The notes under the pieces were generated by a model. The model saw only the letters and a program-made list of their open reading frames with translations. It did no database searches and was not told the DNA's origin. A program made the position numbers and the translations under genes. This document shows positions 1-64,000 of a stretch of DNA of 64,000 bases, in pieces. The stretch's first letter is position 1; every line of letters starts with the position of its first letter. Source of the DNA: Heterotrichella gracilis. Its lineage: Eukaryota; Sar; Xanthophyceae; Tribonematales; Xanthonemataceae. The DNA lies in contig JAULBX010016637.1 in NCBI GenBank assembly GCA_032358255.1, forward strand, positions 62,001 through 126,000. Direction: 5' to 3'.

Positions 1-3000
1 CCCCACCAGCCTCCATGCAACCCCCCCCACCGCAACCCCACCCTCCGCACCTCCCCGTCTTCTTGGCCACCGCCTCAATCTGGTCAAACACCGCCATCAG
101 CACCTCAAGCGCGTCGTTCATCTCGCCCACATTGAAGCGGTACCCAGACTCCTCTGCCAGCGCCTCGCGCAGGGCGGTGGGCGATATGACGTTGCGCTTG
201 CGGGTCTCCTCCACAGCGCTGCGCCCCGCCTCTGCACTGGCGTCTGACACCTGGCGGAAGTCCTTGAACAACTCCACCAGGGCTTCCACCACAGGGTCGG
301 CCTCATACACGTGAGAGGGCATGGCCAGCAGCTTCCCACGGAACTCCCTGCAGGTGGCAAGCGCATGTCGCCTTGGCCCTCTCGCTCCTTTCAAGACAAT
401 TTTGTCCAAGCCCAACATAGCAGCCATCTAGTCTATCCCACAGGCAAGTGGTGACCCTAGCAAGCTAGAGTAAACCCTGGTAACCCTGGCAAGCTAGCCG
501 TTCACAGCGGTTGCAAAAGTTGCCAAGTGCATGCCGGTGCAGCATTTCCAAGAGTGAATAACCTGTTGTGGATGCGCCTGAAAGTTGAATAAAAAATGCA
601 TAGATGGCGCATTGCTGCGCTGGCAATGGCTTGTGGTGCATTGAAATCAGGCAAGTGCATCCCATCCACATGCTCCACCCACACTTGCGGGCTGTCTCAC
701 CCACGGCGCTCTGGACTTAGTATAGGATGGTATTGACCAGCACAAGTTAAAGAGCATGCAACTCACTATACCTTGAGAGTTGCTACTAAATTGTTTCTTA
801 GAACAGGGCTGGCTGGCGCAATGTAGAACAAGCTTCTAATTTGGCTGCAGTGCTCCAACGCGTAAAACTCGTTATTTACCTAACTAACAGCGCCGGTGGC
901 ACAAGCTGTGCACAGATCACTGGCATTTCTGGCTGTCCAGCCCGGAGCACCCACCTGCAGTGCCACAGGCACTGTATGATGACGTTGAGGAAGCAGTTGT
1001 ACTCGCCAGTCTCGTTCTGCAGGCCAGCTGCTGACAGGTCCCCAGGAACTTGCACCTCGCGGGTGGTGGCAGGGGGGGGCGCCCTCAAGGGGGGGAAGTC
1101 CCCGGTTGAGGGCCCACCGCGGCCGTAGCCAGTGGGATGCAGACTGGCCTGTGGAGGTGGGGTGCAAGCGTGGGTAAGCACAGGGCTGATATCTCCCTTG
1201 TGTAAAGACATGCTTGGGCAAAAGGTTGTGGCAGAAACGGCCTGCAAGGAGCAGCCCGTCTCGCAAGATGTTGCAACATGAATGGTCCTGGTTACCACCA
1301 CATTTCAATTCCCCTGAACAAGGGTTTGGTACATGCATAAGATACCCTTGGGTACGCAGGAACACCCTTGGGTACGCAGGAACCCTGGGTCAATGCGCAG
1401 GTACTGCAGTCCATATGGGACAGGCTATTGTGTCCATTGTAACCCTTGAAGTGCATGGCATGCGGCGCCTATCATGCAACATGCTAGCATGGACATGGCA
1501 CCTGTCATGTGTACATACCGATACTGCGAGCTGGGCAGTATACATTCATGGTGTTGTGGATTTCTTTACATCCTGTACTCCGAACAGAAAAAAATTGGTC
1601 TACTTGACCCACACCTACTCTGACTTTTGTTCAATGCCATTGAGTGCCGATTGCTCTTCTGCCATCATGGCGACACCCACGAGTCACTAAGACAGCATGA
1701 ACAGTCCCACAATGACATCCTCCACCGCACCTTGATGGCCGCCACCAGGTCCTCATCCTCCCCGGAATCATGCGCCACCGTCGCCCAGCTGGGCTTGCCT
1801 GGCGCCACAGAGGTGGGCCCCGCCATGCCGCTGGTGCCCCTGGGGAGCAGCGCCTCCAGGGTTTTCTCATCCAGGCCATTGGAGGGGGTCACTGGGCGGT
1901 CCGCCCATGCCGCGCGGGCCGGCTGCGGGTTGCCTGTGAGTGACGCCAGGGTGGCACTGAAGTCGTCATCGTCAGAGCCATCTGTGCACAGGGGGGCATT
2001 TTACAATAAACGCAGGGGCAAGGATGTGGCAACGCATGTGAACAAACAGCCCAAGGTGTGCAAAATTGCGACGGGCTTCTCATTATCCTGTCCTCTTGTA
2101 AACACACAGCAAGGGGTGACGCAAGGGAGGAGAGGGGAGGGAACTTAGGATGCAGGTCACACACAGCTAGGGTCCAGAGGTCGGCAGCACTACTGGGCAC
2201 TGTACAGGGCACTTAGTGAGCATGCGCAGTATCCTCATGCTGCCCCACCTATGCATAAAGCTGTGCACTTGGTACACACAACACCTGTGGGATGTGACCA
2301 TTGCCAGTAGGCGACAATGCCATATGTGTTGCCTATCAGCGCCAGCAGCAGGAGAGCATTCATGGAGGGCTACACAAGGGGAGGTGGGCGTCACAGCCAA
2401 GGGCGCCGCACCTTCCAAGGCCGAATCCTGTATCGCGTGCTGCGGTACCGGCGGTGGGCTGCGGAAAGGCATCGCTGGCCACTGCGCTTGGAAGCCTGGC
2501 AGGCCTGGTGCCAGGCCAGGCATGGGCGCACCAAAGCCTGCGCTTGCGACCGGCTGCGCAGGTGGGCCTATGGGCGATGACACATCCACCACAGGCACAG
2601 GGCGCTGACCTGCAGCACAGGCAACCCAATGATCTCAGTGCCAGAGGATGTGATCATTTGGCAGGACAGGCACGATTGTACACTGGCTTGCACTTCATTC
2701 GCGTCAGGCCCAACACCAACAGGTATTGGCATCTGGCCGCAGCAATGGCCATTTCTCACTTACTGACAGATGTTTGATCTCTCATACTACATGCAGCTGT
2801 ACAGGTGTAAAAGATGGCGATGCCTTTCTCTATGCTTCATCCCTTTCCCCCAGCGCGCCTGTCAAGGTAGGCTCTACAAGTGATGATCTACTGTGTACTA
2901 TGAAACTCTTTGCATACCTGAAGCGGAGCCGTTGTGGACGCGCATAAATCGCTCCTCCTCAGCTGACCCCGCAGCGGATGGCGGGCGCTGATGCTGTTGA

Positions 3001-6000
3001 GGGCCCACGCGGTTGGCCCATGTGCCCGAGCCACCGCTATCCGGGCGCGCGGGGGGTGGCGAGGGCTTCTGAGGCGATGGCGCGGCGGATGCGGTTGGGC
3101 TCGCCTCCCAACTGAGAAGGAGAACGAATTAGGGTGAACGCCAGGCTGAAAGGCATTAATTGCACAAAACATGGCAACCTGTGTGATGCGCGATCCAGTG
3201 CAAATGCGCAATAATGTCCAGCATCCAGGTTATTGCATGTCGAGCCCAGTGCGGTATGGGGATTGACATGGTGCAATTGTGAGCGAGTGGGGAGGCGCAC
3301 GTACCGGCCCGCCTCCCACTTATACTCCTTCACGATTGGATGGTCAGCTCCCCACTGATCCTTCCCACTGACAGGCACAGCCACAAACCTTCGGTGCTGA
3401 TGGCGCCTGCAAAAACCACACCATACCATAAATGATTGGCAAATATGTGCATCGTTGCCAGGTTACCGGTTGCTAAGTCTTCCTAGCAATCGCTTTCCCC
3501 ACAACATAGCCTCCAGTGGGGCAGCTGGCGCCCAGCCAACCACGCCGTGACCCGCGATGTATGGCCTTCCCATTTGCCCTAGTAGTCAACAAAATACCTA
3601 GACAGTCTGTCTTGCAAAATGACTTGGACTGGTGTCTGCGAGAAAGTCCAGGCACTGGGCCATTTGCTGGGTCGACCCATGAGAACAGCCTTGTGTGCAC
3701 CACCTCATTGGCCACACACCATGCACTCCTTTCTTCCCACACACCGCTGTCAAATGCAGCCCACACAGCGCCCTGCCAAAATTTGCCTCTTGCCTGCACT
3801 GCTGCGCGTACCTGTCACTTGTGTGGCGGTCCTCCCGCTGCCGCCAGTCAGCGCTGCGATCTGAGGGGTGCGCGTCATCATGGTGCCCCTCCTGCTCCCT
3901 GTGCCTGTGCCCGTTGGCGCCTCGTTCACCCTCCGGCTCCCTGTCCTTGCCACCCCTCCTCCTGCAGGTGGAAAGCAATGGAAGTAGTATTGAAATGTCT
4001 TGCAAACTATAATAATACAAAGAAAATGAACAATTTTTTGTATTACAAAGATCATCAAATATATGTTATATCGGATTCATGAACTAGCTTTGAGTGTGAA
4101 AGGGAATAAAAGCATAATCAGATATTCAATACAAATTGCAAAGCTGTCACGCCAGGTTACGCACTCTCAGATATTATCAGAGCATGTGGTATTGGGGCAG
4201 GCAGATTTTGCTCCTGTGCACAGACACAATGGGCTCCCATGGTTGGGATTGCACAAACACAAATTTACCAAGTGGAAATGCGAAGTTAGTGCAGACAACC
4301 TGGCATATCGGCTTTGCCACCGCTGCTAAAGTAGTTGCATGCATTACTTTGGAGGACACACGTTGCCATGCAAGCCTGCTAGCCAAGCATAAAGGACAAT
4401 ATCACCTTGAAGTGCTGTCACCTATACGGTATAGGCTATACCGCGTGCTGCTGTATGCAATGGCCCTTTTCTGAACCATAAACCCCACCCAAGTGCATGA
4501 CCCCCACCTGCGTGGCTTCTGCGTCTCAAACCCGGGCAAGGCCGCACGCCCAGACGCAGATGGCGAGCCAATCTGGCGTGCCACGGCCTCAGCCTGCCCG
4601 CTGTCTGCTTCGTGGGAGGGCGATGGAGTGGGGGCGCCAGCTACCTCGCTGTTCAAGCCAGAAGGAATGCTGGCATGCTGCTCCTCGGCGACTTCCCCCT
4701 GCATCCATCATAAAGTTACTATTAATATCCGTTATTATCACCAATAATACTATGATTATTCCTTGCAGCAATGGGGACCCAAGCCTGTTGCACTGCCCGT
4801 CACCATCATCATCACCACCACATCCATTTGCTGTACCCCAGGATTATGAGGTGCATCCAATGGCCATGAATTTGCAGGAAGTACAGGTAGTGCATCAAGA
4901 AGCACCACGCCATTTCTGAGTAATGCGATGAGCAATTTGACACATCAGCGCCATGCCGGCCATGCCATGCCGCATCATATCACAGCAGAGGGTGTGGGTG
5001 ATGGGGCATGGCCTCATGGCTACCACATTCCTGTCCCATGGCTCGTGTGCCTCACCTCATCCCCTCCATACTGCGCCATCATCTTGAGGCGGCTGGCCTC
5101 CCTCTCCTGCTCCTGCTGAAGCTGCAACAGGCACCAAACCAAATAAGTGAATGATACTTGATGCACCCTTTCCCTACACCACACCCTCATGAGGGCTGAT
5201 GCATCCAGAAAGGATGCAACAGCCCCAGCCTCACACCCCCCCCCACCTACACCAATTCCACCACCTACAGCCTAGATCCCCCACCTTCCTGGCCCCCTCC
5301 TCCTCCCGTGCCCGCTCCTCCGCCTCCGCCTCCAACTCGCGCCTCCTGCGCTCCTCAAACTCCTCGGCCCTGCGCTTGTCCTCGGCCTTCTTGCGCTCAT
5401 CCTTCACCTTGTTCTTCTTCTTGTCACTCTTCTTCTTCTTGACCTCAGGAGCAGATGCAGCGCCACTGGCGGGCTTGTCCTGCCCCTGGTCCTCAAGCAG
5501 GAGGGCTGCAGCGGCCTCGGCAGCGCTCTCTGCATACAAAGGGGTTAGGATTTTAGGGCTTGGAGGCGCCCCGGAGAAGTCTGCGCATGTGTCTGTGTCT
5601 GAAGTCTGTGTTAACCCACAGGGCTGACGGGGTTGCGGAACAAAGGTGTGCATGGCTGCCGCAGGGCAGGGTGTGCATGCCCTGGTGGTGCATGGTTCCA
5701 AACTGGGAGTATCTCAACAAATACAGTAATGTAGTTGTTTATTTAGGATCTGCGAACCGACATGATTTGATGGCCACTTTCATTTCTGTTCCCCTTGGCT
5801 CCCAACAACCTTAGAAGGTAATCCAAAACCCTTGATGCAGAGGGACATGACCATTGCAGGGCTTGTCGCTGTGCTGGTGCCACACAAGCAAAGTGAATGA
5901 ACTTAGCACGCTATTCAAAGAACAGCGATGACAGATATGCTCAAATGCATGAACCTTATATGCATGTGGGTGCAAGGAACACAGGCATCCAGATCACACT

Positions 6001-9000
6001 TTTCAGAGCCGTACATGGTCCAGTAGTGCACCAGGGAGCGGCTATCATGTGGAGCACAAGGCTGCAAAGTGCAGCATGCGATGCCAACCACGACCATCAT
6101 TGCAATGTCCGCACCCATGTGAGCTTTCAGCGCTTTGTGCAGCACACTCTTGACAGCAAGCTCCCACACGCAGATGTGCATTGTGTGTGTAGGGACGACG
6201 CTCAGGTCTGTGGCTTGCCTGTGCGCCAGCAGAAAACATGTATGTATATGGAGAAAACAGCATTTGCAAGGCTTGCCGACTGTGCCAAGACAGCCAACAA
6301 GGGACTTAATTCAACCCATGTTTGATCAAGCACCGTCAGTAGAGAAGGACGTGTAGTGCTACTGCTGGTTTAGGCGCACTTGCAGTTAGGCGCTTGCGGG
6401 TAGGCGACTTGCTCGCACCTGAGGCATGCTTTGACAGCCGCGCTTGCGCCCAACACTTGGGAGATCACGCCAGGCATTGCTTCTTCAATACGTCCAAGCA
6501 GCTGCTCACAGACCTGGTGGATGTTCGACAACCCCTGCTTGATCGCCTCCAAGGCGTCTGGTCCCACATCACTGGAAGGCGCACACAAAGAAAAAATATT
6601 ATTTTTATTACTCAAGTAAAAAAAAACATTTATCAAATACTCAAATCATGCTTATGCGTCTGACATGTTGCATTGCTGGACCACAGAAATTCAAATGATG
6701 CAGTATCATCTGAGATCAACAAGCACTTTGCGCTACCAATCTTCACTTTATCTTACACTTAGGCAAAGCTAGCTTGCGTGATGTTTTTCTTGTTCAAAAG
6801 CAAAAGGCCACCACAAGCACTTGCACACAGCAGATGAACGTACCAGACGCGCACAGCCGCATTCGACCGCAGATTGGCATCAAACAAATCCAGCAATTCT
6901 GTGTGCATTTTCATCAGACCAAAGGGCCCGGAGACCATCTCTCTATATCCTGCAGCAGATCGGCTTAAGTTGGAGCTGGCAAACTTGAGAGGAACAACAG
7001 GTGTTTAGAGTTCAAGGTTACGGGTCAAAACCCCAAACTTGAGGGGAACAACGGCTGCTGGATTCACAGCCCAACCCCAGCACGCACTATCTTTACTGGC
7101 CAGTTCCAGTAGGTCTCCAAGCAGCAGCTGCTGTAGATCCCGCTTCATTATCACGTTAAGATTGTCAAGCTCTCTGGCCCTCGACTGCGCCTGCAGGGTA
7201 CAAAGTGCTTACACACCAGTTGCGCGTTGCTGCCACTGGCCTTGCGTACGCTCTGAGCCCTAAATATCCTAAATTTAGTGCTCTGCAGCAAAGTTACCAG
7301 ACAAAAATGAGACGAATTGATATTGAGCAACAATGGCACCTAGTGTCACCCACCCTTATGAGCTTGGCATCAAGCTCTGCCAACTGTTCATATGGATTGC
7401 CGCTCCTGTCCTTCAGCATCTGCAGCTGTTCCTGCTTCCGCCTGCAAAGTGTCATCCATTTCGCTGTTTTGCAGCCAGACCATAATCCAAACACGACAGA
7501 CAATCACACACCAACAGGGGCAACAGCTACATGCCTGTGGCAACAGCACACAGGCATAGCAGGCAGCGTCCGCGGGGGCACATACCGGAGAATGACTTCC
7601 GCATTATGGAGCTCCTGGTCCACCTTGTGCCTTGTGAAACCAATCTGCTGCATGATTTTGATGGTCCAAGTAGCTTGCGTGACTACCTCCCAGCACTCTG
7701 CAGCATTGAGATGTGACTAAGCATGTGCACCCAGGAGACAGCCTCGGTAGCATTGCTGGGTATGGGGCACCCAAGTCCAAGAGCCACGTCACATGTTCGA
7801 CTCTTTTAGGGCTTAAGTTTGGGTTTAGGGTTTGGCCCACAGTTCACTGCATTGTCAAGAATTGTACTTCCATGCAAGATGTTTGTGTACTATGCAGGGG
7901 GGGGTGGGGGGGGGTTGATCCAACAAGACCTTACGAGCATATTGCGCAAGAGCCAACCAGCCCTCTGAAGGCTCGCAAGTGGGCTTGCGCAAGTGGTATA
8001 AGCAGTGCCAGAATACAACAGCTTGGCCGCCGAATCGTGCAACATTGACTGCTAATCTGGCAGTACAGCTGCAATGTATGCAAACACGGATGACATGCAC
8101 GACTAGTGGCAAGCAGCCAGCACAGCTACAGGGATGTGGGCATCTGTGACAAACCCTGAACCCTAAGCACAAGCATATTACTCAGATACAAGTTCCAGCA
8201 ATGCCACCAGAACAGCAGTCTGCCCGACTTGCTCTGCGCCAGCCAGCCCAACACTGGCGCTACACCGCCTCTGCACCGGCATTTTCAACGCAGCTAACAC
8301 GGGCAACCCAAGCTCAACCCAAGTGGCACCAAGCCTTCCCACAGCGTGCACAGCCACGTGCAGGTGCAGGCAGGAGATGCAGGCAGTATCACAGCAGATG
8401 CTGACAAAAGCACAGTAAATTGGAAAAAAGTGCAGGCAGTAGCACAGTAGACGCTGACAGTAGCACAGTAAAACGTACATACATATGTGGGCAGCAGCAC
8501 AGTACATGCAGGCAGTAGCAGCGCACCTTGCTGGGCCATGTGCACCTCGCCGATCCACACCGACCACTGCAACAGCCCATCCTCCGGGGCCTGCAAGCAA
8601 GCAGCGCAATCAAGCTGTCAACCATCTTGGGCGGCACGCCACAGCCGCAGGTATGCAATGCATGAGCTCCAGAACACCCTTACTACACGATTTACAAGAT
8701 TTATTTGACAGTCACATACAGGAGCCAACCCGGGTTCACAAGATATGATTACCAACACATAAAAGTATGTTAATTTACTTTTTTAACATTATGAATTTAA
8801 TTTTAATTTATAATGTAAATGTTTAAAATTATGATATTGAATCAGGTTGAGAAGCACTCTGGCTTTCCAGCATGAGCTCATGCAGCCGGCATGGAGCTGC
8901 ACCAGTTGCATAGCAGCCAACCCGATGCACCCAAGCACCGCGGCGCACCTGGCCAGCAGCAAGCCTCGAGCTCAGATCCTCACAGGTGCCGCAGACCTTG

Positions 9001-12000
9001 CCCAGGGAGTCCTTGTAGTGGGCCAGCTTGCGCAGCAGGTAGCTGTCGACCGCCAGGGCATGTGCACGGTCCTGGGCTACGACCAGCAGATCATGGAACT
9101 TGATTATCAGGTCCTCCTGCTCGTCGATGAGCTGTGGCGCCTGCGCCTGCTGGTGCGCTTGGTACACAGCCGTCACGTCGCGCATGAGGAACAGCCAGTC
9201 GGTGAGGGCGTGTAGCACATCCACGTTCGACGAGGTGGCATGCAACGGCTTCTGGTCCTGCAAGTGTGGGCAGGGGTGCAGTGCTTCAGGTCCAACAGCT
9301 GCTCCCAGCCTCCTGGTCTCCAGGGCAGCGGCAGACAAACACACGTGCTGAGGAAAGGGCAATGGCGCTGGTTTATGGTATCGGCCCCGCCCCTGCTGGG
9401 CCAGTGACAAGCAGGCAATTGCACCCACTGGGGATGAAATGCTGTAGCTGCCGTCAGCCAAGGTGGTGCCCCTTGGCACAAAAGCCAAAGGGTCCATTAG
9501 CAAATCCCAGAAAACAGGCCGGCTCCCCTAGCTGCACGAAGTGGCAGCCAGCTGAGAACAATGTAGACACAAAGTCTAACCTGACTCTTACGAAACGAGT
9601 GGCCCCCACACCCTGCTATCTTGCACACATGAAGTTGGTCAACAATGTCGCTACATTGGCAACTGTCCTCGTGAAGATACCTTGCAGCTTGGGGAGGTCT
9701 GCAATCTATTTCAACAAGCAAGCGCTTTGACATGCAGTTGACATCCCTAGATGCCCCGGCCAGCATAGCCTCAGCTATATCCCCCTTGTGCGACAGCACA
9801 CGGTGGACATGCAGCCAGGGCATGTGCGGAATATTGCGGGTGCTGATATTCCACCGCTCATTACATTTGTGTTATAAATGTTCTTTTAGATTTTATTTGA
9901 TACATCATTTACATGAACAATACATCAAATAATAAAACTGAAGTAAAATTATTTATAAAAAAACTAATATTCATGCATGCCCCCACAGCCTGGCGCACCT
10001 TGAGGAAGTCGTTGATGGGCAAAGAAGCCTTGGGGGGAGTGGGCTGGCCAATAGTTGGCGGTGGGTCCTGCATCAACTTCATCTGGCGACTCACATCATG
10101 GTAGTAGGCATTGGTTGGGCCAGCCACAAGGCCCTCCTCCTCGTGTGGCTGGTACATTACCGTGGGCATCAACTGCAGTGGCCAGCACCAAGAAAGGTGA
10201 GGTGGGTATTAACTGCAGTGGCCAGCGCCAATGAGCGTGGCTTGTCAAAAGGTGGGGAGCACTGACACCAGGTTTTGGGGTGACTGCGAGGCTGCAAGCA
10301 CCTCCCGCTGCGCGCTGGCCGGCGCAAGCGAGGGGGCAAAGAGGACCAACGGACGGCAGTCAACGCACAAACCCTAAACCCTACACCCTACACCCTGATT
10401 CAGGCAGGGTGCAGCAGCAGCAGTTGCATAATATCCTGATCCAGGCACATGTGCTGCCGCGCGCACCATGGCGATGTTGCCGGCAAACAGCCCCAGCCTC
10501 TCGGACATGATGGGCCAGCACAGGCCCACCATGAAGGCCAGGAAGCGCAGCAGGTGGGCGAGGTGCTTCAGCGGGAGGGTGACCAGGAGGTCCAGCAGCA
10601 GGTCTGCAGGGACAATCCCCTCGCCGTCCACGTCCTCCAGGCCGCACGCCGTGCGGGTGTAGATCCAGATGGTCTTGGTCAGCATCTGTGGGAAGCAGCC
10701 CCCGCCCTGGAGCATGCACATGGCGGTGCACACCTCCTCCACCACCAGGGCTTTCACCTGCGCCGCCAAGGGGGGTTGTGGTAGCAAACGCAGGAGGCGC
10801 ACGAATCAGGGTTTGCTGGTAAACAGGAGGGTGCTCGTGGGGTGCAAGACAGTGGGGTGAGGGTTGCAGCTGTGGGGAAGGGCAGGACGTCCTAACCTTG
10901 GGGTTTAGGGTTTGAGGTTCAGGGTTTAAGGCACAAGTGAGCATGCGCAGCCATGCATGGCAATGCAGTGCCCCGATGTGTACGAGCTCCAGATATTTGC
11001 CTGTGTCAACAAATTGTGTGGCGTGGTGGCCTGGATGGCCAGCTGCTGACTTTGCACCCATTGCCCAAAGACACCAAGCGTCCGCATTGCTGTGCAGCTG
11101 TGGCCTTTACAGTCCCCAATGCACAGACGCGTTGGCGCAAATGCACCACACGCACGCAGCACATGCATGCTCCCGAGACTTTGCCGGCCCTACACCACAA
11201 ACCCCACACCTTGCACATGGCCAGGGCGCCACCCCCCTGCAGGTCCCGGAGTCCAAACCCTACGCCCCGTACCCTACACCCCACACCTTGCGCATGCTAG
11301 AGCGCCACCCCTCTGTAGCTCCAGGAGCCCAAACCCTAAACCCTAATCCCTAATCCCCGCACCTTGCGCACGGCCAGGGCGCCACCCCTCTGTAGCTCCC
11401 GGAGCCCAAACCCTAAACCCTAATCCCCGCACCTTGCGCATGGCGAGGCCGCCATCCCCCTGCAGCTCCCCGCGCACCATCCCCACAGCCTTGGCGGCTA
11501 CAGCAGCCAGCAGCGGGCCCGCATCCTTATTGGACACGTGCTCATACATCATGAGGTCAACCAGGCGGTGCACCAAGGTATCCAGACCTGTGCCCTCAGC
11601 CTCCACGATGTCAAGTAGGACCTCCAGCATGTCGGCCTGGGCAGTGCACGGGGTGGGGGTTGAGGGGGGGTGCAACCAGGACCTGCAGCAAGTAGGCCTG
11701 GGCAGTTCACGGAGAGGGGTTGCAACCACAGGCAGCAGGAGGAACCCACTATCCAACCAAAGCCCTATTATTATGTCAACAAATAGCATGCTGCGCTCAG
11801 GTTCCTAAGTGAACAAGGGTGCATGTGAAGCGGAACCCTAAATGTAAATCCAACACCCCAAAACCCTAAACAGTGCAGCTGGCGGCTGTGGCCCATGTAG
11901 TTACAAGCTGTTTTGACAGGCAAGCTCACGGGGTACACCGCCCATCAAGTCGAATGCTCAACACTAACTATGTATGTGCCCCCTTCAAACAGAATTCAAG

Positions 12001-15000
12001 GACCAAAATGCTCATGCTTGGTGGCCAACACAAGGTGGGCTGTACGCAAGCGTGATAGCAAGGTACATGCTGTGAGTAAATGCAAACCATGCTGCGCTCC
12101 ATTGCCCTCAACAAAACACTATCAACCCTAAACCCTAAACCCTAATCCCATGATGCACGCTGTGCATGAGCATGTGCATGTGCATGCGCATGCCATCTCC
12201 ACCACGCACCGACGCATTCAGGAGCTTCTCGTCATCCATCTGCAACACAAGGTTGGCATATGCTGCCTGCAGGTGCTGCGGGACCTCCTCGTTGGGGGGC
12301 CGTGCGGTCAGCATTAAGGCTCGGTAGAGTGCGATCAGTGCCCGGCCACGCACCACTTGGGCCTTCTCAAACTTCGAGCGCTGCATGAGGCACACAAGGG
12401 GTGGGAAGAAGCGCACGGGGGCCGATTGCACTGGTTACTTGCAGGCCTGGAGACAATGCAGGTGGGAAGCTCCCTCGTTCTACTTATTTCACCTCCTTGA
12501 TGTTTGGTTCAGGCATCCTTGATGTTTAGTTCAGGCATTGCATGTGGTTATTTGCAAAAGCCGATCTTGCAAAATGCATTACGATTCTTTTGCACCCCAT
12601 AATGGGTTCATGGTTATAGCAAAGAGTATTGTTCAGATATAGGCCAAGAGACACGCCAGAGGCTGGAGTGTGGGATCCAGCTCAAACTTATAAACGCGCG
12701 AGTTGCGGTTAGCACTGTAATTGGTGCTAAGCATACATGGGATTTCCATATCAAGCACCTGATTGTCCTCTTCAGGCTGGAGAGTGGGATCCAGCTCATA
12801 CGTATGGGCGCTGGCTAGCTGACTGAAATACTCCTCGTTGACCCCCACTTCTATCAAGTCGGTTTCAAGGTCGAGCATGCAGCTGGCATAGCCTGCAGGG
12901 GAACCAAGCTCTGAGTATTGTCATTGTAAAGATACAGCTGGAGGGAAGACTGCAAACCATCCAAAAAGGAGCAGGTGGCAAAATAGATGTTACCACCAGC
13001 CTGCAGCGACAGCGCCCTTACATAACACCTGAGTGCACTGGCAGGGTGGTGGTGTCGCTACAGTCAGGTTGACCATTACCCTACTGCTGTGGTCGTTTCA
13101 ACCAAGCTAATGTCTCCCAAATATCCGTACCTGAAAGTATGCCCATTGTAAAGGATTGCAGACAGTCCAAGTCCTGCATGCCGCCACACACACACACACA
13201 CGTTCAGAGGTTCAAAGAACACAGGCTTGCATCCCTGAGATTGCTGTATTTAAAACAGCAACGCCTGTGCCATGATGCAATGGATAGTACACCATGCCAG
13301 TACCTGATTATTGGAAGTGAATTCAAACGCTGAGCGGCCGTAGACCTTAATAAAGTTCCTGCACATTCAGACAGGTAACCATTGGGGTGTGCAGAGTGAC
13401 ATGGGTTGGGGTGACAGTTGAGTAACACCCTGTCCGGTGTGGGTGCAAGGTTATGGCACACGTACCCAGTTACTGGCAAAAAGTCCCCTTTTGCCACGCT
13501 GCGCATCAGTTCAAGATACTCATCCGCACTCTCCTCGCCTGTAGATCATGCGATTAGGTGTCATTCTGAGATCAACAGCGCCAACACCTAGCAATGCCTT
13601 TCACACACAGCAACTAGTATTGCAAGATTTCTCGGCATTTTGCAGTCTATCAAAGACTAGAGCCGTGCAACTCAGGACCACTGTTGCCCATGGCCAATGG
13701 TATGGCAGCTTCTTACAACACAGCAGAGGAACATATGCAATATCCAGCTCTGCACCTTGTTGGTGCATCATTTTCTCTATCTCCTGTGCTTGCAATGGCT
13801 GGGAAAAGTTGAAGTGCCCCGATACCTCCACTTGGCATGCTTGCTGCAGAACAGGGCACATTTTGAAACACCCAGCCCAACAAAAGCACAGTACGCCAAA
13901 GTACAGTTGCAAGCACCCAACTACATACCAAGATGTCAAAGTCCTTGAGGTAGGGAGGTTGCTCCTCCCCTGGCCCAGACAAGCGAACTCCGCCGTCCTG
14001 CAACAACAGCAGAACATCAAGGGTGCCTTGCAGTCCAGTCGTCACAACCAAGTTGTACATGGCAGGTGACGGTGGGTTACCTCCAACCCCAGGCACGCAG
14101 GATCCAGGCGCGTGTCAAGCAAGTGCTTCCTGTAGGCCTCCACGTCACTGGTGCGGAAATCTGATTCATGGTCCGCATACAGGTCTCCGAAAGAATCCAG
14201 GCTCTTGAAAGACTCCACCAGGGCGCTCAATGGCTTCTCCTGCGCAGGGTGTTTGTGCTCGGCTTCCACTGCCAGCAGATCGCAAGCAAACTCAACAGAC
14301 AAGCACAGGAGCTGCAGTAACCAGGCAGTACCTCGTCCTCCCAAAAGTACTGGTCGGCTGGCAGGGCATCAAGTGCCGCTTTTGCTCTTGGCAGGGACAC
14401 GAAAACGTCTTGCACTAGGCCTTGCACCTATGACACACACCCAGTGAAGCATGAACACCCAGCAACCAGACGTTTTTACACCACAGGATAAGTATTCAGC
14501 AAGAAAAGTCACCTGCTCCGGAGTCTGCTGTCTCACGGCGTCTCTCACCTGCAGCATACAGGGAAGTGGGCATCGGGACAGCCGGTATACAGCATACAAC
14601 ACCCAACAGCTGACCACAGAAACACTCACCGCTTGGGCATACTCCATTTTGCGCAGCAACCTTTTCAACCTCTTCTGCAGCTCCTTCTCGAGCTCCTCCT
14701 TGCTTTTATTCTCCTTCGGCTCCTGCACCAAAGCTGCCGGGTCAAACAGAGCCAAACGCGCTAGACACCTAGGGATGGGCTATGGGCAGCAGTGTGCAAG
14801 ACAGCGCACCTCTGCCTTCAAGGCCTTGTGCAGATCCCGCCTCTCCATGTGCTCTATTTGCAGAGCAAGCTGTTTCTGTACGTCCTCGCGCTGCTCCTTG
14901 TGCAGCTTGTCGAGCTTTTTCTGGTACCCTTCTGCTGCCACCTTGGACAGCAGGCCAATAGGCTTCAAGGTTGCCATGTTCCTCAGGACCAGCAAGCAGA

Positions 15001-15729
15001 AGCTGCTTGGGTCTTCGTCAAAATACCTCGTCTTCTTGTCGTTCCTGAAGAGCTTGGCCTGAACTTGCAGGGAGACACAGCACGCCATGGCCCGCGCAAA
15101 GTGGGTGTCGCCTGCGGCTTTCAGCTCATACTCCGGCTGGTGCTTGGCCTCAGAGCTGCTGCTGACAATATCCAGCTGTGGGTCGTTCCACTCCATTGGT
15201 GACCTGGCACCCCATCGCTCCCAACGGTCCGGGTCTGCCTCAAAGTCCTTGAAGCCGCCCAAACAGCGGGACAAGCTGGCGTGGAAGACAGCGCACAGGA
15301 CAGAGTTGTGCACCTCAGCCCCTTCCAGGGAGTACGCCAGAGCATTCCTGCACTGCTGCCGTGCTTCATTCTGATACTGTGGGGACTCGAGGCGCAGTTT
15401 GAGGACAGCTTTGTTGAGTGTTTCCAGTGCCTTGAGCAGCTCTAGCCTGCTCCTGACATGGAGGGTGAAGCCGCTGGGAACGGCCTTGCTGAGTTTTTCC
15501 AGAATTGACTTATCACTCCCCTGTCAAAGAACAATAACCAAACGGTCAGTGCTGTTCATGGTGCTAGCAGTGCAAACTAGCTAGCTGGTTTGTGTGTGCG
15601 GAGAAGGGCTACCTTCTTGAACTGAGCAAGCACCGCTCGAACGCTCTGCTCAACATCGTCCTCTCCAGCTGCACTAGCCGCAGACTTTGAATCTGAGGGT
15701 CTGGACTGTTTTCTGTTTCGGCTGGTCAT
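1..15729 (-). CDS. Plant-type ubiquitin C-terminal hydrolase-like protein, tandem copy B (3' end off the left edge)
   Basis: Multi-exon gene starting at the ATG at 15,729-15,727 (MTSRNRKQSR), conserved with copy A. Clear exons: 15,613-15,729; 14,810-15,520; 14,630-14,722; a charged coiled-coil exon 5,285-5,529; the USP Cys-box exon 955-1,148 (GLQNETGEYNCFLNVIIQ); and 51-347, the exon after it. About twenty smaller exons lie between 4 and 14.5 kb, each with a counterpart in copy A. Established: this Cys box, with EYNC in place of the canonical GNTC, is typical of plant ubiquitin hydrolase-related proteins (UCH domain behind DUF627/DUF629). I could not recognise DUF627 or DUF629 in the N-terminal part. 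The zinc-ribbon and His-box exons lie beyond the edge, so completeness is unknown. Predicted role: deubiquitination or ubiquitin binding; substrate unknown. I saw no clear frame break in the exons I followed. Confidence 0.8.
51..347 (-). other. Copy B exon following the Cys box (last visible exon)
   Basis: 297 nt, same length and phases as copy A's 18,873-19,169. It encodes the helical USP segment with EADPVVEALVELFKDF and GEMNDALEVLMAVFDQ, which plant UCH-related proteins carry between the Cys box and the zinc ribbon. It ends in AG/GTGCGG in phase 2, so the gene must continue to the left of the window. Confidence 0.85.
955..1148 (-). other. Copy B exon with USP catalytic-cysteine box
   Basis: This exon encodes GLQNETGEYNCFLNVIIQ followed by CLWHC, then a GTGGGT donor in phase 2. 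It has the same length (194 nt) and phase as copy A's 19,656-19,849. The Cys of EYNC aligns with the catalytic Cys of ubiquitin-specific proteases. Upstream in the exon is a proline-rich linker (FPPLRAPPPATTR). Confidence 0.85.
5285..5529 (-). other. Copy B lysine/glutamate-rich coiled-coil exon
   Basis: Encodes a highly charged stretch beginning with EVKKKKSDKKKNKVKDE and ending with an ERRRRELEAEAEERARE run, a predicted long single helix or coiled coil. Copy A's version (24,001-24,233) is 12 nt shorter and otherwise almost identical. Basic/acidic helices of this kind precede the protease domain in plant relatives. Confidence 0.75.
7990..8063 (+). repeat. Dispersed repeat, copy 1 (SINE-like candidate)
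   Basis: Shares TGGTAtAAgcAgTGcCA, a GC-rich middle and a TTGACTGCTAATCTG end with copies at 54,971-55,044 and 62,874-62,943. All three are in introns or spacers and in the same orientation. Length is about 70-75 bp. Confidence 0.6.
8390..8520. repeat. Imperfect tandem repeat with GGCAGTAGCACAGTA core
   Basis: Four or five diverged units sharing GCAGGCAGTA and AGCACAGTA in a copy B intron. Confidence 0.7.
11207..11475. repeat. Four tandem copies of an exon 3' edge separated by telomere-like tracts
   Basis: Copies begin at about 11,207, 11,284, 11,360 and 11,430 (periods 77, 76 and 70 bp). The last is the true exon edge of copy B: minus-strand GCCATGCGCAAG, then a GTGCGG donor at 11,433. The other three are in the intron and keep AAG/GT at the same place. 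Between copies lie CCCTAAACCCTAATCCC-type tracts. Confidence 0.85.
12125..12148. repeat. Interstitial telomere-type repeat
   Basis: Three CCCTAAA units in a row in a copy B intron. Similar short tracts occur near 7,815, 8,155, 10,370, 10,900, 11,840, 22,675, 24,340-24,385, 48,600 and 49,375. Confidence 0.9.
13185..13200. repeat. (CA)8 microsatellite
   Basis: A run of CA dinucleotides in a copy B intron. Confidence 0.95.
14810..15729 (-). other. Copy B first two exons (N-terminal region)
   Basis: Exon 1 (117 nt) and exon 2 (711 nt) encode the N-terminus. Exon 2 contains LHVRSRLELLKALETLNKA, then FHASLSRCLGGFKDFEADPD and the phrase WNDPQLDIVSS, and ends in a charged helix (DKLHKEQREDVQKQLALQIE). 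Copy A has the same two exons (117 and 687 nt) with high similarity. I do not recognise a named domain here. Confidence 0.75.
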
Positions 15730-17201
15730 TGTGGTGGCTGAACGGTGGGGTTACCCACATATGCATGCATACGCTTCAACTCGTCCGGCCAGAAGAAAAA
15801 CGCGCAGTACGCATCAAGTTGAGGTCGTTGCTAAGCAAAAATACTGCACTGGTGTCGGAAACCACACGGCACCGGCGCGGCCTGTCAAGTACGACTAAAA
15901 CAAGGGTTAACGTTTGCTGGGCGTGCATGCAGGGCGCTAAGGGAAGGTTGCGATAAGCACGAGTATTGACTAGCAAAGTATCGACTTGCCAACTCCCTAA
16001 TATCTATTGCTCAGCACCTGCACATGCATAGACAATGCAGGGAACATATATGTAACCCGCTGACAGGCAGCCTACCAAGTATGCACCAGCCCTGAGTCAG
16101 GGTCCGCAGAGGCCCACCGAAAGTGCAGGCTGTTTACATAAGACGACAGTGCTAGTGCCTTCAACGTACGTCATAGTCCGCCGATGATAGTGTACTTTGA
16201 GATATGCACGGAGGACAAGACGGCACGGGCTGCCTGTCACCTGTGTTTGCCCTGTAGCTGGAGGGGTTTTGCTGCCGTGTCCACGGGGTTTTCAGACACA
16301 TGCCGTGGAGGCACACAATCGCCTACATACCCCGCTCACAGTGCCCCTCAAAGCACCCTTTCACCTATATTACTAAACCACCAGCCCTTCATCACGCCGA
16401 GCTATCTGCGCTCAGGAGCAGCGAGGGCTTGGTCTGCCCAGGAAATTCCTGCGAAGCAGGTGCAATGTATGTGCGTGCATACATGTTGCGCAAGGCCTAG
16501 CAGTAGGTTCTGCGGCTCTGGTTGGATCGCAGGTGGCTGCTTGGGTTACAGACTAGTTGTACCCATTGAAGAGGGCTACATACCACGACGATTTGCTCAT
16601 AACACTACTGTACCAGGTCTCCCAATCACCACGCAGCGGCAACATGCCTGCCAGTCCTGTAAATCAAAGTACAAGAACTGTTGTAACCCAGACGACCTCT
16701 GGGTAGCTATTTATACTGTGCTTTTCAAGCGGTACTATACTATACTTTACTCTCTACACATGCGATATCAGTTGTCCTTGCTGGCCATGAATTCTACAGC
16801 TTGTAGTTCAACTGCACCACTCTATTCACTCAAAACTATACGCTCCCTAACATGCCTGCCACGCACAGTGCAGGCATTGCTACCAATCTGGAAATCTGCT
16901 CACAGTGCGACAAAGGAAGATACAAGCCAATTATAACCAAAGCTGACTGTAATGCACACCGCCTTTCAAATGCTCTTGCTTTCCACTCCTTCCAGGGTAC
17001 TACTGCCAGCGATACCCTGGCTGTGACCCCCTTGAAACTCTCCCCAAAACGCCAATGGCTGTTCCTGCTGGCCCCCGCGCGCCTCGCCGGACCAGATGCA
17101 AAGCTTGCAAAACCACCACCACCAAAGCGCCCCCCTTGCACCTTTTCGCCCATACTGCTAAAAATCGTGCACCGCCAAGCTCCTTGAAGATCCCCGCCAA
17201 G
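15730..17201. other. Intergenic spacer between the tandem copies
   Basis: About 1.47 kb between the start codon of copy B and the stop codon of copy A. It should hold copy A's 3'UTR and copy B's promoter and 5'UTR. I see no convincing coding exon, RNA gene or tandem repeat in it. The stretch just upstream of the ATG resembles the matching stretch in front of copy A (a shared atgcatgcatacgc motif near 15,770 and 33,660), so duplication included some upstream DNA. Confidence 0.6.
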
Positions 17202-18578
17202 CTAGTTGTGCTCAAAGAAGAGCAGCGAGGGCTGGATCCTGCCCATGTAGCACTTGTTGAGCACGTCCCTCCACCCCCCCACCACTGTGATGGTGGTGTC
17301 ATCAAACATGACCCACTGCCCCAGGTCAGGCATGAGCACAAAGGCGTGGTAGTGCGCGCCATAGTAGCACACCATGCTCCTCAGCTCGTACAGGTCCACG
17401 TTCTTTTTATGATTCCTGAGGCAAACAAGCAAAATTCCGTCAGCAAGCTCCTGTGTTCAGACCACATCGGAGTGCAGTACAAGGCCACATCCTCAGAGGT
17501 GTGGCTGTTTGCGTGGAGCATGTCCAGCAGCAGCAGGGCTTGTTGCCACATACCTTGTGCTGAAGGTTAAACTCACTATAGCGAAGTGCCAACTGGGTGA
17601 CAATATAAACACAAGTACACCCGGGAGAAAATTATGTGTTTTGGAGCAAATATGGCGGACTGCTAACCTGGCTGTATTGCTGAGCTGCAAGTCGCCAACC
17701 ACCCAACTACCCTCCGCAGCTGTGCAGTGCAAGTGTGGCCACTGACCTGTACAGAGAGGCAATGTCAAACACGACATCGATCCCGTCAAGCGTGGTCTTG
17801 ATGTCACTGGATGTCTCGTCCTCCCTCTCCCAGGCCAGCATGATATTGAACACACGCGGGGCGCGCTTCAGCTGGTGCACCACAGGGCGCCGTTCATTGC
17901 AGCCACCTGCATAAAAACATTCAAGTGAACATTTGTTTAATTTTGTTTCACTTTTATATATTGTTAACGATTTTTGAAGTTTCAATAATTAAATTTCAGC
18001 AGGTGCACCACAGAGCGCCGGTCATTGCAGCCACGTGCACAGGAAAGCACAGGAATTGCTCATGACAAAGCTGGTGAGCTTTGCCTTTCGAATGCTGTGA
18101 TGATCAAGCAACATATGGCACTGGACTGCGATAATCCTCGGTTTCACTTTGGGATCAGCCATGAACTGTTGAGGAAGGCAACAGCCCTGCTTAGGGCCAC
18201 TGTTACTTGACCCTGGCCCAGGGTAGGAAGGAGGCATGCAAACCTCCCATGATGCATGCACATACAAAGATTGAGCCGCAGTAAGCACAGCCATCTGACG
18301 CTGGTAACTGCTGCAACACGCAATGCAACCTGATGGACATGGCTGCGGGTGGCGCACCTGCATCGGTGTCACATGACTTTTGGTTCTGCGCCTGCAGCTC
18401 CTGCAGCAGCATGCCCATGCTGGCGCCATGCATCTCCAGGCGCAGCATGCGCAGCGAGCTGGCCACCACATGGTGGTAGTACTCAACGTACTGGTGCTGG
18501 TGCGTGGTCTTCTGGCACTCGGTGCAGTACACGTGCTCGGAGATGGCCAGGCCAAACACGTGGCTCACCAGGTCAGGG
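17202..18578 (-). other. Copy A zinc-ribbon and His-box exons of the USP domain
   Basis: Three exons finish the protease fold. 18,358-18,578 carries YCTEC plus SCDTDA; 17,747-17,906 carries GCNERRPVVHQLKRAPRV; 17,202-17,415 carries the catalytic His (GAHYHAF) and Asp (FDD). The CxxC at one end and the later Cys pair fit the zinc ribbon of the USP fingers. Phases join without conflict (2, 1, 2). Confidence 0.85.
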
Positions 18579-21500
18579 CTGCGGGCACACAGGCAGCGGC
18601 TGAGGAGGGCAACAAGCAATCCAGGCAATATAAATGCTAGCTGTTGACCAGGCACTTCCAACCTTGGGTTTTGCACATGCAGTATCAGTGGTACCACCCA
18701 TACTCTACCACCAAGTCACCACATGCAAGACGCAGATGCAACCCCACCGAGCTTATTCCACACAATGCATGAATTGATATATATGACCCACCATCTCAGA
18801 GCATCCATGCCCCACCACCAGCCACCCTGCACTGGCACACCCCGCCCAGCCACACCCTACCACCCTGCGCACCTCCTCGTCTTCTTGGCCACCGCCTCAA
18901 TCTGGTCAAACACCGCCATCAGCACCTCAAGCGCGTCGTTCATCTCACCCACGTTGAAGCGGTACCCAGACTCCTCAGCCAGCGCCTCGCGCAGGGCGGT
19001 GGGCGAGATGACGTTGCGCTTGCGGGTCTCCTCCACACCGCTGCGCCCCGCCTCTGCACTGGCGTCTGACACCTGGCGGAAGTCCTTGAACAACTCCACC
19101 AGGGCTTCCACCACAGGGTCGGCCTGATACACTTCAGGGGCCAAGGCCAGTAGCTCGGTGCGGAACTCGCTGCAGGTGGCAAGCACAGACAGTAAGCACA
19201 TGACCCAATCCATGCATGCACACCGTTGAGGGACCTCCACCACAGATTACACCCTTCACTGTGATCACTGGCTGTACACATGACCATGGATGGGCTTGGC
19301 TCATGGTCCACTGCCGTATGATATGCGCATGTTCATCGACCGTATGCGTTCCACCTACAGCATCCGCATGCACCATGGCCAGCCGCCCCGTGCAAACTTG
19401 ATGCAGGTGCTTAATGCATACTGTGAAGTTTGCTCAGCAAACCAGTGTATTGCATTGTTAGGAGTGTGGCATGTGGTGGGCGTGCCGTCATGGCCAGAAC
19501 TGCAGGCATGGATGGATAGGGCTTTCTTTCTAGTGATAGGAGGTGTACATTCATATACCCATGGTATATGAAGCCTGCCAAACAGCTGGAGAGCTGGATG
19601 GCACAACTAGTGCAAAAGTGCCAGCATATCTGGCTGTCCAGCCCCGAGCACCCACCTGCAGTGCCACAGGCACTGAATGATGACGTTGAGGAAGCAGTTG
19701 TACTCGCCAGTCTCGTTCTGCAGGCCAGCTGCTGACAGGTCCCGGGGGATGTGCACCTCGCGGGTGGCGGCAGGGGGGGGTCCGCTCAAGGGGGGAAAGT
19801 CCCCGGTTGAGGGCTCAGCCAAGCTGTAGCTTTTGGAATACAGGCTGGCCTGTGAAATGGGAAGAAAGCATGGGTTAGCACACGGCTGACATCTTCCTTG
19901 CCATTGAGGTTTTATGACAGCACTCTGTGGCGGGAAACGTGCCTGGAAGGGCCCTGTTCCGTCCCAGAGCTTGCTGAGGACGGCCTCATTTTGCGGCCCC
20001 AATGCGTGTGCTCTGGAGATTGAATGTACTCCAACATTTCAGGATTATAAGGAAACAGGCCTGACTAAGCGGAAACAAAGCTTGATGTATTGCATCCCAG
20101 CATGCATGCCCTGACAGGGGTCCTGGCAGGGGCAGGAACAATACGCCCACCAGCTGCAACCTGCAGTCATTCCAGTCTCCCAAATGCATGCCCAGCATGC
20201 AACAAATGTGCGAATAATACACTAATAGCAATTATGTGGCCAAAAAATGACTAATTACCACGAACTGCCCGACTGGAGGGGGAATCATGTAACCAACGTG
20301 ATTCCTGCCATTCTGCCATTTGCCACTGTGGCAACAACTGCCATTTTCCGTCATGGCGGCAATCCCTGCTCCAAATATAACCACCGCGCTGCCGCCGATT
20401 GCCTCACCTTGATGGCCGCCACCAGGTCCTCATCCTCCCCGGAATCATGCGCGACAGTCGCCCAGCTGGGCTTGCCTGGCGCCATGGGGGCCAGCGCCGG
20501 CATGCCGCTGGTGCCCTTGGGGAGCAGCGCCTGCAACAGCTCCTCGCCCATGCCACTGGAGGGGGTAGAGGGGCGGTCCACCGACACCGCGCGGGTGGGC
20601 TGCGGGATGCCGGTGAGTGACGCCAGGGTGGCGCTGAAGACGTCCTCGTCAGAGCCATCTGTGCACAAGGGGCCATTCTTACAGAAAACCTAGAGGCAAG
20701 GATGTTGCATGGAAACAAACAGCCCATGGTCTGTCAGAACTGCGGCGAGCTTTTCATCACCACCCTGTTCTTTTGTTATCAGACAGCCAGAGTCCAGAGG
20801 TTGGCAGCAATGGGCCCTGTGCAGGGCACTTAGTGAGCATGCGCAGTGTCCTCATGCTGCCCATCTATGCATAAAGCTTTGCACTTGGTACACATACTAC
20901 CTGTGGGAAGTGCCCATTGCCAGTGGGCAACAACCCCATATGTGTTGCCTGTCCCGAGAGCATGCACACAAGAGTACACAAGGTGAGGTGGCATCGCAGG
21001 CAGAGCGTATGTGCAGAGCTTTATGAAGGGGGTTAGCATCGCAGGCAGGGCCGCCGCACCTTCAGAGGCAGGAGCCAGTACCACGGGCTGTGGTATGGGC
21101 ATTGCTGGCCACTGCGCCTGTTGGAAGCCTGGCAGGCCGGGGGCCAGGCCGGGCATGGGCCCACCAAAGCCTGCGCTTGTAACCTGCTGCGCGTGCCGGC
21201 CCCTGGGCGATGACACATCCACCACAGGCACAGGGCGTGGACCTGCACCACAAGCACCACATAAACACAGCACCACACTGACTTTACAGTCCATTCTGTG
21301 TTGGGGTCTGACAGTGTGAAGCCCATCATGCCACCAGGCACTGAAACTTAGCGATACAGCAATCATATTATCTGTCAGTGAGCAGGCAAGAACTACATTA
21401 ATTCCATTTCATTTCCGGTTACTCCTGCATCTGTCAATGCATGTATTGCAGAGCAGGGCGGTGCCTTAACTTCCTCCCTCATCCCCAACTAGTGGGACAG

Positions 21501-24500
21501 GCTGGTTAAGACAGGCTGCATACATGTTAGCTGTGCTCCTGCTGTTTTGACTATCCAAAATCAAAATTTGTGATATTTTTCTGTAGTTTACATACCTGCA
21601 GAGGAGGCATTGTGGACGCGCATGAAGCGCTCCTCCTCAGCTGACCGCGCGCCGGCAGGCGAGGCACGCTGGTGCTGCTGGGCACCCACACGGTTGGCCC
21701 ATGTGCCAGAGCTACCGCTGCCCGGGCGCGCGTGGGGTGACTGGGATCCCTGGTGAGAGCTGGCTGGCGCGGCGGATGCCGCAGCGGGCGCCTCACCCCA
21801 CCTGGGCCGCAGAAATAATTTGGCTGAGGCGCGGCGGTGGGGGCGCGGGGAGGCATATCCCCCATGTGCATGGTGATGAGGCAAATGCGACTGCATGATG
21901 CGCTGGCACAGCTGCATGTGCGCAGATGGAACAGCATACACGTGGCTGCATGTTGAGGCAAATGCCGTTGTGGGTGGCGCGGTGCAATTACATGTGCGTG
22001 GGGAGGTGCACGTACCCGCCCACCTCCGTCTCGTACTCCCTCACGCTTGGATGGCCAGCACCCCACTGATCCGCCCCACTGCCAGGCACAGCCGCAGGCC
22101 GTCGGTGCTGATGGCGCCTGCAAAAACCACCCCAGGTCTCATAAGCAGCATTCATGCCGTGGTTACCACTTGCTGGGTATTCATCCTCCCTACCCTTTGC
22201 CAGAACACTGTATCTGGTGTTATAAACAAGAGCTCGCCAATCGTGCCGCAAAGCACGCTTTCATCCTAACCATTGCAGCCATGTAGCTAACCATGTAGAC
22301 ATTGGACAATGACGGATTGCTGACAAGCACTGAGTCTTGTCGACACCACCGTGGCCACACGCCATGCACTCCTGTGTTTTACAAGTCGCTCCCAAGCGCC
22401 AGCCCCACAGTAACTGATTGTCAACAAAGTCCCGCAATGCGGTGCGGTGTGTACCTGTCTCTTAAGTGGCGATCCTCCCTCTGCCGCCAGTCAGCGCTGC
22501 GATCTGAGGGCTGTGCGTCATCATAGTGCCCCTCCTGGTCCCTGTGCCTGTGGCCATTGGCGCCTCGCTCACCCTCCGACTCCCGCGCCCTGCCACCCCT
22601 CTTCCTGCAAAATAAAGAAAAATTTTAATTCATCAGGAAAACATATTGATTATTCTAGTAGAAACCAGAAACCCTTAACCCTAAACACCATTGTGAACCT
22701 TAAATCCTACACCAGTGTGTGTCCGCACTTGCGTGGCTTCTGTGTCTCAAACCCGGGCAAGGCTGGCCCCCCAGACACAGATGGGGAGTCCATCTGGCGC
22801 GCCACAGCCTCAGCATGCCAGCTGTCTGCTTCCAGGGAGGTCGATGGAGTGGGGGCGCTGGCTGCATCCTCGCCAAAGCCTGAAGAGAATCCAGGGTCCA
22901 GCACCTCAGCCACTTCCTGCTGCATCCATCACAAAATCATTGTCATTATCCATCATTCTCATCAATTATACTATAATTCCTCCTTGCTGCAATGGGGACC
23001 CAAGCCTGTTGCACTGACCGTCACCATCATCATCACCACCACATCCATTTGCTGTACCCCAGGATTATGAGGTGCATCCAATGGTCATGAATTTGCAGGA
23101 AGTGCATCAGAAGTGCACCACACAGGTTCAGAAGTGATGTGGTGCGCAAGTTGATACATCAGCGCAATGCCGGGCCATGCCACTCCATATCATATTACAG
23201 CAGAGGGTGTGGCTGATGGGGCATGGCTTCATGGCCACCACATTCCTGTCCCATGGCAGTTGTGCCTCACCTCATCCCCCATATACTGCTCCAACATCTT
23301 CAGGCGGCTGGCCTCCCGCTCCTGCTCCTGCTGAAGCTGCAATAAGCACACAGGCAGATAAATTACTTTCCATACAGATGGCATGCATCAGTTCGCTTGC
23401 ACAGAAGCTGTGCTTTAAGGGGAGGCATGGGCAGAAGAAGGGCACTGGCCTCCTACCCACTATGCGCCCCCCATCATGGACCATGCACACACCGCATAAA
23501 GCTTAAGATGCAGCCACACGGTTGCTTGCTGAAGCTCGACCAAACACACCCGCACCACTCCCTGAGGTTCACTGACACCCCCAACTCTAGCGGAGGGTCC
23601 ACACCGCCCAGTGGCCAAGGTGACCTGTTTGAGGTTTAGGGTTTAGGGTTGACCACACACCCCAGTGGCCACATTGACCACCCACAGCCCTCATAGTGGG
23701 CCCCCCAGGCCCACACAGGTCAAGCCACAGGCAGGAAGCAATGCAATCCAATGGGGTGCCAGCTAATGCGCTCGTTAATCAACACTACCCCTCCATCCCA
23801 ACCCATCTCCAGCTGCCCTGTACTCCCTCCCCCACATTGCCAACCATTTTCCCCACCACATGTATCGCGGGTTGCGCTATAAATGTAGCACTTCAGGAAA
23901 CTCCACTACAAGGGCAGCATGGAGAATAATGCAAGGTGTGACGTCTCAGGCCTGGCCTCACCCCTCACCAGTTCCACCACCTCCAGCCTAGACCCCCCAC
24001 CTTCCTGGCCTCCTCCTCCTCCTGTGCCCGCTCCTCCGCCTCCAGCTCTCGCCTGCGCCGCTCCTCAGACTCCTCCGCCCTGCGCTTGTCCTCGGCCTTC
24101 TTGCGCTCATCCTTCACCTTGTTCTTCTTCTTGTCACTCTTCTTCTTCTTGACATCAGGACCAGATGCCGCGCCACTGGCAGCCTTTTCCAGCCCGCTCA
24201 GCAGGGAAGCTTGGGCGGCCTTAGCGGCCTCCTCTGCACATACAGGGGTAGGGCTCAGGGTATTGAAGGTGCAGGCTTTAAGCTGTGGCAGGCTGGGCGG
24301 CCTCTACAGTAAATGCAGATTTAGGTGCTTGATTATGCATGGTTTATAGTTTTAGGGCTTGATTATGCTAGGGTTTAGGAATGCTAGGGTTTAGGATGCG
24401 ACGGCATACCCTTGCGAGATTCTGAACAAGGGCAGTGCATGCTCTGAATGCGCACGAAACGTTCCACTGTAGAGAAAGCCCAACATGGCATTGCTGTATC

Positions 24501-27500
24501 CCCTCTTCTATGTACCAACTTGATCAAACATATGCCACCTGCATTCACATCCTCCCTTGGCTTCCCTGCGGCGGTCAGGCCATGCCCAGCCCTTCCCAGG
24601 CCACCACCAACATGTACTTTCAGGGGTGTACTGATCTACTAGCAGCAAGTACACCAGCGCACCCCTACCCATAGTGTACCTCTGCCACTAGGACCACGCA
24701 AGTGATACATGGGGTTTTCACTTGCACTGTCCCCAACATATAGCCATGGGGTCTGCGCCACAGCAAAGGCATACAAGCATGAGCTGCCTCCCATGCACAC
24801 ATGCATATGCATGTGCACCAAGGCAGTCTTTTTAGGCTTTAGGGTTTAGGTTTTACCCTAAACCCTAAACCCTAAACCCCGAATATGCATGTGCACCAAG
24901 GCAGTCATAGCCATGCACACATGGCTGGCGAGCGCAAGTGCTGCGCTGGTGGCGATCACCACAGCTGCTGCATTGTCCGCACCCTTGAGATCCTTCCACG
25001 TCTTGTGTAGCACGCCCTTGACAGCCAGCTCCCATATGGTCAAGGTGTCTGTCTTGGGGACCTTGCTCAGCCTCGTGGCTTTCCTGCGCACCAGGAGAGT
25101 GCACGGTGAGACCATTCAGATGCTTGGGATTGCTTGGTTGCCAGCGGGGATTGCTTGGTTGCTAGTGGGGCCCAAAAGGTGATCAACAGCCCGACTGGTG
25201 CATCCGCCCAACAATAGAACACCAGCGGTGCTACATGCTGATGCTGGTGCTAATGCTCATGCCAATGCTGATGCTGATATTGATGCTGAATGCTAAATGC
25301 TGATGCTTTGCCAATGGCAATGACAATGCCACACGCAGCAGAGTGCGGCTATGGCTTGCGCGGTGTGCCCTCCAAATCACTGCTTGCAGCGAGTACAAGG
25401 GCAACAGTAGAAAGGTGACAGATCCAAGGGGATTATAATGAAAGAACATTACTGGCTCTTGGGCTGGGGTGAGGCATGCCCATGCATGCTTATCTGGCTT
25501 CAAAGCTGGATATGCAGATACTTCCCAAGAGCCTTCCTGACAGAACCCAGGTTTGATCAGGCATGACTTGGTGGCAGAGACTTGCAGTGGCACAGCTGGT
25601 TTCCGTCCAATGTGTGGTGACTAGGTATTGCGTCCGCACCTGAGCATTGACTCCACGGCTATGCTTGCACCTATCCTCCTCGTCTTAATGGTGCTGAAAG
25701 TGTCACGGAAAGCCATGCTCAGCCCTTCACAAACATGCATTAAATGCTTCGCAAACGCATGGAAAGTGTTCAAGGTCTGCACTCCGACATTGCTGCAAGG
25801 GACACACGCACAACGTCAACATGTTTAAATGTTTTATTATGGCATTTCCTGTAATTCCTGCATGCTTGGGCCTTGTCAGGTGAAAATGGGCAGCCTTGGA
25901 AGTGCAGTAAGCGGCACGACTGCTTGGCCACCACCTGCCACACTGGAAACACTGTAATACAAGCCTTGGCTCTTGCCCCTGGGGTGAGGTTTACCCAAGC
26001 ATGCTCATCTGGCTTCAAAGCTGGAAAGCAGTCACTAATCGTAATTGGGGCAAAGTACACAGTTACACGCCTAGCACAATAGCGGTGTATGAGTAGTGAT
26101 AAAAAAAACAACGAATACCATCGTACATACCGCAGAAGGACAGCAGAATTCAACCTGAGCTGGCCTTCAACCAATTTCCTGATGGCTGCAAATGCCTCCC
26201 TGGAATCGCAGGCAGGCCCCAGGGTGTGACGCACTGCAGCACAGAATTTATCACAGTGAGGCGTGCAGCTGCACAACACACAAGGGGCCATAGCTGCGAG
26301 ACTGACATATATGTTCCCGGCAGAAAATGGGACCATCTGCACTGTTCCCAAACAGTACATACAGTACCTTTAAACACCAGCACGTACATACAGCACAGTT
26401 TGGGCACAGTCACAGCACATACTGTAATGAATATAACACAATGGTAATTCCATTATGGACAGCAAACCCTTTCTGCTACATTACAGGTGGTTTCAGAGGA
26501 CTTCCTTCGATTATGGATAGCTCCTCCTTTTGCTGCTTTCCATGTAGTCACAGCACAATTGCACCTACAGCACTGTGTATTATGCATCCCAAAACCAGCA
26601 CGCACGCTCAATCAGGGGCATTGCTGGAGGATCATGCAGCATCTGGTAGAGATCCTGATTCAGCACATGTAGACTTCTGCGGCATTCCTTCGCCTCCGCT
26701 TGACACTGCAGGGTACAAAACTGTTTTGAACCCACGGCATGCACGCCGCCATTGCCGTTGCATGAAACACAGCTGCAATGCAGGGCAGCGATACAATACA
26801 TGAAAATCAGCACATGTCCAACCCACCGATTTCCACTCCTTGTCCATGTCAAGATAATAGTCAAAACTTCTACCCCTCTTCATGAACTCCACCCTGTCAT
26901 CCCGCAGCCTGCACCATTCCACATATTCAACGAAGTTTGTTGGGATCCAAATCCCAATCCCAACCCAACGGTCAAACACACACCAAACAGGAAAACAGGG
27001 TACATGTAGGTGCTGCAAAGCAAACCAAAACAACCACCCAGCGAATATTACAAACCGGTCCATCAAGACCGCATTGCCCTCTGCCTGCAGCTGCTTCTGG
27101 ACAGTAACGGAAATACCGTCCAAAATGCGAGTGGTCTCAATAGTCTGTGCCAAGGCCTGTATGCACACTGTAGCACCAGCAGGGTTTTCAGTCACAAGGA
27201 GTTGGCGCATCCCAGCCCTGGTAGCCAGAGCTACATTGCTGGCCATGCACCACCCCATGTCAAAAGCCAATGGGCTACTGGTTGCTTCCAGCAATGTCAC
27301 GCAAAGCCACAGCTGCACATATGTACATGGGCATTCCTGGAGCGTCTGCAGCACAATCCGACTATTTCACAGCTAGTGCATGCAAGCACAGGCATAATTT
27401 TGCGCTGGAAATGTCCCGGACCTTGCTGGCGTGCGTATATTTCCTCCAAGCACTTGAACCACGACAACAGCGGCTCCCCTGATCTCTGCAAGACACCCAA

Positions 27501-30500
27501 TCCAATGATCAGCCCTCGCAGCCAGCGCAGCATTGTATGAATTCCATTATACAGGAAAGAAAACTTGAAACTGTCCTTATTCCTTCGAAAATGAAGAATA
27601 TTATCATATTTGAATATGACATATGAAAATACAAACTACATTCATTTTATACTAATTACTGGCTTTTACTATTGTGGTTCAAATAACTTTTTGTTACACA
27701 AAAGGGTATTACACAGGAGGGTGACATGAGCCCAACCTGAGCACCCAGTAAGTGAAACTCCACCAAGGGTAATAAGATAATATAAGGACCTATTATTATC
27801 TTATCACCCTTGCCTCCACTGCCTGGCAACCACCAAGATGCATGCACACAGTCAGTGACCTCCACTGCCTGGCCGCCACCAATATGCATACACACCGCAA
27901 CCCACCTGCGCATCCTCGACTGCGTATAAGCTTTCCTTGAAGTCATCGAAAATACCCGGCAACGAACCCCCGTGATGGATCAGCCTGTCCTGCAGATAGC
28001 AGCAGATAGCCAAGACATACGCGCGATCCTGTGCCATATCCATCAGCTCGTCAATCTGGTCTGAGGCACGTTTCTCCCGCTCTGAATCATCGGCCACTGA
28101 GACATGCGGCCGCTCGTGGCCATGGTAGACGGAATCCACGTCCCGCATGACAAACAGCCAGTCAGTGAGGGTCTCCAGGATCTCCACTGACGGGGCGTCG
28201 CAATCCAGAAGCTTCTGATCCTGCACATGCAGGGAGGCGTGGAGCGCCTCAGGTCTATGGGGTGGCAGCATCCAACCCCCAGCCCGTGTACAGGCGGGGG
28301 ATGTGGGGTGGGGGGGTGGGACAAACACAGCCCCCCAAAAACGCACAACATTGAGTTTGTGTTCTGGAACGAATTTGTACCCCCCCCTCTGTTGTGTTAC
28401 CATTCCTGCAAACGCATCTGGCATACTCCATGCCATGTGTACACGTATGGCACAAGCCTGATGTGGACACCCCCACCCACACTCTACCACTACCCTCCAT
28501 ATACGCCCGCACACGGGCACCATTGTAATGGTAATCAAATGGAGTATTGGACAAGTCCATAGTGATTAATACGTGGACATCGTTTGAGATGGCATGGGTT
28601 TTCCAGGAGATTTAATGCCTAATCCCAAGCTCCAGCTTCCATTCAAATGTAGACCTATCAACCCACAAACTATCCGTGCCTCCATAACGTTTGTGACCCC
28701 ATGGGATTGGGCTGAATGGATGGGACGCGAATTGAAGCCCTCAAGTGCAGCCAGTGAAAACCCTTGATGAGAGCTGATTGAGCCAGATAACGATTAAGAA
28801 CCTTACATGCTTTTCTAGCAAATGCGCCACCCATTACTGTTCATCTATGGGAGGGAATGCAGGAGGTGGCGCATCCACTCCGCGTTTTCCATGGGTGCTG
28901 ATTAATCCATTTGATGATTCTCTCGCTTACCTTGAGAAAATCCTGCAGCACCTTGGGCATCCCTTTAGCCCCTTCGCTATCCTTGACCTGATCTTGGAGC
29001 TGCTTAATCCTGCGGTTGATGTCCTCTAGGCCGTCCTCTGTTAGACTGAGCTCCTCCTCGGCCACCGCCGAAGGCATGGGCTGCTGCAGCAACGACAGAC
29101 AAGAGTGGCTTGTCAAAGGGTCAGATGCACCAACACCAGGTGTGACATGAACAAGTGGTTGACAACAGCAAATCCTGAAACGCAGGGGAGGGGGGAAGGG
29201 AGGAGGCAACAGAAGATGACGCAAACAACAGAAGCATGTTCATGTCCCATGATGCAGTTGCAAAGTACCAGAGGATATGTTGTGCCTGGTGATGCAATCC
29301 CAAGATCATGGTACTACTACACGCATGTGCCCCCCTGTACGCACCGGGTTGAAGGGCACGAGGAAATCCGGTAGGGAGTCTGCCAAGATGGGCCAGAAGA
29401 TGCCAAGCTGGAAGGTGAGGAAGCGCAGCAGGTGGACTAGCTGTTCGAGCGGAAGTTCTACCAGCACCCCCATCAGCATCGCTATCGAGAACACCTTGTC
29501 ATTGCCTTGGTCGTGACCCTCCATGATTGAATCGCCGCAGAGGCGGTACACGTGCTCCATGATGGCCTTGGTGTGTGCAGCATAAAAGCAGCCCCCTTGC
29601 TGAAGCATGCTCATGGCTGTGAAGATCTCCTCCACCACCATAGCCCTCACCTGGGGCATCAAGGGGATGGTCAGGAGATGCATGTAAATAGCAGACGGTT
29701 ATGATTCCTTCCAAACGACCAACGTGTATGCTGGCCTGGGTGGGCTAGGCACTGGCTTCCTGTTCATACATATCTGAAACCAATGTGGCAGTGCAATTGA
29801 TGCACAGTGCACGGTACACACCACCACCTCACTGGCACAGCAGCAAACGCCCATCCAGCAAGCATGCGCTTGCTCCTCCCGCTTTCTTGAAAACTTTAAA
29901 CCCTCACCTTGCGATTGACTACTGCTTCATTCTCCTGCAGCTTCCCGCGCAGAACCCCCACAGCTCTGGTGGCAACAGCAGCTAGCAGCGGCCCCATGCT
30001 CTTACTGGCCACGTGCTCAAACATCATGAGGTCAACCAGGCGGTGCACCATGTCATCCACCCCACAATCGTCATCCTCTATGTGCTTGACAAGGGGCTCC
30101 AGCAGGCACCCAACCTGGCCAGTGCGTGGACAGAGGGTTGAACACAGCAGCAAGCAGACTCTCATACCACTGCAAATCCCATCACTACCTAGCGACGCAC
30201 ACAGGCTGCTACCCTCTTGAACAGGTTATGAGAACAAAGGGTGTGTGTAGCAGGTGTGACTACACAATGCACAGGAGGCAAGATGCACGCTGGGCATGTA
30301 AGTCAGTACCTGCAATCCAGTTTTGGGAACCAGGTCAGCATGCCTTCATATGTCACGCCTCAGTCCATGCGCAAGGCTTTTCTGACATCTAGCTGTGCAT
30401 ATGCAAGCTGTGATGGTTACATACCGCTATAGGAAGGACTTTCTCATCCTTTGCTTGCACCAGCTTGGCATACACTTCCAGCAGCAGATGTGCGTCTGAA

Positions 30501-33500
30501 TCAACTGGTGTCTCAGACAACACACTGCCTCTGTAGAGATGGAGTATGGCCCGCCCCCGCGTGATGTGGACCTTTTCAAACCTCGTCCGCTGCACAGGCG
30601 CACACACAGGGGTGAACAAAAGAAATGCCACACACAGGCCAAGTGCCATGATCAGCATAATCAGGTGGCATGTGGAAGTAACCAGTGCATACTTTCCACA
30701 AGTGTGACATCAAGCACCTGATGGTCCTCGTCAGGCTGCAGACTGCGATCCAGCTCATATCCGTGGCTGTTGGCAAACTCGATGATGCTCTCCTCGCGGG
30801 GCCCCTTCCCAATCTGGACGACATCTATCGCGCCCATGCCCCTTGCATAGCCTACAAGACACCCCATGCCTGAGTACATCGTCACTACAAGAAATACAGC
30901 AGAAGGGAGGCAAGCAAGGTCAAGAACACAGAAGGGCAGCCGTGCCTGAGAGCATCTTCTGGGTAAACGCTTGCAATCTGTCCATCGCCTGCGAGCACCC
31001 ACACACCCAGCATGTCACTGATCAATCCACACACGTACTATGAATCAGGTGTCCCCTGTGGTCATGTCATGATGCGACAAATAGTACAATCAGTGTCCCC
31101 TGTGTTCAATGCTATGCGTTGCTATGTCATGATGCAAGAAATAGTACAATGAGGTGTCCCTGTGTTCACTGCTATGCATAGGTCATGTCGTAATGCAACA
31201 CTGATAGTACTAAGGTGCCTTGACAAGGACAGTGCACCATGGTGATACCTGTCCAGAGATTCTCACTCCTTCAGGCAATGTGTTTTTGTAGCGGTTACCC
31301 CTGGTAACGTTCCTGCACATTGAGACAACCCATTATTGAACAGGAAGGGCATGTGCAGACAGGTGTCATGTGGAGCAACATTAAGCTATTTCTGGTGTCA
31401 CATCCTGTCTTGTGTGGCAGCAGGGACCTGGTGGCACTTACCCAGTCACTGGGGACACTTCTCCCTTCGCCACCTGCCGCATCAGGTCCAGAATCTCGTC
31501 CCTCCTTTGGCATCCTGAGCATCAATTCGAGGTGTCATTTGACCCTAACACCGATCAACACTAACCGAGCATTTCATTGTCTGACTTTTTTCCAAGCAGT
31601 TGGCTAGAGTAGCAGCTTGAATTCATGAGCGTACCCAACTTCTCCATAAGTTCTTCAATCTCCTGTGCTAGGCCTAGGGGCGGATGGGGAATGCGGAAGT
31701 GCGCTGATTTCTCCACTTGGAGTGCTTCCTGCAGTGCAATCCCACGTATCGGATCAAACAACAGCGCATTGCGGTAAAGTACCCATGAATACAGCACCTG
31801 GAGGTACACACACAGGGAACACAAAGTACTTTACACCCAAACTACATACCAAGATGTTGAACCTCTTCAGGAAGGGAGGTTGCTGTTCATCATAGGTATG
31901 AGTCTCGTCATTCTGCGGCAGCAGCACAAATTTAAGAGTTCGCTTCCTTTGTTAATAAGACACTTCTTAATGTTGGCAACAACGGTATTACCTCCAACCC
32001 CAGGCATGCAGCATCCAGCCGGGAGTCAAGCAAGTGCTTCCTGTAGGCATCCGCATCACTGGTGCAAAAATCGAATTCATGGTCCGCATAGAGATCCGCC
32101 AAAGAGTCCAGGCTCTTGAAAGACTCCACCAGGACCTTCAACGGCTTGTTCTGCGCAGGGGGGGGGGTTGTTCACTTCCACTGCAGCGCACAAGCAGATT
32201 GAACAGACAAGCACAGGAGCTGCAGTAACCAGGCAGTACCTCGTCTTCCCAAAAGTACTGGTCAGCTGGTAAGTACTTGAGTATCTCCTTCGCCTTTATT
32301 AATGAAAAGGACAGCTCGTCTACCAGCCCGTGTGCCTGTGAACACCCAGCAGTCAGGTGCTTTTAAAACTAAACGAAAATTTACTCAGCAACCAGGTGTT
32401 TTTCAACCCAGAAAAAAATCAATCAGCAGAACGGTCACCTGCTCTTCAGTGTGTTTTCTGATAGCCTCTCTCACCTGCAACATACAGGGAAGTGGGCGTC
32501 GGGACAGCCGGTTGACAGCAAACAAAACCCAACAGCTGACCACAGGGACACTCACCGCTTGGGCATCCTCCAGTTTGCGCGGCAAGCCTAGCCTTTTCAG
32601 CCTCTTCTGCAGGTCCTTTTCGCCCTCCTCCTTGGGTTGCGTGTCCTTCGGCTCCTGCCATCAGTGCAGGCCAGGTCAAACAGAGCCAAAACGCGCTTAG
32701 GCTAATGGGCAGCAGTATGCAAAACAACGCACCTCCATTTTCAAAGCCTTGTTCACGCTCATTCTCCGCATCTTGCTCTGCATCTCCTCCACCGTTTCGT
32801 TCTCCACCTTGTCGAGCTGGTGCTTGCAATCTTCTGCTGCCACCTTGGACAGCAGGCTCCCAGGTTTCAAGGTGGCAAGGCTCCTCAGGAGCTGCCGGAG
32901 GAAAGGTCTGTGCTCCTCGTCAAAGGTTCTCCTGCACCGCTCCCTCTTAAAAGAAATAGCCATGACTCTCAGCGAGAGGCAACATGAGGCTGCCCTGTCA
33001 CTTGCCGTGACGCCAGTGATTGCTTTCTCATACTCCGGCTGCTGGCTGTCATCAGGACTGCTGACAATATCCAGCTGTGGGTCACTCCATTCCGCTGGTG
33101 ATCTGACAGCCCATCGCTCCCAGCGGTCCGGGTCTGCCTCAAAGTCCTTGAAGACGCCCAAGCAGCGGGACAGGCTGGCGTGGAAGACAGCGCACAGGAC
33201 AGAGTTGTGATCCTCAACCCCTTGCAGGGAGTACGCCAGCGCGTTCTTGCACTGCTGCCGCACATCGTTCTGATGCTGTGGAGAGTCCTTGCGCAGTTTG
33301 AGGACAGCTTTGTTGAGTGTTTCCAGTGCTTTGAGCAGCTCTAGCCTGCTCCTGACATGGAGTGTGAAGCCGCTGGGAACGGCCTTGCTGAGCTTTTCCT
33401 GAATTGACTTGTCATTCCCCTGCCATAAACAATATCAAACATTCAACGCTGCTCAAGGTGCAACTGGCTAGCAGGGCAAACTAGGTGGCATGGCATGTGC

Positions 33501-33630
33501 TCTGGCTGCCTACCTTCTTGAGTTGAGAAAACGCCGTTCGAATGCTCTGCTCAACATCGCCCTCTCCAGCTACGCTAGCCACAGACTTTGAATCTGAGGG
33601 TCTGGACTGTTTCTTGGTTCGACTGGTCAT
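17202..33630 (-). CDS. Plant-type ubiquitin C-terminal hydrolase-like protein, tandem copy A (complete)
   Basis: Start ATG at 33,630 (MTSRTKKQSR), stop TAG at 17,204-17,202. Exons fixed at base level: 33,514-33,630; 32,733-33,419; coiled-coil exon 24,001-24,233; Cys-box exon 19,656-19,849; 18,873-19,169; 18,358-18,578 (YCTEC half of a zinc ribbon); 17,747-17,906 (GCNERRP half); 17,202-17,415 (His box YYGAHYHAFV, then WVMFDDTTI and QPSLLFFE). Cys, His and Asp of the USP triad are all present, so catalysis is plausible. Many small exons between 25 and 32.6 kb encode a long helical N-terminal region of no recognised family. The domain layout (long N-terminal region, charged coiled coil, C-terminal USP) is that of plant UCH-related proteins. 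Introns are long, and the gene spans about 16.4 kb. The promoter would lie in 33,631-34,425, which is shared with a divergent neighbour. Confidence 0.85.
23599..23679. repeat. Telomere-motif tract between 27-bp direct repeats
   Basis: GGTTTAGGGTTTAGGGTT (about 23,633-23,650) is bracketed by two 27-bp copies, 23,599-23,625 and 23,653-23,679 (shared core CCCAGTGGCCA), differing at five positions. It lies in a copy A intron. Confidence 0.8.
24805..24906. repeat. Inverted telomere-motif tract between 24-bp direct repeats
   Basis: TTTAGGG units (24,837-24,851) run into CCCTAAA units (24,855-24,880), tail to tail. The tract is bracketed by two identical 24-bp copies, 24,805-24,828 and 24,883-24,906 (core CATGTGCACCAAGGCAGTC). 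It is in copy A, at an exon edge. Confidence 0.9.
25226..25315. repeat. Imperfect GATGCT-type hexamer repeat
   Basis: About a dozen diverged (T)GATGCT/AATGCT units in a copy A intron. Confidence 0.8.
31040..31215. repeat. Three-copy tandem repeat of about 60 bp
   Basis: Each copy starts with a GTGTCCC(C)TGTG phrase and ends with ATGATGC.A.AAATAGTACAAT-like sequence. The copies are diverged by small indels. It is in a copy A intron. Confidence 0.8.
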
Positions 33631-34425
33631 TGGCTAAACGGTGGGGCTACCCACATATGCATGCATACGCACTATGTGGGCATTACCGGCAGACGGCAGG
33701 CAGTCCATACACAACAAGATGGGTCCGCCGGATTTGAGCAAAACACTGCAAGTAATATCAAGGTATCAACGAGAGCGCAAGGGGGCTCTGGTTTGCAGCA
33801 TGGACCCACATGAACTCCCAGTTCGGGATTCACTCGGATTGACAAGCACGGCGTCGACTGGCAAAGTATCGGCCTGTTGGGTCCTTATCACTACTCCACC
33901 ACACCTGACATAGACGTTGAAAAGTAGCTGAGGCCGTCACTGAGGGCAAAGTCTTCTACTATAACGAGCTAAAAACGTTTTCGTTGGACGGGCCACAGCC
34001 CAGCCTGGGGCCCAGGCGTATATATGACCCTGGCCTGGGCTCCAGGACCACCTCAGAAGTGCAATATTCACCAGTACAAAGTGAAACATTCGCGGGGTAG
34101 ATTAACGGCGAAGCATGTTTGGCACCTGTGTATCTTGTTAACTTCAGAGGTGCACATGCCGTAGACAGGGACCCAATGCAGGCTGCTTCGAGTTTTGACG
34201 TTGTAACAGTATTCACTGAACTCAACACGCCTCTGGAAAACGTTTTCAAGTTCACTGCGCAAGAAAAGCACCCACAAGAGCCAAGGTGACTGCCCAGCTG
34301 TTTGGGTCTTGCATGCATGTTGCCCACATGAGATTTGGCAGCCAGTTGCGTGGTCCCCCCACTTTGTTTCATCACGTCCCTGTTCAGCATATTTATTACC
34401 AAAATCCCTGAACTTAAATCTACAG
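33631..34425. promoter_or_regulatory. Divergent intergenic region, copy A / coiled-coil gene
   Basis: About 0.8 kb separates the start of copy A (minus) from the first exon I can read in the coiled-coil gene (plus). Both promoters must lie here, and probably a first exon of the coiled-coil gene as well. It contains a GC-rich near-palindrome (AGCCTGGGGCCCAGGC, near 34,000) followed by tatatatg. No core promoter element can be proven by eye. Confidence 0.4.
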
Positions 34426-37027
34426 GGACAACTGGGTTCCTGCTGACTATGGGTTCACCCAGCCACAGCAGTTCGGGCCCAGTCATGCCCACTTGGAGGT
34501 GCAAAATACCGGACCACAAGCAGTAAACAGTAATTTCAATAGCCCAACGCTGGCTGGTGACCTGGTGGAACGCAATAAGGACCTTTCAGCACGCGTGAAG
34601 TCCCTTGAGGTGACACCAACCTTACGAGTAGGAGGGTGCCCTGCACTTTGAAGTTCAAACTTATCGACTTTTCCAGTGGCCTAAAGTCTCCTGAAGTGTT
34701 CTGTTGCTAGGGCTTGTACGGGGTAGTTGCCTGCTGTGGTTCTAGACGGTGCTCCTTGTGCCATGGCTGCAATGCTGTGGTACAGCCAAGCGCAAGTGAC
34801 ATGCCAGCCGCACTGATTCATTTAGTCCACAGTCACAACCATACTTTGTGCTCAGGCTGAAGTTGCGACACTAAGGCTTGAGCGTGAGGACCGCGACGTC
34901 GCCCTCCAGCAAAGTGCCAGTGGTGCAGCAACCCATGCAGCCGAGTTGCGTGAGGTATGTGGCTTGTGCGTTCCCTCTGGTCTTGGTCACCAGGCTGAAA
35001 GTTGACCCAGCACTGCGTTGCGCTCCTTTCAGGTACATGAGGGCTTGGCTGCACGCAATGCTGAGCGTGAGCGTACACAGCGGGAAGTGCAGCTCCTTGC
35101 AGAGAATAGCAAGGTACACGAACTAGAGCTGGAGTCTGAACGACGTAAAAGCGCCGCTCTGTCCCAGCAGGTTTCAGAATTGGAGGGCCACATAGCAGCG
35201 GTCCAGCAGGAGCTTTTGAAGGTAGGTCTCTGGTTCTGCTGTGCCGCATGCCACTTCTCCTTCCCCACTGCACGCATGTCTTTTTCAGTACTGTACGGTG
35301 GCAACTGGCTACCCCACAATCTGTATGAGGCTCAGTAGCTGTTTGCCTTAGTGTAGAGTGCTGGGTGCCGATTGTAGCATGGGGTGATAACTACCGCACG
35401 TCGGGCTTGCTGTTGCTTTTTGGTGTGGTCACAACCCACAGCAAACGAATGCAACAGGCCAGGCCTGGTGATATCACATTCTGTGCCACACTGATAACCT
35501 GCTCTGCATCAGACTCGAAAACGGGCTGAAGGATTGGAGCAAGAGGTGCAGAGGTTGAGCAGACTGGCAGCAGGAATGCAGAGTGAGAGTGACGAATTGA
35601 GAGCGCGTGGTAGCTTTTTTGAGACCACTGCACGCAAGTTGAGAGAGTCTGGCCAGACAGTATTGGCAGAAAATGATGTGCTACAAGATGAAATAAAAAT
35701 GTGAGTGCTTGCATATCTAGGGTACCAGTGCCCCATTTCAGATTTATATTAAAGCAGCACTCGCAACACATGTCATGATGATTTTTGACATTCGTCATGC
35801 AGGTTGCGCCAGGAAAAGGAGGCCATGCAGCAAGAAGTGCACACTGGCAACCGGCACAGGGCACATCTTGAGGCAGATCACTCACGAATGAGGGAGCGGT
35901 TATTGTCAACGCAGGCAGACCTTGCAGAGTTGCGTGACAGGCATCGTGATCTGGAGGTGCATGTTCGAGAACTGTACCGCGGCGGCAGGGCGGCACTAGG
36001 TACGCCAAAATCAACTCCATAAGTTCAATGGCAGAAACTGATCTTGTACAGTTGCCAATAAGTGGACAAGTCCTGGCTGGCTGAATGGCCATGTTTAGCA
36101 ATTTCTGAGATGGGAACCTATGTAATGCGCTTCCATGCAGGGGAAGCAGAGCCTGAGTTTAGAAATTATCAACTGCCATTCATTGCAAGTCAGCAAAGGC
36201 AAACACCCAGCGCGAGAGGGCCCCAGCGTTATGCAAATGGCTCTACAGGGATTGAGGATAGCCAGCTGTCACCGCAGATGGCATCAGGCCGGGATCAGGC
36301 TCAGGTGTGGGTTGCATGGTGCAACACACACTTGGAATCATTAAATCTGCTGCAACCGTGCCATTGCCCTGGGTTGGACAGTTCAAAGCAAATAGTTGCG
36401 TTGAGCTTGCTTGACAACTCCCGCCCATGCAGGAGCGTTTTGCGCAGCCTGGTGTGGCTAACTACTACGAGCGCGTTACACAAGCACAGCCTAGTGTAGG
36501 CCGTCCTTATACAGCACCTGATATCGGTGGTGTGCCACAGCATTCACAGCTGCCCAGGGAGAGCGCTCGGCGGAGTGGTGTGTATGAGGCCAGTGCATCG
36601 CAAGCAGCTGCTTTGCCAGCCGCACCGCCTGTTTCAAAATCTTGGGGCCATGGTAATGGAGCTACCATTCAAAATGTCATCCCATTTGGCACTGAAGAGA
36701 CACTGAAGGTGAGACCATTATTGCAGGAATCGCCAGCATGCAGTGAAGTCAAACTACCGCCAATAAATCCTGCATCATCGGCGTTTCTGACTGCACATGT
36801 TGCCTGTGTAGGATCTTCTCGCTAAGAGCCGCGACTTGGAGGCAGCACTTTTGGAGAAAAATACTGAGCGGGGGAGCCTGCAGGCTGAGTATGCGCGCCT
36901 CCCTTTGACATCCGGGCGCACGCTCAAGGAGCGGCAGCGCAAGCTGGAGGTGGAGGCGCGGATTGAGCAGCTCTCGCATGAGATCAGCAACATCAGGCTG
37001 CAGCTGAAGAAGCTGGGATTGAAGTGA
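34426..37027 (+). CDS. Coiled-coil protein, possibly centrosomal/basal-body type (start unresolved)
   Basis: Eight plus-strand exons join in phase: 34,426-34,609; 34,856-34,954; 35,033-35,221; 35,513-35,700; 35,803-35,999; 36,141-36,304; 36,433-36,708; 36,812-37,027 (stop TGA). Together they give at least 504 residues. Exons 1-5 encode heptad-rich helix (for example LVERNKDLSARVKSLE, LSQQVSELEGHIAAVQQELL). A low-complexity linker follows in exons 6-7. A distinct basic C-terminal helix comes last (GRTLKERQRKLEVEARIEQ, then LSHEISNIRLQLKKLGLK). The first exon begins in phase 2, so an upstream exon with the start codon is missing; one ATG at 34,328 is a weak candidate. I do not recognise the family. 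A structural role at microtubule or centriole complexes is a guess from architecture only. Confidence 0.7.
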
Positions 37028-38393
37028 AGCATGCCTGGATGTAGCTTTCTGCTCACAGCCTATTGCTTGTCAATGCAGCCTCACAAAAAGGGGACCGCGC
37101 GTTGCCTTGGCTCTGCAGGGCGTAGGCCAATAGATTGCCATGCTTCTGAATGGATTGTGCCAGGGCACCCACGGGCTTTTAGGTGGCTGCTAGCCAAAAC
37201 AAATTTCGCAAAAACTTTGCGACGGTTCTTTCCATTCTTGCTATTTTTTCGCTGATTCAAGTAGAAATTCTTTAGAATGGTTTTATTCTGTAACTCACTT
37301 TGGCGCAAAGGTCATGCATGGCCCTCTGTACAGAACGTAGCTCTCGGGCAAAGAGCAACACATGGAAAAAAGAAGGCTTTTTCTCTGCCTTTTCGGGCGT
37401 ATTTTCGGAGAGAAAGGAAATTACCAATTTAGAGTTGCAACTTCTCAGCAGGCTTCTGCTGCCTTTATCAGCCACATCGTCCACCAACATGCCACACATT
37501 GTTATCTGTGCAACCACATCCGCTCTGATCAACCAGTGGCACACTGTGTCTGTTGTTGATCAGACATTATACTCGAGCCAGTTGTCACCCTGAGTCGGCG
37601 TGCACTCGATGCCTCCAGAGAGCACAGGTTGAAAGCGAGGCAGATACGCTATAGCCAGTCCTGTTGCCAAACCTCAGGTGCTAAGGTTAGCACCGTTTCT
37701 CGTGTGCTAAAGTTTCGTTCGCAATACGTTCTGGTAACCCCTGGCCTGCTGGCGATCGCCTCGCCTTCTAAGGTGAGCCACCTGTCACACCATTCCACCT
37801 GGCGATTAAAAGGTTTTTCTGTACTGCGTTGGTGTTGTTTATCGACAAAAGGTATTGAGCTGTTTGCGTGCTGTTTTCACACGTCAAGTGGCCACAGTGA
37901 GCGCTGGTAGAGGTAGAATCACCTGGAAACCTGCCACCTGGTGGTATGCAGTCAAGGCGTTCAACAAAATCAACACTGGCATGTCAACGAACTTTGTCAA
38001 ATATGTTTCCCTTGGTGCACTAGAAGGTTTCCTAGCTCACGGAATATAGCTTTTGCTTCAGTCTGTGTTTTGTCCGTTTTTTGTGCATGCATGCATTTGG
38101 TCACACATGTTTGTGTGCGTTGATGTGCGGTTCACAAACGTTTAACACACTACAAGCTCAGGTCGGAGCACCGCCGTTGGATCTCTAATGAACTGGTGCT
38201 AGCAAGGTTAGTTTCAAGGTGTGGATATCCAGCCAATCGACCTCAAGTCTGCCACGCGTCGATCGCTGCGGGTTTAGTCATGCCTAGCAGCGTGAGTGCT
38301 CACTGGTTACTGCACTGGTTCACGCAATACACCTATACTGTATTTAGTCGTGTGCACCGCGGCAAATAACGTCGTCTCTTCTGCAGGTGCATC
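37028..38393. other. Intergenic spacer, coiled-coil gene to wall-glycoprotein gene
   Basis: About 1.37 kb between two plus-strand genes. It should contain the 3'UTR of the coiled-coil gene and the promoter of the glycoprotein gene. Open frames here are short and lack splice-consistent partners. I see no repeat or RNA gene. Confidence 0.5.
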
Positions 38394-41300
38394 ATGTCAG
38401 GGATACACAGGCCGGCAGCGCTGTTGGTGCTGCTGGCACTGCTGGGCCATGGGGCCTGCAACTCTCAAGGTGAGCTAGATCAAGTATGTTGCATACATGC
38501 AACTGTGTTTGTAGCAGCCGTTTTGTTGGCGGGCTGCACTGCTATTTTAGCACGGCTGTTGTGACCTATCCTGCAAACCATGCTGCAGTGGACGCTGTTA
38601 TGACGCTGCAAACCATGCTTTGTGTTTGCACTTCTTTTACTGGAGTACTCAACCTACATATTTCCGGTGCAGACTTCTTCTACATGCAAGCGCATGGAAG
38701 CACGACACCCAGCCCCACCATCACTGAGCGGACCTGCAACCCCACAAACGCCACCACCGACTACATCTACTCCTTTGGCGTAGTCACACTCGGCCGTTCA
38801 GGCAGAGGGGCCTTCAAGCCTTTTGTTGTGGCCCTGCTTGCCAACTGCTCCTCAGGCAGCGTGCTTACGACAGGGCTGACTGCGTCAGCGCTGAGCAAGT
38901 ATGCTGCAGCCGATGGCTACAGAGTGACCTACTCAACGGTGCAATACACCGGTAACCAGGACCCCTTTCCTGTGGTGCAAGGCGAAGTTGGGGGGCGCTA
39001 CATAAACCGCAACATCCGCAAAGTAGCCAGCAGCAATGCCGACTTCTTCATGGGCCTGGCGCAGCTCTACGGCATAGGTAATGCAAGATTTGACAACCAG
39101 TGGCTCGAATGTTGCGGTACATTCACGTCCTTGGCATGGCTGTACAGGTTGTTGACTAAGGGATCTTGTTGTTCTCACCACAGGAACTGCCAAGCTTGAT
39201 GGGTCGCTGCCTTTCTTGGATAGGTGTCCACCTGGCATGTTCATCACAGGCTTCAAGAATTACGCCAACAAGGCGGACTCTTTTGGCATCGAGGCCATCC
39301 AGTTTGCCTGTGATTACCTTGGTAAGTGGACCCATTATGCCATGGTTTGGCAATGTGGCCTGCTGTGCATGGGGCACCATTTTCCATGTCTGTGAAATGA
39401 CCAAGCTGACATCTCACAGGGCCTTGGAACTATGCAATTGGGCCACAGCTGAATGCCACCCAGTTGGCAACAGCCACCACCCAGGCGTTCTCCTGCAAGG
39501 AGACGTCATACATCATTGAATTTGGAGGAGCATACAGTCCATCAGTAGGATCAATTGTGGCACTAAATGCCACCTGTTCAGACGGTGTGGAATCAATCTT
39601 CCTTGGAATGAACCTCACTGCTGCAAGCCTGGGTGACCTCGAGTACTACTCCAAGGATTCCAGGGTCAGCGACGTTGACAATGCTCAAACTGGGTTCAGC
39701 ACTGTGCCTTTGGTGGTTTATGGGGAGGCAGCAGGCTATGGCTTGGCGGACGCCTTTGGGTGGCGCAATCAGGTAAGCTTGACTGCAATACATGGTAATA
39801 CATGATTTAAATTGGTTTAAGTTTAATTTTTGTCCTGTGCATGCACCAGTCGAGAGCAGTTTGCAAGATGGCATGCGAACCTGCTCGTGACACTCCACTA
39901 ACACACCTTACACAAAGCCAAACTTTGCATGTGAAACAGCCTATGAGTGGTGAATTGCAGGCGGTGGCCAACAGCCAGGGGGTCACAATTCGCTGCCCAG
40001 ATGGGTATGTTATTCGGCAGATGGTGGTGTACAGGTTGGCTACCTCGAGCAAGGGCGTTGACAAGTTACTACTTGAGTGTGACAAGTACCCAGGTGGGTG
40101 CGACGGCCATCAAGGATCATAGCAATGCCAGTACAGGCTGGGCATTGCTCCCTGTCTGTTTTTTCACATATGTCTGTGAGTCAGGACTGGCTCTGCTGCC
40201 TGTTGGCTCAGGAAATGCTATTGTAACGGCTGCTATGTGGCTTGCCTTGTGCAGACTATGCATCCCTGCCAGTGTATGGCACCAAGGGCCCCAACGGCGC
40301 ATGGACTACTGAGACAATCAACGCACCAGATCATGGAACCTTTTGCCCCGCCCTGTCCTACATCGACCGCATATTGCTGTTTTACAAAAAGGGGTCAAGC
40401 AGCGACGTTATCATGAGGGGCTTCCAGGGCATCTGCTCCGATGCAGCGGGCACCCATTTGGCCATTGCAGGGAATGCGACTGGAACAGATGGAACAATTC
40501 TCTACACATTGCCCGACACAAAGGTGAGCCATCCCTTTATTTGCAATGCGCCAATGCACGACCAGCACCTGCAGCACTGCAATATTGGGTACTCAAATCA
40601 TTACTGCCATGGTTTTGTAAGCAGGCATGACGATGCACGTACATGCATTGCAACCCAGGCAATCCATTACACCTGTAGTCACCCGTCCAACCCTGGCCCC
40701 ATGTCTGCAGCTGAACAGCTTCAGTGGGGCGCTCCAGCCAGGAGGCTTTGGCCTCTTGGCGCTCCAGGGCGGCAGGCTTGCAGATATCACTTCAGCCACG
40801 TACTTTTCCTTCAACTGCCCCTTCGGGGGGCGTGTGAGCGGCTACCGTGCCTGGGCCAACAGCCCTGACAGCGCCTACTCAGCTGGGGTGGACCTAGTCA
40901 ACGGCTTCTGTACCGATTTCTGTGCGTGCATGCCTGCGGTGCAGGGACATGGTGGCGCAGTCATGAGAGCAAGGCGCTTGACCTGCTGCAATGCTGCTGC
41001 GCCGCTATTTACTCACGCACAATTCTCCACCCATTCTTTCTCAAACTTCATGCACATTGCATATAGTTATAACAGTGTGATATCATGCCACCTCCTGCAG
41101 TATACACCGCTGACCATGGTGTGTGCGTACAGATCTCATGACCTTGTTGCCGCGTGGAACCCTGGACGGCAGCAGCGACGGATCTATGGAGCAGCTGCTG
41201 GACAGAGCACGATGCCCATGGGGTGGCTACCTCATTTCCATTGATGTGTACACAGTGCAAGTTGAGGACCAAGTCACGCCAGTGGGCATTGGCGGCACAT

Positions 41301-43288
41301 GCACGTAAGTCTTGCTTCACCCATCCATTCCTGCTGAGTGGCGCACATCATTCTGCAGCTGGCAAAGTCGCATGATTGGGGCTTGTGCGCTGTGCGGCAA
41401 TCGTGTCTGCGTGTGCATGTCTGACCTGTGTACTTGAGAGCCAGTACCACCCAGTTCTGGCTGTGCATCAGTTGACCGCCACTGATGTCAAAATACACAA
41501 GCACCTGTTGTGATGGTAGCTCCCTTTGTGCTGGTGTATGCCAGAGAATAACCATGATGGCATATGTGTAGGGGTGGCTACTCAGTGCGACAGCTGGGCT
41601 ACAAGCTCAATGGCGCCAAGAAGAACACCATCTCAAGGGTGCAGGGTTTCACCAACATCACTGGCTACAGCACGCAGCCAGACCTCAATGATGCCACCCA
41701 CAGCATCGGTTCGCTGCTGGGCAAGGGAAACCTGTTGCCCAATTTGGCCAACTTCACCGACCAATGTCCACCAGGTACGTGTTTGAGACCAGACCGTCGC
41801 GATGTTGCAGGGACACCACTTTATTGCTGGCAATGGAAAGCAGCTGTTGTTGTGCATTGGCTGAGATTACCTACCCAGAATGCACAACAACTGAGCCTTG
41901 CATTGGGACTGTGTCAGCTCCATCCCCTGTGTGCACCAGGGCTGGAGGTAGACCATCTCTGTGCATGGTGCTGGATGGCCCCACTCAGTTGTCTGAGATG
42001 TTGTGGGTGCTCATTGACCACAATATGCCTGTGCTTGGCTTGGAAGTCATTTTTGAAATTCTAAATGTATCTCTGACCTGTTAAATTGGGGTGCAGGCAT
42101 GCGCATCGTAGGCTTTGGGATGACCACAGTGACAGTGGACCCGTCCGACCCCTACCCGCTGTACTACCTGGGCCTGCAGACGTACTGCGCAGACAGCACC
42201 GACACACAGTACTCTGTCAGCCCCTACGTGGAGAAGTCACCACCGCCCCTGCCACCAGCCAAGTCACCGCCACCAGTCAAAAAACCACCACCTGCAAAGG
42301 CAAAGTCTCCACCACCAAAGCAGAAGTCCCCACCACCAAAGGGCGGCAAGAAGCCTCCACCATCAAAGGGCGGCAAGAAGCCTCCACCATCAAAGGGCGG
42401 CAAGAAGCCTCCACCATCAAAGGGCGCCAAGAAGCCTCCACCATCAAAGGGTGGCAAGAAGCCTCCACCATCAAAGGGCGGCAAGAAGTCTCCACCGCCA
42501 ATGAAGGGCACAAAAAGGCCACCTCCCAAGGCTGCTGCCAAGAGGCCCCCACCACTCAAGTCTATCCGGCGGCCTCCTCCTCATGTCATCAAGCGTTCCC
42601 CCCCTCCAAGGAAGCTTGCCCCCCCGGGCAAGAAGACCGTCATGTCCCTGGTCCTGCCTACCAGCACCTACGCCACAACCAGCATCATGGACAGCGTGGT
42701 ACCTACAGGTAAGGGCAATGTGATGGGCTGCACAGAGTGGGGCGCATGGTCATGGCACGCCACGCATAGATTTGAATTGCACTGCTGCTGGTGGCGCCTG
42801 GTGGAGTACAGGGAACATGTTGCTGCCACAGCGCGTGTTGCTGCCACATCTTGTGGCATACATGTCTGGGTGCATGTTGTGATGGCTGAAGATAATAAAA
42901 TATTGCAGGATGGTAGGTAGGCCGCATTCAGCTCTGTTGCCGCAAGAACCCTCAGCACTACCAGCAATCTGTGAGACACCTGAGACGTAGGAACATGCGA
43001 GGGAATGACCAGCCTGCTATATGGTGCTCTTTCACTCTGTCTCTTCCTCGACCAGTGCCCTGTTGGGGTATTGGTGAAATTTTATGTAAAATCATTATCA
43101 TTTACTTCCCTCAGCTGCACCGCTGTGCTCCCCCTGGACTGACCTGTTGTCCCTGTGCAGGCACCATAGCCCCGGTGGTGGACCGCGGGAGCTCGTCCAC
43201 CAGCTACACCCCTCAAAACCTGGAGGCAGGCTCATTCTTGCAGTCTAGCACGTCCAAGCCCTCGGACTTCACCCTCATCAGCACCTGA
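38394..43288 (+). CDS. Secreted Cys-rich, proline/lysine-rich cell-wall-type glycoprotein
   Basis: Eleven exons join without phase conflict into 899 residues: 38,394-38,469; 38,673-39,077; 39,184-39,321; 39,420-39,772; 39,961-40,093; 40,255-40,523; 40,711-40,921; 41,133-41,304; 41,572-41,774; 42,097-42,708; 43,161-43,288. The protein starts with a signal peptide (MSGIHRPAALLVLLALLGHG). The ectodomain contains at least five modules opening with C-P-x-G-x-x-[IV/L], at about residues 175, 336, 494, 556 and 651, each closing with a Cys 30-40 residues later. Residues about 701-838 form a Pro/Lys-rich tail of SPPP and KKPPPSKGG units, expected to be hydroxylated and glycosylated as in algal hydroxyproline-rich wall proteins. 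A short Ser/Thr-rich end follows. Many N-x-S/T sites fit secretion. The Cys module belongs to no family I can name. A role in wall or extracellular matrix is inferred. Confidence 0.85.
42290..42560 (+). repeat. In-frame coding minisatellite for the proline/lysine-rich tail
   Basis: A 27-bp unit encoding nine residues (KKPPPSKGG) is repeated about six times head to tail between roughly 42,340 and 42,490, with more diverged units on each side. All copies are multiples of three, so length changes keep the frame. Confidence 0.9.
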
Positions 43289-44525
43289 GTGCAGTGAACG
43301 TAGATTGTCCATGACTTTACATCCTCTCCTTTGACTTAAGTTTCTGAAACGGGTATATTTTAGTGGGAAAATGAATCCAGCTGGTGCTGAATTGATGGCT
43401 GGCACATGGCAGCAAAGGATTATTTCAGCAGCTGCAGATTTGGTGGACGGTCTTGATGTACCTGCAGCAATTAAACCTCTAGTGCACTGCCTGAATGCCA
43501 CATACTCAGTATCACTTTATTCGACTGTTGGATTACGTTGCTGCTGACAGCTGGATCTTGGACAGCGACGCGGCAATGCAAGAGGTTATTCCAATGCATC
43601 ACTCAGAGGCAGGGTTGGCAAGGATAGAGGTTGACATAGCTGTATCCATTTGCATTTAGTTTATTTACTGCATCAGTGCGGCTCCAAGTTGATCGCTCTC
43701 CAATGATACATACCAGTGAAATGATTTGTCACTGGCAAACTATTGGATGGCATCAAGTAAAAGTAAGGGCCTCAGTCTCAGCCCGTTAGTGCGCCAGCTG
43801 AAAGTAGACAAGGAAGACCTGGTTGTAACAGCAATTTTTCCCCTTGAGCTAGTATAGCCTGTTGACCAGGCAAGAAACAACACTGCAACTGCTGGCTGTG
43901 ACTGTGACTGTGCAGCACAGCTTCCCCACAATTATCTACAAGCGCTTGTTACGCCACAAACACGTGGTGTTGGTTCCACAATGCAATGCGCGCGCAGTGG
44001 TTGATGAGGCAGCAGCCTGCAGGGTGTACGTAGGGTTGAAACGTGGCGCTTGCAGATCAAGGACAGGTAGGTGCTATGCGCTCACATGATTGCTGTCACA
44101 CCATGGCAGAATGGCGGGTAAGACTTGGCATAACTCCGCCATACACCTGCCCAGCAGGCAAGGCCTTCTGCAGGGTCTGAATGTTCTAGGTGCGTTACTT
44201 CATCATTTCCCTGTGCATCAGTTGTGCTCTTGGTTATACCCGTAGACGCCTTTCAATGTGACCACTTACCAGTAACTTTGTCACGGTGATGGATACATAC
44301 ATGCACATGGATGCTTTGACGCTTGTGCATCATAATATTCTGGCGCGGTGTGGAGTATGCCACTAAGAGCCACACAGCGAGCGCTTGACATGTTGCCACA
44401 TTGAGGGCAACCTGCAGAAGTTAGTTCGTTGTCTTATGGGTTGTCGTTACAGCTTAAGTCTGCAGATGGCAGATGGGTCAAGCACAACCCTGAAAGCGTC
44501 TACCATCAGCCATGGGCCACAACGT
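43289..44525. other. Convergent intergenic region, wall glycoprotein / RPS26
   Basis: About 1.24 kb between the stop of the glycoprotein gene (plus) and the stop of RPS26 (minus), so it should hold two 3'UTRs. I find no convincing gene, RNA or tandem repeat. Confidence 0.5.
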
Positions 44526-45448
44526 TTACTTCTTTGGTGGCTGTCCCTGCCCTTGCTGCCCCTGCTGGCCCTGCTGCTGCTGGTTGTTGTCCCTGAACCC
44601 GGGTCGCTTGGGTGGCTCGCGGATGCGCCTGTTCTTGCGGGACCTCACCCTCACCACCTTGGAGTGGATGGCTGCTGACACGCAGTAGTACACCTTGCGG
44701 TAGATCTTGGGCAGGACATAGCCTGAAATAAAAGTGCAGGCATCAGCAAATTGCATATGCAGTAAAGAGTGTCTTTGCTGTGGGCGGCATGCATGCAAAG
44801 GGCGAAACAACCCAGGAAGGTTTCGGGATGGTAGGCGTAGTGAACAGGGAGGCATTGCGTGCACAAAGGGGCTATCTTGCAGCTGCAGTCATGGAACCCC
44901 AGCATTGGCCACTTGTCCAAGTGAGCATCTGTGACAGCTGCGTTCGAGACTGTATCAGTTGCATTGCTTGCATCAGAATTTTCTCTTGGCGTGGATAGCA
45001 CACTACTGGCTGCTGTGTTTGCCCCCCCGTGCACCCACTTTGTAAAGGGTGCCCAAGCAGTCCCTTCCCAGCCCACCTGCCACAAGTTACATGGCTGCCA
45101 GAGGCTGTGCAATAGATAAGAAGTAACACTCATGCACACTCACCATCGATGGTGGAGGCCTCCTGGATATCACGGATGGCAGACGCATCCACGATGTTCC
45201 TGACAATGAACCTCTTGATGGCCTTGTCTTTGGGGACAAGCACACCTGAGGCCTCGCAGCGGACGCGCCTCACCTACAACAAAAATTTGGGTTCAACTTA
45301 AGCTGCCCCATAGGTCTTGCAGGCAAGAGAAGCGTGATGGGTGCTGGGTGTAGTGTTCGAATTGCACCGAGCCGCCAAAATTGCCGATGCCACTCACGTG
45401 TCCCCTGCCGTGCTTAGCACGCCCGTTGTTCCTCCGCTTCTTCGTCAT
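44526..45448 (-). CDS. RPS26: 40S ribosomal protein eS26
   Basis: Three exons, 45,398-45,448, 45,144-45,273 and 44,526-44,722, join in phase into 125 residues. The N-terminus [18 protein letters not shown] and the motifs [32 protein letters not shown] and [12 protein letters not shown] identify eS26 of the small cytosolic subunit, which lies near the mRNA exit and the 3' end of 18S rRNA. The family normally has four zinc-binding cysteines in two CxxC pairs. Here each pair keeps only its first Cys: RCEASG replaces RCSNCG, and [10 protein letters not shown] replaces YYCVSCAIHS. The protein is therefore predicted not to bind zinc there. A Gln/Gly-rich C-terminus ([14 protein letters not shown]) replaces the usual basic tail. 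Confidence 0.95.
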
Positions 45449-46363
45449 GGTGAGCTGTGCAGAGGAACGGCGTGAACCCGTCCAACAGTACCTGCTCAGA
45501 GTAAGAGGGATGCTCTGGCATCGACAACAACCTTATGAATGCCTCGAAAAACTTTGGTAGCCTAAAAAAGGCGGCGGCAGCGGCGGAATACGCGGGCGGC
45601 GGGAACACCACTTCAGGAGTGTTAATTATGAAACGGGGGTATCGCCCCAGCCTGGGGCCCAGGCTCCACCATGCACCCCAAGCAGCGCTTCCAACTTTGG
45701 TGTGAAGCTGTCTTCTTGCTTCGCCAGGAGAGGGCCTGGCCACAGGCTGGGGCTGAAATGCAACGGGCAGTGCCAGCCATCCCCCACGCTCCCACCCCAC
45801 ACAGAGACAGCAACTGAAAAGAAATGCAGTTTCCACTAGGAATCAGATAGTGCCAAGCATGGTAGTGTACCTTTCACTGACTCATTCTGACTGGTGATGG
45901 AGCACATGTTGGTAGGTCCGGCTGTGTACTACTGAGTCAGTATCATTATATGGGTTTGGCCTGCAACGAGTGCGATTTCACAGCATCCTGTGACAGGGCG
46001 ACAGGCTGGAGTGTTGAAGCTTAACAAGATTTTATCCGTGTGCAGCGGAGACAAGGGTATTTTTACTTACAAACAGACTGACAACCCACAACCCAAGTGC
46101 GTTGCTATAATTTGGAGTAGCCAAGTAAACAAGCTGCTGCCTCGAGTGCAAGGGTGCACTGCAACTCGAGCTAGAAAACAGGCAGGGCGCAGTCTAGTCC
46201 AAATGTGAAGTCAACACTCACGTGCGTCAGTTTTTTAATGGGCTGAGATAACCGTTCAGGTAGTGTTCAGGGCACCAATTGGAAATTCATAAGCACAAGA
46301 AAAGCCAACCAGCTACCAGCTTCTGCACTGCCCAACCAAAACCCAATTGCCCCCAGGAGCCTA
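45449..46363. promoter_or_regulatory. Spacer upstream of RPS26
   Basis: About 0.9 kb between the RPS26 start and the uS9 stop, both on the minus strand. It holds the RPS26 promoter and the uS9 3'UTR. About 200 bp upstream of the RPS26 start is the near-palindrome AGCCTGGGGCCCAGGC (45,648-45,664), also found upstream of the coiled-coil gene. Confidence 0.4.
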
Positions 46364-47365
46364 CTAGCGCTTGACCCATTGGAAGGACTTGCGTGCCTTC
46401 TTCTTGCCAGGCTTCTTGCGCTCAACCACTCTCGAGTCACGCGTGAGCAGGCCGTTGACCTTCAGGTCTGGCCTGTAGTTGGGGTCATACAGCTGCAGCG
46501 CCTTTGCGATGCCGTGCCGCAGCGCTTGCGCCTGGCCCGTCACCCCGCCTCCCTTGACACTGGCCATCACATCAAACACCCCTAGCGTCTCGGTTGTGAA
46601 GAAGGGCAGCAGCACGTCCACGCGCCTGGCAAGGTGGCTGAAGTAGGCGTCCATCGGCTTCTTGTTCACCACCAGCTGCCCGGTGCCCTTCTTCAGCCAC
46701 ACGCGAGCGATGCTGCACTTCCGCTTGCCAGTGGCGTACGCGCGGCCCATCGCATCCACCACCCGCACGCGCTGCGCAGCCACCTCCGCCTGCTTCTCCA
46801 TCTCCATCTCCCGCCTGAGCCTGCGCTCCTTCTCATCCTCATCCTCGTCTGCCAGCGCCTCCTCTATGGGCCGGAACGACACCTCCGCTTCAGCCACAGA
46901 CAGCTTGAGCATCTCCCAGGCTGTGTCATACTCCTGCTTGTCCATGAGCTCGCCCCAGGTATCCAGCATGCGGTAGTAGTCCTCCCCAGTCTGGATGGGC
47001 TTGACGCTGCTCATGTCAAACTCTGTGGTGTTTGGCCCATCGTCCTCGCCTTCTGGAGGGCTGTCATCAGGTCCTGGCTGAGAGGCGTCGCTGGTGCTTT
47101 CCTGAGCGGTGGGTTTCGCGGGAGGCGGTTCTGGTGGGTCTTCGGGGCTGCTGGCAAACGTTCTGCACAGGGCTGCTGGCCACGATGATTGATGCGTTGC
47201 AGCTGCCTGGCATAGTGGAATTAACTGAGATGGCGATAGGCCATGGCGCAAAGAAGCCACGGCGTTGGATTCAACTAGTCTGGATACTTGCGAACTTGTG
47301 AACACCCTCGCCAGAGCCCACACTAGCCGCTGCATGGTGCCAATGCATGCAAGGGCCTGAGTCAA
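46364..47365 (-). CDS. RPS9M: Organellar (probably mitochondrial) ribosomal protein uS9
   Basis: Single-exon gene of up to 333 residues. The last ~130 residues are a complete bacterial-type uS9 domain: ATGKRKCSIARVWLKKGTG, then HGIAKALQLYDP, ending KKPGKKKARKSFQWVKR, the conserved basic tail that reaches the P-site tRNA. It is preceded by an acidic linker (DEDEDEKERRL) and an Arg/Ser/Ala-rich N-terminus that looks like an organelle transit peptide. The length and the acidic spacer match plant mitochondrial S9 better than plastid S9. The Met at residue 11 (47,335; MQRLVWALARVFTSS) gives a more typical mitochondrial presequence than the upstream Met, so the true start may be 47,335. Confidence 0.9.
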   Translation of the reverse strand: MTQALACIGTMQRLVWALARVFTSSQVSRLVESNAVASLRHGLSPSQLIPLCQAAATHQSSWPAALCRTFASSPEDPPEPPPAKPTAQESTSDASQPGPDDSPPEGEDDGPNTTEFDMSSVKPIQTGEDYYRMLDTWGELMDKQEYDTAWEMLKLSVAEAEVSFRPIEEALADEDEDEKERRLRREMEMEKQAEVAAQRVRVVDAMGRAYATGKRKCSIARVWLKKGTGQLVVNKKPMDAYFSHLARRVDVLLPFFTTETLGVFDVMASVKGGGVTGQAQALRHGIAKALQLYDPNYRPDLKVNGLLTRDSRVVERKKPGKKKARKSFQWVKR

Positions 47366-48267
47366 TTACGCATGACCCTAACAAAACTTGGCCATTTCAA
47401 GAGACAATCTATAAGTGAAGTACAAGTAGTTACGTTTGTAATGTTGCTGCGAACGCATCAACGACTCAGCTAACTAGGAACGCAGCAAGTCGCGCACACT
47501 GCGCTCTTATGCATGCACTAGCAAAAGCTAAGAATAAAGAGATGTAGCTGTACCCTGAAATTGAACGTTTTGTTGGGCGATTTCTCACAAGCGGTTAAGT
47601 GCCCACTTGCAGTATTACAGCCGAGTGAAGTGGACAGAACGAGGCGGGTTGATGCATCGAAGCACTTGTTAACGTGGCCGCCACATACCGTGACCCACCT
47701 AGACCCCAGAACCCTAAAAGCGCACCTAGTGCATGCATATATGCAATTGCATGGTGCAACTCTCCCCACAACGCTGATGCGCTATTCGCAGCACGATTGT
47801 GCTTGCAGTGTGCTTTATTCCAGACTGAAGTGGCAACTGGTTTTAACCGTTCCGTTTGAATGCAAGTGAACTAAGTGTTCTTGTCCTTGCCCACTTTGTT
47901 GTGTGCTCCTCAAGCTTGCGCCACAACCCAACACGTGCAACTCAGATTGTAACGCTTTTAGCTTCCTTGAAAGCATGTAGGGAATCAAATTGCTGGCTAG
48001 CCAACTGCGTGAGCATGTATGCATGCATGTGTGAGAGTTGTGGACGGGGTACTTGACGCACGCGTCTTGGCCCACAACCCGCCAGAGTACTTTTCTAACT
48101 AGAGAGGCCTTCGTCAAGGCTGTTCGTCTGACAGCCAAGCCTTGCAAGTGTAGCACCGCACAGCTCGCACACTCAACCCTTCCTTAGGCTAACTGCTGTA
48201 GGTGGGTGCAAGCCCAGGATACAGCTCAGTCGGCAGCCTAGGATACAACAGGCTCGTCAGACTTGAG
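47366..48267. promoter_or_regulatory. Divergent intergenic region, uS9 / mitochondrial carrier
   Basis: About 0.9 kb between divergent start codons of two organelle-related genes, so it may act as a shared promoter. No coding exon, repeat or RNA gene is evident, and no specific element can be assigned by eye. Confidence 0.45.
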
Positions 48268-51056
48268 ATGGGGTCAGACTCGAGATGGCGGTGGTAAGTA
48301 CCTTGGAAGTAACTGCCAAGGCCCAAAAACGTGCGTTCACCTAGTGAACTTTGAACCCGTGTGTGGCTAGCTTTTGTGTGTGCTCTGTACAATACTAGGT
48401 TGACACTCCAGCCAACCAAAAGTTTCCATTTGTTACACACATGCCTATTGTGCAGGAAACATGCTGCTGCTGGGTGCACTGCCGGTCTGGCCTCTGTACT
48501 GGCGCTCCACCCGCTGGATGTGGTCAAGACCCGCCTTCAAGGTACCTCCACAGGCACTTGCCAGGCACCTGTCCCGACACATACGCATACATTGAGTTAG
48601 GGTTTAGGGTCTGCAAAGGGGCTCTGCGTCTGGCGTGCAACACTGCCAGGGCGTGGGGGGAAGGTTGGTGCCATTGAGAAGGGACCAGCTGGGGTCCCTG
48701 TGCACGCATGGCTTTCCCTGCACCCTCACGGGTATACCCTAAACCCCTGGCCGTGCTCGCCCTGCAGCCCAGGACGGCTTGCGAGGCAGCCTGCCCCTGT
48801 ACCAGGGCACCATCAATGCCATGTCGCGCATCGTGAAGGATGAGGGCTGGAGGGCGCTCTACTCGGGGCTGACGCCAGCGCTCATTGGGTCAGGTGGGTG
48901 GCGAATTCAGGGGCGCATGGGAGACATAGTGTTAACACCCCTCCTCTCATCTTCATTCAGCACTGTACTGCGCACCTGCATGACACTTGGCGCGCGTGAC
49001 ATATTGCTTGACGCATGCATGCCCTTGCAGTGCACAGTCTGTGCAGATGAATGACAGATGACAGGTCACACTGCCCAGTACTCAATGCCCAGCAGTCAAA
49101 TGAGGGCCAAGGTATGCCAGCAATGGATACGCCGCAGCATTTATGACTCACAGGCTTGCTGCCAGGGACCGCTTGTGCATCCTATCCAACCCACATGTGC
49201 CGCTTCTCAGCTGTGGCATGGGCTCATCTACTTGCAGGTCTGTCATGGGGCATCTACTTCTTTGCGTACAACAACGCAAAGGAGCGGTACCAGCGGCAGT
49301 ACGACACCAAACAGCTGCCGCCACAGCTACACCTCAGTGCAGCGGCAGAAGCGGGAGGGGTGGTAAGTGGCACAATAACCCTAAACCTTCCTAGTCCTAA
49401 TCTTCCAATGGATCATTGGAAGACATTGCGTTCATGCATGGCACTCCATCGGCATGTGGCTGGTCCACGTCTTGGCATAGCAAGCGTGGAGATTCGCATG
49501 TCAGTTCGCATGCCATGCCACCTGGCAAGTATGACCCTTGGCAAGTATGACCCTTGGACCAATGCGGGTAGATGTACAAACGTGATATTGGATATTGATA
49601 TTCAATTGATACTTTGATCATATAAATGTGAGTGAATATGAGTGGATGGGCATCTCCATCTCCTGCAGGTGTGCTTGCTGACCAACCCCGTGTGGGTGGT
49701 GAAGACGCGGCTGCAGCTCCAGCGGCAGGGGGGCATGGGGGGGGCAGCCAAGGCAGTGCGCATGACACCACTGGCTGGCGCGGGTGCCGCAGCAGCAGCC
49801 AACGGGGAGCGGTACAGGGGCTTTGTGCATGCTGTACGGCGGATAGCGGTTGAGGAGGGTGTGCGGGGGTTCTACAAGGGGCTTCTGCCATCACTGCTGC
49901 TGGTACGCATTGGTGCAGTGCAGGTTGCAATGTCATGTTGCTAGGTTAAGCGTGTTGACATCAACGCATCTGGAAAACCATGTGCAGCATTGTGGTGTGG
50001 TGGCGGGATGTCTGCCTACCGGTGTCAAACAGTCGTTGTGCACTGCCGCTGCGCATCACAGGGCAAAAGCACTCAGTCCTGCACTCTTCAAGCCACGCCA
50101 GGCCACGTTCCCAAAAACTATTACTATTACATCAGCATAATACCCTTGGCAGGTATGGGCCAGGGTCTTTGGACATAGCCCCATTGGCCTATCACCAATG
50201 GTGGGCACGCTGACCTCGGCAACCTAATTTGCAAAATATTAAGACAGCAAAGGTTCCTATTTATTTTGCGTATGTATTTTACCTATGTATTTTGCCTATT
50301 TCTGTATAGGCATTTGGGACCCTAACGGACCCTGACTTTATTTGCTCAGGTGTCCCACGGCGCCATCCAGTTCATGGTGTACGAGGAGCTCAAGGCGCTT
50401 GCAGCTGGGTCCAGGAAGAGCAACCCACTCACCGAGCGCACGCTGACCTCGGCAGAGATTCTGGCCATTGGGGCCACGTCCAAGCTGGCGGCGTCCATCG
50501 CCACCTACCCGTCGCAGGTGCGCGCAATGCGGCTGGGTAGGGCAAGCTGTTGGCGGGCGGCCATGTGCTGGCGCATGTGGCAGGGGCCTGATTTATGTAG
50601 TTGGGCATGTCAGGGGAACGCGGCTTGGTGTTGGTGGCATACATGCAAGATCCTCGCACATATAGGCTTGATCCTGTGCTGCATGGCCGTTGCTTGATTG
50701 ACAATTACTCCAGCTTGGGACATGTGGAAGTCGTTAGGGTAATGGATTTTTCTAAATACAAGGATACAATTTTGAAAATATACTCAGTTTTTATCCTCAT
50801 CAAAGATGAAAAGTATACATTATAACATGCATAATTTGTGCATGTACTGGTGCAGGTTATCCGCACGCGGCTGCAGCAGCGGGCGGACCCCACCAGTGGC
50901 GCGCAGTACCGAGGGGTGATGGAGGCGCTGCGCAAGACTGTGGCTCGGGAGGGGCTTGGGGGCCTGTACAAGGGCATCGTGCCCAACATGCTGCGGGTCA
51001 TGCCGCAGTCAGCCATCACATTCCTGGTGTATGAGAGCGTCATGAAGGTGCTGTGA
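48268..51056 (+). CDS. Mitochondrial carrier family protein, folate/FAD/NAD branch
   Basis: Seven exons, 48,268-48,293; 48,456-48,541; 48,768-48,893; 49,238-49,362; 49,669-49,902; 50,350-50,517; 50,856-51,056, join in phase into 321 residues. The three carrier signatures are HPLDVVKTRLQ, NPVWVVKTRLQ and YPSQVIRTRLQ, each followed by the second half-motif (EGWRALYSG, EGVRGFYKG, EGLGGLYKG). The Trp in the second signature is characteristic of the nucleotide/folate/NAD/FAD carrier branch. LSWGIYFFAYNNAKERY and GAIQFMVYEELK resemble SLC25A32 and plant plastid folate transporter FOLT1. Expected in the inner membrane of mitochondria or plastids; the exact substrate cannot be fixed from sequence. 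A Gly/Ala-rich insertion follows the second signature (GGMGGAAKAV). The start was chosen because only the ATG at 48,268 gives the phase needed by exon 2. Confidence 0.9.
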
Positions 51057-52304
51057 GTGGGTGGGTGGGGAGCATTCAACCTGGGCGAGAGGGTCTGTCG
51101 GGAAGCGCTGGGAGGCGGGGAGGGGACGTCTGTGGGGGTCACTGAGACCAGTATTCTTTTCTGATGTGCAATGAGAGGCTGCAATTTCTGCTCAGGAGTT
51201 TTCCAATGCGTTGACTGCTTTCGAGTGTCCTAGAGAGGTCCAAATTCCACTGAATGCAACCCTGAATTCAGCTTGTGAGTGCGAAGCCACCAACCGTTGA
51301 TGGTGTCCCCCATGGTGTTGGCCGCCATGGTGGTAGCACTCCTTCAAAAGCAATATTTTGTAGCAAAATCTAATTTGTAAGGCAGTAGTGCAAGTCTTAC
51401 ACCGAGAGTTGCTCTGGCACAAGTAGCATTCAATTCAACAAGTTGTCAAAATTGAGCAGGGATCAATAACCAGATGTACCGTGGGGACCTGCTCACAAGG
51501 CCCTGCGCAGTAAGCGCAGAAAACCGTAATTCCTAAACAATCGTATCTCACAACAGGCGATCAGTAGCCTAACTCGACGCAGCTTGCATGCCAATTCAAA
51601 CTCTGCAACGTTTATTAGGGCCTCGCAAGTCTTAGACTTTGCAGGCGTTTTCACATCATGGGAGTCCAAACAATTTGTCATACACTCTATGCGTATGGGT
51701 GACAAAGCTGACACTTGGCAAAGCAAAGCAAAGCAGGCTCACATCAGGGCACAAAGTAGTAAGCGAACAAAATAAACAAGATGCAAATATACATTTAATT
51801 TGGCTATTCTAACGGTAGTTTCGAGAAAACTTTGAAATGCTGTGTATTATGACACATCAATGGGATATTCCAAGAAAATGACCTTTCAACTGCCAGTGTA
51901 GTACTCCAACAGCGCCCGATCAAAATTTGAAGGCCCTGCCACTGACAGAGAGTGCCATCTACCCAGTAAATGTAGACCAGACCTATTAGACGTCTCTAGC
52001 GTCAATACATTTTACAAAACTGCTTTCTACATATCACACTTACACACCTAATGTCTAGGAGAAGCTCTGAGTCAAGTAGTGGCACTGAGTCTCACAGCAT
52101 AACTTCATCTCCAGTGTCGGCAGTACAACATCAGTCCTTTCGTGACTGCTTGCCGCAAGGTGGGGGCCATGTCCAAGCACCTCTGCTTCTGGCCTGCACT
52201 GTTGAAAGCTGATCATCGACTGGAGCTGCGTCACCTGACCGGGTTGGCCACCCTAAACTCTAAACCCTAACCCCCAAAAACCCTAAATCCAAGCTGGAGC
52301 CGCA
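51057..52304. other. Convergent intergenic region, carrier / receptor kinase
   Basis: About 1.25 kb holding two 3'UTRs. At 52,251-52,288 is a CCCTAAA-type tract flanked by two 35-bp direct copies of the sequence around the kinase stop codon. I see no other gene-like content. Confidence 0.55.
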
Positions 52305-52328
52305 TCACCGAACCAGGTTTGCCACCCT
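52220..52328. repeat. Telomere-motif tract between 35-bp direct repeats at the kinase stop codon
   Basis: CCCTAAA-type units at about 52,251-52,288 are bracketed by two 35-bp copies, 52,220-52,254 and 52,294-52,328, differing at six positions. The right copy contains the real stop codon (52,305-52,307) and last coding bases. Confidence 0.85.
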
Positions 52329-54663
52329 CTCTGCATTGAGCAGCGTGATGACCGCCACCATGGTGGGGCGCTGCGCCGCCTCCACGCGCGTGCACTGCTC
52401 AATCAGCTGGGCAACCTCCACAGGGCACTCCTCCGGCACCCTGCAACAGCACAGAGCAGGTGGGTCTGCTGTTAGCATATGCGCCGCGCACCGTGATTAA
52501 TGTCTTTTCACTGCATGTATTTAATACCAAAAATAATACTTTAAAAAAATAAGTTTTTGCGTTATTGCATTAAGCCAGGGTCCAAATTTGGCCCATCAGA
52601 CGTAGTAATTTACTGGTACAATCATGTAGTGGGCTAATGGCATGCGCAAGGCCTGCCTGTCAGGGGGACTAAAATAGTCCTAGTTCTAGTCCCCCTGTGC
52701 CTGTTGCCTGTTTCCTCCCTCTTCACCTGACCTCCCTCCTGCCCCCCCTGGTGGGCGTCTCCCCCGTCACAATCTCCCACACCAGCACGCCATAGCTGTA
52801 CACGTCAGCGGCTGTGGTCACGGCGGTGCCTGCAGGGCACAGTTTTAGGGTTCAGGGCTTAGGGTTTAGGGTTCAGGATGCTGGATTCGATGATGCCGTG
52901 CCGAATAGTGTGATGGCGGGATGCCTGCATAAACAGTGTAGGGTTTAGGGTTCAGGATGCTGGATTTGGCAAAGGGCAATGGTCATGGTGGTGCCTAAGG
53001 AACACCTTAGGGTTTAGGGTTTGGGATTATGGATGGATTATGGATGGATTATGGATGGATTATGTGTAGGGGCAGTGGTCATGGCGGCAGCCTGTGTGAG
53101 AGGATGGGGCGGGTTCCTGAGCGTTTGTGATACAAGCAGAACAAGAACGCAAAGAAACAGGTAGCATGCTTGTGCAAACGGCCTTGCTTTTACTCAAGCC
53201 GTGTGCCAGCGTGTGCCATGTCATTGTGGCCAGTACTAATTGCATCTGATGTGGCATGGCTATGCATCAGGCAGACCATCAGGCTGCAACTAGGGCAAGT
53301 CTTCACAAATTAATCAAGTACAGGCCACTAGCCAGTCCTACCCCATGCCAGGAATGATTTGCATACAAAAGGTGAATATAGCCATGCACAAATGGACACG
53401 ATATCAATCAAGGGAAAAGATTGCGCACACAATTGGCCACCCACCCATCATTATCTCTGGAGCCATCATGCAAAGGTCCCCTTCCCGTGCAGATCCGTGT
53501 GGGTGGCACTCAGCAGGTGCGCCAGACCCACATCTGCCACCTTGGCCACTCCACCGCTTGCCAGTAGCACATTGCTGCTCTTGATGTCCAGGTGGACGAT
53601 GTTATTTGCATGAAGGTAGTGGAGCCCCTGCGCCACGTGGTACGCCACATACCTGCCCCTGCACCACCACAAGAGAGTGTGGTGCCAAGGTTCAAACCTA
53701 GATTTGGGGCATACTTGGAGGGCATAACTGTAACCAAACACAAAAACAATGCATGTAAATTTTGAGCCCACAAAGGAAATCACAAGGATCATACCTATTA
53801 ACAAATCAATCCGCAAATTAAACAATATATATACTGAAAAAGAAATAAACCAAATGAACAAAAAGACATTAATGAGAGTGAAAAAAGCAACTTCATAAAA
53901 TCCAATCTGATGTGCAAAAATCAAAGGGTGTTGAAAATGACCACACAGGACAATGGCATCATGCATCGAGTCCCCTTATTGCTGTTACCAGGTGACCCGC
54001 TTCAGCTTGATCTGCGTGTAGAGGCTGCCCCCCGCCATGAGCTCAGTCACAATCATGCTCACGCGCTCACCCGCGTGGGCGCCCAGGAACTGCACGATGT
54101 AGGGCGAGCGGCAGGACTGCAGCACCTCGATCTCCTTCACATACTCCCGCTGCTGCTCGCCCTCCACGGGGGCCTTGTGCTCAATCACCTTGACAGCCAC
54201 GTCCATCACGCCTTTCCAACGCGCGCGGTACACCTGCGGGGGAGAAAGGTGCCATTAACAACAACAACATGGAGAGCATACGCTGCAGTGCTGTTCAAAG
54301 TCATGCTTGCACAGGCAAAACATGACACCAATATTGTACATATTTCCTTCATCCATGCGCCCAGGTTTGAGGGAACGGAATGAAAAAGGGCAGCCCTCCA
54401 GCCCACTGGTCCTCCACACACCTTCTACCAATACTGCCATGGATTGAAGTTCTTGCAGTTGAAGCAGTAGTTCATGTTTCCGCAGATCAGATACAGTAGT
54501 ATACCCATGCTTGTAAATAAACACCCACCCATGCTTATAAATAAACACCCACCTTGCCTACGGCTCCCTCCCCCAGCACATGCAGCTCCCCATCTGCCTT
54601 GCGCACAAACTGCAGGTCCTCCTCCCGGATGCTCCAGTCATAGTGGCGACCAAAAGAGGTGCC
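52305..54663 (-). other. Kinase domain exons
   Basis: Exons 54,553-54,663, 53,989-54,233, 53,445-53,658, 52,727-52,829 and 52,305-52,440. Invariant Lys (VAVK), Glu (KEIE), catalytic Asp and Asn (HLDIKSSN) and metal-binding Asp (ADVG) are present. HLD replaces HRD (a non-RD kinase) and DVG replaces DFG. The segment GKGTFA should continue WMAPE, but one base is missing. Residues after it read correctly again in the next frame, and the splice to 52,829 fits that second frame. Confidence 0.85.
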
Positions 54664-57600
54664 CTGGGAAGATGTGCACAGGCAATTGGATAAAACCAAT
54701 CTGGTGTGAACACCTTGTAAAATAGAAGGGTACATGCAATTGCCATGAAACAGGCATCCCACGCAGAGATAGATGCAGACTCACGAGAGGCAAACTGGCA
54801 GTCAGGTAGTCAAAGCACACACGCGTTGGGGTTTTGTATTGTCAGATTTATGACGGTACACTACATACAAGCAATTACTGTGGTACACCGTGACAGGCAG
54901 AAGGTCTAGAGGGAGACCCAGGGCCACTTGGGCTGACCTAGTAATCGGGACCTTCAGGCGCGCAAAATCAGAAGTGGTACAAGCAATGTCAAATTAGCCC
55001 TGCCTGGCGCCCGCCGCATGTATAGGGGTTGACTGCTAATCTTGCTTTTGCGCCAGAATGCACGTTACATACTGCCAATGGTCCGCTGCAGCTTTGCCAT
55101 TTCAACAATCACTCACCCTGAAGTACTTATGCTCCAGGTCCTTTGCAGAGTCAGAGCCCACACTAGTGCCCTTCAGCACTGGCGAGGTGGCCACCACTTC
55201 GGCATCAGATGACTTCCTCTTGAAGGAATCCTCCCTCCTCGTGTGCCTGTACCACCACAAGCCACCACTAGCCACCAGCCCACAAACTGCAACGCCCACC
55301 ACTACTGACACACTGACGATGACCGCTGAAGAGGATCCGGGGGGTGGGGATGGGGTTGGGGGTGGGATGGGGATGCTAGTATCATTGCCAGTGGGGGGAT
55401 TGCTGACATACTTGCTGCTCAGCGCGCCAATCATGCGATACTGTGCGCTCAGGAGGGCAGATCCATGTGGCAAAGGATAGGATTTTGTGCAATTGCCAGC
55501 GCTGCAGTCGTGTGTTGGGCTGAAGCCAAACGTGACATTTGGCTGATTGGTCATGTTTGTCGACATGGTAGCGTTGCGCAATGCTGCTAGTGGCAAGGAG
55601 GAAGCCATGAGTTTTGTTTGGTTCACGGCATCATAGCACGAGGTGCTGGTGTTGCCTGTGATAACCCTCTGTTGCTGCAGCTGCAGACAAAATCGAAGCT
55701 GGTGGGGGCACCAGGGGAGCTTCCAGAAAGAGAAATGTCCTGCAACGAGGCAATCATGCTCATATTTGGCAGGATATTGCGGGAAATAGTAAAATCCCAG
55801 GTAATGCCCAAACCAATGTGATATGCTTTGCATGCCCCTGGCTATAGTTGCTGCTGGTGATGGTACGTTGCTGCCGCACTGCATGTCATTTACTTTGTGA
55901 CAAGAAAGCATTCCTGGGGAGTTTGAGGCACGTACCGTTGCATTGAGGTCAATGAACTCTGTTGGTGGGGCACCGCGGCTGTCAGCCCAGGACAACCAAG
56001 AGGCGCAATTGCTACTGCTCTTGCCATAGCAGGCTATTAGATTGCAAGACACGCTTGGGGCATCTGCAAGAGCGTACAAAAAGGCTTGTTGAGGACAACC
56101 TGTGACCTGCCTTTGCAGTGACCACACACAATCATTGATGTCTTGCAATGGTGCCCACTGGCAGCATATGATCACCTTGCAATGATCGCATAATGATTAC
56201 TGATCTGATTCAGTGATGTCTTGCAGTGGTGCCCACTGGCAGCAGATGATCACATCGCGATGATCGCATTGCTACAAAGCTAATATTTTATATACTACTT
56301 TTAGATTTTTATCTTAGTTATATTCTAAAGTATATATGCAACATGAAGCATGACATCGTGCACAGAGTGAGGAAGACAGCTGCGTGTACCACACGACACC
56401 GCACAGGTATCCACCCACGCACCAAGGTATGACTTCCAATCTGCCATGCCCAGCAGCTCCAGCTGCCCTGTCTGGTTGGTGTAGTTGGAGGGGACGTCAA
56501 AGCTGCACTCGGTGTCCAGGCAGGGCAACAGGCCGGCATCATCAAGGTAGGCGTGTGGACTTGCTGTGCTGATGCCGTAGCTACGTATGCGCATGCTGCT
56601 GAGGCTGGTACTGCACAAATCATGTGAGGCGTCGCAAGAGCAGTTGACTAGTAGATGAGCCACATCAATAGTCCACTCCTGCATGTAAGAAATGGAGTTC
56701 TTTTTGTACTCTAGCTGGAGCAGATGCACCCAACAGGAATTGCGCAAATTATGGAAGCGCAGATAGCAGGACAAAGGTTGTCCTGCTATGCATGCATGTT
56801 TAACATGCATCCGTGCATCCTGACACCTTGGCTACAGTATGCATCAGCTGTTGCACAAAACATTTTGCTTACTCTCCTACATGTCGTACTTTTAATTAAC
56901 AACACAACAACTTGCTGAGGAGGGGTATATACTTGTAATTGCAAACACACAAAATGTCAACATGTCCTGATATTAAACACTATCATGAATGTATGCATTA
57001 ATGCAGCTTGCTTCAGACACTCACCGAGCTATTACTCATGTTCAGCATTTGATAGACAACAGGGCTGCTGACATTCCATGCCACCGTCCATGTGGGGGAC
57101 ACCACGTTGCTCCCTGTCTCAGTCGCGATGTTGCATCGCACTTCCGACCCTGCATAACAATTTCCCAATAACTTGCAGCTTGTTAGCGTCTGATGGTTTG
57201 TGCCTGGTGTATCACGCACCGTCATGGCATCACTGCTATGACAGCATGCCATTGGCTAGGGCCACCATATGATTGCACAGCTTTCTAAATTATCATATTG
57301 AATAAGGATCCTGGATACCTTGCGCAGGTACAAACAACAACATAATAATGCAGTACAATAACAATTTGTGCAAGTTGTCAATGTACTGCACATCATTCGT
57401 TAACATTACAACTTGACATCTTAAAAATATTTACATATTTATCAGTGCTTTACATTTCAAGCCTGTAGTGAAGCACTTGATGTTTCTCAAAGCACTCAGT
57501 GAGAATTAGGAATTTGCAGCCTGCCAGGGCCTGTAAACATGGCTGGGCCATCATGATACAAAATAAAGGTAATGTGGCCGGAATAAAAAAACGCAACATT

Positions 57601-60600
57601 CTTCCTCACCTTGGTAGGCACAATAATCCCAAGACTGCCAAATTTTGGACCTGGTGAGCACTGGCCTTTGGGGCGCCTCCGGACCATCGCATGTTGAGGT
57701 AACAAAGCACCACGGCGTAAAGCCATTGTCTGTGTCTTGACTGATCATGCAGCCGCCAGCATTGCTTTGCACCAGCATGCCATCGACTTTATCTTGCCAT
57801 TGGTAAGCCGCCATGCAGTCACAGCTGGAGGATGCTCGGGTGCGACTGACAATGGGCGCTGCGCAGAGACAGTAGGATCAATTTGATGGTTTGATAAGAG
57901 ATGTTCCAACACATTGCAGGTGCAGCAGAATGGTGTTGAACAGAATGTCACAAAGCAAAACCTAGTCCACAATACTGCAGTCTATGTTGACCTGACTGAC
58001 TGGCAGTTGTGCAAGGCTTTCAACAGCGCAGACAATGCCCAATCACCGCCAGTGCCAAATGCAGACTCAGTCTGACAGAGTGTGTGGACCCATACCCTAT
58101 ACTGATGCAGGCACTTCACTCAGGTACCCACCAGGAAGGCAGTAATCATACACCGCAGGGACTCCGGCGCTCGTGTTGTACCGCAGCCCCGAGCACTTGC
58201 TTGCGTCCACCTGGCAGAAGGGCCAGGGCCTCTCACTGGGGTCGTACATGCACACCCCCTCATCCTGCACCTGCACCTGCCCAGGATACGCCGCAGAGCT
58301 GTGCACCGTTTGCAGGCACAGGCAGCCATTGATGGTCATGTTGAGGGCCAGAACCGCAGCAGTGGAGCCAGGTGGGCGCACACCGGTACCAGGCTGGGGC
58401 GCAACCAATGCAATGGGCTGGGGTGCTGCACCGCCACCGGTTTCACCAGGTGCCAATAGGGCTACTGCACTGCCGCCAGCGCTGCCGCCAGCGCCGCTGG
58501 TTGCACCGGTGGAAACCGCAAACTGTGCCTGTGATGATGTTGCACCACCTGCATAAGTCAGGCAGGAAATGGGTCATGTGTGCACAGTGTGAACACAGAC
58601 CAGGCATTTGATTACCAAGGCGGTGCGTGCCAAAATGCTGGGTAATGCATTGCTGCCTATGCACACGCAGGTGCCTCCTCCTCCATCACGTGGTCTGTGC
58701 TACTGGTGCTGCAGTAGAGACCTTAATAATCACACTTCGTGATAAAAGAAAAAGTGAATGCATTTCTTGTTCAATTCCTGTTCCTCAACCCATGGTACTA
58801 AGCCATGTGGATGAACGCCCTAAGTTGTATTGCACTTGATTATTGACTATCATTTGCTTGATGGCAAACTCTGCGCACCTGCCAGTGTGAGCCACTGGAA
58901 CGACCCCAGGACCTGCTCGCTGCCCCTGTACCCAATGTGGCACACACTGCCATTGCCAACGTCAACCCATCCTGAATGCATGGGGTACTCAGCTCGACAC
59001 ACCGCATAGGAGCTCCCATTGCTGGCTGGCGTGGTCACAGGCATTTCCCCCCCTTGGCCCAGTGGTGTGTCCACCACGGATACCCACACAGGGCTGGAGC
59101 TCTGCGGCGCATACAAGTAATCGAAGGTGCCGTTGGGCACCTCCTTGCCGCCCTCCCCTATGTAGCAATATGTGGGGGTCCCTGATTCGTTGAGCGTGAC
59201 TGTCTTGCCTGGGAGGGGCGTGCTGGAGACATTGCTGTAGCTGCTGCACACGTACGATGGGCCCATGACGTCCCTGGCCACCTCATACCCGCCCTCCACC
59301 TTGACCCTGCCTGGCACAGGTGCTGCACCCACAGGCTCCCACCAGTACTCCAGGTGCGGCTGGCCTGCATCAGATGGTGGCAGGTGAGGAGCAAACGCTG
59401 TATGGCATTGCCCAGCTGCGCTAGCGTAGCTATGCATATATGCCTGATTGCAAACTGTCGGTACATGCATGCACTTTAATTGCAGAGTTGGTGATAGTTC
59501 GTAATTGATAAATGAAATCTGGCAATTCTTGTGATTTCAGGGGGAAAATCAATGGCCATGCAAGGACTTTTGGCCATTTCATCACACATTACGCTCAAGG
59601 AAGTGATGTTTTGTATGTACATGTCATATCATTAAGAATGCAACATGATGCACTAGTGTTTGCACTGACTGAAAGTATCTTGTATGTAGTGGCCTGGTTT
59701 GAGACTTCATGTGAGAGTAGGTGACACTGAGTTCCAAGACATTCATTTCATATTGCTATGTTCACATTAAACGGCAATGTTTTTGGAATGCAAACGTTTA
59801 AAATTCTGCAAACATGTCTTTTGCAAAAGGCGTAATGGGACGAGGTTTGAATGAATGCCACTCTCTCGGGTGCCTGAGAATTCAGATACTGCAAAGTTGG
59901 TTGTCAAGCTGTGTCTACAAGCAGCTCACATTTAATACACCCTTGGACTTAACACTCTAGTTACCTTCATGCCGAGAAAGGGTATTGAACCCTGATGAAG
60001 CATCGACCCCTGACACCTCCAAGCACCAGCCTCCAGTCCCCACAGTGTTGTCTGTGAGTCCTGGGAAGGGATCTGTGTACTGAGACGAGTTGGATGCATT
60101 GCTCGACGATCCACTCATTGCGCAATTAAACCAACTGCCATGGGATTGGCCGGGATCAGTCACATAGCGGCAGTAATCATCAGCTGTTCCAGTGCAGTCG
60201 ACATCATACAGCCCTCGTTGTGTGCCTGGGCTACCACAGTCGCTGTACCATGCTGCAGACAAAGGGTGATATACTTTAATCGCCAGCATAATGGAAAATG
60301 AACGGAAAATTGATCAGCCTGAGGCAAGCAGGTGCACTTTCTATTGCAAATAAACAAATAAGGGGCTACTTCACATACTGGTAACGTAGCCACCGCAGAG
60401 ACCCATTTCAACGCCGTCTGCCCACCAGAAAAGTAATAGTGCACAAGGTAAGACACAAAGATGGCTCTTGTAGATGAGTTACGAGAAAAGCCATGCATAT
60501 TCCAGCACAGCTTACTTGTGGATGGCGCAGTGATCCAGTACTTCAAGATGGGATTTGTAGAGAGTGTTGTACTGCCATGAAGTGATGCCTGACAATTGTT

Positions 60601-63310
60601 GTTGCTGCATCCGTTGGGCTGAAAATCCATTGTAAACTGAGGCTCACTGGTCAGGTTGGCTGTTGCGTGAGCAGAGTAAAGATATGCTAGCAACTGTGTG
60701 CATCGCAGGGTGTCAAAGCAACTGTTGTCGCCACCCGGGCCTGCTCCAGTTGGACTGTTGCTGCAACTCGATTCCAAGGTGATGCTCTTCAACTGGCCTG
60801 CACCCTGCAACAGTAATCTCCATGTCGGGCACTTCAGTTTTGTTGCAAGTTACCTGGTCCAGGCATAGAGTAATGCAAGTTAACAGGCATAGTATGTTAC
60901 ATTCAAGATCAGATTTGATCTAGGCTAGTTTGCAGTATTGCCCTATTAGTTGTGCTATGTAACACATAGCGCAAATCACACAGTAACACAGCAAACCAGT
61001 TTAGATCAAATTTGATCTTGGATGTGGCAAACAGCTTGTGACACAATTTGAATAATGCTGTATTACATCTGGTTGCAACTTTCCAAATTGGCAGGTCTGA
61101 AATCGTAGAACAAAACATCCTACACATCTAGACTCCAACCTTACCATCCCACTGAAATCAATTTACACTTCTGGAGGAGCGCTGTGCTTGCCTGCCCACG
61201 ACACCCACGAGGTGCACCCTCCCGTGTTGTTGCAGGCGGTGACATTGCAGGAGACGCTTGGGGCAGCTGCGTACATTATTTGATATTGTAAAACATCCCA
61301 AATTTATGTCAATTTATGTCAATATAATGTCAATATAATACTGACATACATTTTCATTGCTCAAGTCGAGGTTTGGATTTTAGATATTTATGAGTGAGTA
61401 ATTATAACTTGCACATATATCATGGAAATACATGTAATAACACATATAAAAACGGGATCTGTGACAGACGGGGCCAGTCTATTTAGATCTCTGCTGGTCA
61501 ATAGTCCTTGAATGTGTGCATATACCTATCCAATGCACCTGCCAATCCATAGTTCCTTGGTGGAATTAATCATCATATTGGGCATCCAGGCATATAGCTG
61601 CACAAGATTTATCACCTTCATATGTGTTCCAATCTGCCATGCCAAGCAGCTCCAGCTGCCCTGTCTGGTTGGTGTGACTAGGTGGCACAGGGAAGCTGCA
61701 CTGGGTGTCCAGGCAGGGCAGCAGGCCATCATCTCCGAGATAGGTGTATGGAGTGGCAGCGTTGACAACATAGCTGGTGAGGCGCATGCTGCTGAGGGTG
61801 GCGTTGCATTGCTCTGGTTCAGCATCGCATGCGCACCCAATAAGCAGATCTGTGACGTCAGCTGTCCAGTCCTGCAGAAAAAATTCAGAGGTTTTCATTA
61901 CATGTCATGCCGGCAGTGGCTATTGCGGCCGTGCCTGCATCAACAGTACCGCAGCCATCTGATTCAGCTTCTACTCGGCGACGTGGCTGATAAATAGCCC
62001 AAGTGCAGAAGCACCAGCCAAGAATGAAACTGCACAAGGCTTCACCCAAGCTTTGACATAAACAGGGTTGATATTTCTGCCGCCACCTGGTGCAACATAA
62101 AGTGTACACATGCCATGCTTGACATTAGTAACGCTCACCCAGGTTTCCATATGATATCTCACAATAGTATTATATGTCTGGCATGCATTCTTGACCCATG
62201 GCTCAGACATGTGACTGAACACAGGCAAGCCATGCGCACTTACTGTGAGGTTCCCCAGGTCTTGCATGCGGTGGCGTCAGTGGGGAGGACACGTTCCACA
62301 CCACAGTCCAGTTGGAGGACAGGTCGCCAGAGGAGTTCATGGCCTGAATGTTGCACAATGCCTGCAAGCCTGCAAACATGCAAAGTCAGTAGGCAATGAT
62401 AATGGCAGGAGCACCGAGGGCTGCAATTTAGAGTGAACGTATCCTGAAGCAGGTAACAACAGCATTCCCTGTCCTCCTGCTGTGCAATGTCCCAGCAAAT
62501 GCGCATGTGGTCTGCCATCAGCGCATCCCATGCAAATAGGTATATACCTTCAATGTCAGGACAATAGTCCCAGAACAGCGTCGTGGTTGTCGCAGGCTGC
62601 CAGGACTTTGCCTGTCCCTGGCACGTATCCACCTGCACGTTGCACCAGCGCTGGCCGTCGCTGCCAGTGATCACACACTCCCCCGCTGAGCTGCGCATGG
62701 GGACATTGTACAGGCCAGGGTAGATGTATTGGAAAGCTGGCTGGCACTCGCAGCCGAAGGCTCCAACCGTGCTTTCCACCTCAGGGCCTGCAGCAGACCA
62801 TGGGATCGTTGAATTTATGCAGGAGAGGCCTTTGAATAAATTATTACACCCTCACTCTCACCGATGATCATCAGATGGTACAAATAGTGCCAGGATAGGC
62901 CTGCTTGGCGCCGCATGGGCATGAATTGACTGCTGATCTGACAATTTCACAACCTGTTGGAACGCATGTAATTGATGTACATTCATCCTGAATCCTGTTT
63001 GCTGGCTAGGGCTTGCAATAAGAGTCAGCATGGCATGCATGCATGCAGTTCAACCAGGTGTGCAGAAATGAGAATTCGCAATACGTGGACTCACTGGGAA
63101 GGCAGTATTCAAACACGGCGGGTGTTGCAACATTTGACTGGTATGCCAATCCTGTGCAGGTCTCAGCCTGCACTGCGCAGAAGGGCCATGGCCGCTCGCT
63201 GGGGTCGTAGATGCACCCAGCTGCCAGGCGCTGGCTTTGGCCGGGGTAGAACACAGTGGAGTTGTGTAGGGTTTCCTGACACTGACAGCCATTGATGGTG
63301 GGCACAGTAG
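52305..63310 (-). CDS. Receptor-like Ser/Thr kinase with duplicated Cys-rich ectodomain (5' end unresolved; two frame breaks)
   Basis: Nineteen exons can be placed, from 63,095-63,310 down to 52,305-52,440 (stop TGA), giving about 1,515 codons. The first placed exon starts in phase 1, so the start lies further upstream, possibly outside the window. Order: ectodomain unit 1, a lone Cys module, a DM9-like lectin block, ectodomain unit 2, one membrane helix ([20 protein letters not shown]) with a basic stop-transfer, then the kinase. Kinase motifs: [59 protein letters not shown]. Two single-base breaks are seen. One is in the activation segment near 53,467, just before MAPE. The other is an extra base in exon 62,244-62,369. 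A role in sensing extracellular or wall ligands is inferred from architecture. Confidence 0.8.
52815..53090. repeat. Repeated exon edge with TTTAGGG motifs and a 12-bp minisatellite
   Basis: The exon edge GGTCACGGCGGTGCCT (52,817-52,832) recurs as diverged copies at about 52,980 and 53,075, with TTTAGGG tracts between. The phrase GTTTAGGGTTCAGGATGCTG recurs at about 52,865 and 52,946. A GGATTATGGAT-type unit repeats about three times at 53,030-53,062. Confidence 0.75.
54971..55044 (+). repeat. Dispersed repeat, copy 2 (SINE-like candidate)
   Basis: Same family as 7,990-8,063: AAGTGGTACAAGCAATGTCA at the start, TGCCTGGCGCCCGCCGCATG in the middle, TTGACTGCTAATCT at the end. It lies in an intron of the kinase gene. 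Confidence 0.6.
55117..55680 (-). other. Exon with juxtamembrane ectodomain, proline stalk and transmembrane helix
   Basis: 564 nt, phase 0 at both ends. It encodes a Cys-containing module ([19 protein letters not shown]), a proline stalk ([17 protein letters not shown]), one hydrophobic helix of about 22 residues ending in WWY, a basic [12 protein letters not shown], and the linker to the kinase. The upstream half resembles exon 60,516-60,804 of ectodomain unit 1. Confidence 0.85.
56136..56270. repeat. Two-copy tandem repeat, about 78 bp period
   Basis: The phrase GATGTCTTGCA, then TGGTGCCCACTGGCAGCA and ATGATCAC occurs twice in an intron of the receptor kinase gene. Confidence 0.85.
58879..59364 (-). 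other. Lectin-like exon with two DM9-type repeats
   Basis: 486 nt encoding about 162 residues between the two ectodomain units. Two half-repeats share the pattern YxVCxxxY, then G..V..G......C.IG..G.E......(F)xxL: first around [10 protein letters not shown] with [10 protein letters not shown], second around [10 protein letters not shown] with [12 protein letters not shown]9 (DUF3421) domains bind mannose-type sugars in known members. The assignment is from pattern memory and is tentative. Confidence 0.5.
59965..60252 (-). other. Lone Cys-rich exon between unit 1 and the lectin-like block
   Basis: 288 nt, phase 1 at both ends, encoding [19 protein letters not shown] and [15 protein letters not shown]. 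It carries five Cys and several N-x-S/T sites. No counterpart was seen in unit 2, and no family was recognised. Confidence 0.7.
60516..63310 (-). other. Ectodomain unit 1 of the receptor kinase
   Basis: Six exons: 63,095-63,310 ([11 protein letters not shown] and [10 protein letters not shown]); 62,548-62,787 (GCECQPAF to [10 protein letters not shown]); 62,244-62,369 ([20 protein letters not shown]); 61,616-61,871 ([28 protein letters not shown]); 61,169-61,266 ([13 protein letters not shown]); 60,516-60,804. Each exon has a counterpart in unit 2. The WxFC...YC modules are reminiscent of fibronectin type II folds, but I cannot assign them. Confidence 0.75.
62874..62943 (+). repeat. Dispersed repeat, copy 3 (SINE-like candidate)
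   Basis: Same family: GATGGTACAAATAGTGCCAG, then TTGGCGCCGCATG and TTGACTGCTGATCTG. It lies in an intron of the kinase gene. Confidence 0.6.
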
Positions 63311-64000
63311 CTGCAACAACACATGTATTTGAGCTGGGAAGGGTGCCTGGCTTGCATGCTTGCATTTGCCCTAATTAAGAGCTACACGGATGGATTACCC
63401 ACTTCACATGGCCACCACCAGTCATCCTGAGGGCCTCCTTGGCAGCATATATGGTGGCCCCCACTTGGTGGCGAACTACAGGCTAGGATGCACAACTCAG
63501 ACCGCTCATGTTTACTCTGAAGAACGCACAAACAGGCATGCTGCTGAAAACGCGGCAGTGTAGCGCTGCCCACCACCCCACCCACGCACCTGCTGCAGTT
63601 GACAAAGGCCCAAGGACCTGCGACCAGTGGACAACCGAGACTAGTTGAAGCATACGTGGGCTGCTTCAGGACATTAATGCACAAGACATGGCCCTCAAAG
63701 TCTACCCTTGTGGAGCAAGGCCATGTCCCTCTGCTCACAGATAGGAGAGGAAGCATTGCATCCAGCCCATTCCAAGGGGTTTTGGCATTGCATACTGTTG
63801 GGATGGTCGAGTATGTTTCAGGCAAGGCACAAACCACTTATTTCCATCTTGAGCGCACCAGTGTAATGGCAAAGTAGGGTACCCAGCACAGCCCTAATAC
63901 TTGCTTTAGCCTCTTGTGTGTTGGCGCCATCATAGGTTGCTAGGTTGGCATTGGTTGACAGGGAGGGACCTTTCCGCCGTTGTTAAAGAGTTCTCCGATA
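63311..64000. other. Right-edge segment upstream of the receptor kinase exons
   Basis: About 690 bp. A minus-strand frame at 63,600-63,837 has some coding feel (CPLVAGPWAFVNCSR), but its donor is phase 2 while the next exon needs phase 1, so I do not join it. The first exon of the kinase gene is therefore unresolved or outside the window. Confidence 0.4.

Follow-up and report, generated by a model that had tools for sequence, protein, structure and literature searches.

Telomeric Tracts in the Window

The window, the whole stretch of 64,000 nucleotides that was analysed, corresponds to bases 62,001-126,000 of contig C167 in a genome of 68.5 Mb and 903 contigs. Within it, a tandem segmental duplication of 18 kb pairs 1-15,774 with 18,815-33,670 in matching blocks that are 70-90% identical, and a kinase exon lies at 52,726-52,851 (PF07714, above cut-off); no tRNA was found in the window using ARAGORN. 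Tracts of TTTAGGG or its complement CCCTAAA gave 37 matches at up to two mismatches, against 0.27 expected. The 15 tracts found at this threshold in both arms of the duplication lie inside the diverged gaps between the matching blocks or within 20 bp of them.

Several tracts are located between direct copies of the adjacent sequence (Table 1). The original prediction had named six such places, counted them as five or six independent cases and attributed them to the repair of staggered breaks, with telomeric DNA that was either added by telomerase or captured. Direct repeats were measured between 150-bp flanks with the tracts masked, a score of at least 14 being taken as positive. Four of the six places passed; 52,815-53,090 was weak, its best copy pair (15 bp) scoring 12 and none reaching 14, and 24,328-24,385 is outside the tested set. 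With two mismatches in each 14-mer, the tract of this last place is less perfect; a 12-bp copy was seen there by eye. The region 11,207-11,476, which passed, contains four copies of a 39-48-bp exon-edge unit, and copy and tract repeat together as a tandem array with a period of 77 bp. One event followed by amplification is therefore a simpler account of this region than several insertions.

Table 1. Duplicated flanks, telomeric tracts and the single-copy paralogue in the window
Feature	Position	Strand	Basis
Exon-edge unit copy, outermost (GCAAG^GTG donor-like)	11,207-11,247	-	36/41 columns identical to exon-adjoining copy
Exon-edge unit copy	11,284-11,322	-	33/40 columns
Telomeric tract between exon-edge copies	11,326-11,357	-	Tract search
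Exon-edge unit copy	11,359-11,400	-	36/42 columns
Telomeric tract between exon-edge copies	11,403-11,428	-	Tract search
Exon-edge copy adjoining conserved block 11,426-11,584 (exon edge)	11,429-11,476	-	Block and copy alignment
Flank copy 1	23,599-23,625	+	22/27 columns
TTTAGGG tract	23,632-23,652	+	Tract search
Flank copy 2	23,653-23,679	+	Flank test
Flank copy 1, 24 bp	24,805-24,828	+	24/24 identical
Inward mixed tract, TTTAGGG-type then CCCTAAA-type	24,829-24,882	.	Tract search
Flank copy 2, 24 bp	24,883-24,906	+	Flank test
Single exon-edge unit copy, paralogous block (empty-site comparison)	29,905-29,951	-	37/49 columns; one copy in 29,501-30,200
Flank copy 1	52,220-52,249	+	24/30 columns
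CCCTAAA-type tract	52,250-52,274	-	Core at one mismatch; telomeric to 52,292 at two
Flank copy 2	52,294-52,323	+	Flank test
Three TTTAGGG-type tracts amid degenerate copies, by kinase exon edge	52,842-52,879; 52,935-52,958; 53,005-53,028	+	Weak alone

The Chromosome-End Repeat and Telomerase

Exact matches to TTTAGGGTTTAGGG numbered 5,629 genome-wide (2,845 forward and 2,784 reverse), while the same pattern read backwards, used as a control, gave 5 (2 + 3). Exact four-unit matches numbered 101 + 108 with the chromosome ends counted in. Among the 63 exact six-unit matches in the genome, 59 sit in telomere orientation at the ends of 12 contigs, 31 of these as CCCTAAA no more than 273 bases from the start of seven contigs and 28 as TTTAGGG about 300 bases or less from the far end of five other contigs. 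The remaining four are single internal matches; that on C120 was counted as internal because another match sits at 86 kb on the same contig. This clustering at contig ends in telomere orientation identifies TTTAGGG as the chromosome-end repeat. The interstitial tracts are built from the organism's own telomere repeat, a property of interstitial telomeric sequences formed by break repair. The RNA-binding domain of telomerase reverse transcriptase (TERT; PF12009) was found in two exon pieces on contig C626, above the curated cut-off.

Direct Repeats Flanking the Tracts

The window and loci L001-L050, which were picked for holding a tract and not for their flank sequence, were pooled into a sample of 37 segments (316,691 bp, G+C 55%). 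This base composition, the TTTAGGG telomere and a gene structure that looks intron-bearing suggest a green alga. Using a tract definition of at least 14 bp with no more than one mismatch, 154 tracts were found in the sample and 4 in its reversed sequence. Flanks of 80 bp were available for 150 of the 154 and flanks of 150 bp for 147, which formed the testable set. Direct copies flanked 54 of these 147 tracts, compared with 0.04% of shuffled left-right flank pairings (n = 2,770) and 7.6% of tract-free places in the same segments (n = 1,470). Microsatellites, used as a further control, gave 18/102 without a low-complexity filter; with the filter on, the score was reached at 39/147 tracts, 6/102 microsatellites and 60/1,470 random places. 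Raising the filtered threshold to a score of 16 gave 31/147, 5/102 and 38/1,470, with odds ratios for the tracts of 5.2 against microsatellites (p = 0.0004) and 10.1 against random places (p = 5e-16).

Starting from the repeats instead, 75 direct repeats have spacers of 12-80 bp, and in 34 of them the spacer contains a telomeric 9-mer, where 4.9% was expected from random places in these segments; for the window by itself the figure is 1 of 5. Some of the spacers that lack the 9-mer resemble decayed repeats by eye. Chance was considered as a cause of the pattern and rejected on the tract count of the window and the flank-repeat excess over the controls. The enrichment over shuffled flanks, which had been named beforehand as the criterion, was measured in the 316,691-bp sample, and the pattern extends beyond the window. 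Telomeric tracts between flank copies were thus confirmed as real and as broader than first claimed.

Anatomy of the Duplicated Units

Five tandem-amplified clusters, the single mixed tract and all pairs separated by over 80 bp were removed from the 54 positives, leaving 33 clean cases, each with the short direct duplication at the presumed break that is characteristic of CST-Pol alpha products. The copies are 14-143 bp long (median 38), the longest being an alignment that runs through a neighbouring tract, and are 19-74 bp apart. The share of the spacer that aligns to the telomere repeat has a median of 90%, and the median number of non-telomeric bases is one at either end. Copy identity ranges from 71 to 100%, and at C4:9978 two copies that are identical at 56/56 positions surround the tract. 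A range from identical to diverged copies had already been noted in the original prediction, and the spread is consistent with events at different times.

Primer-like break ends were hinted at in a first look at 46 cases and were rejected, as the test in that form necessarily biases the final bases of the junction towards the tract. When the junction bases were skipped, which removes the bias, the extended break end was no more telomere-like than the other end (p = 0.27 and 0.90), a result that counts against telomerase-assisted repair. The same test thus gave no excess of microhomology between the break end and the inserted repeat (p = 0.27).

Paralogues as Empty Sites

Empty sites with one flank copy had been named as a test of the repair mechanism, and both usable paralogues, which are paralogues rather than strain alleles, have a single copy where the tract-bearing loci have four or six. 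The four-copy unit at 11.2-11.5 kb is present once in the other arm of the segmental duplication, where a 14-base telomere-like stretch with two mismatches lies beside it at 29,891-29,904. The second comparison is between C2:264.5-264.9 kb, which contains six copies of a unit of about 40 bp separated by five telomeric spacers, and its inverted paralogue at C2:302,850-303,290, which contains one. The left side of the paralogue matches only the sequence to the left of copy 1 (score 18; 4-5 at the other copies), and its right side best matches the sequence to the right of copy 6 (11 against 5-6), with shuffles performing as well in 6 of 1,000 trials. Judged by these alignments, the paralogue is the expected ancestor form X-D-Y, where D is the piece that is duplicated and X and Y are its neighbours. 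Read by eye on the complementary strand, the unit resembles the opening of a coding exon that follows a CTTGCTCCGCAG acceptor.

Because some non-telomeric bases recur from one spacer to the next, the multi-copy loci require a later amplification of D together with its tract. No usable paralogue was found for C3:136-141 kb or C2:290 kb; the search with C4:9.7-14.3 kb gave only fragments of other loci, and hits to a dispersed repeat overwhelmed that with C2:314 kb. Within the window, the region at 23.6 kb is absent from the paralogous intron, and at 24.8 kb the paralogous intron is too diverged for comparison.

Orientation and End Phase of the Tracts

Extension of both 3' ends of a break by telomerase would place TTTAGGG first and CCCTAAA second, an inward order. 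Requiring two exact units each way no more than 30 bp apart, 13 inward mixed tracts were found at 12 sites genome-wide. The same search revealed one outward tract, located in L051, which is the stretch between two neighbouring inward inserts. Flank copies are present at four of the 12 inward sites: an 18-bp perfect copy at L052 and a weak, diverged copy (score 12) at L061 were found by script, while by eye L051 shows three copies of a short unit and L057 a perfect copy of about 49 bp. The other eight sites have no clear flank copy, and a lenient count in the sample, with neighbours up to 60 bp apart, gave two inward tracts and one outward; both results count against telomerase-assisted repair, and the inward rule consequently rests on the strict pattern. 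An inverted repeat surrounds the first tract at L054, and fold-back may therefore have produced some of the inward sites.

The phase at which tracts end was tested against a conditional null, since most loci had been chosen by a pattern that starts with TTT and ends with GGG. Few 3' ends fall at three of the seven phases, namely directly after A, G1 or G2 (24/132 against 52.1 expected, p = 2.7e-7 overall), and GGGTTT is favoured. The deviation gave p = 0.04 for tracts with the selecting 14-mer (n = 47), 1e-5 for those without it (n = 85) and 0.06 for the tracts of the window (n = 14). Deviation is smaller at the 5' starts (n = 137, p = 0.04 for all tracts, 0.73 for those with the 14-mer and 0.008 for those without), but that these deviate too is a further point against telomerase. 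The preferred 3' stop fits templated synthesis and is not proof of it; it would suggest a telomerase RNA template with a 5' boundary at which products stop around GGGTTT, and it differs from the Arabidopsis telomerase template, quoted as CTAAACCCT in the accessible text of PMC12133305.

Exon Edges and Splice Sites

Some of the duplicated pieces include an exon edge, in agreement with the original prediction. At C2:388080 an open frame matches a fatty-acid desaturase above cut-off (PF00487); its last residues, which lie outside the matched stretch, are encoded by the duplicated piece. At C3:25453 a 23-residue piece matches the CAF1B/HIR1 propeller below the cut-off. Splice motifs are mildly enriched in the 33 copies, with a strict donor motif in 8 (3.0 expected; 7/1,000 simulations), a loose donor motif in 13 (7.5 expected; 21/1,000) and CAGG in 21 (15.1 expected; 15/1,000). 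This enrichment may reflect the survival of events that are hidden by splicing rather than targeting. Reading frames across the joined sites were too noisy for exon finding without homology. An effect of the tract events on introns is a well-motivated hypothesis.

Discussion

The genome sequence itself documents D-telomere-D units in excess of the controls, single-copy paralogues, inward mixed tracts and a TERT domain. The D-telomere-D unit is, on balance, probably the scar of a break with overlapping ends that were extended by telomerase, filled in and joined. This reading is favoured because flank repeats are in excess and the spacers near-wholly telomeric, because the inserted heptamer is the terminal repeat of a genome that encodes a TERT domain, and because the two paralogues are single-copy, one of them matching X with copy 1 and copy 6 with Y. 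The 12 inward sites, the non-random phases of the 3' tract ends and the duplications that CST-Pol alpha is described as making at mammalian 3' overhangs (PMC8355091) add to it. Staggered-break repair, as first proposed, is supported in part by the flank copies and the paralogues; between the two sources of telomeric DNA that were then left side by side, the order of the mixed tracts favours extension of the ends over capture.

The break would leave single-stranded ends of about 14-90 nt, most likely 3' overhangs, and telomerase would put a few TTTAGGG units onto one or both 3' ends. Fill-in of the complementary strand, with CST-Pol alpha as the probable agent just as at true telomeres, and joining of the ends would convert X-D-Y to X-D-telomere-D-Y, with the D and telomere unit amplified in tandem afterwards at some loci. 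We infer the agency of telomerase at these sites, the polarity of the overhangs, the participation of CST and the end joining. Both telomerase and the CST-Pol alpha pathway as published are easier to reconcile with 3' overhangs than with 5' overhangs that are filled in. Further points count against the model: 93 of the 147 tracts had no duplication at a score of at least 14, 41 of the 75 spaced repeats had no telomeric 9-mer in the spacer, and copy divergence was uncorrelated with tract divergence (rho 0.05), in a test weakened by the selection of near-perfect tracts.

Capture of telomeric DNA would yield an identical D-telomere-D structure: after fill-in of the staggered break, telomeric DNA would be ligated in as an existing scrap that serves as filler, or copied by template switching from a telomere, with no telomerase at the break. 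It needs no primer homology, in agreement with the negative primer test, and non-telomeric spacers occur too; it predicts neither a fixed order of mixed tracts nor preferred 3' end phases, however, and is considered unlikely. Minisatellite growth, in which a telomere-like stretch joins a tandem repeat and slippage or unequal exchange multiplies copies and tract, would account for the period of the array at 11.2-11.5 kb, for the similar spacers between the six copies on C2 and for the telomere-like stretch adjoining the single-copy paralogue at 29.9 kb. It leaves unexplained both the inward mixed tracts and those loci where two copies enclose the only tract, for example 24,805-24,906 and C4:9978, and flank repeats are far rarer at microsatellites. 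It is therefore disfavoured, and quite improbable, as the origin of the units, while being likely as a second step.

The direct copies in the flanks and the many dispersed loci could also suggest an element, mobile or introner-like, that has a telomere-like body and duplicates its target site. The duplications vary in length and so do the spacers, which are mostly heptamer repeat; the near-constant duplication length and conserved body of such an element were not found, and this origin was rejected as highly improbable.

The nearest relative of these scars is the telomeric insert at mammalian breaks. In rodents and primates, as described in the accessible text of Nergadze et al. (2007, PMC2246262), interstitial telomeric sequences were inserted in one step at double-strand breaks, with empty sites, and telomerase was proposed to be involved; flank duplication was a minority outcome (6/130 rodent and 4/25 primate loci) and break-end microhomology a supporting feature that was not required. 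The tracts described here are likewise short telomeric arrays in unrelated sequence with empty sites, here two paralogues, but differ in that at least about a quarter of them have flank copies and in having no primer preference. Small tandem duplications formed by CST-guided Pol alpha-primase at complementary 3' overhangs, through fill-in and end joining, are reported by Schimmel et al. (2021, PMC8355091, partial text); they share the short duplications at breaks, CST being presumed to act here, and the model as outlined there, unlike the present units, does not place telomeric DNA between the duplicates. Intron gain by tandem duplication, in which a new intron was detected (2016, PMC4974935, partial text), resembles the present case in that a short duplication across an intron-exon boundary supplies splice signals, and differs in the telomeric DNA between the copies and in that the present case is read from the genome sequence alone. 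In Chlamydomonas an interstitial telomeric band is missing in one strain, which according to the available portion of PMC6549138 suggested a chromosome fusion. No report combining a telomeric insert with flank duplication was found in the openly licensed literature, covered mostly at the level of listings. Both halves of the mechanism are already known in mammals.

A wider reading, less likely than not, is that telomerase is routine in break repair in this lineage, with 3' overhangs being extended, filled in and rejoined to leave many D-telomere-D scars. As D often includes an exon edge and splice site, donors and acceptors would multiply, introns would lengthen and new introns would perhaps arise. 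If this is true, the microalga would provide a natural record of telomerase at ordinary breaks, an activity called probably rare in the mammalian work as far as its accessible text goes, in which overhang length, the joined ends and the stop point of the enzyme could be read from sequence alone. It would also provide a datable route for duplicating exon edges and splice sites, with a bearing on the growth and origin of introns.

Other repeated sequences in the window and elsewhere in the genome

The window contains a tandem segmental duplication of 18 kb, whose blocks share 70–90% identity and are separated by diverged gaps. A dispersed repeat of about 70 bp is also present and gave at least 39 other matches in the genome at 86–89% identity, a lower bound as 40 of the 242 candidates were scored; no tRNA was called in this repeat by ARAGORN. 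A tandem repeat contains 6.5 copies of a 27-bp unit, together with longer-period versions. The dispersed repeat of about 140 bp in L021, a locus sampled for its telomeric tract, gave at least 39 other matches at 75–83% identity, again a lower bound (40 of 333 candidates scored).

Coordinates of the repeated features
Feature	Sequence	Positions
Segmental duplication	Window	1-15,774; 18,815-33,670
70-bp repeat	Window	25,453-25,524
Tandem repeat	Window	42,288-42,523
140-bp repeat	L021 (contig C2)	about 2,049-2,187 (C2:315.2-315.4 kb)
Mixed tract	L054 (contig C171)	C171:20,805-21,025
Paired copies	Contig C112	93,319-93,472

In L054, which carries an inward mixed tract, a TTTAGGG-type run precedes a CCCTAAA-type run, and an inverted repeat of approximately 16 bp, identified by eye, encloses the first run. 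The arrangement resembles the product of an end that folds back on itself and serves as its own template. On contig C112 a piece of C3:139 kb is present as two copies spaced by about 80 bp, which are perhaps another case of duplication of the kind found around telomeric tracts.
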